Shown in pieces: positions 1 to 64,000 of a stretch of 64,000 nt of DNA. Every line of letters begins with the position of its first letter. The first letter of the stretch is position 1. The notes under the pieces are model-generated. The model made no database searches, was not told the DNA's origin, and was given only the letters and a program-made list of their open reading frames with translations. The translations under genes were made by a program, and so were the position numbers. Source of the stretch: Apostichopus japonicus (lineage: Eukaryota > Echinodermata > Holothuroidea > Aspidochirotida > Stichopodidae); assembly GCF_037975245.1 (NCBI RefSeq), contig NC_092579.1:1789001-1853000 (forward strand), written 5' to 3'.

Positions 1-274
1 AATCCTCTGTATCTTTTACAGGGATAAACAGCTTACAGCCCATTACCAAATGAGACTTTGGATTAAACAATGGCTGTTTATCTCCAGGCATAATCTTATC
101 AAATTAACTGAGCTATACAGTAGATCAAGATTCAAATCAGCCCTTAGGCTTGATTTCTGTTTGATTAATTTGCATCAATAAATACAAATGTAAACATAAG
201 AAAGAATTGAATGTGTAAGGTCATATACGTGAGGTCATGGAACATTATTACATTATAAAAATTAATTGTGATAT

Positions 275-489
275 AGAATGTGCAAAAGTAAGTTGGCCTC
301 ACATTTTGATCCTCTAGAGCAGGATCTTCTTCAGAGGCTGAATGACAAGTTACAGTCATTTTCTTTTACAATATTTGTCCCTTCTGTTAAGTTAGTACTG
401 TAACTTATCATTCAGCCTCTGAAGAAGATCCTGCTAGGATCAAAATGTCAGGATTGAAACGTCAGGCCCTCTTACTTTTACACATTCTC
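275..489. repeat. Inverted repeat with hammerhead-like motif in both arms
   Basis: The arm at 275-355, read on the minus strand, matches 397-489 on the plus strand. Both carry GCCT-CTGAAGA, a GATCC...GGATC hairpin and AGGC. On the plus copy GCCT (415-418) and AGGC (464-467) can pair around the core, and GAAACGTC is at 456-463. This resembles a type I hammerhead ribozyme (CUGANGA, stem II, GAAA, stem III, NUH) with one extra A after CTGAAGA. The minus copy has AAAATGTG in place of GAAACGTC and looks dead. A third copy lies near 13.8 kb. Such motifs are known in Penelope-like elements and retrozymes; assignment to either is inference. Confidence 0.55.
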
Positions 490-1515
490 TTACAAAGGCT
501 CTCTAGTGGATAAGCAGTTTGCTAACAGGTTTGTTTTATTTTGTGGTATAGACAATTTTAAGTTTATGCCTATATCAAAACAGTATACTTTAAATAGCTA
601 CACAGCTGCTGATGCAGTAAATAGATTCATTGATCTAGTGCAGTATCTCTGATGTCTCCATAAGATGATGTTTGATGAAAAGATTTACAGAAGCGTCTAG
701 CAGGACTAGATTCTCCTTGTTCAGATACCGACTAACTAAAAAGTCCTGACTCATTTGATTCCAGGACAAATCAATACCTCAAAGGTACAGTGTTTACTGT
801 TTACTGTATGCAGTATACCTTGTGGAATTTCTATGATAGGGAGTTCATTTAATTAAGTCTTGAATATCAAGAAGACAGATTTCCAGCACTTAAAATCAAA
901 GAATTTTAGCAATTACTAGTTGGTACTGGATGTATGTACAATGCAAATTTTCACGTTACAGTATATATAATTGACTTGTTTATGCTGTACTCGTTCTCAT
1001 GCCTTTAGGAAACTTGAATTTAAAATCACCCGGGTCTTGCTATGCTTGGTCATATAGTGTCTTTCAACGCTGACCTACATGAAGTGTGTACTGTATACGC
1101 TTGTGTTCTCTTATTTCTCTTAATATTAAAGTTTAGTGGGTTACTTCATTCAGTGGATGTAATTGTGACTGTGTCTGTTAAATTTAAGTGTGGAGAACAG
1201 TTTATGTCTTGTCAGTGTAGTGCTAAGTACAGAGGTGGCACTGCTGTGTTAATTAGTAAAATTTTCCACTTTGCAAAATGTGACAATTATGTACAGTACA
1301 TCATCACTGCGATAAACAGCCATTCGATTTGCAAACTAAAAAAGCTGTTAAGAAGGGCAAAGCCACAATTATCAAACTGGGTAAAGAGAAAACCAGGTGT
1401 GGTTTTAATTTATAAACAGACATCTAGGTTATTGTACACATGTATGCAATAATACAATAGAATGCTTGGTAAATAATTGTTGTATATCACCAGGATCTTA
1501 AGTAAATAATAACTG

Positions 1516-1568
1516 GCCGTACGTACGTACTGTACGTACTTACCTACCTACGTAATTACGTACGTAGG
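1516..1568. repeat. ACGT/GTAC-rich palindromic simple repeat
   Basis: A run built of overlapping TACG, GTAC and CTAC units, largely self-complementary and able to form hairpins. It contains one TACTGTA heptamer. No function is evident. Confidence 0.6.
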
Positions 1569-3949
1569 CCCTCTGCAGTATGTACACTGCAAACAGGACT
1601 TGACGTGGTGTCTACACAACTGGTACTGTTTGCATTTTGCTTGGTGACCTCAATTTGTAGTTTGATCATCTTGATGAGTCTCTAGTGGCAGATATGTGGC
1701 ATTTGGAAGCAGCAGTCTATGGACAGTGGATATCCCCATCCCCTTAGAGAAATGTCCTACCTTTCAATGGTGCTTAGTTTGCAAAGTGGTGTTGTTTGTA
1801 TTTTGCAACTTTTGAAGCAACTTTTGGTCAAGCGTTCCCCTCATTTTTCCCCACAAATTTTTCTGAAGTCTTTGGCGATCCCTTGAAATAATACAGATCG
1901 CTTGTGATCAAATTGACATCTAGGGAAACACAATTGGATTGGATCTTTTGCAGAGATGAAGGTACCCTAAAGATGTGGGTCAGATTACACAGATCAACTG
2001 GAAATACATTCATAAATTTTTTAATTAATTTAGTACTGTAAGTGGAAAAATTGGTGGCACGTACTGCATAAAAGCTGACCTTTAATATGTGTATCTGAGC
2101 ATTAATTGGATGATGGAGAAATCTAAAGTATTACGCAGTGCTGCTATTAGGTTGATCACCAGTACGTACAGATCTGTTAGAAAAGTCATCTTCCTCAGTA
2201 TCTGGTTGAGGCATTGTAGGAAACACAGGTTGCTGGGTAACAAAGAGCTAACGATTAGAATAATTACAAAGCTGCCAGTGAGAGTACAATAGATCCAGTA
2301 ATGAGCATTGCCGCCTTATTTCTTTGTTCAGAGGGATTGCCATTTAGATGGCTCCATCAATTAATGGGTATATCCCAGTTTCTGACCACTTTGATTTCTC
2401 ACGTACTAATTGATGTGCAGGTATAAACCCTAAAAAATTAATTTCAAGTGAGCTGGTTTTGGACACAACCATTACAAAAATGTTGTTAATTATCTAAAAA
2501 CTGTTAGGGAGTGGAGAGTGTAGTCATACAGGGATTCTGTAAGGACACTCCTCATGGTTATTGAGTGAAGCACGTCTGTAGTACTCCTTAAGTGTCCTGC
2601 AGTACTTACTGTATGCTTTGGTGTGTACAATAGTGGCTCATTTAAATCTCTTCATTAGAATGCTGCATTTCACTTACAATTACATTGTCCTCACTGCTTG
2701 CCATAAATTGACCAATGCTTCTCAAAAGAAAAACACAACTGTGCATGCATTGCATGGGATAAAACGTTGTCAGTGACAGTGACCATAATCATACTGTATA
2801 TTTACTGCTATATAATGAAAAGAATAAATATGTGTTCAAATTTTAAGACAAATTCCCACAATTATTGTCGCAGGTGTCAGGTTTACAGCACTACTATCTG
2901 TACAGTACAGTAGTTTAGTGTGTTTAGTGTTTACCATAAACTTCTATTAGTCGTTCAATTTGTTGTTGGTCCTGCATCATGTGACCTGTCACACTGTACT
3001 GTACATTTACGTTGCTCTGTAGAGTATGTGACTGTTGTGACATGTCTTCCCCCTTCAAAGAACTGTTTTGCTATTGATAGTGCTGATGCTGTGAATGGCA
3101 CAGTCCCTTCTCTCTTTCTAATATTGACTTACAGGAGGAGTACAGTAGATGAAGTTCTGTTTCTTGAAATCCCATCAGTTAACCATCGCTAAGCTACTGT
3201 ATAATTATGTTTTACTTTCGGATTAGCAACATGGACTTTTGCATTCATTTTTGCAGTGATCCAGTATTTCTCAAATGAGCATCTGTGGAAATGGGAATAG
3301 TTGTTTAATATGTACAGTATCTCATTCAGCACATCAACAAGCAGCAAGGCAATGTTTGTAACTTAGACATAAATTCAGATATGAGTAATTCAATAACATG
3401 GTGGGGGGGGGAAGGGGTGGGGATATTATAATTTCAATATTATATCCACAGGAAGCTTTCTTGAATTCTTCAGCAATCAGTACATGTAAACGTTTGCAGG
3501 CTTTACTGTAGACACAAGCATAGAGTTAAATTTAATATATTGTACTACTGTATGATAGGCCTACATGCAAACTTAGTACAATACATATGGACTTTGTACA
3601 GTTCAGTAGACCTACCATTGAAACCATTGTTCCAATATCCACATAATACAAATATACTATGTTTGCAACAATTTGTATAAATAAACAATTAATAAGCTGA
3701 ATGATGGATGGATATCTTCATTTATTGATTCCAATGATGGATATAATCAGTTAATTGTTTAAGTTAGGTAAAATTAATATCATGGTTATAGCTTGGTTTG
3801 TTTACTCAGCCCTTTGAAAAGTTCAACATCGTTTGTCTTTTGTTCCCCCACATCACATGACTACTGTAATTGTTGCTTGTTTGGTTGTGAATTCATGAGA
3901 ATGTCAGGGCTGTATTCCATGGTAGCAGTGTGTAGCATTTAAGATTATC

Positions 3950-4110
3950 GGAAAAATGAGAGGGAAATGGGGGAAGGGTGGGATGAGGAAGGGGTGTGAG
4001 AAAGGGTAGGGGAGTGGATGGGGAATTTGATGGCAATGGCATGTATTACTGAAAGTGAAAGGGAAAGGGGGGAGAAAAAGGAGAAGGGGGAAAGGAAGGG
4101 GTGGTGAAGC
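3950..4110 (+). repeat. Purine-rich (GA/GGGGA) tract
   Basis: The plus strand is strongly biased to purines, with many G runs of three to five bases, in two blocks near 3950-4025 and 4055-4110. It lies about 1 kb upstream of the SLC25A10 start codon. Such tracts can adopt triplex or quadruplex structures. A promoter role is only possible, not shown. Confidence 0.5.
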
Positions 4111-4289
4111 AGGAAGCCAGGATTTCGGGGTTGGTGTAGTGGGAAGAAATATTTCGGTAGCTCATTGGCTGCAACAAAGATGTAACCATTTCAATAAACA
4201 ATGTAAATGAATAATATTTTTTAATGAATTTATGTTCCATGTTTTTGACGTGTCACAATGTGTAGCAATGAAGATCTTTTATGTTAGTT

Positions 4290-4640
4290 TTTAAAAAGTT
4301 AGATCTTAAAAAGTTAACTTTCTGTTGCTTGCAAGTGACGTTTTGTTCGTGTCGCTACAAAATGCAGACAGTAATGAAACGTGCTACCTTGTTATCTTTA
4401 GCTGGACCTGAGATGTCCATCGCTGTATCGTTTGTACAGTGTGCTGTGGGAATTGACCGCTGCTGTATGTATGGACTGTACACTAGTGTCTAATTACCGA
4501 TGGTAGCAAGCTGTGTGTGTATTTTCTGGGATCTATGGTGGTGTTTAACACTTCTGTTACACCTCATTCGAAACTAGGTCAAATTACCGGCATTAGACGT
4601 TTCTTTTAGCGCGAGTCTGCACACCCTTTCAGTACCATAA
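4290..4640 (+). repeat. Left copy of an inverted repeat flanking SLC25A10
   Basis: This segment reappears, reverse-complemented and diverged (roughly 80-85% by eye), at about 11190-11515 in the last SLC25A10 intron. Shared landmarks, in order, are GTTAACTTTC, GCTTGCAA, TGTCGCTACAAAATGCAGACAG, GACCTGAGATGTCCA, TGTACACTAGTGTCTAATTACCGA, CACTTCTGTTACACCTCATTC and TTACCGGCAT. No clear terminal inverted repeat or target duplication is visible. Being about 400 bp upstream of the coding start, it may overlap the promoter or a 5' untranslated exon. Confidence 0.75.
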
Positions 4641-5012
4641 TAGTATAATGTGCAATCAACCTTCTGTAGTCAGAACTCTACATATGGTTTCGCTGGTTGA
4701 ACTATAGTCGCTGGTTCAGTATATGATTTAATCATTTCTATAGACATGTAAGGTAACCATAAAACATGGTTTATAATTTAACTCTAGAGCTGCTCTGTAG
4801 TAGCAAGGTCATGTACACACAAGAATAGTGCAGGTTACAATTCACAATACAACATTGCATACTGTACATTAGGAGTTTCGCCTGTACAGTAGGAATAAAT
4901 CTAGTCGGAATAAATGCTGGTTGAATGAACCTGTAACGAAAAACATGTATATACTGTACATACTGTATGTTTATCCTTCATCTTCTGATTTAACTTTCAA
5001 CAGGATATCGCT

Positions 5013-8000
5013 ATGGCAGTGGAGGAGAGGCGAATAGCCAGATGGTATTTCGGAGGACTCGCTTCTGCGGGTGCGGTTTTCTTTACTCATCCGCTGGATT
5101 TAGTCAAGGTTTGTTGGTATTAAATGTTTCTTCCAGTCAGGACTCTAAACCTGGTTTTACTTGTAATATTTAACATCGCTATCAAACTTGATGTCCAGGG
5201 ATATAGATAGGATTGGATATGGGTTGTAGATTGTTTAAGAACCACTGTATTCTTTTGATATCCTTTGGTGAGTTAATTGAAACCGTTATCCCTTTTCAAA
5301 ATACACATTTTAAACCCTTTTTATTTGGGGGGGGGGCGAGGATTTAAAACTCATGAAGAAATAAACATTTCATTGTTTTAAATAGTGACATAAAGTGAGG
5401 GGAAGAGTCCTGAACTGAAACAAAGTGAAAAAAAAATTGATGAAAATACGAGACATGAGCATAGCTTGTGATGATCCTCAATAATGTGTTTTGTATTGCT
5501 GTTTATAATTTATTGTTGTAATTATTGCATATGTATTACTGTACTGTATTGTATATGTATTGATATTGTATGTATTGATATGTATTACTGGTGTTATGTA
5601 TTGCTGTTTATAATGATGTGATTCTGGTCTTCCTCCTTTGAAACTAGGTGCACTTACAAACACAGCAGAAGGTAGAGATGGGTGCCTTCTCCATGGGTGT
5701 GAAGGTTGTTCGAAATGAGGGTGCCTTGGGTCTCTATAATGGGCTGAGTGCGTCAGTTCTGAGACAGGTGAGACTCATGAAACTATTGTTACAGTATTTG
5801 GGATGGGGAGGTGCGGAGGTTGGGGTAGGGGGGAGAGGAGCGACTATGAGAAAGCTGATACTTTTTATTCATGATGACAGGATTTGTATTTAAGTTTCCT
5901 CATGAATAAAAATATTCCATATTCCATGCTTTAATATGCTGAGGTATTCAAGTCACTGTTAGTGCCTATGGTTAAGGACGATCATCTTTATTTGTTGGTG
6001 CTTTTCAGAGGTTGTAGTGTGATGGAGAATGACGTACCAGCTTCCTCTCCACCCATCAAGTAAATCAACAGGGATGCGAAACAGAAGTATTTAATTGTCT
6101 CCATTGCCTGCAGTCTCCTCTCTCACTTAAAGTGATGATCTGAGGTAGATGCAGGACTGAAAAAATGAGTGTATCTTTTAACACTGAATGTAAAATCATT
6201 GTTGATGGTGGTCATGCATTGTAAGGCTGATTCTTGAAATCCTTTGTTTACTGAATGCCATTATTTTCTTTGTTTCAGCTGACCTACTCCTTGACCAGAT
6301 TTGCCATTTATGACTCCTTAAAAAATAGAATATCAGAAGGAAATAATGATAAACCACTTCCATTTTACCAAAAAACTATGCTGGCAATGTTTGCTGGTAA
6401 GTACAGTCTTTGTACCATGTGTGTAAACCCCCCCCATCCCCCATCCTCACCCTATCCCCCATCTGGGTAGTATGGGACTAAAGCCTCATGGATCAGTCAC
6501 CTGTTTATCATGGTATTTGTTTTATTTGCTCAGATATAAGGTTAAGACATTTTGCTAGGAAATCAACGGGTTCTGTAAGGATCAAACCTTCAGACCCTCT
6601 AAGATTTGAACAAATAAATAGATGGTTACTGACACTGTGCTTGATGATAGAAAGAGAGATATAAAGTCAAGAAAATCCTTCTTCAAGAACAAGAAACAGA
6701 TCAGCAAATTATTTGTAAACAATGCAATGTGTAAAAAGCGTTTTGAATATATAGGTCTACCTGGGAATGTCTTACTAGGACCTGTTAAAGTAATATGACA
6801 CTTGGCTGTTAGTCTGTTACTCGTGTTTAATGTATAATTGGTCACATCAGAATGCTAAGTTTCTCTTGAAATCCCTTCCCCGCAATGTTCTGGGTTGTAA
6901 CGATTGAAACTGGGATGTGATCTCTGGTGACATAGTATGAAAGTAACTGTTACATCTGACTGGTGCTCCTAGCAAAAAATGACTATATAGGAATGGCCAC
7001 CAACTAAGGGCATGACAGCTCAGTTGGTAGAGTGCTGGGCATTATCATAATAATTTCTTGCACTTTCTTCTGTTATAATTGGTCATGTCAGGTATCCAAT
7101 GTTTTATAAAATCTTTCATATTTATCCTGTCCCAGGTGCTATTGGTGGATTTGTCGGCACTCCTGCCGATCTTGTAAACGTTAGGATGCAGAATGACATC
7201 AAAATATCCGTGGACCAAAGAAGAAAGTGAGTTCTTGGGCTGATTGTAAATGTTTTTCTAAAATAATCACAGTTAATGCTGAATGCAGTTAGTTTGAAGC
7301 AAAATAGAGGGATACCATTCATTGATTGAAAGAATCACATTTGGAGTTGTAATATTGAAGACATAATTACAACTTCTGTACTCCAATGATGGAAAAGGTG
7401 TGCTATCACAGTAACTGTTTAGATTTTTATGAATAAATTGTGAAGAATTTGCAAGAATCAACATTTTCTTGAGTCTTGAGATACTGTTTTGGTCTGAAAG
7501 ACAGTTTATGATTGAATTTAATATGAATGTTAATTGTAGAAGTTAAGGAAATATATTTAAGAAAACTCTAAAAGGAACATTATGGTCCAACTTATAGCTT
7601 TTCTTGTGTGTCACTTGCAAACTTTACTCATAAGGAAGCAGCAGGGTAACTTTATCTATGGAGGTCAGAGTCAAGATGAAGTGATTTTGCGAACAAAAGC
7701 AGGTCTCCCATTAATAGATATGAAAAAAAATTAAAAATATGTATCTTAATTCGTTAATATTTTCTGTATTGTGTCTTTCTGTTTAAACTTGAACCATTTA
7801 AGTTTGTCAAATATGTTAGTTATAAATGATATCTTGGTCTCCACTTTTCTTTTTTTTTGCATGACGTGTGCCTAATAATCAACTTTCAATCTTTCTTCTT
7901 TTACTGCAGTTATAAACATGGCCTTGATGGGCTTTACAGGGTCTATAAAGATGGTTAGTGACAGCTTGTTTGAAAGTAATATTGGTTTTATCATCAAAAA

Positions 8001-11000
8001 TGGGAAGCTTTCTGCCACCCATCATTCTTTCACATGTATGGCATCTATTTTATTTCATTTTATGAATGGTTTTCTGTTACTTTTCTGGAAGGACCTATCT
8101 GTATTGTATATTCTGTAACAGTTAAGCACTATCCCCTCATTATTACCCCCCCCACCAGCCCCACCCAGACCATGGGTAGCTTCTCTTCATCCCTCACCCT
8201 TCCTGATGTACCAATCTGTTATGTACCAGACACACTTGTCTTGACTGATTTCCATGTCAGTATTCTACCAATAGCTGTTACCTACAGTGCAGTGTTATAC
8301 AGCCCTATGCTGTATATTAATGTATTGTAATGTTAATTTACCATTACCAGCAAGTTAAACAGCTGAGTGATCCTTAGTATCAATAGTACCCTGCTTAAAT
8401 ACTGCTGAGTGTGTGTTTCCGTTTGACTGTCTAAGAGAGGGTCTGTACCACAATATTGTAGTTTAGTAGCAGCAGTTCCTTGCATGAATATTATGCTGTT
8501 TGACTAGAATTCATGCAGAGCCTCTATTGCAAAGGTGTAACTTTTGATGGTTCATTTTCTGGAGAGTAGCTTATTTTACCAACTAGGATGGAAGATATAC
8601 TCTAAACATAATTTTATACCAAATAATGCACTTAGTCATAGACTAGAGTGAATATATTTTCATAGCCCTAGTTAGATGGGCAGCAAGGTATTGGAATGCA
8701 GAAGGCTGTTTGACAGCATCTCGTTGAAATGCTGTGAACCAGCTACAGCGACTACTGTATTACGCATTCGAGAAGAGGTACTCAAAGATGTATCTAGCCT
8801 AGCCTACTGCATGTCAGAACGGGGACTTAAGATGTACCCAGCCTAGCCTCAACTCATTTGCTTAAGAAATGGGACCAAAATTTTTTGTGTAATAAAAATC
8901 CAGTATTAATAGCTATTGCATGCTTTATGGACAAGACGGAAAACATGTTTGTACAGAATATGATTATAAAATGGACCCCCTCCCCCTACATTTAGAAATT
9001 GTCTTAAATTGTCTGACCTGGTTTGATGATGGATGCATAATCAAACTTACAATTTGTTTTGTTTAAGAGGTAGTTTTTAATCATTCCATTTCTCTCTTTC
9101 CGGCAGAGGGTGTCAGGAGGATGTGGTCAGGGTCTTCCATGGCTGTAGCGAGGGCCATCTTTATGACGTTCGGTCAAGTGGCTCTGTACGATCAGTACAA
9201 ACAAATGCTGATACAGTCAGGATACTTTCATGATACAATCAGTACTCACTTCACCGCCAGTTTCCTTGCTGTGAGTCATTCTCTACAAAGTCTTTATAGA
9301 TCTCATTCATCAGCCTTGTCTCTTTTGACAAACAGGATGGAATCTTGAAAGGGTATCTATTAAAATATCAGATGGAATTATGAGATGTTTTGGTCATTGG
9401 AAACAGAAACCAGACACTACCCTGTCCCACCCCCACCTTCCTTCTTTGATATAAAGAAATCTTTCACCAAACTGGCCTTAAGAGTGCGAGCTATGTTTGT
9501 GCATATCTCTGGTAGCTGAAGGATAAAATAATATAATGAAATTAGCTGATTTGTTTGGGAAATAGAAAAAAGAAATAGTTTAAACTGTGTTGCAGTTCTC
9601 TCCATGTTTTGCCAGTTTAACCCTATCGTCTCTTTTACTACTTTATTCTACTTTGTCCCTTTCAGTTACCTTCTCTTGTATTGTTCCTACTGTCAACTCA
9701 GACTCTCTTATTTGTCCATCTATTCCTTGGATCCTTACATCTGTTGCTAGTCCCTGTCCATTCCCTTATGCCATTTCATACACTTTACCTCTAATAGCTG
9801 CGCTGTCCATCATGTTAGTTTGTTCGATTGTCTGTTCATTCATACTTAGTAAAGATTTCTAAATCCTATTGTTCCATTCATGTCAGCTGACCGTGGTTAA
9901 TCCTGTGAGTAACGCACGGTAAAATTACGGGGCATCACTTTAATAAATCTTTGGTTATATGTAACCAAAAATGTTTTGTTTTATGATTTTTCCCCCACAC
10001 AAATGGTAGTGTATGAATGAACGGGGTTAATCAACGGTCTAGCGTGCGTTACTCACATGATTAATGCACTCCGGGTGTTAATGCTATCGCCGGATGCACT
10101 CGGGCTCCGCCCTCGTGCATCGCTTGCATTATCCCCTGATCGTGCATTAATCCTGTGAGTAACGCACGCTAGACCGTTGATTAACCCCTTATTCATCTGT
10201 TTGCTTATCTGTCTTTACTTGTAATGGTCACTGTATAGTTTCAACAGGATGCCATTGCATCCAGTCACTTATATAACTACTTCGTGTGTCTTAAAACTGA
10301 TTCCTGTCAACAGGATGCCAGTGCACTCAGCCCCATATATAAATATTGCTTGTGTCTTTAGACTTGATTCCTGTTCAACAGGATGCCATTGCATCCAGTC
10401 CCATATAAAACTATTGCTTGTGTATTTAGAACTGATTCCTGTTCAACAGGATGCCATTGCATCCAGTCACGTATATAACTACTTCTTGTGTCTTAAAACT
10501 GATTCCTGTCAACAGGATGCCAGTGCACTCAGCCCCATATATAAATATTGCTTGTGTCTTTAGACTTGATTCCTGTTCAACAGGATGCCATTGCATCCAG
10601 TCCCATATAAAACTATTGCTTGTGTATTTAGAACTGATTCCTGTTCAACAGGATGCCATTGCATTTAGTCCCATATATAACTACTTCTTGTGTCTTAAAA
10701 CTGATTCCTGTCAACAGGATGCCAGTGCATTCAGCCCCATATATAAATATTGCTTGTGTCTTAAAACTGATTCCTGTTCAACAGGATGCCATTGCATCCA
10801 GTCCCATATATAACTATTGCTTGTGTATTTAGAACTGATTCCTGTTCTACAGGATGCCATTGCATTCAGTCCCATATATGACCATTACTTGTGTATTTAG
10901 AACTGACTTTTGTTGTTGTTGTTACTTGTTTTCAGGCTGTTTGTGCCACAGGTATGACCCAACCTCTAGATGTGATGAAGACGAGACTAATGAATGCTCC

Positions 11001-11880
11001 TCCGGGACAATTCAAGGTAAAGAAACAAAGAAAAACATAATGGTTACCGAGGGAACAACATGAAACATTGCCGCTGGGTTAAAATATATAACTGTCCCTA
11101 GATGAATTTACTTTCATGTGATAAGAGCGGAACATGCTCGTAGCACCCATCAATTGTTTCAAATGGTTGTTCAAGAAAATAACATTTGAAGTCGACAAGT
11201 TTCGATTAAAGGGTGTGAAGACTCGCGCACAAAGAAACGTCTCATGCCGGTAATCTGACCTAGCTTGGAATGAGGTGTAACAGAAGTGTTAGATTCCAGA
11301 AAATACTCACACAGCTTGCTACCGTCGGTAATTAGACACTAGTGTACAGTCAATACATTCAGCTACGGTCAATACCCACAACACAGTGTACATAGCAGTG
11401 CTGGACATCTCAGGTCTAGATAAAAGATAACAAGGTATCAGGTTTCATTACTGTCTGCATTTTGTAGCGACAAGAAGAAACGTCATTTGCAAGCAACGGA
11501 AAGTTAACTTTTTCAGAGCGTGGCACGCGGTTTGGGGCGAGTCTTCAATGCCTTTAAGAAGTCAACTGGAGGCAAATATCTTGGATGCAGTAGTAGAATC
11601 ATGCACGTTGATAATATCATATTTGTCACACAATGCCGAGTGTATTTCTATTTACTCCTCTGTAAACTGAGATATTGTCGGTGAGTTACCCCTTCTTCCT
11701 TTTATTTTACAGGGAATAGCTGACTGTGTGGTGTACACCGCTAAGTCAGGACCCATGGGCTTCTTCAAGGGGTTCTTCCCGGCCTTTGTACGTCTCGGAC
11801 CACATACCATTCTGCTTTTCATCTTCTTTGAACAACTCAGGAAAAACTTTGGCTACAAATCACAGGTTCAAAAGACGTAA
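5013..11880 (+). CDS. SLC25A10: Mitochondrial dicarboxylate carrier, complete, eight coding exons
   Basis: Exchanges malate, succinate and other dicarboxylates for phosphate or sulfur oxyanions across the inner mitochondrial membrane. Exons: 5013-5108, 5648-5767, 6279-6396, 7136-7226, 7910-7953, 9107-9270, 10936-11016, 11713-11880. All introns are GT-AG and all phases agree, giving 293 aa (human about 287). The N-terminus reads RWYFGGLASAGAVFFTHPLD, nearly as in vertebrates. Three SLC25 repeats carry the PX[D/E]XX[K/R]-type signatures PLDLVK (27-32), TPADLVNVR (120-128) and QPLDVMK (220-226). Other family hallmarks are NGLSASVLRQ, LTYSLTRFAIYD and LRKNFGYK near the C-terminus. The start is the only in-frame ATG that fits the family. 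An acceptor-like TTTCAACAG at 4995-5003 suggests an upstream untranslated exon. Introns carry a tRNA-like fragment, a foldback element and a satellite. No frameshift or stop is seen, so the gene looks functional. Confidence 0.97.
7011..7042 (+). repeat. tRNA 5'-half-like fragment in SLC25A10 intron 3
   Basis: The sequence GACAGCTCAGTTGGTAGAG resembles the D-arm and A box of a tRNA (TAGCTCAGTTGGTAGAG). It is followed by AT-rich DNA without an anticodon arm or a B box. It is probably the head of a truncated tRNA-derived SINE or a tRNA pseudogene, and no complete cloverleaf can be drawn. Confidence 0.5.
9893..10197. mobile_element. Foldback (MITE-like) element in SLC25A10 intron 6
   Basis: A segment of about 54 nt at 10016-10071, containing GGGGTTAATCAACGGTCTAG and CGTGCGTTACTCACA, is repeated in reverse complement at 10143-10196. 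The arms are separated by a ~70 nt GC-rich spacer. A third, partial copy of TTAATCCTGTGAGTAACGCACG lies at 9898-9923. The GC content contrasts with the AT-rich intron. No transposase is present, and target duplications are not clear. Confidence 0.7.
10242..10925 (+). repeat. 67-68 bp satellite with trimeric higher-order structure, ending at the exon 7 acceptor
   Basis: About ten head-to-tail units, each with CAACAGGATGCCA(T/G)TGCA and ending TGTGT(A/C)TTTAGAACTGATTCC. Three variants recur in order, so the first three units are repeated after 202 bp (10249 and 10451). The last unit runs into the exon 7 acceptor: its TGTATTTAGAACTGA is followed by a T-rich tract and TTTTCAG at 10935. Each internal unit carries an acceptor-like TTCAACAG. 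The open frames across it shift phase between repeats and are not coding. Confidence 0.9.
11190..11515 (-). repeat. Right copy of the inverted repeat flanking SLC25A10
   Basis: Reverse complement of the segment at 4290-4640, sharing its landmarks in reverse order. It sits in intron 7, 200 bp before exon 8. It has accumulated substitutions and small indels relative to the left copy. Together the pair brackets about 6.5 kb holding exons 1-7. Confidence 0.75.
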
Positions 11881-12054
11881 CTGGTGGAGTCCATTAGAAG
11901 TATCTTAAAGCATTTCGTCTCATTGATGTCTTTAAACCACCGATGATTAACTCCAGACAGTCGGAAGAGGCAGGTACGAGGAGGATGTGGATCATGTGCC
12001 AAAGGAGTATCAGGTATATGATAATGGAATGACAAGGTGTGTGCATTTACAAGA

Positions 12055-12527
12055 AAGAAATCATAGGCTTTGATCATTGCTGCAATCTATTTTACCAAAA
12101 AGACAAAGAAAAAACTGGAAGTCTGTTTGGCGATAAATTCTTATCATAAAGGTGTTTACAATTAAAGAGTGCAAGGTTTCTAAGAAAATCAATTGAAATT
12201 TCTTGGTCAAATGGAGTTAAATTTTTAATTCAGTAATATTATATAGTAAACCCTTTATGTTTGAACTTTGTAACATAACAAGTGTTGCATACAATGAAAT
12301 CATAAGCTTTGATTTCTGCTCCAAGCTGTGATACCAAACAGACAAAGAAAAAAGAGGAAAGTTTGTTTGGCAATAAATTCTTGTCATCAAGGTGTTTGAA
12401 GTAAAGAGTACAAGTTTAAAAAGAAAATTAAAGTAAAATTTCCTTTGTTAAATGGAATTAAATTTTTATTCATTATTATTATAAAGTAAATCATTTATGT
12501 TTGAAATTTGTAACATAACAAGAATGT
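12055..12527 (+). repeat. Two tandem ~240 bp direct repeats downstream of SLC25A10
   Basis: Unit 1 (about 12055-12293) and unit 2 (about 12295-12527) share GAAATCATA(G/A)GCTTTGAT, CCAAA(A/C)AGACAAAGAAAAAA, AATTCTT(A/G)TCAT(A/C)AAGGTGTTT and TTTGTAACATAACAAG in the same order. Unit 2 contains AATAAA at 12372-12377, about 490 nt after the SLC25A10 stop and a possible poly(A) signal for it. The duplication could therefore lie in the 3' untranslated region. Confidence 0.75.
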
Positions 12528-13042
12528 ATTGGATGTGTGCGTGTGCGTGGGTGTATGATTATGTGTGTCTGTGTCTGCTGTACTTTACATATGGAAGGTA
12601 CCAGTTCATAAAGGAGGACCATTGGAAACTGCCCGCATGAACTTTCATGAATTGGACAAACAAAATATAAATTTCTTCTGTACGCCCAAAGCAGCCCTTT
12701 GCCAATTGGTAGTATCAAATTGAGGGGGATAAACAAATCAAGACACCCAAAGATTGTGTGTTCTATTGCAGACAGGTCAAGTATTTGTTTGCTTTAGGAA
12801 TAATGCAAGGAATAATTTATCCAGAAATTACACCACAAAAATGCCTCGCAAATGTAATCGAACAGCCAAACTGCTAAGGTGTGTAGTATGGCTTTACACA
12901 GGAACCAAATATTTTATTAAAGACAAAATTCAGAGACTTCAACACTTTTTTTGATGCAATGGACAATGTATAGCCATGCACAGAGCCGCTGCAATAAGCT
13001 ACAGCATAAACCAATTAGGTTGAACCAGTGTACATCTATGAG

Positions 13043-13423
13043 CAAGGGCGTAGGAACCGGGGGGGGCTGGGGGGGCGCCAGCCCCCCAGTGAAAAATGTG
13101 GAGGGGCGGAAGTATCATTCCGCCCCCCCGGTTCGCAGGTCAGAAAACCCCTTTTTCATTTCCAAATGAGAAAAAAAATCTCATTTGGAGCACCAAATTG
13201 CATCTAAGGCCAGTTGAAAATACAAAATTAAGTTTACAAACTGGAGTGGGTGTTGAAGTGTGCTATATTGCACCAAATTGCATCTGAGGCCACCTGGAAA
13301 TGCAAAAAATTCCAAAGGGGAGGGGGACACCCCCTCCCCTTAGACCCCTCCCCTTAGACCCCTCCCCCAGGCCGGCCATCAGTCTTCAGCCCCCCCACTC
13401 AAAAGTACCTTCCTACGCCACTG
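13043..13423. mobile_element. Non-autonomous hAT-type MITE with 8-bp target duplication
   Basis: The 381-bp element is flanked by identical 8-bp repeats TCTATGAG at 13035-13042 and 13424-13431. Its ends are imperfect terminal inverted repeats: CAAGGGCGTAGGAA on the left, and CAGTGGCGTAGGAA as the reverse complement of the right end. An 8-bp duplication with CA-ended termini is typical of the hAT superfamily. The interior is G/C-run rich and has no transposase. A possible relative is the truncated sequence at 62885-62935. Confidence 0.88.
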
Positions 13424-13431
13424 TCTATGAG

Positions 13432-16400
13432 TGTCCACACTCAATGCAGTGAGGTTCCCATTAATATCCCCAATAATAACAATAGCCTACGTAAACATGT
13501 CTTCCACTACGTTGTTTTAAAAAGTAAATATAAGTTTTGTGGTCTCGTTGAAAAAATAGAATCCTCCGCTTCGAGAGGGTTCTCATTACATAAACATAAA
13601 CATTGTGTACAGAATTTTAAAGGAGCCAGTGTGTGTGGTTCCGAACATTATTAATGTTACATGCCACCCTGATTATTCTCTGAAGAGGATTTGAAATACT
13701 TGTTATTAGAAGCTTCTCATACATAATCGCCTACAGAGTTCCCAATGAACCAGTGTTGGTCTTCTAAACCTGTCCGTTAGGCTCTGAAGAAGATCCTGCT
13801 GGGATCGAAACGTCTCTCTAACTTTTACATATATTTAGAAACACCGGCTTTTTGCAGTAGATCATCAGTTTGCTAAACTTGGGTTCTTTTATTTCTCTCT
13901 TTTATTTCTCTCATGTTAACAACTTGATGTAGTCATTTATATTATACTTTCAGATAATATGGATAATATTTGTAATAAATTCCTCCTCAACAAAATTGTA
14001 AGTTGTCTTAAGAGACAGGCAGTCTGAAAGTGATTGTTTTGAATAATTGAAGCTTTAAGTATCACAAATGAAATGATCATATGTATAATGTAGGCCAGTA
14101 ACTTGTAATGAAGAGATGAAATGTGGACAGACAAGATTGGTTTCAGTGAAATTTGTAACCACTCAATTTGTAATAAGTTCACTCAATTTGTAATCAGTTC
14201 ACACAATTTGTAATAACTTCACTCAATTTTTAGTAAGTTCACTCAATTTTTTATCTACTTTTGAAAACAAAATATGTACGTCTTACTTTAATATGAGCGC
14301 TAATAAACTGGCATTGAAAAATTAATAACTGTGAAATTTTCCACAAAAAGTGGTTTGATATATTATTGTGGATGATTAAGAAAAAGAAAAATTTTTTTAT
14401 TTGCTGTTGTATTGTGTAATTCCTCCTGTATTATTTGTGTTGGTTCATCAAAATTCTTCTGAAATGATTAACTATAGTGTTGCTTTCAAACAGTCACTTT
14501 GAAGCATCAGGACTAACTTTTAATTTGTATTATAAGTTTCAAACTTTTTTGATTCTTAACAATAATATATTTTGTTCATCTTTGATATTAGGTAATTTTT
14601 TGTGGGGGGCAGGGGGGAATCATTGTGGTTAAATGAACTAAACCAACCGAATTTGAACACATATTTATTTAAAAAAAATACAGAATGCGATAGGGTCGGT
14701 GTTTGGAACTTACAGAAGAAAATGATGTGATTGAAGGATGTTTGGGTAAACTGTGAGCAGAAGCATCATTCCTTAATTAGAAAGCTAACGAATATGAAAT
14801 TATATCAAAGAATGTAAGTGTTAATGATTTGATCAAAGGTAGAGGATAAGGGGAGGGGAGGTTTGGAAGGTAGAATGTTTCATTTTGTGAGGTAAACCAG
14901 AATTATTCATCAATCTTGAAACAAGGAAACTTTGTGGGAATGTCTCATAGAACCCTTTGATAATTTATTCAACTTCTGACTTCATTTTTTGTTATTGTGG
15001 CTGAAATGTTGGGCATTTTATATCAAACGGATATGCTAGCTCAGGTATCTAGGTAATGTGCTGCCTTGTCTAGAAACTACATTCAAAAACACCTGTAGAG
15101 ACATTCAAATTAACTAGCTTCAAGATTATTCAAATAATATCGCTCGAAAAGAAGCAATCTGTCGAGGCCAGAATTTTCTTCAACTTTGGAATCATGATGT
15201 TATTTGAACAGCCTATGGTAATACAAGGTTGATGCAAAAAATGAATTTATGGAGCAATAAAAATACTTTCCAAAGGAAAAGCATACTTCTCTCCAGGAGA
15301 ATATTTCCTTCCTTCAACTCACTTTGGATTTATCTCATCTTTTTATAATGTTAAGTCATTGCTTCAAGTATTAAAGGGGACATGTGTACATTTGCTAACT
15401 CACTAACAGTAGTTTATGTTCGGCGTCTATGTTGGTGGAGGTTGGTTTTACTTTGCAGCTAGCATTCGCTTATAATCAAACATTCCTTTGTACATGCATG
15501 GTAAATGTTTTATAGATATATCATCAAGATTTCTAAACATCATCATGCCAGATTTTGATTTTATCAAATTACAGTACCACAAAAAAATTACCAAATTAAA
15601 TATTTGATTCTTTTATCAGACCACCAGTTTTAACCAGGGAAAAACATCATATGGAACAATTTGTGTATATATATATATCTTGGAAACAAACAGATGTTTT
15701 GCTAGCAAGAATATTGCTTAAATACAGTATGGTCCTGTGAATTTGTGTCGTATATTCCGTGCAGAGTATTGCAGTTGTTGCCTACACCCAGAGAATATTA
15801 CATTGTATTGCTTTCATTATGGATATGGCATTATTTCATCGTTCCTTGAACAGATACGTCCGACAGAAAAGCTCACATAGTGGATATCTCGGAAGTATGG
15901 ATCTGCGTCCAAAGACAAATTTGTGTCATTTCTAAGTAAATTGACCAAAAGTTGAGATCCAAAGTCAAAATGCTGCTGTTGTACTTGTTTTCTTCTCATG
16001 TATATATTTATTTTTTGAGCTAAAACAAACATTATCTGTAATAGCCGATATTCCAACATTTACCAAAATTTTTCCATCAACTGGTTTCTCATGAGTCATG
16101 ATGGTTTGTCCAAATAAACTGTCCCAAGTCCAAGTGATCATGTTGTATTCTTAGGTCTGGTAAAATTGTGGGGGTTTAAAGGAGGAAGAAATTGAGTAGT
16201 TTGGACCATGCTAGATACCTAATTGCATAATTTGTCATCCTTTTTTGGGACTTCTTTTGTGTGCACAAGTTTCCAGATGACAACATTTGATCATGTTGGT
16301 TAGTCAGTTGCAGTACGACAGATGTGATGTGGCTGGGATTTCCTCATGTAGGCCATAGTGTCTTTGGTTACCGTGATTTGTGTTCAACATAAATTGGTGC

Positions 16401-16800
16401 TACTGTATCTATTCTATGCCATATTTAAGTAACCTCAAGTGTTCAAAATGTGTCTTATAATAATTGTAATGTGCAGGTTTGAGTGGAAGTAAGTAATTTG
16501 AATGTTCTGTTTTCTTGTTCCCATGCAAAACAATATGGGGAGTTTGGTTTTAAATATTAGAGTTCTAACTTTTCCCTTATGACAGAAAATGTGAACTAGT
16601 TTTGCCAAAACAAAATGGAAAAAATATGCTACTGCTCTCAGAGATGATGATCCCTATTTAAAAAATACATATTAAAGCCTCGCTAATGCATTTGCTGCAA
16701 TTATCATTTAAACCATTTGTAAAGGAATACAGAAGTACCAAGTCATCACAACAAAGGAGTGTATTATTGGTTAGATCCCATTGTCAGCTGGTTCACAGAT
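13432..16800. other. Intergenic DNA, no gene recognised
   Basis: No plausible coding region on either strand. It contains the third hammerhead-like motif near 13.8 kb and a short tandem repeat at 14163-14255 with a ~24-bp unit (TTCACTCAATTTGTAATAAG, about four copies). The rest is AT-rich unique-looking sequence. Confidence 0.6.
13776..13822 (+). repeat. Third copy of the hammerhead-like motif
   Basis: CTGAAGA at 13784-13790, a GATCC/GGATC hairpin with a 5-nt loop, then GAAACGTC at 13807-13814. Flanking GTTAGG and TCTAAC can pair to form an outer stem, after a 2x2 mismatch next to the core. As in the copies near 0.3-0.5 kb, there is one extra A between CTGAAGA and the hairpin, compared with the canonical hammerhead core. 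Confidence 0.5.
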
Positions 16801-16814
16801 GACGAAAATCATAC

Positions 16815-17775
16815 AGAAATTGTATGTGTTTGAAATGCATGCAAACAGTAAACATTACATTGTCATGTCAGGTATGGATTACAACAACAAATAATTGTAT
16901 GTGTTTTAAATGAACGCAAACAGTGAACATTACATTGTCACGTATGGATTACAACAACAAATATATTGTATGTGTTTGAAATGAACGCAAACAGTGAACA
17001 TTACATTGTCATGTCAGGCATGGATTACAACAACAAATAATTGTATGTGTTTGAAATTAACGCAAACAGTTAACATTACATTGTCAGGTATGGATTACAA
17101 CAACAAATATATTGTATGTGTTTGAAATGAACGCAAACAGTGAACATTACACTGTCATGTCAGGTATGGATTACAACAACAAATAATTGTATGTGTTTGA
17201 AATTAACGCAAACAGTTAACATTACATTGTCAGGTATGGATTACAACAACAAATATATTGTATGTGTTTGAAATGAACGCAAACAGTGAACATTACACTG
17301 TCATGTCAGGTATGGATTACAACAACAAATAATTGTATGTGTTTGAAATGAACGCAAACAGTGAACATTACATTGTCACGTATGGATTACAACAACAAAT
17401 ATATTGTATGTGTTTGAAATGAACGCAAACAGTGAACATTACATTGTCAGGTATGGATTACAACAACAAATATATTGTATGTGTTTTAAATGAACACAAA
17501 CAGTGAACATTACACTGTCATGTCAGGTATGGATTACTGTACAACAACAAATAATTGTATGTGTTTGAAATGAACGCAAACAGTGAACATTACATTGTCA
17601 CGTATGGATTACAACAACAAATATATTGTATGTTTTAAATGAACACAAACAGTGAACATTACACTGTCATGTCAGGTATGGATTACAACAACAAATAATT
17701 GTATGTGTTTGAAATGAACGCAAACAGTTAACATTAAATTGTTATGTCAGGTACAGTATGGATTACTGTACAACA
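16815..17775 (+). repeat. Minisatellite, ~13 units of about 65-80 bp
   Basis: Units read approximately TTGTATGTGTTTGAAATGAA, CGCAAACAGTGAACATTACA, TTGTCATGTCAGGTATGGAT, TACAACAACAAATA. Long variants (with CATGTCAGGTATGG) and short ones (CGTATGG or CAGGTATGG) alternate irregularly, giving a partial ~145 bp super-period. Two units (near 17535 and 17765) read GGATTACTGTACAAC where the others read GGATTACAAC. One also reads GGTACAGTATGG where others read GGTATGG. These exact five-base differences are used in the findings. Confidence 0.92.
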
Positions 17776-17779
17776 ACAA

Positions 17780-20325
17780 CCACTTGTAACTTGTCTTTTA
17801 TAGAGGAATGTATAGCATTGGAAAATGAAACAACTGTTAGCCACTTTGTTTCAGGATCAACGATTAAGTATAAAAATCAGAAGATTAGCTTGATAATATT
17901 AGACAAAACAACTCTAAATTGTTTGATATAAGCAAAGATGATTTCATGGACAGTGCTTTTATATGTGACATCATTGACATTACATAATCTACAATGCATG
18001 AGGAGAATGAGTATTCTCTATTGAGTATTATTTATGATACAGGAGTATTATAGTACAGTGAGTATTATATATTATATATATAGTTGAACTGATGATTGCC
18101 ACGGTTGACCCTGTTGTTTTGGATACCTATTCCAAAGCATCTCCACTATATAGATATGCATGAATGCATTTCAGAACATGAATGTAAAATGACAAGGTCA
18201 ACTATGACTACACTTATAGTACTAAATAATATTTTAAATTTAATTATTTTGGCATGTCATTTTAAGTCTAAATCCATTTCTAGGTGTTATTTTAGGTATT
18301 TTTGTCTTTTAACAAGATTCAGAATCATATTGAAGACTACAATTTTTTTAATCATCTCGATAAATAATTTGAACATATATTTTGATATCATTAAACATGG
18401 AAGATTTTTTTCTTTTTATGATTCATGCTTTATTATGACCCATGTTTCATTATGACCCATGTTTTATTTTTCTTTGTGTGCTAGAAATGAATGTCTAAAA
18501 ATTGTTTTAAAAGCTGAAAAGCAATTATTTAACTTGTAATTTTTTTTAAGTCTATTTTTCCTTTCATGAAGGAGTAAATTAGAAATGCACGATGAAATCC
18601 ATTTTGAGTTCTTTTGTGTCTTTTGAGTGAAAAATCTGTTACTTAAAAATATCAGAAGTGTTATTTTCAACCTTCCTTTATCAGTCAAAATGTTATATTT
18701 TCATCCAAAATTTTAAATTTGAATGCAATGTTTACTAATGGAAGGGTGTTTTTTGAAGGGGTTGGGGTGGGGGGGGGGGGGCAAAGGGAAAGGTTGACAA
18801 GAAATGTGTGATGATAGACAAAGACACATCAAATTTTTTAATAGCTACTGGCATCTTCTGGTTCATGACCTCGTTCCCTTTACATTCCTTTAAAATAATG
18901 CCCAGCAATCTGTGGACTTACTGTATTTACGAACATTACAAAAATGATTGCAAAATAAACATTCAAAAGACAGCACAAAAGAGTATTTCAGTTATAAATT
19001 CCTTCTTGTATATTATTTTTAGTTCAGTTTAACTGACAATAAAATGATAACATAGTATAAAATACAAATGTAAAACCCTTTTTGGCATAAACATAAATTC
19101 TCTACATAAACATAAATTCTCCTGCATAAATCAACAATTTAACAAAAAATATGGAAAATAAAAAATATATAGCAGGCTTGCTTAAAGCAGCTTCATACTG
19201 TATTTGAATTTTGCCAACAAATTATGACATCTAAGATTTTCTTAATATTATTACCAAAGTGACTTCCATAGTTATTTTTGAATTATGATTGAATTTTCAA
19301 TATATTCTTTTTGTTTCACACTATGGGTACTCATTCCTTGCAAAATTGGAAGCTTGTAAAAAAACTAACAAAAAACACAAGTTTGATGTCTTCATTATTA
19401 CTTGTAATGACACCAGACTAACCAAGCTAATGGTCCACATTGTTACTGTAGTTATTATGGCGGATTTAACCGGAGGGAGCTTAGAGAAATTGATTTGAAC
19501 TCCAAAAGTTGCTCGAAAAATTCCATATTAATACAGTGACCCTGTAATTTCTTCAAAGGTTTCCAATTTTGAAAACGATAAATACTGATAGGAAATCTTG
19601 ATTCATTACGGATAGCCATCACAAATGGTTGTGAGTTTATTAGATACAACCATCTGGTACATAGGGGCCTACCGTACATGTACTGTATGTAGCATTATTG
19701 GTTTAATAGTGAAACAACCAACACACTGATTCATGTTGCATCTTGAGCTAATAAATAACATACCATGTACAGAGATACTAATCTGAGCAAGATATTTAAC
19801 CGACATGGTTTGGACCATATATTCTCAGCAGGATCCAATTACCAAGGAAAAATTATGTTGTGAACTTCTCATTACCAGACTTATGATATAAATTATATAT
19901 TTGACCTACAGTAGCTGTGGCCTGTGCAATCCCATTGAAATTGAATATTAAAATTATTAAGCTATGGTAAGCACTCTGAGTGTCCTGGTCATGGAAGTGT
20001 TTTGATTAAGTACTTGAACTTGAACAAATGACCATGTAATGGTGTTTAGACTGTAGGCAGACAATACAAATATTTATTCCATAAGAATTGTGTTTTTTTA
20101 TTAAATTACAACTTTTGGGTGTCTTGACCATGCAACATCTTTCCTATCATTCTGTACGGCGTTTTGATAATTAAAATGTCTTGCTCGCAACGCCATTAAA
20201 ACTGACCACATTTAGTAAACTTTCCAGTTTTGCCTCCAATGCTTTGCAAAGCAACTGATGCTTATATTTAGCTTAGCCTAACACTAATTTATTATAGACC
20301 ATGGTTTAAAATTTGATCATTGTTA
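17780..20325. other. Intergenic DNA, no gene recognised
   Basis: AT-rich sequence without a recognisable gene. The 119-codon frame at 18096-18455 is low-complexity and hydrophobic, with no family resemblance. A run of 14 G at about 18768-18781 is the only conspicuous local feature, apart from scattered TACTGTA heptamers. Confidence 0.6.
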
Positions 20326-20329
20326 TTAT

Positions 20330-20699
20330 TATTACCCTGTTATTTATATAGCGCATAATCCAGAAGTTCTATGCGCTTTGTACTTAACCCTAGTCATTGG
20401 TAACTTGTCACACCTACACACCAAAGTGTGCACAATTCAAACAATCACTCCTGGGCACCACAGTGCACCACAGCCACGTGTCCCCTGGGGGACTTCCCAT
20501 AGGGTGCAGCCACAAAACCGGCGCACGCAACTATATTTACAAGTCACCTCGCAAGTCCCCATTTATACACCTGGGTGAAGAGAGGCAATGGAGATAAAGT
20601 GCCTTGCCCAAGGACACAACCTAATGATATGGCCAGGGCTCGAACCTGTAATCCTTAGATCACAAGTCCACTGCCTTAACCACTTTACCACAACGCCCT
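20330..20699 (-). mobile_element. tRNA-derived SINE
   Basis: Read on the minus strand, the element starts at 20699 with a tRNA-like head: GTGGTAAAGTGGTTAAGGC as the A-box region and GGTTCGAGCCC as the B box (RNA polymerase III promoter). A conserved body follows (on the plus strand GAGAGGCAATGGAGATAAAG and GTGCCTTGCCCAAGGACACA). The 3' end is an AT-rich TATAAATAACAGGGTAATAA tail. This head and body type is common in marine invertebrate genomes. It is non-autonomous and has no obvious target duplication. Confidence 0.8.
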
Positions 20700-22080
20700 A
20701 TAATTATAACATATAATTATAACACACACAAAACCATATATATAAACCATGGTTTGACCAGCAAGATGTGTAGAAATGTAATTCAACAGTTATTTGTTCA
20801 TCTCATGAGTTAAGGTGGTTTGACAATGGAATCAAACATGTCCTGGATTATAATAAACTATTAATAGAGGATGCTAGGCTCTCTCTTAATAAAAACGCAT
20901 CATGGTATCTCTTGGAGTAACGGAAACATTCAATGCGAGGGTTTGATGAATTGTCAGCATAATACATGAAAAGATCTTGACAATAATTTATACCAAATGA
21001 AGTGCCTTGTTCTAAAAGAGTTGCAGAAATTACTTAGCTTAATTGGAAGCAAGACATACAATTTTCTAAGAAATTTAACAGCCACAGACAAGCCGGCGAC
21101 CAAAGTCATTTTATTAGATTGTAAATCTCCTGAATGACGGTCTTTCCCAGAACTGCTCATCAAGGCGAAACATGTGTGTTTGTCATCACAGATTTAAACA
21201 AAACAATGAAAACACTGTGGAATCTGTTGCCGAGCTCCATAAATTAGCAGAAAATTGTATTTTTGCCAAATATCTAAATGACTTTTTGCAAGATTGGTTT
21301 GTATGCGGATATAAACAACAAAAATGACGAAAACCAATGTTACGAAAAGCTTGTTGACGCCAAATCTTTGACATAAAAAGCAGCAGAAAGCGAGAAAGCT
21401 ATGAAATTGGCAGTGAAGGAAATGCTGTAACTCTGAGATGCACGATTTACTATGTATGACTGGCGTACAAAAAGTTCATAGGAAACCTCTCACAGTATTG
21501 ACAAAATGGTTTTGGTGTGAAGAGGAAACCACTAACATGTGATGTAATGTTCATCTATATGCTAAAGTAAAACCACTAAATGTAGTTTATAATTTGAACA
21601 ATGTTATGTTCATGTATATGCAAAAGAAATCACATAATGATATGAGATTTTCCAAGACAGCAACCACAGTTGTTATAGTTTAATTTCAGGCTTCTAATCT
21701 GGCATAGACGATTTTCATAGAGTGGCTAATTTAGATGTCTGAGTCTGGTCACACCATAGGGTAACCCCAGGGACTGAACTGGCTGGCAGGTGGAGGTGCC
21801 GGATGTGGCCCATCGCATCCTAGTGTTTAGTAACATAAGTATCGAAAGTAAAAGTTAAGTTAAAAGTTATCCAACCGGAAAGGAACCGATGGTTATGTTT
21901 GTTCTGGGAGAAAGAAAATAAGAGGAATCTCTCACTAGGCATTCATTTACTATATATGTAACCTTATTTATTTTACTTCATTTCTTAATTATATTGTAAA
22001 GTAGTGAATCGTGTGTTTGTCTCATCTTTCTGTGGTTGTCTGAAACACCCCAGAGGAAGGCCAGACACATAATATTCTCG
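20700..22080. other. No gene recognised
   Basis: No coding region seen. The last 300 bases before the gag fragment (about 21750-22080) could contain a decayed LTR or leader, but no LTR boundary or primer-binding site could be identified. Confidence 0.5.
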
Positions 22081-22084
22081 GAAG

Positions 22085-22823
22085 CACCTGTGACAGACGG
22101 TGATACAACAATGTCGACTCTGAAGGAGGCCAGGAGGTTGGTTTCTCTGGAGGAAGAGTTGAAGAGGAGTAAAGAAATTGCACAGATGGACAAAAGTTTT
22201 TTCTGGTGTGGAAGGGTCGCTCCTTGTCAGTGATTTCATCTATGATTTTAGGGCTGCCATAAAATTAAGAGAGCTTAAAGGTACATAAGCAGCGGACTTC
22301 CTCATGGCTCATCTCGAGGGTCCAGCGAGACAAGAGATTCGACACAACCCAAAGGATGTCTTGACGAATCCCCAACAAATACTACATTTACGTTGTCTGA
22401 GACATTTGGAGAGAAGTAGACGCTAGCTGGAGTGTTGTTGCGGGAGATATGCAACCGCGTGCAGAAAGAGAGTGAGACCATTACCAACTTTGGGTTTGGC
22501 CCTTATGTCCTTGGGGGACAAACTAACAAATATGGCATGTAGAAAACCATAATGGAGCAGTACCGGGATGGGTTGCTGGATGGCGTTCTCGGGCATGAGG
22601 TAAAGAGGACCCTCATGGAAGAGCTCAACATCACTTTCATTAAACTGCTGGACAGAGCCCTAGACTTGGCAGATTATGACCTCCTCAACCGAAGGAAGCG
22701 TCAAGGGAGGAGAATTAACACCTACCACACAGAGGTCGACTCCCAAATATTAAGAGAGCTCTCTGGAAGGTCTCACCACTGCATTGAAGATCAAACGGAG
22801 ACCTTGGACAGTATGAAGCTCTA
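22085..22823 (+). pseudogene. Degenerate Ty3/Gypsy-like gag fragment (family A, copy 1)
   Basis: Pieces in shifting frames read as a gag capsid region: an N-terminal helical part (STLKEARRLVSLEEELKRS), then AADFLMAHLEGPARQEIRH, then FGLMSLGDKL and MEQYRDGLLDGVLGHEVKRT followed by a DLADYDLLNRRKR tail. The C-terminal part aligns with two other copies at 23840-24460 and 38790-39650 (QFxDGLxDxxLRRExKRMLK, then FxxLxDWAxDM). Several frameshifts and stops make it non-functional. No protease or polymerase follows it. Confidence 0.7.
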
Positions 22824-22829
22824 ATAGAT

Positions 22830-23835
22830 ACAAGATATTTTTTTACAATCTGTGCCAATAGATGTGAAGTATTTTCTGCACAATGGGTTAGCCAATTTAT
22901 GTAGGCTAGCTTGGAGCTAACAACTCACTCTAAGCTGAAACATCATGCTGTAAGGAGTCATATGATTTTATGTGTCTCTCTTGGTAAGGCGCTCGATTAT
23001 TTTTCCGTTTCAACACATGGCATGGGATATAGTTCTTTTTTGAAAAGCCCATATTAGCCTGGGGCCATAATAGTTTGAATTTGGAATTCATTGTTGGCAA
23101 GAAGTGTGTTGAGAGGGGTCGCCTGGGTACCAGAATCTGATAGAGTCCGAGGAGGGCAGCTGTTTCTTAAGAAGTGACATATCACTGCAGCCTGTGCTAC
23201 AAGGCTTGCCAAGGGACGATAATATATGATACCATTTGCCACTTGTATATCCGTTTGGGACTAATTTGGATCTCACTCATTACTTTCACCAGATTCAGCC
23301 TAATCAACCTTAACTGACTGGTGTAAACATCTATATGGCTACGAGAACATTAACAAATACTGAGAAGCGTTGGACAACGGAACGTCGTTGAATTTTGAAT
23401 ACTTAATATAGTGTTCACAAGAAACTACTTTTAATATTGTTGTAAAACCAACATTACCTATGTATGAGGTATCACTTAGCTTTTCTAGGATAAACGAACT
23501 GCTGGGGTATTGAGTAAGCATTACAGTGTAAAACTAAATTTTTGTACTGTAGAAACACCCGTAAATTTGTTAATCTCATGCAAATGGTTTCAACGTTGCG
23601 TATTACCTGAACTACATGCTATTACCTAGTTAATATTTGAATCCAAGGTATTGATAATTTAGCCTTATACCCATATTAATTAAAGGAAGACGAAACTTTA
23701 TGTAACTTTGAAGAATTACATTTATTATCAAGCTTATACTCGAATGTGTTGTTGAATTTCTTGTACTGTGTCTTTATATTGGTCGGATAGCCTCTATTCG
23801 AACAAATTCGCCAAATTGTATCCTGCTCTTCTAGG
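22830..23835. other. No gene recognised
   Basis: Sequence between two gag fragments of the same family. It may be retroelement leader or host DNA. No LTR, primer-binding site or coding similarity was recognised. Confidence 0.45.
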
Positions 23836-23839
23836 TGAC

Positions 23840-24460
23840 AGACATCGATGTCACCAGAAGGGCCACTGTGCCAGTCAGCGCCCAGCTCCACGCCCCACCC
23901 AGGGCGGAAACTAGCGTCACCCAGCTCCGAGAGCCAGGATCTGGGTGATAGAGAGAAACAGCCAGGCTCAGGTATAGTGATTCCTTCTTCTATTTTTGGT
24001 AAGAGCCCTGCATGTGATGCACTGGAACACTCCCATTGTGACAGGGAGCGTCACCTGCCTAGCAAGCTTAGCTCAGATCCTGAACAGATATTAGATGTCC
24101 TTTGAGATACCTTCGGAGAACGAGACACTCTTGGCTCTCTGATGAGGCGAGTGTATTACTGCACACAAGGCCACAGAGAGACCACCTATCACTTCGCTTT
24201 TAGGCTAATGGTGCTGTCAGAGAAGTTGTCAACAATAAATGGTGCCCCTGATCCCAAAAGGACTATTAGGAACAGTTCTGCGATGGGTTACAGGACAACA
24301 TCTTACGCAGAGAGCTTAAGAGAATGCTCAAAGACGAGGTAGACACATCCTTCATCCAACTACAAGACTGGGCTCTTGATATGGGAGAAGATGAATCCCC
24401 TAGACATGGCAAGAGGAAATTAACCGTAATATGGAAGACCGACAAGTAGAAACATTGAAA
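23840..24460 (+). pseudogene. Degenerate Ty3/Gypsy-like gag fragment (family A, copy 2)
   Basis: Contains a proline/serine-rich lead-in with the nucleotide string CACCCAGCTCCGAGAGCCAG, also found near 39635 with copy 3. Capsid-like sequence follows: FGERDTLGSLMRRVYYC, FAFRLMVLSEKLSTINGAPD, then, after a frameshift, a DGLQDNILRRELKRMLKDE stretch and LQDWALDM. Stops and frameshifts interrupt it. It is the closest relative of copy 3 in the window. Confidence 0.72.
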
Positions 24461-25280
24461 GGATCAAGAAAAATCCACCAAGTGAAGGGAAGTGGGCCAT
24501 ATGCTCTTAAAGTAAGACGCTTGTCAAGCTTCTGAACAAAATGCGAAACTGCAAATGCACAGCAGTGCGTCAATATCCCATATGCTGGAAAATTCCATCA
24601 CAAACTTCTGAAAAGAAGTAATATTGATGGTGAAAGAGTGTCATGTCCAAAGGAGAGCAATATCAGGGTCTTACCAAAAGAGAATATCAAAGTGAGTCAA
24701 AGCAGCAAGGATGATCAAATTGATTGCAGCCAGAAAGAAAATGACATACAAATTTGGCAGTTACTATGCTGTTTTCTATATTAAAAAACCATATTTTGGT
24801 AGAGTTGTACTGTATCTGTCAGCAAGTCTGGAGTGGAAATGAAGTTCTTGCACAATTCCTCAGCGTAAACATCAGCTTTATCAAAACACGCTGTTGGAGA
24901 GATTGGAGAACCAAGCTGCCTGGAAGGGAACCTTCACCAAAAAAGGCCGAAACAGGACAAGTCATAAATAAAGTGCAGGAGGTGCCAGGAGATGAGCTAG
25001 CAGTGAGAAAACATTTGAGCAGAGCTCTGTGAGTTGAAAGGCAAATAGGCCATGGTACATCCCTTGATTTCATTTCATTCCGTGCAACACAAAGAGGGAG
25101 GGAATTCTATGTGAATGATAAATATGAAAATATTATTCTGAATACTGTAGATATTCAGTTGTCCCCATTTACGATGCTGGTATATATGCTTAAAAATCGG
25201 TAAAAATCTAACAGAAATTGGGACCTTTTGCGTTATTGTACGGGGCTATTTTCTATCAATCAGAAATAGCGTACGAACGA
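24461..25280. other. Unresolved, possible retroelement remnant
   Basis: A 92-codon frame at 24754-25032 (ending ELAVRKHLSRAL) is not assignable to a family. The base composition resembles the neighbouring gag remnants more than intergenic DNA. No function is proposed. Confidence 0.35.
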
Positions 25281-25368
25281 CATTCTTGTGGCATACACAA
25301 AATTTCGGCGAATCAACCAATCACAACGTTTGTTAATATTGACAGAGCAATTGTTCTGGAGACCAAAA

Positions 25369-25722
25369 TGGCCGCTTCCAGTAGTGGAGGTGTTACACGA
25401 AAGTCACTTCAAGAAAATTGTATTACGCACATTAAAGATTGCTCTAAATCAAAATTTAAGTAATTCATTAGTAATTCAAAATTTAAGTAATTCATTAGAG
25501 AGATTTCAGAAATTTGCCTTGGAGTGGACAAAATTTGATTGCAAGGAGGCAGAAATAGCCAGAAATTCGGCGACGGCGATCGGCCTAACGTTAACAGATT
25601 CAGAATGTGTTGGGGAAGTTTTATTACATCCAGACATAGGATACCACTATGAATGTTACAAACAGTTTTGCGACATAAATAAAGTCAAAAGGCGGGCAAA
25701 ACTTGCTGAAAACGCACTGCAG
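25369..25722 (+). pseudogene. XPG/FEN1-like 'HEEADTR' family protein, N-terminal exon-like piece
   Basis: From the ATG at 25369 the frame reads MAASSSGGVTRKSLQENC, then stops inside a direct duplication of about 25 bp (AATTTAAGTAATTCATTAG twice). The following frame reads KFALEWTKFDCKEAEIARNS and ends YHYECYKQFCDINKVKRRAK...ALQ. It stops exactly at a strong 5' splice site, CAG|GTATGT at 25722/25723. The C/H pattern around YHYECY resembles a zinc-binding N-terminus that I associate with large multi-copy invertebrate proteins carrying the C-terminal nuclease-like part seen at 32372-34128. A broken host-like or transposon-derived gene is the likeliest reading. Confidence 0.6.
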
Positions 25723-26091
25723 GTATGTACTAGTATTTTTGTCAAAAATCTGTCAGATATTAATCCAAAAATTGTTTCCAACCAGCCCCTTAATTTTTAG
25801 TTAGGCCTAGGCCCTACCACTGTTTTTGCAAATTGCCCAGTAGTAACAAAAACTGTGGAGGCAAATAATCATAATAATACTTGCTCAAAATTTTAAAACT
25901 AACCATTCTTTTTGCAAAACATTATTTAACAGCTATTTTTTCTTTTATTTTTACTCATATAGAAACGGATGTAAACAAGCTGAATGATGACGCAGATGAA
26001 AACGTGTAGAGGACTTCACTTTTATGAAATCGGAAGTACGCCCTCATTTTTAGAAGATTAATTTACCGCCTTATAACCTTAGCGTCCAAAG

Positions 26092-27575
26092 TGGTGACCC
26101 CGACGTGATCAAGTCAGGCAGCGCTAGTTTCGGAACAATGTATACCATTGTTTTAGAGACTCTTGAGTCTGAATTCTGTATTATGATTATAGCCGGATTC
26201 TCAGGAATGTGAATTCTACGCAGTGGCTTGAACAAATATTCTACCGGGTATTATGATAGGGATGCCTGTATATACCCATAGTGTGATGATACCGCACAAT
26301 GATATACCTATTGTGTAGGGGTTCAACTGCCTCCATGTTAAAGCTCTAATCACTCAGTAAATTGACTGGCCTATTTAATATACTAAAATATCGATAGCTT
26401 GATTTGGGATTAGTTTTAAATTTGCCTGCCAACACTAGTGGTTGGATTTGGTAGCGGGCGTAGCCTCATTGCGAGCGATGTCAACGAACGACGAAACACC
26501 TGCCCAGGCACTCCCCCCTGGCAGCAGTCAGCCTGAAACTCCCACCCTTCTGGCAAAACGACCCCCACATTTGGTTTGCCCAAGTGGAAGCCCAATTTAC
26601 AATTACAGGGGTCAAAGACAACAAAACCAAATATTCTTATGTCATCGCTTCCTTACAGCCGAGGTAGCGCAAGAGGTGCGCGACATACTCCTGAACCCCC
26701 CACCAGCCGACCCATACGAATCGCTCAAGAAGGAGCTCATCAAACACACAACTGCGTCCGAGCAGAAGCGGCTCCATCAGTTGTTGACGGCGAAGAGTTG
26801 GGCGACAAGAAGCCATCCCAACTGCTCCGCCGAATTAGGCAGCTGCTTGCTTCCAACATCGTCGACGCCAATATTTTGAGGCAGCTTTTCATACAGAGAC
26901 TGCCAACAAATGTACAACTCGTCCTTGCCACATCCAGCGACAAAACCAACATCGAGGAATTGGCAACTCTCGCGGACAAAATAATGGAAGTGGTAATCCC
27001 ACATCGACTGCAGCATTGGCAGCGGTGCAAAACTCAACAGCGCCCGCTCTGAGCGACGGAATCGCTAAACTCCAATGACAAATCGACGAACTAACGAAGC
27101 AGGTGGCGTCGCTGACGAAACAACAACGAGACCAAAGTCGTGGTCGTTTGAAGTCGCGATCCAAGTTAAATAACAGCCGCAAGTCCCATGACAGTACACC
27201 AACCGGAGGTATTTGCTGGTACCACCACACCTTTGGTGAAGATGCCAATCACTGCCGACCGCCGTGCACCCACAAAGGAGCTACTAAAGCGGAAAACTCC
27301 ACGGCCAGCGACTAGTAGCGACGGGTCTCGCTGGCCGAGGGGAAAGTCGCCTGTTTTATGTCACTGACAGAGACAACAGCACACACTTCCTCATTGACAC
27401 TGGGGCCGAGGTAAGTGTCCTACCCGCAATGGCAAATGACCGCTGACACACACCGGCTACACACGAGCTACTCGGGGTGAACGAAAGCCGATCAAGACGT
27501 ATGGCATGAGATCTCTAACACTGAATCTGGGGCTGAGACGGACCTACCGTTGAGTTTTTATCGTCGCTGATACCA
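26092..27575 (+). mobile_element. Gypsy element 1: primer-binding site, gag and protease, truncated
   Basis: TGGTGACCCCGACGTGAT at 26092-26109 is complementary to a tRNA 3' end (tRNA-Trp by memory), as in many arthropod-type Gypsy elements. Gag begins near the ATG at 26478 (MSTNDETPAQALPPGSS). After frameshifts it shows EVAQEVRDILLNPPPADPYE and GDKKPSQLLRRIRQLL...LRQLFIQRLPTNVQLVLA, typical of this gag class. A Cys/His box follows (CWYHHTFGEDANHCRPPC, near 27210). A protease core, FLIDTGAEVSVLPA, lies at about 27390-27430. It then breaks off: no reverse transcriptase or integrase follows. Non-functional. Confidence 0.82.
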
Positions 27576-27599
27576 CGAATGGCACCCGACAAATTGAAG

Positions 27600-28666
27600 A
27601 TTGCTCGTCAGGAATTGCCAAGGAAATGCACCCTCTGGTCCGACAATACAAGTGGTCCAAGAGAGTGGAGGGAACCTCACATGTTTCCGAATGAATGCAT
27701 CATCTGTCATTCTGTCAAAACAAAACGTAATAAGTTCACAGGGAAAAGACTGGTAGTGAGACTTATGAGGTGCAAGATTGTTAATGGTGGCAAACTTTTA
27801 GAAGCACCAAGACAAAAGAAACACGTCGAACTCTTGCAACAGATAGAAGGGGAGGATCGGAACTAAAGTATCATTGGGAGTGTTTTCGAGACTTCACAAG
27901 GTTCATACAGTAAGTCAAAAAAGTAAGGTTGATTTAACCGATTCTCAGAAACGATACATGCTGTCATTTGAGGAATTCAGTGACAAAACAATCCATAGGC
28001 GACTTCTTGAGGGAAAGGAAATATTGACTCTTGCAAGACTCAATCGCATATTTATTCGTACCATTAAGGAAGTTGAAGACGTTGATGCTCCATACAGGAC
28101 GTGGAACTTGAAGAAACGTCTTCAAAAAGCACCTCCAACTAGTTTTCGTTAATCCTTCACATTGCAATATGAGCACTATTGTGTTCAGTGAGCGTTTGTG
28201 TGCGGAAGAGTTAGCTAAAGATTTGGCAGATGATTATTACACATCAACTGATAGCTCAACCGAAGAAGAGCAACATATGGAAAAAGAGCAGACTCACAGT
28301 ACTGAAGGATATGTGCGAGTCTTATTCAATGCAGCTTTGATGACAAAGTTTGAACTTGAAAAGAAATCCTTATCCATTCCATGGCCCCCTGCAGATGAAG
28401 ATTTAACAATTCAGAAAACAAAAGAACTTGTTCCTCATTGTCTGTTTCACTTCCTTTCCTTGCCTGGTGAACTGGTGCATCTGATGAGCCAGAAGATGCC
28501 AATTTTGTAGCAGTAAGTAACGAAAATGAAAAGAAACTGCTGCTGTCTATCACCCAAGATATACTTTTCATAGCAAAGGGAGGTGAGCAACCATTGCCAC
28601 TGAAACATTTTGCCCTTGCAACAGCAGTACGACATGTCACTGGCTCAGCACAACTGGTGGGAATTC
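27600..28666 (+). pseudogene. XPG/FEN1-like 'HEEADTR' family protein, middle piece
   Basis: Frames joined by small indels read FPNECIICHSVKTKRNKFTG (near 27690), KYHWECFRDFTRFI (near 27865-27905), then SQKSKVDLTDSQKRYMLSFE, MSTIVFSERLCAEELAKDLA (from 28169), and after a stop ALATAVRHVTGSAQLVGILN. The CxxC plus HWEC pattern suggests metal binding. The frame break at 27903-27909 coincides with a TACAGTA heptamer, exactly five extra bases. The piece is cut at 28667 by a piggyBac insertion in a TTAA. It has no intact reading frame. Confidence 0.6.
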
Positions 28667-30975
28667 TTAACCCGTTGAGTGCTAAGCACGCGTGTTATGC
28701 AACAAGCCTGTCAGTGCTAAGAACGAGTATATTCGTTTTTTGATCATGTGAGAAATCACATGGTTTTTCCGTGGGAAAATCCCTTCCGTAGGCTATGATG
28801 TAATGTAAGTGTATAGAAAACGTGTTCTCATTGGTGTATTCGTAAACGTTGTGAGGTTATCAGCCAATGAGAGCTCATAAAACAAAATTGATTGGAGAGA
28901 TCACATTCAAATGCATATCCCATTGAGAAAACAAAGTTGTTTACACTTTTGGCATTTAAAAATGGCGTCTAAACCGAGAAGAGTTCAGCTTCGTAGTGGA
29001 GCTTCGTACACTGTGCAAGAAAGAATAAGTGACACTCTATTTAGCGATGAGTTATCAGAACATTTTTCTTCTGATGGAGATTCGGAAAGTGAAATTTCCA
29101 GTGAAGAGGAGTTTGCGATCGGTGATGGATCGCGAAGCCGTAGTGAGGCTAGGCCTACCACTAGTGTGGAAAAGGATAGGCCTACCGTTAGTACTGCTAC
29201 TAGTACTACTGACGCTAATGTAGCAAGTGTAGACAATAGACCTAGTACTAGTAGAGAACATGGTACGACTATAAGCGAGAATGAAAGTAGCGTGAGTCGG
29301 GACGCAATGGACATTGATGAAACTGTGTTTGATTGGAAAAAGGAGGATGCAAACCCTTAGAAGCTTTTTGACTTTACTGGAACTCCAGGAGTCAATACTG
29401 ATACAGGACTTGGTGAAAATTCTACTCCATTAGAATGTTTCAAGCAATTCATCAGTGATGAAACCTTTGACTCTGTTGTAACTGAAACAAATCGATTTGC
29501 AGAGCAGGCCATAGAGGATTCAAAGGAAATGGAAAAAGAACATTCTCGTCGTAAAAAATGGGGAAACATTTTACGAGGTGAACTCAAAATATTTTGGGCA
29601 TTGTTTATGCTTACAGGGATCATCGGTAAGCCTGCATTGCATATGTATTGGAGCACTACACAGGCTGTCCTGACACCATTCTTTTCCTCATTTATGATGA
29701 GGGACAGATTTCAATTGATTTTGCAGTTTCTGCACTTCAATAACAATGCTAATCAAAAGGATAAAGGTCATGCAGGGTATGACATGCTTTTCAAAATAAG
29801 ACCGTTATACTGTATGACGCAGTTACTGTACTAAGGCTTTCACATGTTTATACCCCACAACAGAATATCTCTATTGATGAAGCATTACTTAGATATATAC
29901 TTTGAGAGGCTAAGCTTTAAAACTTACAACCCTCGAAAACCAGCTAAATATGGAATGAAAGCTTACAAAATTTGTGATGGTACAGGATATACCTGGAAAT
30001 TTAAGCTGTACACTGGAAAGGAAGTTGATGAGGAAATAGAGCAGCTAGGTGGTGGGATAATTGGACTTGTAATGCATATGATGAAAGAGTTGTTGAGGAA
30101 AGAATACCATCTATTCATGGATAACTGGTACTCCAGTCCTACGCTCTACCAGAAGTTGTCTGAAAATAAAACTCATGCTGCTGGAACAGTACGTGTGAAT
30201 AGAAAGCGTATGCCGAAGGAACTCACACAAAAGAAAGCAAAAAAGGGTAGAAAAAGAGGAGAAGTCGACTTTCGTAGGAGTGAGAATCTGCTCGCTATGA
30301 GGTTTTTAGATAATCGAGATGTCTATATGTTGTCAACAATTCATGACATTTCTGAAGTTGAAACAGGCAAAGCCGACAGGGACACAAACGAACGAGTGAA
30401 AAAGCCAAAGCTTGTCGTTGACTACAATCAACATATGGGATCTGTGGATATGGCCGACCAGATGGCAAAGGTGTACACAGAAGCACGTCGTTCAATAAAG
30501 TGGTACAAGAAACTGGTTTGGTACTTGAATGATGTTGCTGTAACCAATGCATACATTGTGTACAAACTAGTTTCTGGCAGAAACATTTCTCACATGGATT
30601 ACATCCTAGCATTAGTCGATGAACTTATTACAGAGGGCCTGATGGAATGTGGGGATGATAGGCCAACACCCAAGAAGACAGGAAGAAGGAGTCAATCCAA
30701 CCCAGCCAGAATGACTTACTGTCATTCCAATCATTGGCCAGTTTACATTGAGTCACAACCAGGTACGTCGAAGAAGAACGCGACAAGAAGCTGCACGGTT
30801 TGTAGCGCTAAGAAAACGAAACCTGGGGAAAAGCGGATGCGATCAGAAACCCGATACGAGTGCAAGGAATGTAAAGTGGCACTTCATGTTGTTGTATGTT
30901 TTGAAAAATACCATACCCTCAAGAACTATGCAGACTTGAGTCAAGACTCTAGTAGTGATGAAGAACTTTAGGGTA
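28667..30975 (+). mobile_element. piggyBac-type transposon, 3' end lost
   Basis: The left boundary is canonical: target TTAA at 28667-28670, followed by CCCGTTGAGTGC from 28671 as terminal repeat. The right terminal repeat and second TTAA are not visible before Gypsy sequence starts near 31000, so the 3' end is truncated or diverged. It inserted into the XPG-like gene piece, whose sequence runs up to the TTAA. Confidence 0.82.
28962..30971 (+). pseudogene. piggyBac transposase, broken by a stop and two small insertions
   Basis: MASKPRRVQLRSG opens an acidic N-terminus (28962-29360) ending at an in-frame TAG. The same frame continues with ELKIFWALFMLTGIIGKPAL to FKIRPL. At 29811-29817 a TACTGTA heptamer adds five bases and shifts the frame. 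The SIDEALL motif with the first catalytic Asp lies in the shifted frame. A second shift occurs at TATATA near 29892. From there 375 codons stay open: ERLSFKTYNPRKPAKYG, YHLFMDNWYSSP (second Asp), DYNQHMGSVDMADQM (third Asp), and a C-terminal CxxC...CxxC cysteine-rich domain that binds DNA in this family. All three catalytic Asp positions survive, but the frame does not. Confidence 0.9.
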
Positions 30976-30999
30976 AAATTGCAACACACTACTCTGCTT

Positions 31000-32365
31000 T
31001 CTGTGTAATTTTGTGTAGGATTACCAAGACGTAGAGAGATAGGAAGAAGCAAAAGAGAAACAAATAGCACCAAATATTCGGCAGCGGATTTTAATCGCCT
31101 CGAAAGAGAGTGAGACCAACCAGCGATACGAAGAGCCGCTAGTGCAGGCCATGTTTCTACATGCAGTCTCGACTGGCCTGACAAGTGAGTCGATTCAGGC
31201 CGACCTGAAGCCTTCCCTAGAGAATCCATCCATCTCTGATGAGCTTCTCTTGGAGAAACTGAACAAGAGCGCCAGTAGTGAGATGGAGCGGTTGAAGAAA
31301 CAGACCAAAACAAAATCATACCAGGCAGCTCATGCTATCGAAGCAACCTCAAAAAAGGTAACAAAAAGGGATTCACAGCCTACCCCCCGTGAGGAATCCC
31401 TAAATGGTTTAAGGGTGGACACTGAGGGTCTGAAAGAGCTAAAAATACAGGTAGCCCAAATTCAGGAATCCTTGAGCAGAGACAGGCCGGCTAATTATAA
31501 AGGAAAAAGGGGCTGTCCTAAGTGTAGAATGTGGGTGATCGGTGTAACCACTGCTTCCGATGTGGAAGTGGTGAGCACTATGCCAGAGGTTGTCGACAGA
31601 GGCCACCAGGAAACGAGAGAGGGGTCACCACTAAGGGACGAGGGGGGGACCCCAACAGTAGAACAGTCATTTGGTGATAGACATAAAGAGTCCCAAGCAA
31701 CCTCCCACTGCACCACCCCACCTGTCACTTAAAAAGTTTGAAAAACTAATAGGATTGGTTGGTAAGAGGTGTATTGTGAGGGCCTCCCTCAATGGGTTAC
31801 CAATGGATGTGTTGTGGGACACAGGTTCCCAGGTGTCAATAATCCAAAAGGATTGGATTCAGGAGAATATGCCAGGGGTTAAAGTCAGACCCTTGGAAGA
31901 GCTCCTGGATGGTCTTCACTTGGACCTAACCGCCACAAACGGGATAGAGGTACCATACGATGAGTGGGTAGCAGTAAGTTTTACAGTGGGTACACATGGT
32001 GAAATAGAGGTACCCATGTTGGTCTATTCAGGGGAGATGGATAACCCACTCGTGGGCTACAACGTTATCGCCCACCTACTGAATGGCACAGGGGGTTCGG
32101 AGTTGAGTGAAAATAATCTTCACTCTGCATTCCATGGGAAAAGGAAAAGTACCCTAACAGCAATGGTTAGGGTTGTAAAAGAGAACGATAGTGTTCTCCT
32201 GGCCAGTGTCAGATCGCCCCTCAGATATTAAGAAGTGGCCAGACCCATTTCATTGAATGTAGAGTATATGTGGGAGAGGTAAAGGGGCCTATTGACTGTC
32301 TATTTGAGCCTAATCAAATGTCCTTGCCAGAAGGGTTGAACGTACAAGCAACCACTGTGCGGTAC
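31000..32365 (+). pseudogene. Gypsy element 2: gag zinc knuckle and protease
   Basis: A gag C-terminal region reads VQAMFLHAVSTGLTSESIQA, followed by a coiled-coil-like stretch. A CCHC zinc knuckle (CFRCGSGEHYARGC) is encoded near 31545-31600 but lies one frame away from the flanking ORFs. Protease follows: MDVLWDTGSQVSII (about 31803-31845) and VGYNVIAHLL. Then a stop, and the linker GPIDCLFEPNQMSLPEGLNV typical of Gypsy pol. Reading then passes abruptly into XPG-like sequence at about 32360-32372. Its reverse transcriptase appears to be the one starting near 34140, on the far side of that piece. Confidence 0.8.
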
Positions 32366-32371
32366 TTATCA

Positions 32372-34128
32372 GCATATTATCTTGAAATGTGTGATTTGCA
32401 AACCACACATCCTATGACATATGATGCTTTGTCTAGTGGAGAATTTGCAGTTCAGCGACAAGAAGGACATGGATTTGCTCAGGTAGAGTGTGATATATGC
32501 ATTGAGCAAACTGTCAACAGAAATGCTAAGACAAAAGGAGGACTGGTCGGGTTTACAACAAACCATGGGGCTGTACTGCGTTGGCTGCTTACTCAACATC
32601 AGTGCTCAGCCATTACAAATGAATGCAAGGCAATGGCAGCAAAGAAGGGAAAAGCAAGAATTAGGAAAGATCTTGACCAGAGCAGAATTGAGCGTGACGA
32701 GAAGGATGTGGAAGCAATTGTGAGCATTTTGCGCAATATGGTTAACCCATTTGATGTGGAGGGTGACAACCTTTTACATCTTTCGTCTGGTGTTGTTGCT
32801 TCTGACAAGGTGAAGCATGATTTGATGCAAGCAGAAGAAAATGGTGTCACTAAGTTTACAGCATTCTGTAGAGGCAACCTTCAAAAAGAAAGCACAAGCT
32901 TTTATGACCCAATCAAGCATTGCAATCTTGAAGCTGCCAAAAAGAAGAAGACGACAAAAGTTAAAGGAAAAACAGTGACTTTGAAGGCTGACAGAAAGCT
33001 TCTTGCAAGGTTAGTTTTCATTGCAAAAGTAACGAACATTGACATCCAGAACCTAATGACTTACTGTCTTGGTCCATTGCCACTACCATTTGCTACAGAA
33101 CAAGGAGCCTTGGTGAAAACTAACAAGGCAACACTCATGCATTGCTTAAAGTCTGCTGCAGAAAAGACAGTGATTGTTAAGGACATACCAGCAGGAAGTA
33201 TTTGGATCATTGATGGGATGGCCATGCTCCAGATGTTACATTCAGCTTCTGCACCTGCAACCCTCTATCTTTTAGCTGAGTCTCTTTTCTAGAAGTTACT
33301 CAGGCAGACTGAAAGGTCAGGTTCAACAGAGCTTCATTTTGTAACTGATACATACCCAGAAATAAGTATAAAGAATGCTGAACGAGATCGCCATGCTACC
33401 ACTGGAATCCAAGTCATCAAAATTCAATCTAATAATACAAACCAGAAGCGTCCAACCCAGTGGAAAAAGTTTTTAAGTGCAAGTGAGAACAAGGTAACCT
33501 TTGTTGAATACTTGTTTCATGCATGGCAAAGGTGTCCAATAGAGGCTTACAAAGGTGTAACAATATTTATTGCACATGGAATAGACTGTCATGCCCTTAA
33601 GGCTGACTGCGGAGTGGTGAAAGCAGATCTCATACCAGAGCTTCATTGCAGTCACGAAGAAGCTGATACCAGACTACTTCTACACGCAAACTATGCCCAG
33701 CAAAATTTGCAATCAGTGCAATCCCCAACAGATCAACCAGCAGTTATCATAAAAAGTATGGACACTGACATGCTCATTATCAGCTTGGGTTGTTCACAAA
33801 ACTACTGCACCACTATTCTTACACACTGGCCGTGGTGACAAAGTTCGCACTCTTGACATCAAGTCTCTTTGTAGTCAACTTGGCATGGATGTTGCATCTG
33901 CACTTGTTGGGTTCCATCCATTTACTGGTTGTGATTCTGTCAGTGAATTCTTTGGAAAAGGCAAGACTTGACCATTCAAGTTGATGGTCAAAGATCAACA
34001 GTATTTACAAATATACCAACAGCTTGGTGTATCTTTTCCTCCATCAGATCAGCTTATTTCAAATTTGGACAAATTTGTATGCCATATGTATGGCCAACAG
34101 AAAGCAACAGATGTGAATGCCGCCCGAT
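32372..34128 (+). pseudogene. XPG/FEN1-like 'HEEADTR' family protein, C-terminal exon
   Basis: A long exon-like block from an acceptor-like CTTATCAG (ending 32371) to CGATA|GTAAGT at 34128/34129. It reads YYLEMCDLQTTHPMTYDALS, DICIEQTVNRNAKTKGGLVG, then after an in-frame TAG (33290-33292) the nuclease-like core: SHEEADTRLLLHANY, SMDTDMLIISL, and after a 1-nt shift VGFHPFTGCDSVSEFFGKGK. In FEN1/XPG nucleases the matching places hold E-rich and D-rich metal ligands and a GCDY...GIGP helix-turn motif, so a PIN/FEN-like fold is inferred. Similar multi-copy proteins occur in corals, fish and echinoderms. An Academ-type transposon origin is possible because some Academ elements encode an XPG-like nuclease. 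Not functional here. Confidence 0.7.
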
Positions 34129-34139
34129 AGTAAGTAAAC

Positions 34140-35430
34140 TTAGTGCATGTTGATCAACAAACAGTTGAAGTTGTTATCTCTGAGCAACATGCTACAGTGG
34201 TCAATAAAAGAGCTCACTACCAAATACCTGGCGAGTTGCCAGTGCCTGTAAATGTCAACACTGAAACACTTTGTCCTGATGAGGTGGCTTTACTTGCTAC
34301 ATTTCTTAATGACCCCAAGGAAGTTTTTGCTAAAGATGATGGCAACTACGGATGTACAGCCACTATCACCCATCAAATTCCAACAGGTGATAGCCCACCA
34401 GTGAGGGAAAAATATAGAATGATTCTGCCCAAACTTTACCAGGAAGTAAAAGATCAGATCAAACAGATGCTAGAAAAGGGGGTCATCCAAGAAAGCTATA
34501 GTCCATGGGCATCCACTGTGTTAGTAAGAAAGAAAGATGGAAAGATAAGGATTTGTGTGGATTATCGCAGACTGAATACTCTTACTAGGAAGGATGCTTA
34601 CCCTCTCCCCCGAATTGACGAGTCCTTAAATGCGTTGGGTCATGCCAGATTATTTTCCACCCTAGACTTGGTGAGTGGCTACTGGCAGGTCTCCATGAAT
34701 CCCGAAGATCAGCAGAAAACAGCCTTTACAACACCTATGGGACTGTTCGAATTTCAAAGAATGCCCTTTGATTTATGCAACGCTCCAGCGACCTTTCAAC
34801 GATTAATGGAGGCCTGTCTGGGAGACTTGAATTATGAGTCTGTACTTCTAGATTTAGATGACATTATCGTCTTCTCTGAAGATTTTCCATCACATCTTCA
34901 CAAACTCGGGAATGTCCTGGACAGACTAAGTAAGCATGGGTTGAAGGCTAAACCAAGTAAGTGCCACCTGTTGCAGAAGTTAGTACACTACCTTGGTCAT
35001 GTGGTGTCTGCAGAGGGCATATCTACTGAACCAGAAAAGTGTGCAGTCATCAAAGACTGGCCCACCCCCGCCTCTGTATCAGATGTGGGATGCTTTCTAG
35101 GTATGGCAGGGTTCTACAGGCAATTCATTAAAGATTTCTCAAAGATTGCAGGCCAATTGTACGGGCTCACATCTAAACCAAAGCACTGGTTACCTCCGAA
35201 CAAAGCCTTTGAATGGTCCCCCTGATGTCAGGATGCCTTTGACCACCTAAGACAGGAACTGTCTTCACCGCCGATTCTAGCCTATGCAGACTATTCGCTG
35301 CCTTTAAGACTGTACACTGACACCAGTGGTACAGGATTGGGAGCAGTATTGACACAAGTTCAAGAAAACAAAGAACGAGTAATAGCTTACTCGAGTCGAA
35401 GTCTCTGGCAAACAGAACGGAATGCCTGAG
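34140..35430 (+). pseudogene. Gypsy element 2: reverse transcriptase and start of RNase H
   Basis: A 360-codon frame (to the TGA at 35223-35225) holds the Ty3/Gypsy RT: PVREKYRMILPKLYQEVKDQ, SPWASTVLVRKKDGKIRICV, DYRRLNTLTRKDAYPLPRID, FSTLDLVSGYWQV, KTAFTTPMGLFEFQRMPF, CNAPATFQRLM, and the catalytic box LLDLDDIIVFS (usually YLDD). Thumb and connection follow (YLGHVVSAEGI, FLGMAGFYRQFI). After the stop, RNase H begins (LRLYTDTSGTGLGAVLTQ) and breaks off near 35430. No integrase is seen. RT itself is nearly intact, suggesting a fairly young insertion. Confidence 0.92.
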
Positions 35431-35431
35431 G

Positions 35432-37075
35432 CTGTATTGTAAGAATAAATTGAGTCAACGGCAGCTACTTGTGTCTTCTGTCATTCATTTGACTGTTCAC
35501 TCCTTTGCTATAAGCCTTTCAGGTCCATTTCATTGGTGTCAGAAGTGGGATATGGAAGCTACCATAGTAAGACGTTGTGATCATCAGCTGACGGGGATAA
35601 CCAGAGACAGCATAGACGTGAGTAAAAGAAGACAGAAAACAGCCTCAGGCTTCTAGATATGTACCGGTAATTGGTTAAGTTATAAGTTAGTTTAGGGCCT
35701 TATTTTGTGTAAGTCTAAGTAGTGGATGTAAGTAGATACGTTTAGGCCGTCCTTTGTAAAGCATAAGGTAAGTGAGAAGGGCAAGTGGTGCAGGCATCAT
35801 GACAGACCCAGATCCCAACGCTGTGAATATGGCCCTGCTGACCTAGCTGTTTAAAGGAGCGATGGGATTTCAAGGAATTCCAGTGAGTCGTCTTCCGAAA
35901 TTTAAGGACCACCGTATGCAGCTGGAGATCTTTCCTTCCTTGAATGGTTAGAAGAGTTTGAAGGGATCATCGCGCACTATGAGCTGGAGGACAAAGATAA
36001 AGCACGTGCTCTGATAAATCATCTGAGTGGTCCAGCCAAGGAAGAGATAGCATGTTTGGGAGAGAGCAAGAGATCAAAGTTTGACAAAGTTGTGTCATCA
36101 CTAAATCTTTGTTTTGGCACATGTATATGAAACAGTACAAAGCTTGAGTAGCCTTTTCCATAATCGCAGACAACAAGAGAGTGAGAACTTGTGGGGTTTT
36201 TAGTAGGTCCCTCAAAAGGTTGTACACGAAAAATGGAGATGTCTGCGTTATCAGAGGAGGAGAGCAAAGCCCTTAAGCAGCTCCGTGACAAGCCTCTTAG
36301 AGAACAGTTCATTCGTGGAGCCAGTGAGACATGGGTGCGTAGGGAGCTGAGACGGATTGATATATCTCCAAATGTAACTTCGTTTGAAGAGATGAGGAAG
36401 GAGGCTATCTTGCTATTTCAAGAAAGCGAGATGCAGCCAAGACGGTCCCGAGGCCCCTGTTGCGGCAGCTGAAGTCAAAGAGGATGAAGCCTATTCTACC
36501 CTGTTGGAGAATCAACGCGGATTAAGTGATGAGGTCAAGAGTCTGAAGGAGCAGTTAACATCCCTCCAGAACACAATGCAGCAATTCATTAACTCAGCCC
36601 CACCACCTGCCAACATAGGTCAACGTTGGAACCCAACTTGCTATTCTTGCCAGCGTAGAGGGCTTATTGCTCGGAACTGCCCGAGGAATCAAAGGAATGA
36701 GCAACAGATGTCACCAGGTCAGCATCCCCAAACATCACCAAGAAATAATCATCCGGGAAACCAATAGTCTCTGCTGTTACGGGAAAAAGAGAGTCTTTGG
36801 CAACGAATCGACAGCCCATAGCAGTAAGAGTAGGAGAAGTCAACGGGAAATATAGAGAAGATGCAGAGGTTAGAGTGGTGCTGGAGAGATTGATATCTTC
36901 AAGTCCAACTGTCATTGCGGAGATTGAGGGGGCGGAGGTAGGCCGCGTCCTAGACACAGGAGCGGAAGCATCTTTGATACCAGCTGTGGTTTACAGGGAG
37001 GTACTTTTCAGTTTGATGAATCTACCGACCGTTCTGTCCATGAACAAATGGGTTTACGTACACATTACATAGACA
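35432..37075 (+). mobile_element. Gypsy element 3: LTR end, primer-binding site, gag and protease
   Basis: LTR-like sequence with AATAAA near 35443 ends in CA at about 35532. TGGTGTCAGAAGTGGGAT at 35534-35551 follows, complementary to a tRNA-Leu 3' end. Gag, in shifting frames from about 35800, includes EFEGIIAHYELEDKDKARAL, NHLSGPAKEEI, KQLRDKPLREQFIRGASETW and a zinc-knuckle remnant CYSCQRRGLIARNC whose expected His is Leu. Protease is marked by VGRVLDTGAEASLIPA near 36940-36990. Sequence then departs from Gypsy; no RT is attached. Confidence 0.82.
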
Positions 37076-37079
37076 GTAA

Positions 37080-38010
37080 TGGGAAAGTTAAAGTGAGGTT
37101 CCTGAAAATGATTGATTGGTTAAAGGAGAGACCTACATCAATTGGATGCTACAACAGCAGCAAGTATTGTAACAAAGTACATAGAAGAGAAGGCTCTTAC
37201 AACATCTCAAGAGTTCCATTCCTGGGACAGAAGACTGTGTCATCCAAGTCAACATTAGTGAAAACTATACCAACAAGCCAAAAAAATGAAATTCAGAGTG
37301 CTTAATTTTGGTCGTGAAAGTTTCGCCATGTACAATATTTCTGTGTGGTACAGTGAAGGAGAAGAGGTAAATTGCAAAATTTTTTGCATTATCAGTGATA
37401 ACATGTTTCATGACAAGCATGCAGCACTCCATTTCAACTAACTGATTATCCAAAAAGGGTGTAAAATTAACCCAAATGTAACTCCAAAACTTACTGGTTT
37501 GGATATTTACGAGTGACGAGCTTACCTGTCTCGCTACAACCTTAGCACCCTCATTCTACCGCGCCTAGAATGTCCTGGTAACCTTTTAACACTGTGCACC
37601 CTCTGTGACCCGGCTTCACGGGTCACTGCCCATCCTTCTCATTCTACCAACCAAAGCGTCTACATCGTTATTTTTCGAGCGGATATTTTCCATCGATTTC
37701 TGTCCACTTTTGGTTTCTAGGATCGGAAATTTTTTCCGCACTTCTGGTCAGATGGTTGTGCAGCCCAATTTAAAAATAAGTATTGTTTTTATCTCCTCTC
37801 CAGCATGTACCCCAAAGGATTAACCATAACATGGAGTTATGCCACCATGGCAAAGGGCCTATGGATGGCATTGGTGGTACAAACAAGGCTGCTGTTTACA
37901 GTGACATAAAGGCAGGGAAGATAGTCATAGCAAATGCTCAGCAGTTTGCAGAGTATGCAAATGCCAGGGTTGGTACAATTGAAACAATTTTGTACCATAG
38001 GGTGGTGTTA
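37080..38010 (+). pseudogene. Fragments of a transposase-like protein with SDG...QFKN...HGKG motifs
   Basis: Broken frames read MKFRVLNFGRESFAMYNISV and IISDNMFHDKHAALHF (37288-37440). After a gap come FWSDGCAAQFKNKY (about 37740) and, in a shifted frame, HGKGPMDGIGGTNKAAVYSD, continuing to AQQFAEYANA. I associate the (F/W)SDG-QFKN-HGKG-DGxGG pattern with multi-copy, probably transposon-derived invertebrate proteins that have no standard name. Asp in SDG would suit a DDE-type catalytic residue, but this is inference. It could belong to the same element as the XPG-like pieces. Confidence 0.5.
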
Positions 38011-38017
38011 TAACTTA

Positions 38018-38660
38018 ATTGGAATGTTCACACAAAAGCTGTGAAGGGTAAAGCCTGCCAACGACTTTATTTCCTTAGAAAATTAAAACAATGCAGAGTT
38101 AATTATACGATCATGAAATTATTCTACCAGTCAATCATCCTAAGTGTTCTAACGTCTAATATAACATGTTTCTTTGGCAGTATGCCGAAGAAGTACAGGG
38201 CAGAGCTGGAAGGTGTTCAGCAGTTAGCTGAACGCTGCATTGGTTCAAGCCTTCCGTCACTCTCATCCATACAGTATATGAAGAGAGTCTGATGAAGAAA
38301 CTAAATAATATCAAAGAAGATCACACACACCCTTTCTATAGTCTTATCGTGTTCAACAGATCCGGGATACGATTACAGGTGCCCCATATTAAAACGTCCA
38401 GGTTCCGTAATTCTTTCTTGCCTGAGGCAATACACTTGTTTAACTGGCGTGCAAAGCGATTTGGCCACAGTGTGTGATCTGTGACTTGCAGCTCTCTGTG
38501 CTGCTTCTGTTACTGTTCTGGTTCTGCTTATTTAGTTTTATTCTCGTAGTTGTTCACTAATAGCTTGTTTATTGTATGGCTTTGTTTGTATTCACTACTG
38601 TTTTTGGTTTACTGTCGACAGGAAATCATTTTCTGAAATGGACAATAAAGTTCTATCTTT
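38018..38660 (+). mobile_element. LINE (non-LTR retrotransposon) 3' end
   Basis: Encodes the C-terminal part of a LINE ORF2: NWNVHTKAVKGKACQRLYFL, RKLKQCRVNYTIMKLFYQSI, SLPSLSSI, then in a shifted frame MKKLNNIKEDHTHPFYSLI and QVPHIKTSRFRNSFLPEAIH. The frame shift between the two parts falls on a TACAGTA heptamer at 38271-38277; five extra bases account for it. The stop is at 38475-38477, followed by a short 3' region with AATAAA near 38645. 5' truncation is usual for LINEs. It is probably L2/CR1/Rex-like, clade not resolved. Confidence 0.8.
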
Positions 38661-38789
38661 CTTTATATTTAATAGAACTCCCTGACAAAGTATCTGAAGT
38701 GCCAGGTACTCAAAGATTTCGCTTTGTACAGAGTACAGTCTGCAATGGTTTCTGTAAAGCTAACGTTGTTCAATAATAGCCAATTTAGT

Positions 38790-39655
38790 GAGGCATGTGA
38801 CGACGATAGAGGAGCTTAAGGAACAACTGGAGCGACTGACAGTATATCCCTGGGTGAATAGCAACAAGGAACAGTCTACGTTCTGCCGATGGAGAAGAAA
38901 GTTAGAGTTTTACAGGTACCCCAGCAGAGTCTGTTTGCTAACTTTGAAGAAGATGTAGAGGCTGCAATATGCCTAACAGAACTGATAGGAGACAGTGTTA
39001 CTAACTTTGTTCTGGCACACACTGAGGGAGCAGCTTGACAGGAGCTTAAGCATCGGGACGAAAGTTGTAAAAAGGATGCAACAAAGATATTATGAGTCGT
39101 TACGAAAACCTTTGGAGAGAGGATAACCCTCAGTAATGTAATGCGTGACATTTGCACACGCGTGCAGAATGAAGAGGAGATTATAGCGGACTTTGCATAC
39201 TCATTAATGTCCTTGAGTTTCAAACTCACTGGAATCTCTGGTGCACCAAATGCCAAGGACACGATAAAAGAACAATTTCAGGACGGCCTGAAAGATACAG
39301 CTCTGAGGAGGGAGATAAAGCGTATGCTTAAGGAAAAGCCCTCGGTTACATTTACAGAGTTGAGGGACTGGGCGATTGAAATGGAACTGGAGGATTCTAT
39401 ACACAAAAGGCGACCAGGGCGACGGACAGCTGCTGTTTCGTCGACAGAAGCAGAATTTGCTGGGGCCTTGGAGACTTTGTCGACTGCCTTGCTGAATCAG
39501 ACGGAAGTGCTTCAAGGCATTAAAGTGCAACAGGCTCAACTTGCCGCCTGCATGGACAATTTGGAGCAAGCCCAGTCTGGAGGAAGACGTCCTCAGACCA
39601 CCAGAGAAAGATCACTGGACCAAGGAAACTAGGTTCACCCAGCTCCGCGAGCCAG
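38790..39655 (+). pseudogene. Ty3/Gypsy-like gag fragment (family A, copy 3)
   Basis: Starts with IEELKEQLERLTVYPWVNSN in a decayed part. From 39141 an open frame of 163 codons reads MRDICTRVQNEEEIIADFAY, SLMSLSFKLTGISGAPNAKD, QFQDGLKDTALRREIKRMLK, FTELRDWAIEMELE, then a basic stretch HKRRPGRR and a coiled-coil-like tail LNQTEVLQGIKVQQAQLAAC. It ends in the same TTCACCCAGCTCCGCGAGCC string seen beside copy 2. This is the best preserved of the three gag copies. No zinc knuckle is seen. Confidence 0.78.
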
Positions 39656-39749
39656 GAACTGGGTGTGGAAGGAGTAGAGGTTGGTGGCTCATCACCTGAT
39701 TATGACAACGTTGTAGGGACTTGAAAGAAGAGCATGAACTTCAACAGAT

Positions 39750-40144
39750 CAAAACAATGAAGTGGGAAAGGTGCTCTGCACAATTGATTGCTCTAACTAC
39801 AAGAACATTGTAGCTGTTGTTGACTTGCTCCTCTCACTACCAGCTACATCTGCTGAATGTGAGAGGGGCTTCAGCTACATGAAACATGTCAAAACAGACT
39901 GGCGAAGCAGACTAAAAGATGTTATGCTCACAAGTCTCCTCCGCATATTCATAGAAGGCCCTGAAATCACAGACTACGACCCCAATGCTGCCATTGATCT
40001 GTAGTTGAAGGGTGCGTTGAAGACCAGACGCGACCATGGCATAAGCCATACAAGCCATTTGCACCAAGGCAGAGGTCTACTCAAGACAGCATGACCAGTA
40101 GTGAGGATGACTCTGATTCTGAAGATGATTCTGATGATGATTAA
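39750..40144 (+). pseudogene. hAT transposase C-terminal (dimerisation) domain fragment
   Basis: The frame at 39762-40004 encodes DLLLSLPATSAECERGFSYM, KHVKTDWRSRLKDVMLTSLL and RIFIEGPEI, the classic hAT C-terminal dimerisation motif (S/T-A-E-CER-FS-M...KT..R..L). After a stop and frame change an acidic tail SSEDDSDSEDDSDDD ends at TAA 40142-40144. ATCAATAAAC near 40231 could be its poly(A) signal. N-terminal catalytic parts are absent, so it is a truncated remnant. Confidence 0.85.
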
Positions 40145-40389
40145 GTACAGTGGCCCTTTTTCAAATTTTACAACCTGCGACCTGGGTTACCTGCCTTCTT
40201 GCCTCAGTACACAAAACACTTTATATGATTATCAATAAACCAACAGAAGACTCAACATATAATTTTGTTATGTTATTTTTTTCTCTTATTATAGTTTCAA
40301 AGGAATAGTGTAAAATGAGACGGAATAGTGTATTTTCAAATCCACTATTCCAGCGGAATAGTGGTAAATATTCTTAATTTCGACCCCTG

Positions 40390-41170
40390 ATGTTGGTAGG
40401 CATGAACGTCTTGCGTGAATTAAGCCCAGAAACCCTTGTTAAGTACGTAGGTGTGGAAAGTAGTAAGGTGAAGACAGGGATGAGTGGCAAGGCTACACAA
40501 GGTTTAGTGAGAGTTGCCGGTTCTGAGAAAGTTAAGGTACCTGCTCAATGTTTGTCGATTTTAGACATGACATGTCCACCTGTTTCTGCAGAAAAAGAGG
40601 TTATTGTTGGACCTGTTGCTCAGTTGCCTAAAGGTATTTTTGTTGTGTCTGTCCTTACGCTAGTGTCTAAAGGTCAATTGCGTTTGCAGTTCATGAATTT
40701 GGGTAAGGAAGATGTTTGGATTAAACCACGTACACCGTTAGGAGTTCTTCAGTGTGTTCTTTCTGTTGATGATGGGTCTGTCTCTGTACAAATCTTAATA
40801 CGTGACTATAAGGATGTTTAAAGCCACCCTTGCATTGATGAGTCGCTTGATGTCCTAGAAAGGGCACAGGGGTTTAACTCCATAGATTTGCAAAGGTGTT
40901 ACTGGCAAATAGAAGCTGATGAGTAAACATCAAACAGCTTTCACATCACCAATGGGTTTCTTTGAATGTAGCAGGATGCCATTTGGGTTAACCACCCACC
41001 TGCCACCTTCCAGTGTTTAGTGGAAGTCTTCAGGATTTTTAATCTCATACAGCACTAAGTCTATCTGGACAACATAATTCTACTTACTAATACTATAGAA
41101 GAGCACCTAAAACAGCAGGGGCAGCGTTCAAAAGACTTGCTGATTACCGATTGAAACTTAAGCCTTCAAA
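40390..41170 (+). pseudogene. Gypsy element 4: pol fragment with an internally deleted RT
   Basis: A 143-codon frame (40390-40821) reads MLVGMNVLRELSPETLVKYV, then VPAQCLSILDMTCPP and LPKGIFVVSVLTLVSKGQLR, the protease-RT linker of Gypsy pol. After a stop, RT appears already at FNSIDLQRCYWQIEADE, then MGFFECSRMPFG, and decays by 41170. The palm region before the SIDLQRCYWQIE block is missing, so there is an internal deletion as well as stops. The IDLQ/YWQIE wording differs from element 2, so it is a different family. Confidence 0.75.
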
Positions 41171-41199
41171 CTGACTGATTTTTAGCAAAGTAGCTGATT

Positions 41200-41645
41200 A
41201 AAGTACCTCATTTCTTAAAGAACAACGTCCCATTTTGTATAAAGTTCTCACAGCTTATTCATGACATGTTTTTCAAAGAAATTTGCATATGAAGTATTTG
41301 CATATGAATTAGCTTTCAAAAATGTTAAAACATGTCTTAACTTTTGTAACTTTGTTCAATTAAATTAGAACATCAAGAATTTACTTCACTACATTCTTTG
41401 AGCAAAGAGCTTTAATTTGACACCTTAATTGTATGTATAGGACTTTGGGAACAAATTTTATTCCTTTTATTAAAGGGGAGTCATTTAGTGTGATAAAGTA
41501 CCTCATCATGGTTACATATAGGATTGTAGGTAACCTGTCATAACAGACAGAGATTGCTGAGGCTATCATGATAGGCATCAGTTTGTGTGTGTTTACAATG
41601 GAATGCTTTATGCAGCTGTAAAAGCAGTGTACGTAAGTTAAGTAT
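41200..41645. other. No gene recognised
   Basis: AT-rich sequence between the Gypsy pol remnant and a LINE tail. It may be the decayed continuation of either element. Nothing assignable. Confidence 0.45.
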
Positions 41646-41649
41646 ACTT

Positions 41650-42110
41650 CAGGTATATTGAATGTAAGCCAGCTATCACTGAAGGATCAAGTAAACACAG
41701 CTGCAAAGAATGAATTTGTAAGGATGACAAATAAAATTAGAGATGACAAAGATCACCCACTACATGGGCCACTTAATTGTCTTTTGGTGAAAACTACCAG
41801 GAATCTTAGGAACCCTCATATCTTGCCAAAATATAGAATTCAACTTTATAAGAACTCTTTCATCTACCGTGCTGCAATATACATTCAATTTGGTATTTTG
41901 GAACCTTTCATTTAATTTTACTAATTGTTTCACCTAGTTCTAGTAATGTACATAGTTTTAACGCTTTCTTGTTGTGCAATCATTTGAACATCTTATCTAT
42001 CATGGTTTTCATATTTATTTATTTTTTAGTTTGACATGTGTACTCCTTTTTATAAATATGCTATATTTATACTGGTTTCAATAAATGAAATGAAAAAAAT
42101 GAAATGAAAC
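41650..42110 (+). mobile_element. LINE 3' fragment with GAAAT tail
   Basis: The frame at 41658-41915 ends with DDKDHPLHGPLNCLLVKTTR, NLRNPHILPKYRIQLYKNSF and IYRAAIYIQFGI, similar in position and wording to the ORF2 C-terminus of the LINE at 38.0-38.6 kb. A short untranslated region ends in AATAAATGAAATGAAAAAAA-type repeats near 42080-42110, typical of LINE tails. It lies just downstream of the PIGQ stop on the opposite strand, and its complement may supply the PIGQ poly(A) site. Confidence 0.65.
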
Positions 42111-42236
42111 GTAAAAAGAACTGTCTCTAATCTTAAGATTCCATCTGAGCTCTGATTAAGGGAGGACTTGTACATAAATTACAAAGTGAAAATTGTTAAG
42201 ATAGCACCTCGTCAATTTCAGCCTTCCCATAATTTC

Positions 42237-45200
42237 TCACGTTTCCTTCTTCATCCCTCTGCTGTCTGTCAGTTTTTTCCACTGGTATATCACCTTTCCC
42301 TGCAGAATGTTTTTAATGAGTTCCGGCCAAGATGGCTGCTCTTGGTTTTTTTGGTAGACTTCTCTGGTCAAACTGACTGCTCTTGTCAAGGACATCAATT
42401 GCAACTGTTTGAGAAGTGAACAATAACAAAGTTTGATGATTAATGACAAGAAAACAGTTTGTAAAGGGATGTGACAGGCAATAATTTGGCGTTCAAATTT
42501 TGTGTAGCAGCTCGAAAGGCTCTCCACTTTGTGTCTTATAAAATAATATGGTTCCTGTGTGAAAAAACAAATACTGCTATACATCTTTGCACAGCATTTT
42601 GTGATGTGTCTCTGGATAAATAATGCCCTACTATACTGCAAAACATCCAGATTAAGTTTTTTATTTGCTTATTTATCAGGTTTAGTGATAGTTATCCAAG
42701 GAAACAAACATGGTGTTCTATAGGGACTTAACTGTCAAAGTATCATAAATTGACAAAAAATCCAAGCAAAAGGTTATTATCAACTGCTCCACTATCATCT
42801 TCTGTGTTTTATTTACCTAGCTGAGTCTTACCTGTAACACAAGGCATACAACACTGTCCTGATTCCCTCTCAACTTGATGAACGAAAGTTGGTCTCTGAG
42901 GACTGGCCTCCTTAGCAACCATTTCACAGCAGTGTACCATGGGAAGGTACTAAGATGGTGAATGACCAATGCTATGATACCTCGAATCACCAGGACAACC
43001 ATCTGTAACTGTGAGAAGAGATGAAAATATTAAGCCAAAAGCACTAGCCAGGCACTTAAAAGTTATTCTGAGCAAACCCTGTAACACTGACAAATAACTG
43101 ATAACTATTCCATATTTATAACCAATTGACAAAAAGAACAATGTACCAACCATTCTTAGACAAAAATGTAACTAAAGCAGTACTAAGGCCCAAGGAGGTG
43201 TTGGGCCAAACAATATGTGATGATATGGAAGACCTGAGAGGTGCCACTGAGGTAGGACTAGGGCCCAAGTCGGTGTAGGGGTAAACAATATGTGATGACA
43301 GGAAGACCTGAGGGGTGGTACTGAGGTAGGACTAGGGCCCAAGGAGGTGTAGGGGTAAACAATATATGATGATATGGAAGACCTGAGAGGTGCCACTGAG
43401 GTAGGACAATGGGTTAAGGAGGTGTAGTGTTATCAACCACCACTTGGATGAGAGAGTAAATTATGAAAAGAGTGGATGAGTATTGACAATTTACTTACTG
43501 CTGTAAACACAGAGTAGAAGAGAAGAGACGTTGGAAGGAGAAACAGAAGGACGGTAAAGATGAGGGTACCGACGGCCAGTTGGTCGATATCATAAATACA
43601 AGAATCAACACGACTCCTTAAAACATTCCACTTTCTGCCTCGGAAGAGTCTGGATAGCGAGGTTAGGGCTGAGAGTTGTAGAGTGAAAATTCTGCAAAGG
43701 AGAGGAATAGTACACCTAGGACTTTGTGATGTCGCAATTGTCTTTTTGGTTGAGAAGTTACTCTTCCTGTTTAATATTTTACAAAGTTATGAACTCTGTG
43801 AGTTGCTTAAAGGTGACACATTGAGAATTGGATCAGTGTCTCAGTGACCATTTTATGGCTTACTAGCATATTTGGTGCCAGACTTTCAAACATATCATAG
43901 GAGAACAAATAAACTAGAGTGAATCAAGATGTCAATAAATCATCAACAGAAGCGAAAGAGAAGTAAAGTAAATAGCGTCCACATCTAAATAGCGTCCACA
44001 TCTACTTACTTGGCAGCATAGACGTAGAAGCAGTAGATGTGGAATGTAAGCAGGGACAGTATGTCAGAGGCCACTGCGAGTAAGACAGTTAGTCCTAGGC
44101 AACCAGAGATAGTCATACCCCAAATAATGTTATCCATGATAGGGTACAAAATATAAAGATAACCTGCAGAAAGACCAAACAGGATCAATAACTGAAGGAT
44201 TAAGTGATTACGGTTTTACAATGCAATGTAAGCAGGGACAGTATGTCAGAGGCCACTGCGAGTAAGACAGTTAGTCCTAGGCAACCAGAGATGGTCATAC
44301 CCCAAATAATGTTATCCATGATAGGGTACAAAATATAAAGATAACCTGCAGAAAGACCAAACAGGATCAATAATTGAAGCATTAAGTGATTATGGTTTTA
44401 CAATGCAATGTAAGCAGGGACAGTATGTCCCTTCAAACCCTCATATTCTTCAAACCCTCATATTCTGTTCTTACTTGCTATGTAACATCTGAAGAACATC
44501 TCCTGTAATGGCATCACAGACCACTTACTATGATCCACTCCAAGGTAGAATTGAAAGGTAAACCAGTGGAAATAGCTCAATTGTTCAAATCAAGTATAAT
44601 TATCTGTTTCTGGACGAGTATTACATTGCCTGCCATTGAACTATCCGTTCAAACACTCACCAATCCATAAGTAGCTTTGATATAGAAAGAAATGTCCCAA
44701 GAAATGTGCATAACCACTGTTCAGTTTGAGGCCGGCAGGGGCGCCCATTAACCACCGGAGTAGCTCCTGTAACTGGAGGGATGTGCTCTACAAGATGTCG
44801 GTGAGAAGAGAGATCTTATAACACTCTGTTATCAAACTACACTTAAATTAAAGCATCAATGAAGGTCTTGTTGGCAATGATTTGCTGGCATTGCTAATGA
44901 CATGCAAACTGTTCTGTACTTTTTAAAATAATTGCGAGGGAACCTTCAATAGTCTGGAAAAACTTGGCAAACTTGTATGTTCTTGCAATGTTGTGAAATA
45001 ATGTCACAAACCTTACAATTTGATTACTTTGCTGCTTCTCTTATCGTGACAGTTATTGGAATGATGACAGGACATTGTTTCATAAAGCGATGGTTGTGGT
45101 TGCTTATTAATATGTTCTGTAACTAGTGCAATCATATTGAAATCCTGTTAGGAGGATAAAACCTGTTCTTGTCTGATTTGCAGATAACAATGTAGTGATG

Positions 45201-47618
45201 ATATTTTGGGTATGCATTTAAAAGATTTTGAACTCTTACAAATTACTAGGTTCAGTGTACAAAAACTGCTAGAAATCTTTTTTTCAATCTTGTATTTCAG
45301 GCATGATTCCTGAAGAGCACAGCAACTACTGAATATTCATTAAGTTAGGACAGCTAGACCTCACCTCTGATCTCACTGGCATCTTAGTCGAATATTTCAT
45401 TCCAGTTAAAACTTGATGATGAAAGAGAGATCTAACATAAATGATAACTCCTGACCAAAACATCACCACCAAAACAATTGCTAGTTTACCTGCAAGAATT
45501 TGATAAGGTTGTGGGAGAGGATTTGCTGAAGATGATATTTGTGAATGAAGTAGCAGACCAGACAGCCAAGGACAAGATCCACCAACAGGATCAACAGCTT
45601 ATTACCAACCCTAATTGAGAAAGATATATAACAGAGTACAATATAGTTAATTACCAACCCTACTAAAGAAAGATATATAACAGAGTATAATATATCTCAT
45701 AGTGAATAGTTAATTACCAACACTAATAAAGAAAGACATACTGTATAACAGAGTATATTATATCTGATCATTAATAGTTAATTACTGTACCAACCCTAAT
45801 AAAGAAAGACAACAGAGTATAATATATCTGATATTGAATAGTTAATTACCAACCCTAATAAAGAAAGATATATAACAGAGTATATTATACCTGAAAATAA
45901 ATAGAAAATAAATAAAACAAAATACAAATAAAACAGACTACAATATATCTGATATTGAATAGTTAATTACCAACCCTAATAGAGAAAGATATATAACAGA
46001 GAACAATATATCTGATATTGAATAGTTAACAAAATGCAAATAAAACAGAGTACAGGCCCTCAGAGCTTAAACGTCAGCCTTGAGTGTCTTTCTTCACTTT
46101 TTATAAAGTTTTTTTTTTCAAATTTGACTGTTGGATATGCCAGGGAATAATTTAGTAATCAAACTTTGTATAGCACTTTGGGATGGCTCTGAATTTTTTT
46201 CCCTCCTTGAAAGTTATTGTTTCTGTGTAGAAAGCAGCTGTACATCTTTACACAGTTTGTATAGCAACTTTACCAATTGATATTGCAATGTGATACTGGC
46301 TATAATATTCCTCTATGCTGCAGAGTTCATCAACGATATAACAGACAAGCTTTCAACAAACTATCAAACGGTTTCAAGCCCCATCTCCCTTAAAATTGTT
46401 ATCTGATTATCTGATTAATGTTCTTATTGTTGACAAGTACCTGAGTTTGTCTACTTCGTTATTTTTGTCTTCATCCTCTCTCTGCATCGTCAAACCTTTG
46501 AGAATGTTGATTTTGGTTGCTAGGTGAGAGGTTAGCATCGGCAAGGACACTAGATGTTGGATCCAATCTGTTGACAACCTGAACAACAGATGAAAAACCA
46601 TATATGCAAAATGAAATTTGATCAAGTTATTTGTTTGGATACCTATATAGGCATACAGTAAAAACTAGTACAAATTTGGGAATGTAGCACAGGTTAATTT
46701 TCAGCACGAAATTTATTTTGATGACGATGAACGCCAGATCACTCTGGGCTAGAGACTAACGTAAAAATTCATTTTGGAATTTAAGTAATCATGAGAGAAG
46801 CGAGACGCCGATGATGTGATATGAAGTAGCAGTAACACAGAATAACATCCCTCAGCCAGTTGGAACATGTTTTCTTATTTTTAAGAGGTGAGGGTGCAAA
46901 AGTTGTGGTGAAAATTTCTTGGGGGGCGGGGGTGGGGCGGGGCACAAAACAATTTGTGATCTTACAACTCCAATCGATTTTACACTGTTTGAAATTTCTT
47001 TCAGTGGAATAATGAAATTACCTACATTTGCTCCACTGCAGAGTATCCAGAGAGAAAGATTTTGAGGGTTGTACAAAGAGGCCACTTCACCAAGAACATC
47101 AACCATGCCAGGGTCAAGTGAACACCCCTCCACTTGACCCCTCTTTGCTCTCTCCTTTCTGATTGTCTCAATAGGTCTGACAAGATGTTAACTTCAGATG
47201 TGTGACCCTCATTGTACATTGTCTGGCTTGTCAACTTATGACCTTTGACATTTTCTTCATCAAAAACAATGAGGATGATATCCTCCCCGAGACCGTTGTG
47301 GATAGTGTTCTGATACCGACATGAAGGCAAACCATTGAAGGTGTGCTGTACAAATATCAACTCAATTTCACTACATTTCCAATCTGAACTGGCCTTCTTG
47401 GCTTCTGTCTGCATATAAAGGTTTTCCCAATAAATATATGGAATTAAATCTTGATCTGTCTCGGCCGATGATTCCTCGATGGCAAGGATGAAGGCAAGGT
47501 TTTTGTCTGGCATCCATCTTCCAAAGCAGTGGCCACTATTAGCATTGAGTAAATCTCTGGATATGAACACCTTGAGTGGTACAGACCCAGGTGCATTTGA
47601 TCCTCTACCGTTCTTCAT
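42237..47618 (-). CDS. PIGQ: PIGQ, subunit of the GPI-GlcNAc transferase, complete, eight exons
   Basis: PIGQ (yeast Gpi1) stabilises the ER membrane complex that transfers GlcNAc to phosphatidylinositol, the first step of GPI-anchor synthesis. Exons on the minus strand: 47618-47026, 46578-46441, 45610-45490, 44766-44661, 44163-44010, 43691-43499, 43002-42832, 42404-42237. All junctions are GT-AG and phases agree, giving 547 aa. Diagnostic matches: [15 protein letters not shown] (exon 4), [20 protein letters not shown] and [11 protein letters not shown] (exon 5), [18 protein letters not shown] and [18 protein letters not shown] (exon 6). Several hydrophobic segments suit a multi-pass protein. 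The start at 47618 adds about 13 residues before VPLKVF, where the human protein begins, so the true start or a spliced 5' exon is uncertain. The C-terminal exon follows a good acceptor, TTCTCAAACAG. No disabling change is seen. Confidence 0.95.
43178..43432. repeat. Minisatellite (~75 bp unit, 3-4 copies) in PIGQ intron 6
   Basis: Units contain GGCCCAAGGAGGTGT, AAACAATATGTGATGATATG and GAAGACCTGAGAGGTGCCAC, followed by TGAGGTAGGACTAGG. It lies between exons 6 and 7. The open frame on the minus strand through it (repeats of LRSS-HHILF-PTP-WAL) follows from the unit length being close to a multiple of three and is not coding. Confidence 0.85.
44041..44430 (-). repeat. 182-bp tandem duplication of PIGQ exon 5 acceptor and 5' part
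   Basis: The segment 44041-44222, covering most of exon 5, its 3' splice site and intron upstream of it, is repeated at 44223-44404. About 25 bp of a third copy follow. The two full copies differ at only a few sites by eye, so the event is recent. The extra copy keeps the acceptor (TTTCTGCAG before 44345) and encodes the same [16 protein letters not shown] start. It loses the exon 3' end and donor and runs into a stop ([12 protein letters not shown] then stop). It precedes the real exon in transcription order. Confidence 0.93.
45601..46045. repeat. ~63-bp minisatellite anchored at the PIGQ exon 3 acceptor
   Basis: Six units start with ATTACCAACCCTAATAAAG (plus strand), at about 45601, 45650, 45713, 45781, 45845 and 45966. 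They contain AAGATATATAACAGAGTATA and end GATATTGAATAGTTA. In the first unit ATTACCAACCCTAAT is itself the PIGQ exon 3 border: on the minus strand ATTAG|GGTTGGTAAT is the real acceptor, and later units repeat it. Two units carry exact five-base CTGTA insertions (ATTACTGTACC near 45783; GACATACTGTATAAC near 45733). Confidence 0.92.
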
Positions 47619-47639
47619 TTCATCACTGGATCAAAACCA

Positions 47640-48490
47640 GTCAACCTTTATAACAAAACAACAAAACATATATATATATCATAAGATTGAAAGAATCAAC
47701 AAAGTACTTTACATAGCATTCAACTTCAAAACATAACAGGTCAGCGAGGCACTAAAGCAGGACTATGCTGTTATGCTGTTAATTTGTTTGTGGTATGATG
47801 TTCATTCACCCCTTGAGCCACTGCATGATCTTTGCAGATTTAAAGTGGCAGCATTCGTTTACTGGAAGGTGCCCTGTCAGGGTTTGAATAATTCAAGCAC
47901 ACCTAAGTATAACAAATACAGGATCCCCACAAGGGCGCATGGAATACTTTCCAGAGAACTGTATACATTCCCTCTTTTCTGATCCATGTTTTTTTTGGTA
48001 CCTTTAGGCTTGAAGTCACAACCAGACTATAAGCAATACCACCAAGTGCTAAAGCTTTCAAAGGGATTTGCCCTCTGGACCCTCACTAAGACTTTGCAAT
48101 ACCCTGCTGAGATATTGAATTTCTCAATGTCATACTGTAGATGAACTTTAGTGAAAAGAAGCTCGAGCAGCACTGAAGTTGGTTTCAAACTCGCTGTACA
48201 CCCCGTTGAAAAATGTTGAATGTGTATTCCTGATGCCATTCCTAACAAATATGGTAACTAAAGTAGTCTCTGCCATGACGGAAAGCACTTTTTTTCTATG
48301 ATGAAAACCTATGCTTTACTATGGCAGACACTACTTGTAAAACTGGCAGCCGGACTAGCCGTGGCTGACAAATTCTCCTTAAGCAGTGCCGGAAAGCTCC
48401 TCACTTGTGCTGATAAACCAAACGATATGTTTCCTTTTTCTTTACTTATAATTCTGAGGCAGCCTTGACCTAATGAGAGAGCAGTATGTG
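47640..48490. other. Region upstream of PIGQ, no gene recognised
   Basis: Open frames here (47773-47982 plus, 48027-48248 minus) show no family resemblance. The PIGQ promoter, and any 5' untranslated exon, should lie in this stretch or just beyond, but no TATA box or other core element can be assigned. Confidence 0.5.
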
Positions 48491-48511
48491 AATATGTTAT
48501 ACTAGTACTAG

Positions 48512-48996
48512 CATGGTCACTTCAAAGTTCGGACACCTAAGCCTTAAATCACCCCAAAACTAAATCTTCTGGTATAAATCACATGAAAATATACTTGATA
48601 TGGTGGGAGAAATTTGTTTTAGTACGATACACGGCCAAACTTTCTTTCCTGCAAACTGTTTTTACGTTGTTTTCCAAGAAGATTCTTCGTGATTGTGGAA
48701 CTGGTATTTCTTTGCTAGAGTATTGCGAAGTTCGGACACGCAACCCAGTGTGGCGCTGGTGATAAAATTGGCGGCGCAGTTGCTCTTTCAGTAATTATAA
48801 CAGACTTCATAGATCTTCGTCATTTTATTGACAAATATGTAAGTAATTTCTTGCACATGGGTCATTTTGGAGAGAAAATAACTGTAGCTTCGTACTTTTT
48901 GGTGAAATTTGGCTCTTCCTGTAGGTTTTCATGGTGAAATCGTGTATTTCTTAGGGTGTCCGAACTTCGCAGTATGCCGAACTTCGCAATACTGAC
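48512..48996. mobile_element. 485-bp MITE with inverted ends and 14-bp flanking direct repeats
   Basis: Identical TATACTAGTACTAG lies immediately on both sides (48498-48511 and 48997-49010). Left end: ACTTCAAAGTTCGGACACCTAAG. Reverse complement of right end: AGTATTGCGAAGTTCGGCAT and then GAAGTTCGGACACCCTAAG. A further internal copy, TATTGCGAAGTTCGGACACG, lies at about 48721-48741. No coding capacity. The 14-bp duplication is longer than usual for hAT (8) or Tc1 (2), so part of it may be a pre-existing repeat at the target. Confidence 0.82.
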
Positions 48997-49374
48997 TATA
49001 CTAGTACTAGGCCTACTAGCTTTGGCCTATATCCTGCTTCCAACTCCTAGTCCCTACATGGTGGGGTAGCTTGAAGAAGTCTATTCTGGAGACTGGAATT
49101 TGTTCTTGTAAAGTTGTAGCCAAATACTATTTCTATTTTAACCTAGTAGGAAGTACTACTACAACTACTATCCTTAGGATTTGGCGATGAAAGGTTCGTG
49201 AAGGGTCCTTCACCATGGAATCAGTGAAATGTTGGAAGAGGAATGAGCCTAGGACTCACCGTAGGCCTAGGCTATTATTAAATGTATGTGCAACTACATG
49301 GCCTAACATACATGGTTACCGTTAGGCCAATTAAGTCGGGCTTAGCCTGTTGTAGCATGTTGTTGTACTGCTTA

Positions 49375-50074
49375 CCAGTCAAAACGTCCCTTTACCAAAA
49401 CGTCCCCGTACCAAAACGTCCCCGCTTTTGGTCAAAACGTCCCCGTTGGTCAAAACGTCCCCGTTGGTCAAAACGTCCCCGTAAGTCAAAACGTCCCCGT
49501 CTATCACATTCATTCACAGTTGTGAATATATATTAATTTTAAGTTATAATTGGGCTAAGTTATCGGCATGCAAGTTGCATTACAGGCGCTAAATAAATAA
49601 CGAAGGACTATATCGTTTAATTATATTTGGTATGAACAAGGTATATGCTATATGTTTTTCAGTGAATTAACGAATTAAGGAAAACAAAAAATATTATACA
49701 AGAGGAATTAAAAAAGAATTTGGATGCGTTTACTGTACAATATATATAGCCTAATTTTTTAAAATGAGTGAAATCACTTTATTTTTACGTTTATTTTTAC
49801 GAAGTAAAATTATGTCACGGGTACGTGCCCCTGTTGATATTTGACATTTTGAAGTAAAAAATATATCTGTGTTTTCAACCTAAACTATACTTATCCTTAC
49901 TCTAATACTCTTTGATTTGAACTAAAAACATCCACACTTGCATTCCAACTGATTATAAGCGGGGACGTTTCGACTCACGGGGACGTTTTGACTGCGGGGA
50001 CGATTTGGTAAAAAGCGGGGACGTTTTGGTCTTAAAAAAGCGGGGACGTTTTGGTAAAGGGACGTTTTGACTGG
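49375..50074. mobile_element. 700-bp foldback element with subterminal arrays of AAAACGTCCCC
   Basis: The left end begins CCAGTCAAAACGTCCCTTTA and continues with seven copies of (C/T)(C/A)AAAACGTCCC(C)G to about 49500. The right end is the inverse: six copies of CGGGGACGTTTTG(A/G), ending GGGACGTTTTGACTGG at 50074. The interior (49510-49950) is AT-rich and non-coding. A target duplication is not clear. The terminal arrays could be transposase binding sites. The open frame through the left array (KRPR repeats) is not a gene. Confidence 0.85.
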
Positions 50075-50600
50075 ATACCGTTGTACTTATAGCCTTAACA
50101 TTAACTTAGGCCTTGGCTAACTCCTATTCCTAACGTTAAGTTAGTTAAACTACGGGCTACGGTACAGTACATGTTTCGTTCGATAAAATTAGGAGAATTT
50201 GGGCCTATGTGTCTTGAGTGCAAAATAACATGACATAGTCAAGTTCCTCACGGGAATGTTGAGGCAGGCTGGAATCGTCTAACGCAGTTGTTGACTCGTT
50301 GGCCCACTTTCTCCGTAGATTCGAAACTCCGTGTAAGTCATGTAGTATAGTATGCGCGCGTTAGGCTACACGCGTTACGTCTATCTCGTGCTGGTAATGT
50401 ACACAAAAATTGATACAGAAATTTCTGTGGTACTGTACTATACTGTGAACATGTTGTATTCCCCGGGTTGGATTTTCGTCCAACTAGTGTAATAATATGA
50501 TGGCGCTAGATCAAAATACATTTGATGAGTGACCTGGGTTTGTAAGTAAGATTTTACTATGCCAATTTCTAACAATATATTTGCTTTCACTTCAGCAAAA

Positions 50601-50846
50601 ATGGCGACGAACTGTGAAGACACGAAGGGCGAAAAGTTATCCCAGGCTACTATGGAAACTGAAGAAATAGGTCATAATGAAATTCAAAATGGTTACGGTT
50701 CTGAATGTCACTTAAGTTCCTCAAGGTGGGTTCGTCTCAACGTCGGAGGAACAACCTTTTTAACAACGAGTACAACGCTCTGTCGGGATCCCAAATCATT
50801 TCTGTGCAGGCTGTGCCAAGACGACCCTGATCTTAGCTCTGAAAAG
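50601..50846 (+). CDS. KCTD2/5/17-type BTB protein, first coding exon (partial gene)
   Basis: The exon encodes 82 residues and ends at GAAAAG|GTAACT (donor from 50847). After a variable acidic N-terminus it reads [20 protein letters not shown] and [22 protein letters not shown]. This is the start of the BTB/T1 domain and nearly identical to vertebrate KCTD5, KCTD2 and KCTD17, where the next exon normally continues with DETGAYLIDRDP. Family members form pentamers and act as cullin-3 ubiquitin-ligase adaptors. I chose ATG 50601 (AAAAATGG context) over 50559, because an acceptor-like TTTCACTTCAG ends at 50595. No later exon was found in the remaining 13 kb, so the gene probably continues beyond the window. 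It is divergent from PIGQ, 3 kb away. Confidence 0.9.
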
Positions 50847-53800
50847 GTAACTAGCCTAGCTCAAGTTGGTACATACTGTTGTATTCATAGCATAAGTTAG
50901 GCTAATATTGACTGAAATAATGTTAGGCCCAGACCTTTGACCAGAGGAAAATTGTTTTGTTGAAGGTGATCATATCTTAGTCCTAAATGTTGTTTAATTG
51001 CAGAATATTCCGCAACTCTTGAATCCCACAGATTATGAAATCCCTATTCTATAAACAATGTATTGTCGTTCTCGAAAAGCCAGTTGTGTGAGTTGAAGGG
51101 TATTCTGCAATTGGTCCAAGTTAGGCCTAGCCTACAGGCAACATTAGAAGGATGAGTAAAGCAAGACCACGAAAACTCAAACGTCAATTTCTTATTTTTG
51201 TCAAAATCTTAGCGAATCTCGAAGAAATATTTACAATGTTACTCACAAACAAAGTAGATGATTCCCATAACATTTCCTGAAATTTCGATCATAATCCATC
51301 CACTGGAAAACAAAAACACATCTTGATTAAAGTTGGACTTTTCAAGATACAAGGTTGCAAAGCTGCAGACTAGAAGTCGAACATCTAAACCAATATACCA
51401 AATCATCAATGTCACATTAAATTTACAAACACTTGTCATTGATACAGTATTTATTAGACAAAATGACTGAAAATGGGTGAAGTTAGGTGATTCAGTCAGA
51501 CAATAGTGTTTCCAATAAGGTAGGCAGTTTATCGAGATAGAATACCATGTTTTTTTAGTTGGGCCACGTTTTGTTTCTTTCGATCAAATACACTGGAATA
51601 CAACTAGAGAAATTACAAATTCTGTACTTTGTGATTTCATCGTCAGAAATTAAATATAAAAAGTTTCAGTTCCAAGGGTTGAAATACTTTTGTAGCTAAG
51701 AAAAAGCTTAAATTGATGTACCTCAAGGCAATTAAAAGTTATTCAACCCTAGTCATTCTTAGTGCTTACCTATAGACAAGAACATTCTAAATCTGATTAA
51801 TACGGAGGCATCCAGATGACTTTCAGTCAAATGTTGTCATTTCTGGCTAAGCACGGATATTTTCAATTGGCATTGAACATCAAGGCTTTTTGGCAATGTC
51901 ATAGTTTGGTTTGCTATATACCTATTCAGCTACTGTAGGCTATCCTACTACTAGTTACTATATTGTACTGTGTAGGCCACCATAGTGTAGGAACTATGTT
52001 AGGATGGTAGGCTCTATTGGTATAATATTTATATATTCTAACTTGATGATGCTAAGAGCACAGTTGTTCTCTTAGATTCCCATGTTGGTATTCAAAGTGG
52101 GGGTCGCGACCTTTTGTTTGGAGGGATTCCAAACAATTCAGAAGAACGGAGAAATTGCCGATATTTGTGGGAAAAAATGGAATAATCTTGAACATAAAAT
52201 TACATAAGAAACTGCAAAATATTATCATTACCATTAGCCTTTTGCACTAAAACACCCTTAATCATATAGTAATTTCTCATAGGGGAGGAGGATGGTGCTA
52301 CCTTGTAGAAACCTTCCACAAATCACACCAACAGCCACTGGAGTTTCACCAAGATGATCAAATGTGCAAATTGGAGTCTCCAAGCAAACAAGTTTGAAAA
52401 CCAGGGCTTTTGAAGACCACAGTTATGATGGTTGCTCTGATGTTGCTGTTAGGTGTGGTTCTAATCCTCAACTTAATGATTTCAACCATGGTTTGATCAA
52501 CGTTTACCAGATTGTGACACATTACACTGGAGTCAAAAATGTTGAGCCAAGAAAAAATGTCCATATCTTTGCACATGCATTTAAGTTGACAAATTATAAA
52601 TTTGGTAAATTAATTAAATTTTTCATGAAATTGCTGCCAAAAAGAGAGTGATGTTCCCTTCTGCTGTGTCAAACTTAAATGTTATAATTAAGGCTGTGAG
52701 GTAACATAATTATTACATTGGAAAAACAAACCTGTAAATAAACATCATGGCTAGTACAGTGTCTATAGAAATTCACTAGAACCCAGAACTGTATGTGTAT
52801 GCAAATTTTGCAGATACTCACTGGCTAGACCATAGAAAGAACATGTTACAGCTCAGTGCCATTCAAAAGTATTCTTAGATTCAAACTCAACAAATTTTTC
52901 CTACATTTGTACCAGGCTGTTTAGAACTTGAAGATACTGTATAGATTAAACTTCTACCAGTCGCTAGCTAGGCCTAACTAAGCACACATTATGAAGCAGC
53001 AAAGCGATTCCTGCAATTAGCCTTTAAAAGTATTTTGATTGGAGACTTCGAAAAGTCTATCTGTGAGTCAGTATAATAAAAAAAAAAAAATTGGTATTTA
53101 ATTCCCAAAACTATGGTTGTTGACTTTCATATATAAAGTCCTGATATTTGGCACTCCTAGCAGTGGGAGGGGGGGGAGGGGGGACTTCTTCCTTTGGAAT
53201 ACAAGTGCCTGGTGTAGGCCGTCATGATCTCGGCATAACTTTGTGAATGTTACAATCTAGTATAAAGTGACTTTGTTGTATATATGTAGAGTTATGTAAA
53301 CACAAGCCAAGAAAGAACATACGTTACAGACATAAATTTGGACCTCAATGCTGGTAGACCTCCAATCAGGCATTGTGGAGGTACAGTGGCACAATCAGCA
53401 TACATGGTTTGTGTATCTATGTATTGATTTTACAACCAAAAGGTGCTGGATTTGTATGTTTGTGTGACCGGTTCTTAATATGTACAGTTAGAAGGAAAAG
53501 AACAAAGCTACAGTAACATTGTTTCAATAAAAAAAGCTGACATCATTTACTCAGCTTTGAAGAAATGTTGCATTTTTAGGTTATTGATGAAATTGATAAA
53601 AATCTTCAACTAAAAACAATATGATTCATATTAATTTACATAAATTTGATCCATTGGCTTCTGACATACTGTATCTGTATACCAGCTACTGTACATATAC
53701 AATGCATATCATCCTGTTCCCATATTCAGTAATGTGGTATATAGATAGAAATAGCACCAAGGTTTTTGTGACTTGTAACAGAAAATAAATATTATTGATT

Positions 53801-55439
53801 TATAGGTTTGTGTATGTCCCAGTAATATACATGTATACAGCTGTAGACTGCAGTATATATTGCACTGTAATAGTGGTCTTGAAATGATTTTGAGCTCAGA
53901 TATCTTCTTTTTTGTTATTCCCTTGCAATTAGCATGACGGCATCTCTATCACAATCAGTGATTGTTGGATACAGTAAGTCATGTGATCATATGGAATACA
54001 TGTCATTAATCTATCCCTTTAATATTTAACTTCCCTTCTAAAGAGCAACCCTGGAGATGTTTCCCAGAACTCTCTAGGCTTTTATTTCAGTCAGTTTGAG
54101 AGATCCAGTTTCCCCACACCTATATATATATAAATAACCAGTTAAGAAATTGTTTAAGCATGTTTGATTTACTATGTATGTACACGTTACTATCTTGACA
54201 GAAATTACAGAATCAGGTGTTCTTTTCTAGATAGTACACTTGTACTGTAGGCGAAGTTTACAGTACTTGGAATATTAGACAGAACTTTGTTAATTACAAA
54301 TAGTCATTATACTTAAGAGATGTTCTGATTCGAGCAGCAAGACATTTTTGGAAAAGACCTTGACAATTTTGCAAAAAGCAACTCAAATGAGACTCTTTAT
54401 GAAATATTAAAGTATGTAAGTACTGTGAATTTCCCCTTTCACTCTTTGGAACAACTCTGTAATTATTAGTGTGCACAGGAGGATAACGTCTAGGGTCTGC
54501 TTAAATCCTGCCAATGATTGTTAACCATGTAAAATTACATCCCATAAAAGATAAAAGTCTCTTTCAAGGTTGTTAAATTTGTGTCTAGGCCTTGGAAAGA
54601 TCTGATATATTTCTCCAATCAGGTCTCAAAATCATTACTTATTAAGTAAAGGCAATCTATACACAATTATCTTTACACAATTTTTCATATATTTGAACTT
54701 GAGTACTTTCCTCTTAAGAGAAAGAGGGAGTGAAAGTTGAAAATGTTCTACTCTTGAATTTGAAGAGTTCTAGATGTTAGAGCCTTCTTTTCCTCTAAGT
54801 GTTAACTCCTCTGAAATCCACTTACAGGACAAGATGTGTATTTTGTACCCTCTACTGTGCCCGACGCTATGGAAAGACCATCACACCATTTATTTCCTTT
54901 AATTTCATAATAAAAATAAAACGCTGGCTGAATGTAAACATTCCAAAACAGGATGTTGATTGTCACTATTTATATAGTGACCAAAGTGGCTATATAGTAA
55001 CATGCTAGAAATTACAGTACCTGGGCTAAATAATTTCTAGAAGATGACATAGGCTGTTGTGTAGTACTGTATTTAGCTGCTTCTTACAATGAAATTAAGG
55101 TCTTACTGGAAGAGATAACTTTAGAGTTGAACTGTGTGCTGTCACCTGACAGGAAATCACACTCATTAGATATCCTTGTAGAGGTTTCCAACCGCTGTAG
55201 TGCTATCAGGACACTATTGTACAGATACAGTACAGCGGTATGTACACAGTACTAAGGTCATCAAATGTGACCTGCTAATTTCAGAAGGTCTTACAGGTTG
55301 ACCTAGCAGTGATTGCCACAGAGGTATAGTTGTCTGCTTTATGATAACAATGTTTTAAAAGCAGAATAGTGAACATGGAGGAAAGAATGACAGGAACTAG
55401 GTCAACTTTAGTAATTAACTTAAAGGACACTTGTGATAC

Positions 55440-55860
55440 ACCATTAAGTACTGTACATGATATTATAACAAGCAGAGCTACAGACTTTAGCATGCAAATC
55501 TCATTGTACAAATTCAGGTCTGTCAAGATTGTACTGTACATGTTACAGGTACAGCCTGTACTGTATGTACTCAGCCGTACTGCATACTATGATTTGCTCA
55601 GTAATGTGTTACAGTACAGCTTGATATTACAGCTATTCAGTGTACAGATTTACAGTATCATGATAGTACATACACACATACAGCCTGTACTATACACACT
55701 CTACCATACTGTATTAACTATGAGCTCCACAGTAATGTGTTACAGTACAGCTTGATATTGCAGCTATTCAGCATACTATACAGGTACAGTATGAGAATTG
55801 TACATGACACTTACATCCTGTACTCTACGCACAATAAAACAGGTACATTACTGTACACAT
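55440..55860. repeat. Cluster of TACTGTA/TACAGTA heptamers
   Basis: About nine heptamers within 420 bp, often nested in palindromes such as GTACTGTACATG and ATTACTGTACAC. Parts of the segment are also duplicated: TAATGTGTTACAGTACAGCT, continuing as TGATATT(A/G)CAGCTATTCAG, occurs at about 55603 and 55733. No coding or RNA gene is evident. Confidence 0.65.
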
Positions 55861-56933
55861 AGAGTTCATTGACTTATAAGAGAACGGCAGGAGAGTCAAT
55901 GGTGTGGGTCAACCTGTTAAGTTCACAGAAAGAGAGATTTTTCTCCAAGTTCATTTTTGAGCAGTAGTGTATGTGGCAGGAACACTTAGGTAAAAGGCAG
56001 TTTCAACAATCCTCATCCTAACATCTAGACAATTTTTTTTTTTCCTTCTCCTCAAGAGGTCAAAATCTCAGTTCATTATACTGACATCATAGATATGTCC
56101 ACTTGAGTACTTGGACCAGCCTTCCCAACATATAATTTTTTAAATATTTTTTTGATCATCTGTTGGTGAAGGAGAACTCTTACAGTAAAACACACTGATA
56201 TCCTGACGTTTGGTAAAACTCTAGTTCTTGATGGAATTACAATAAAGCTTGTCAGTTGTCTGTGTATTCAATGGCCTATGCCGTTGTTCAGATGCTCTGC
56301 AAACAGCGAAACTAAAACTCCCAACATAAGTAATTAGAAGGCGAATAAAGGATACCTGAAAAGTGAAAGTAAAACAACACACAAAATAAATTTACTGACA
56401 GTACTAAATGTAACAAATTATATACTTAAGACTTTTGATTGAAAAATGGTTGAACCTTTACTTTTATCAAACTTTACTTCTCAGGTTGGGTTTAGGGAAG
56501 GTCACTTGCCAGAAGTGATAGTATATATGTTGTTCTACTGTAGGCGTGTAACAAGATCTTAATACTAAAGCATTTGAGACAATTATCATGGTATTGTTTG
56601 GAGTTAAGAAAAAGAACTTTGTGATCAGGTAAATTAGTTAATACTTTGTTAAAGAGCTGTGTATGAAGCAAATTAAAGATTGGTTTGTAATTGTACATTA
56701 AAAATTAAATGCTGCATGTAAGTCAAACAAAATTGCAAAATTTTAACACAAGTTTCTCATTCTGTCTTCAAAGTTTGATTTCAAATGTATCTGCAGTACG
56801 TACAGGTGTAGACATACTGTAAAAAACATCCAGTACAAAATACTGTAGGCCTACCCTTTGACAAGAACTTGTCATTGAAACCACAAATCAATTATTTTAC
56901 CATTTAACACCCTATTCAAGTTGCTTAGGATAT

Positions 56934-57105
56934 CAAGTTACAGGGGGTGGGATATTCTTCCATGTTACAGGGGGTGGGGATTGGGATATTCTACCACGTT
57001 ACAGGGGGTGGGGATTGGGATATTCTACCATGTTACAGGGGGTGGGGATTGGGATATTCTACCACACTACATGGGGTGGGGATTGGGGTATTCTACCAAG
57101 TGATA
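56934..57105 (+). repeat. Minisatellite, ~36-bp GGGGTGGGGATTGGGATATT unit, five copies
   Basis: Units read GTTACAGGGGGTGGGGATTG then GGATATTCTACCA(C/T). The first copy is shorter (GGGGGTGGGATATTC) and the last is diverged (ACTACATGGGGTGG). The plus strand is G-rich, with several GGGG runs per unit, so quadruplex formation is conceivable. The 60-codon frame across it is a by-product of the 36-bp period. Confidence 0.88.
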
Positions 57106-60100
57106 CTGTAGATCGTGTAAGTGTTTTCCTCAATTAGGCTTGCCTACAGTGTGTGAATGAAGTCTGTGGTAGCTTGGCTGTACTGCCCAACCACTGCCAA
57201 CTGTTACAGAGTTGCTTTATCTAGTCTTCCTACACTGTCAGGAAACTTTAGTCTGTATTCAACAGACCAGAGAACTTGACAAATGTTGATTGCAATCTTT
57301 TAAAATAATTTTAAAGATATATGCGGGTCACACATGTACAGTATATATATCTTGACTTGAACTAATAATAATAATAATCAATCTGCCAAATTATTCTGGG
57401 TAAGATAAAAAAAACTATAAAAAAATGGTAGATTTGACCTAACTGTATTTACAGTTAAACACACATAGAGCACAGTACACTGTAAATTATTACTAGTAAA
57501 CGACTACCGTATATATATATATATACTGTATTGCCATACATAGCACAGTATAGATGACTACATCAATATCTCTGTAGTTTCCAAAGAATCTGAATTCTTA
57601 TCGTGTATTAATTATGGAAATAGTTTCAGTATATACGCTAAGTTAACACTGAGTTGTTCATATATGTTTTGGTTTCTATGTTTTCTCACTTCACTTTCTT
57701 TTTCCTTTTGTGAGTATATTTCTCTGTCTCAATTTGGGAAACAATGAAATTAATGGTACTGTATTGTGGAAAATTGAAACAAGATTCTACACCTTTACTG
57801 ACAGAGACTTACAATGTTTCTGGCCTACAAGTACAATATCTCATCCCACCTGCAATGATAGAGCTTTTCAACACTTCAACCCTTACAGTACACAACTGCC
57901 CAAAATCAAGTTCCAGCGTCCTACCATTCCTTCTCCTTTTATAGACACTGTGCACTTCCCCCCTTCCCCCTTTCCTATCCTGATCCCCTTCTAACACCCT
58001 ATTTCTTTTTGAGCAATCATATTTTATTGTCTGCCATGGATTTACTGTAACTTGTTCTACTGTACAATAGTTGTCTGACATTCAAACATCTTCCATTTTC
58101 TTGGACAATGAAATATCAATATTCATTTCCTTTTGCATGCATATATTGCTGTCGGTACTGACTTATTGTTAACTGCACAGTACAGTATGTGTCTGTTGTG
58201 TGTAATTGTCACTATGAGTCTGGTGGTGGAAACTTAAAGCAGTATCGTAGTAAAAAATGAATTCATTAGATTCTCTCATCTCATACAGTCTGTCACATTC
58301 CTACAAGTTTGTAAGATTTCAGTCTTACCTACCATACAAGAATTGGTAACATGTGGGCACCTGGAGACCCACTTTGTCATCACTGCCCAGTGCCCACAGC
58401 CTCTTGCTGTTGAATCTTCCTTTGAGGCTTCTACGTACAGGTGTATAGTACATAAAGTACCCACAACTTATGCTTGACACTCACTGTAGTGGCTAGATTG
58501 ACCTGACTGACCTCTTATGGTGACCGGTCACCTTTGATCAACCTTCGTCCTCATTCTACCATCTAAAGTGTCTAATCGGTGGATGTAAGTGCTGCATCCT
58601 ACAGCACAGAAATTGCTGTTTGGTAGGTCCAATACTTCACAAAATGAAAGAAATATATACATTTCTACAGTACTTTATTTTTTGTCTGGAGGAGTGAACC
58701 CAACTATCATCATTACCTTTAATAAATTATGCTAGTGTTTAATACAACAAACAATTGCCCCAAAGAATCTTGTATCCTTTTGGGGATGGGGGATTGGGTG
58801 GAGGATGAAGGTTTAAATGTTTCATAGACAGTGTCCTGTCATGTTGTCAATGTTTAAATACTGTCATACTGTGGTGCCATTAAGAAGTGAAACCTTTTAA
58901 CCATTCATATTTTCAAGTTACAGAACATGAACAGTGTTGTTAGTGCAGAAAATGTCATTACTAGCTCATATAACAACAAAAAACTCAATTATTTTAGGCT
59001 CACAATTGGCAATTTAACCATATATTTCAAGTAAATTTAAAGCAGTGAATAAGGAAAGTAATTTCAGGTATGAGTGTTCCAAATGCCCTTGAATGATGTC
59101 ATAATTCGACATGCTCAAGTCTCTGGTCTCTTCAGTAACATCATAGTACTCCATGGTACAGTATCGCTGAAAATGGAATGAGATTTTTCTCAGAGCTCTG
59201 CATTAGTAGAGTGATCCTGTCTCTGTTGGCAACCGGATCAATGTTGATGGCTTGATTTACTTCTCCTTTAATTAATCAACGTGAGATTTGTCTTGCTTTG
59301 CAGGAAGTACCTGTGCTGTACATTCGCCAATTATCTGTACAGTCAGCAAGTATTTTTCTTTGTTGTATGATAAAGTATATATGTGTATTATTAACTATAA
59401 ATAGAACCTACTTAAATTGGATATGAAAATTTCATTGTAACAGAATTTTACTGTTAACAACCAACAATAAAATCCACATTGTATTGGTCATTGTATGTGT
59501 GCAATAACTGGATTACCTTTTTTCTTTCATGGGTGTTCATTGACTCTTAGTCTTTAACCAAATATTTAACAATGGATTTGAAACTTCAGTTTCAAGTTTA
59601 TAAACAAACTTTTCAAAGTGATCGGCCATCTTTCATATTTATCTCTCTCTAATTCATCTGTTGATGTACTGTACATAAATTTCAACTGACCATTATACTA
59701 AACCACTTCACTAAATGGGTTTACTTTTACTACCCTGATATAGAACATTGCAGGTATTTTTTTTTCTTTCTTTTTCAAATTTTCATTTTCACTTGATACA
59801 TGTACAGTACATGTGAAAATGAATTACATCGTCAGTGACACCTTCAGCAATGGAGCAGTGAAACTAGTGTTAAATACTGTTGCTGATATGTAATGTATTG
59901 TACATGGTATGTACTGTATGGTATGTACATGTGTCCTGCAGTACTAACATGCATTGTAACTTGTATAACAAACAGAGATCTGATGAACTCTAGTAATACT
60001 TAGTTTGTTACCTCAAGTCTGGAAAATACATGATTTAACTCGATTACAGGATTCGGTCTCCAAGTCCTTTGACCGATACAGTAGATATTATGGACATTCA

Positions 60101-61839
60101 TTCTCCCGTTATACACTGACTGTTCACAAAGTTAACTTAATGAAGCGGTCAAGTTGCATTTACCATGCTCCACTATTACCTGAATTTGGCTTCTTTATTC
60201 ACATAGATTCAGAAAGACTGAAAGGTGATGGGTATCGTCCCTGAGGAGGGTCGATAGGTGTACAGTGCTAAAATGTTAATTAGTGAATATACTGGGTAGA
60301 TGGGAAAGTGTATTCGATATAGTGGAGACACGGTACCTGTTGATTACCCAACCCTGGGAGTTTGGGGGTATTTTATCCAGGTTGGTCTTTGAGGGTCAGA
60401 ATAAAGTTGTTTTTTTTATGGGGCTTTAAGCAACCTGATTTTGCCCTTAAGTAGTACTGTACTTAACATGAATATTTGCTCATCTCTTTTTGAAGCCACA
60501 AAAGCACAGTATAAAGGTTAAAGGATGTGCACTCGATATTGAAGAAAACATAGCCTGAAATTTCATGATCAGATAACCAGAATTACTGGATTTTGAAAGC
60601 AATAGTGAAAAGTACAGTACCTACAGTATGTACTACTGTACTGTAGGTCAGTCAAATTAATATTCAGTCATGGAAAACCTGCAAAACATAAACAGTTTGT
60701 GCATGGGCACAAGGTAAGTATTATAATATAAAACCTTGAATGATTTGACATGGAGGAGGAATCACTCTGCCAGTGGCTTGTCATAAAATTGTAATGTAGC
60801 TGCATTAGAGTACAGTATGTGTAATAAACCCAAATTAGCTTGAATGATTACAACTTACAGCACTTACATGATGTCATGACTCATGGCAGTATGAATGTAT
60901 TTCTGTTGGCCTTGAATATCACTTGAAGGCAGCACTGTTTATAGTGTCAAATTAGTAAACTTGAGAAATAATTTTATACAGTGCAGAATTTTTGTGCAAG
61001 AATGCAGAGTGTCTGATCCCATAATGAATTGTATTAAAGGTACCATTAAGAACTTACCTAAGTACGGTAAATCATTCTAGGTGCAGGGTATTTTTTTTTG
61101 TATAAAAGAGCATAATTAATAGCTGAATAACAGCCTGATCCTAGATATATGTGCAGTTTTATTGCCATTGTATGAAGTACAGTACCACCATGCTGGTAGT
61201 GTGTATGTATAGTCTGTTCTGATCAATGTAGCTTCCGTTTGTTGAACCAAGAGCATTAAATTTATTGTACTGTTGTACAAACTCTACTTATAGCTACTGT
61301 AGTCATACTATAGAAGCAGCCATTTTGAAAAGTCTTAACATATAACTACATTGTTCTTGTAACATATATGTAGGACTGACAATAAAAATGGCCAGGGATT
61401 GGGAGAAACAGCCCAGGGTCAATAAGAGAGACCGGAGACATGGAGTGAAAAAGAATTCATTCTCATTCTCATCTTTATATACTTAAAGAAAAGGGGGCGA
61501 AAAGCAAGGAGGTGATTCACTGACAAATTTGTGTACTGTAGGTCCGACCTGGCTCTCAATACCCCTGAACATACAGTATGAGGTAGGAGTTATATTGTGG
61601 AGTTTGGTACTAAATTTACAAGACTTACATCTAATGCTGCACATTGAGATACAATACCTACTGTACTGTTAGAATGGTAAGCCAGGGAAATATTTACCGG
61701 TTATCACATCCGGAAAATGCTAAAAATGGGAAACTTGTCATAGAAGCAAAAAGATGTTAAGAACTGTTTGTATACTGTACCTGACACAACATGATATTAC
61801 TTTTAAACAGACCAAATTCAAGAACCTTCAAAGCTACTG

Positions 61840-62200
61840 TGTACACAAGATTGGAACACTACAGTAAATAATATACCCAGTAAGCTGTTACTAATGTGTA
61901 CACAAGATTGGAACACTACTATAAATATAATACCCAGTAAGCTGTAGAAGACTACTGTGTATGTACACAAGATTGGAACACTACAGTAAATAATATACCA
62001 AGTTAGCTCTAGAAGACTACTGTGTATGTACACAAGATTGGAACACTACAGTAAATATTGTACCCAGCAGCTGTAGAAGACTACTGTGTACACAAGATTG
62101 GAACACTACAGTAAATAATATACCCAGTAAGCTGTTACTATTGTGTACACAAGATTGGAACACTACAGTAAATAATATGTACCCAGTATGCTGTAGAATA
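61840..62200. repeat. Minisatellite, ~52-64 bp unit, six copies
   Basis: Units contain GTGTACACAAGATTGGAACA, CTACAGTAAATAATATACCC and AGTAAGCTGT(A/T)(G/A)(A/C). Two units read TGTGTATGTACAC where others read TGTGTACAC, a four-base TGTA insertion at TA. Nearly every unit contains one CTACAGTA. The array ends at a MITE-like sequence starting at 62205. Confidence 0.9.
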
Positions 62201-62204
62201 TTAC

Positions 62205-62400
62205 CAGGCGCGTATCCAGGATTTTCTAACCCGGGGGGCGCGAATTACTATCTAAGCGGAGCGCCACCATCGGTTGGCGCGGAGCGTACAAGAAAATTTC
62301 TGGATTTGATACCCCCCAGATCACCGGAAATGACACTTCTCGGGCTTGAAAATGACCAACCAAATGTACACTTTTGCCTGAGAACCAAGTATTTCCCAAA
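62205..62400 (+). mobile_element. MITE-like repeat, copy 1
   Basis: Starts CAGGCGCGTATCCAGGA, a hAT-like terminus, followed by a G run and ACTATCTAAGCGGAGCGCCA. Then come GGTTGGCGCGGAGCGTACAA and CCCCCCAGATCACCGGAAAT, then GACACTTCTCGGGCTTG. The same order recurs at 63425-63600. No matching right terminus was identified, so the element end is unknown. Confidence 0.65.
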
Positions 62401-62884
62401 AGTTTTTTTCCATCCATAACCTTTTTGAAGATTGTCACCAGTCACACATCATGTTCGACCTCATTGCATGTCCTATGGATCATTGCTTTTGTAGGCGATT
62501 CTACGTCACGGTCCACAATATCCGAAAGCCCCACTTTTCAAGGTTTTAAGCCCATTATTTGTTGAGAATTTGAAAATTCACATTTCTCGTGAATAAAAAT
62601 CACTTCAAAACATGCCCATAATGTTGCACAAAATTCAATCTATGGACAACCAATAGGGAAAAACCTCCTTGAACCCCTAATAGACAGGTACAAATTGCAC
62701 AAGTAGAGGAAAGTATGATGAAGAATGTTGGTGATGAAATTTTCTAAAATTCAGACACAGTTAATTTATTGGTGTAGAAATATTGCAACCTCTTATAATG
62801 GCTATTATAAAACTTGGTTGAAGGAAATGAAAAATAGCAGATATTTCCGATATCAGGTATATCGAAACCGAACACTACACACAT

Positions 62885-62940
62885 AGGCGTAGGTCCCGTA
62901 GGAGGCGGGCTGCAGCCCCCACCCCCCCCCCCGCAACCAA
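62885..62940 (+). mobile_element. Truncated GGCGTAGG-type MITE end
   Basis: TAGGCGTAGGTCCCGTAGGA, then GGCGGGCTGCAGCCCCCACC and a C run, resembles the left end of the hAT-type MITE at 13043 (GGGCGTAGGAACC, then a G/C-run block with GGCGCCAGCCCCCC). Only the end is recognisable. Confidence 0.45.
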
Positions 62941-63424
62941 TCTTGTTCCTATTTTTTCGGGCACCTACTGAGAGAAAAATAAATAGCAATGAATAGCTTA
63001 AAAATGATCTCCTTGGTAATTAAAATAAAGTTGTAAGATTGGCTGACATTACTACTGTAAAAGAGAGTTTGACATAAATGGATCTGTATGCTTTTTCCCC
63101 ATCTACATAAGACATTTGGTTGTTTACATTAGCATCCGGCGGTATACTGTGTTACTTTCACGGACCGTGCGGTACACGATGCCATGCAATGTAATGACCG
63201 ATGCTTGATTATATGATATTAATATCGATATGTTGAACGCGCGCTTTGCGCACAAAAAAATTTTGGCTTTTTTTTCAGGCAAGTCGTTACAGCCCCAAAT
63301 CCAATTGGGCTCCGCCTTCGACTACACACATAGACAGTTTTTGAGGCTGTTCATCGTGGAACAGGCATTTTAATGCTCACTGATATGATGTTATATCTGC
63401 TCTTTGCTTTACAAATTCGAACAG

Positions 63425-63600
63425 GCATGTAGCGAGTAATTGCCAAGGGAGGGGCGAAGCCTGTATGCAAACTATCTAAGCGAAGCGCTACCATGGGTTG
63501 GCGCGAAGCGTACAAGAAAAATTTTGGCCGAAAATGCCTCCCAGATCGCTGGAAATGACACTTCCCAGGCCTTGTAAGTTGCACCTAAGCATTGTCTATT
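63425..63600 (+). mobile_element. MITE-like repeat, copy 2
   Basis: Shares CTATCTAAGCGAAGCGCTAC, then CATGGGTTGGCGCGAAGCGT, ACAAGAAAAATTT, CTCCCAGATCGCTGGAAATG and ACACTTCCCAGGCCTTG with 62205-62400 in the same order and orientation, at roughly 80% identity by eye. A run of ten or more G follows at about 63639-63650. No coding capacity. Confidence 0.65.
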
Positions 63601-64000
63601 TTGAAATTACTAGTGATGTCATAAAGAAAATTTGCTCGGGGGGGGGGGGGCGGTCGCCCCTTCCCGAAATGCGTCATGTTCCCGACGATCCCGTCGAGTT
63701 CAAGACCAGCCACAGTTGGTTCCATATATTGTACAATTGTTTAAGGCGTCCATACACACACACGCGTTATGATAGACCATATATAGTATTTATATAGATA
63801 CATTAGTGAGAGAGGGAAAAAAACGTCAAAAATGGAGTTGTTGGTGTAAGGGGTAGGGTGAGGCGCACACCCCCTCCGTAATCCTTGATCTGTGTATATA
63901 ACCTGTGTATATAATAGGGATCAGCGCTTAAACTATGACTGTTCCTCTTTCTCTTCCCGAAGTCTTGGCTATCTTCTACTCCCTCCCTTTCTCCTTTTTC

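What the first reader, a model, noticed from the sequence alone, without database searches (positions are those of the whole stretch)
1..64000. TACTGTA/TACAGTA heptamers look like mass excision scars of a Tc1/mariner-type transposon
Seen: the heptamer (one sequence and its complement) occurs about 100 times by eye. My rough expectation from base composition is 10-15. Where near-identical tandem units can be compared, the version with the heptamer always has exactly five extra bases at a TA: GGATTA-CTGTA-CAAC against GGATTACAAC (near 17535 and 17765), GGTA-CAGTA-TGG against GGTATGG (near 17755), ATTA-CTGTA-CC against ATTACC (near 45783), and CATA-CTGTA-TAAC against TATATAAC (near 45733). Known: Sleeping Beauty-type excision leaves TA + three transposon bases (CAG/CTG) + TA, that is TACAGTA or TACTGTA. 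Inference: the genome has been bombarded by such an element, whose copies have mostly left. Density is uneven: over half the sites lie in 50-62 kb, and I saw none in 8.8-15.5 kb.
Basis: partly seen in the sequence, partly recalled or inferred. Interest (0 to 1): 0.92.

Follow-up and report, generated by a model that had tools for sequence, protein, structure and literature searches.

The report
Transposon excision scars in sea cucumber
A stretch of sea cucumber DNA is peppered with a five-base scar of the kind that cut-and-paste "jumping genes" leave behind when they hop out, so passing transposons may be a steady source of small mutations there although the elements themselves were not found.

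Summary
TACTGTA/TACAGTA occurs 109 times (64+45), the commonest 7-mer in the window, against about 20 (order-2) or 12 (order-1) expected. All four cited comparisons (five sites) show exactly +5 bases at a TA. The carrier gene in the window matches Apostichopus japonicus, a sea cucumber.

Outside the window, dispersed copies show the same +5: 4 clean and 1 doubtful among 68 distinct indels of 2 bases or more, one between copies with 35 substitutions in 1391 bp. The genome holds 361,456 sites, 0.54/kb. In 15 non-satellite sample loci the excess is about twofold, so this window, at 1.7/kb, is an outlier.

Of 32 TA-NNN-TA classes two stand out at 3.3-3.4x: C-W-G and, unexpectedly, G-S-C. Both fit annealed three-base overhangs with a central mismatch, which points to TA-targeting cut-and-paste excision.

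No donor with CAG ends was found, and one array test (ATA repeats) went against the reading. Best reading: genuine excision scars, perhaps of the order of 10^5 genome-wide. Mass genome-wide bombardment is only partly supported.

The parts
1..6200 (.). hot zone 1: 26 heptamers, 4.19/kb, 48.5 per 1000 TA; upstream and first introns of the dicarboxylate-carrier gene
   Evidence: exons
50000..61830 (.). hot zone 2: 53 heptamers, 4.48/kb, 48.7 per 1000 TA; contains and follows a BTB-domain first exon
6200..15500 (.). cold zone: 1 heptamer in 9.3 kb
16819..17800 (+). tandem array (period about 71-75) whose units give empty-site comparisons
17535..17541 (+). scar TACTGTA; sister units read GGATTACAAC
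   Evidence: 0 mismatches to the empty unit
17752..17758 (+). scar TACAGTA; sister units read GGTATGG
17764..17770 (+). scar TACTGTA, second scar in the same unit
45593..46054 (+). tandem array with empty-site comparisons
45739..45745 (+). scar TACTGTA; sister units read GATATATAAC (one substitution beside it)
45783..45789 (+). scar TACTGTA; sister units read AATTACCAACC
1518..1566 (+). CGTA tetranucleotide array interrupted by CTGTA (heptamer at 1528)
5537..5548 (+). nested scar TACTGTACTGTA
60634..60645 (+). nested scar TACTGTACTGTA
2901..2912 (+). nested scar TACAGTACAGTA
51931..51942 (+). TA-CTG-TA-GGC-TA: the two scar classes abutting
56841..56853 (+). TA-CTG-TA-GGCC-TA: the two scar classes abutting
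8795..8806 (+). TAGCCTAGCCTA: second scar class, nested
29844..35225 (+). piggyBac-type transposase (DDE_Tnp_1_7) ORF and retroelement ORFs (protease, reverse transcriptase); 30-40 kb has 1 heptamer
5013..11877 (+). mitochondrial dicarboxylate carrier exons, used to identify the organism
50601..50900 (+). first exon of a BTB-domain gene, KCTD-like by recalled resemblance (open to a stop at the 100th codon; exon end not fixed)

Best explanation
Most of the excess TACTGTA/TACAGTA sites are fixed excision footprints of TA-targeting cut-and-paste transposons whose ends begin CAG, of Tc1/mariner or pogo type. The element inserts at a TA. On leaving, the transposase cuts with a three-base stagger, so CAG stays as an overhang on each flank. 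The flanks anneal C:G and G:C with an A:A mismatch that is repaired to A or T, leaving TA-C(A/T)G-TA, five bases longer than the empty site. The same logic with GGC ends would explain the second class, TA-G(G/C)C-TA. Because scars persist while insertions leave again, a few active copies over a long time could leave scars far outnumbering residents. Shown: the excess, the exact +5 at TA, its recurrence in unrelated recent copies, and the x-y-complement(x) form of both enriched classes. Inferred: that transposase made them, the repair route, and that donors are scarce now. Abutting scars (TACTGTACTGTA) suggest that scar TAs are reused.
For: 109 against 20 expected, sharply bounded. Five exact +5 sites in two window arrays. 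In dispersed copies 4 clean + 1 doubtful of 68 distinct indels of 2 bases or more, and of the 9 that are 5 bases long: L029 against L030/L031 (30-36 substitutions in about 3.4 kb), the L029 group against L039, and L051 against L049, fetched for another purpose (1 of 3 indels). Empty copies within 2 mismatches for 12 of 306 heptamers; 3 lie in the short-period repeat L007, the other 9 rows are 7 distinct events; of 597 control TA-NNN-TA sites 3 gave such a match, all in short repeats. Census over 224 kb: CAG/CTG 173 vs 52.5, GCC/GGC 49 vs 14.5, next class 1.37x. Genome-wide interruptions by any five bases: CATA arrays CTGTA 4 and CAGTA 2 of 24 five-base cases among the 100 listed of 252 matches; GATA arrays CAGTA 3 of 12, in two arrays. 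One-transition neighbours in hot zones 68 vs 27 by sample density, transversions 64 vs 43 (my sums), as decay predicts. A at -3: 90/198 vs 1197/3494.
Against: No element with CAG ends and TA duplication in the roughly 300 kb scanned for terminal repeats, nor around the Tc1-like or pogo-like transposase loci read. The excess in the sample is about twofold, and genome-wide the word is only 1.7 times as common as its backwards control. ATA arrays: C(A/T)GTA 0 of 100 listed of 535 matches. In CATA arrays CAGTA could also be a one-base insertion. Hot zones keep an excess of GTAC (98 vs 46.5) and TGTACA (28 vs 8.3) after the heptamers are collapsed, and the G at -1 seen there (62/156) is absent in the sample (21/124). 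Four other pairs (L033/34, L050/52, L035/40, L036/37) show no scar. PMC3770610 (passages) notes that Sleeping Beauty footprints are often non-canonical in some cell types, so such uniform scars are not guaranteed.
Confidence: 0.76

Rival explanations
1. Much of the hot-zone excess is local sequence simplicity: stretches rich in GTAC, TACA and related words spread by slippage and unequal exchange, with the heptamer as the extreme member and only a few true insertions.
For: GTAC 98 vs 46.5 and TGTACA 28 vs 8.3 remain after collapsing the heptamers in the hot zones; G at -1 only in hot zones; L007 and several repeats listed hold heptamers in short-period arrays.
Against: Spacings in the window are not periodic; TACWGTA is 78 vs 7.3 in hot zones, the largest excess of any 7-mer there, and one-substitution neighbours are low; exact +5 events occur in dispersed copies.
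Confidence: 0.14
2. The scars are the somatic record of programmed DNA elimination: germline inserts cut out by a TA-cutting transposase in every generation, as in some ciliates, the assembly being from body tissue.
For: Scars without donors found; nothing here tests germline against soma, and the tissue behind the assembly is not known to me.
Against: Scars are gained by single recent copies and seem to decay by mutation, which is what fixed germline scars do; no such process is known to me in echinoderms (recalled).
Confidence: 0.04
3. A replication or repair process without transposase adds CWGTA at TA, for instance templated end-joining.
For: No donor found.
Against: Two specific three-base classes out of 32, both of x-y-complement(x) form.
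Confidence: 0.06

Closest known systems
Sleeping Beauty and other Tc1-like excision footprints
   Same: TACAGTA/TACTGTA; PMC4378557 calls these the two consensus footprint sequences (passage); PMC3432063 builds primers on the same seven bases (passage)
   Different: There they are made by a supplied element in mouse or cell culture and picked out by PCR; here they would be a natural, accumulated and fixed class. PMC4378557 gives over 300,000 sites in the mouse genome; here there are 361,456 in a genome about a quarter of that size (mouse size recalled).
Zebrafish ZB element (Tc1/mariner)
   Same: PMC7913693 gives 2-4 bp footprints for Tc1/mariner and zero to three bases for ZB (passages)
   Different: Active, identified element; none identified here
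pogo-like DDE_1 elements
   Same: TA target (recalled; PMC9976928 passages, give TA target duplications for the pogo-superfamily element Passer); 33 DDE_1 matches in this genome, two of them in copies 96-99% alike over the flanks read
   Different: Ends not reached in the 6 kb fetched, so their termini are unknown; CAG ends of pogo are recalled, not tested
Caenorhabditis elegans Tc1 germline footprints (recalled)
   Same: cut-and-paste at TA, with scars
   Different: recalled footprint TACATGTA (two bases from each end), a four-base class; only 4 such sites in the window

Membership tests
Excision footprint of a CAG-ended Tc1/mariner-type element (canonical SB type) | sequence TA-C(A/T)G-TA in excess | tested here: met
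   109 in window vs 20 expected; 62 vs 30.4 in 15 sample loci
Excision footprint of a CAG-ended Tc1/mariner-type element (canonical SB type) | exactly five bases longer than the empty site, empty site retaining one TA | tested here: met
   5 window sites, 4 clean (+1 doubtful) dispersed events
Excision footprint of a CAG-ended Tc1/mariner-type element (canonical SB type) | target-site preference at the flanks (ANNTANNT, recalled) | tested here: inconclusive
   A at -3 90/198 vs 1197/3494, p 0.0016; C at -2 and G at -1 also raised, the latter only in hot zones
Excision footprint of a CAG-ended Tc1/mariner-type element (canonical SB type) | both repair outcomes, CAG and CTG, relative to the element's orientation | not testable with these tools
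   the two words are reverse complements, so without the element's orientation they cannot be told apart; the even strand counts say nothing
Excision footprint of a CAG-ended Tc1/mariner-type element (canonical SB type) | a donor family with CAG...CTG terminal repeats and TA duplication in the same genome | tested here: inconclusive
   none in the roughly 300 kb scanned or next to the transposase ORFs examined; under 0.1% of the genome
Excision footprint of a CAG-ended Tc1/mariner-type element (canonical SB type) | insertion allele at a site that elsewhere carries the scar | not testable with these tools
   no relatives of this genome are held
Tc1/mariner superfamily transposase present | DDE_3, HTH_Tnp_Tc3_2 or DDE_1 proteins in the genome | tested here: met
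   45, 25 and 33 matches, lower bounds; several DDE_3 open frames of 327-384 aa
Second scar class TA-G(G/C)C-TA | excess over composition and x-y-complement(x) form | tested here: met
   49 vs 14.5
Second scar class TA-G(G/C)C-TA | exact +5 against an empty copy | tested here: inconclusive
   0 of 61 sites had an empty copy within 3 mismatches; GCCTA interrupts one CATA and one ATA array among those listed

The most novel reading that the evidence does not exclude
The scars are not the residue of ordinary invasions but of a regular hop-through process: a small set of TA-cutting transposases (two kinds, CAG- and GGC-ended) moves DNA through the germline, or out of the soma, so often that its footprints are a standing class of small insertion mutation in this animal. 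On this reading the hot zones at gene 5' ends would map where germline chromatin is open. In the strongest form it is programmed elimination.
Probability: 0.08. Interest if true: 0.92.

Novelty: new variant of a known kind. Interest (0 to 1): 0.62.

Why it matters
If right, a readable seven-base tag records past transposon visits whose elements have gone, so element activity, target choice and perhaps germline accessibility could be measured from a plain assembly. In the dispersed copies compared here one specific +5 event makes up 5 of 68 indels of 2 bases or more, one doubtful, a large share for one cause. The general rule, an excess of TA-xyx'-TA words with x' the complement of x, could be run on any genome to look for lost TA-targeting elements and infer the first bases of their ends.

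Tried and rejected
Donor hunt: CAG...CTG pairs flanked by TA in the window (14 hits, against 10 in a distance control of 3033 pairs, none convincing); in the loci then held except L010, L016, L022 and those from L042 on (0 of 3046 pairs with 18/25 or better); general TA-flanked terminal repeats up to 3 kb, ungapped (22 hits, none CAG-ended); around the 20 Tc1-like loci (only an AT-rich pair in L041-L048); around two similar pogo-like copies (similarity runs to the ends of the flanks fetched, no element ends found). The Tc1-like ORF in L029-L031 lies inside a longer repeat in which no terminal repeats were found.

Considered and rejected: chance or composition; part of a dispersed repeat (flanks carry only weak preferences); a microsatellite (spacings not periodic). 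Heptamers in the array 61834-62204, and the one at 396 beside a hairpin arm, are not counted as independent scars. An evenness test of CTG against CAG was dropped because the words are reverse complements.

Against: the ATA-array test was negative for CWGTA. An AATAAATA-array test and a genome count of TAGGCTA never got an answer. Rfam and tRNA scans of the window found nothing. Literature: among the listings (40 of 187 shown), 21, 32, 59, 60, 103 and 104 I saw no paper on genome-scale accumulation of such footprints or on this heptamer in a sea cucumber; only listings, starts of abstracts and the passages cited were seen, and most subscription papers are not held.
Full report
What the window is. 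It is 64 kb of animal DNA, G000:C19:1789001-1853000 of a 671.6-Mb assembly in 35 contigs. Exons at 5.0-11.9 kb encode a mitochondrial dicarboxylate carrier whose translated exons match the Apostichopus japonicus protein apart from exon edges, while the next relatives differ clearly. I take it as that sea cucumber or a very close one.

The observation. The heptamer occurs 109 times and is the most frequent 7-mer. Order-2 expectation is 20.3, order-1 is 11.8. It is sharply bounded: among TA-NNN-TA sites CAG/CTG accounts for 109 of 491, the next class 37, and single-base variants number 4-37. Fifty-five of 109 lie in 50-62 kb. Per kilobase it is 4.19 in 0-6.2 kb, 4.48 in 50-61.8 kb and 0.11 in 6.2-15.5 kb; per 1000 TA the two hot zones agree closely (48.5 and 48.7).

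Exactly five bases. In the array at 16819-17800 one unit carries CTGTA after GGATTA, and the last unit carries two separate extra blocks, CAGTA and CTGTA. In the array at 45593-46054 two units carry CTGTA. All five are +5 at a TA against sister units. Other 5-base differences exist in the first array, so size alone proves nothing.

Outside the window. I fetched 200 kb at 20 places spread by hand over 17 contigs, eight short loci chosen because they hold two heptamers and 20 loci with Tc1-like transposases. I joined the flanks of 306 heptamers (window and loci, leaving out L010, L016, L022 and L043-L048) and looked for an empty copy. Twelve gave one within 2 mismatches. Three of these lie in the short-period repeat L007. 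The other nine rows are seven distinct events: w17535, w17752, w45739, w45783, L029:2684, L039:1862, and one site shared by L029, L030 and L031. Of 597 control TA-NNN-TA sites, 3 gave such a match, all in short repeats. Among three copies differing by 30-36 substitutions in about 3.4 kb, one has gained TACAGTA. Two further pairs of flanks were fetched later to look for element ends; in one pair, of three indels one was again CCTACTGTACCTG against CCTACCTG. Over all dispersed pairs used (70 alignments, 48.6 kb, 4749 substitutions, redundant; satellite loci and L042-L048 left out), 68 distinct indels of 2 bases or more include 9 of five bases, of which 5 are of the scar kind, one of them doubtful with three mismatches. 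Pairs L033/34, L050/52, L035/40 and L036/37 showed none.

Genome-wide. TACTGTA occurs 179,821 times on one strand and 181,635 on the other, 0.54/kb; the word read backwards occurs 208,554 times. Fifteen non-satellite sample loci hold 62 against 30.4 expected; scaling that expectation to the genome leaves an excess of the order of 10^5, a rough figure. The sample as a whole (0.33/kb) is poorer than the genome. A spaced pair of heptamers occurs 753 + 1262 times against 38 + 43 for its backwards control, satellites included. Arrays of simple repeats allow a test in which any five bases may interrupt. CATA: of 24 five-base interruptions among the 100 listed of 252 matches, CTGTA 4, CAGTA 2 and CAATA 8, the last a one-base insertion, as CAGTA could be. 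GATA: 12 matches, CAGTA 3 in two arrays. ATA: 535 matches, 100 listed, none with C(A/T)GTA, most being slippage; GCCTA three times in one array, CCGTA and CGGTA once each. The ATA result speaks against a uniform process.

A second class and a rule. Over 224 kb only two of 32 TA-NNN-TA classes stand out: GCC/GGC 49 against 14.5 and CAG/CTG 173 against 52.5; the third is 1.37x. In both the outer two of the three bases are complementary. That is what annealing of two identical three-base overhangs with a central mismatch gives: CAG gives C(A/T)G, GGC gives G(G/C)C. This mechanism for Sleeping Beauty is recalled; the resulting footprint sequences are in print (PMC4378557, PMC3432063; passages). 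TAGGCCTA is also in excess, 9 vs 0.5 in the window and 10 vs 1.0 in 16 sample loci. Scars of both classes abut each other in places. The second class has no empty-copy proof (0 of 61 within 3 mismatches).

Age and rate (inference). In the hot zones one-transition neighbours number 68 against 27 by sample density and transversions 64 against 43 (my sums, TACCGTA/TACGGTA counted once), as expected of decaying tags. From near-identical copies the rate is of the order of one scar per 100 substitutions: two scars over 97 substitutions counted, plus none over an estimated 70 in L035/L040 (identities). With seven bases to lose, that would hold a standing density near 1.5/kb, between the genome average and the hot zones.

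What is missing. No donor was found. DDE_3, HTH_Tnp_Tc3_2 and DDE_1 give 45, 25 and 33 matches, with open frames but no ends in what could be read. Hot zones also keep an excess of GTAC-type words after the heptamers are collapsed; old nested scars could cause this, but so could local simplicity. Both hot zones lie near the 5' side of genes, the dicarboxylate carrier and a BTB-domain gene; with two cases this is only a lead.

Verdict. The scars are real and most likely transposon footprints; their mass character is local to hot zones plus a moderate genome-wide excess; the donor is unproven.

Noticed in passing
window 8795, 8800, 13483, 49262-49274, 51122-51134 and others; sample loci: TAGCCTA/TAGGCTA (15 in window) and TAGGCCTA (9 in window) are in excess, a probable second scar class, several abutting one another.
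   Followed up: partly
L029:3077: One recent copy has a six-base TA-CACG-TA insertion against three sister copies; possibly a different footprint type.
   Followed up: no
G000:C9:37375216-37464739 (L041-L048): At the end of contig C9 a Tc1-like ORF of mostly 384 aa recurs about every 5.7 kb in tandem, with single copies on C12, C18 and C9:28.8 Mb.
   Followed up: no
window 49375-50074: Inverted arms made of short tandem GTCAAAACGTCCCCG-like units about 450-630 bases apart, perhaps the subterminal repeats of a DNA transposon.
   Followed up: no
window 10013-10196 and 297-452: Two short palindromic elements with 47- and 39-base arms; the heptamer at 396 overlaps an arm of the second.
   Followed up: no
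L010, L022, L016: Sample loci consisting mostly of satellite (distinct 12-mer fraction 0.06-0.43); CGGTACC is the most enriched word of the whole sample.
   Followed up: no
window 29844-30971: Part of a piggyBac-type transposase (DDE_Tnp_1_7, E 2.6e-49) shortly before retroelement ORFs.
   Followed up: no
L007: A locus where TACAG units recur at short period, so nested scars might seed a pentanucleotide microsatellite.
   Followed up: no
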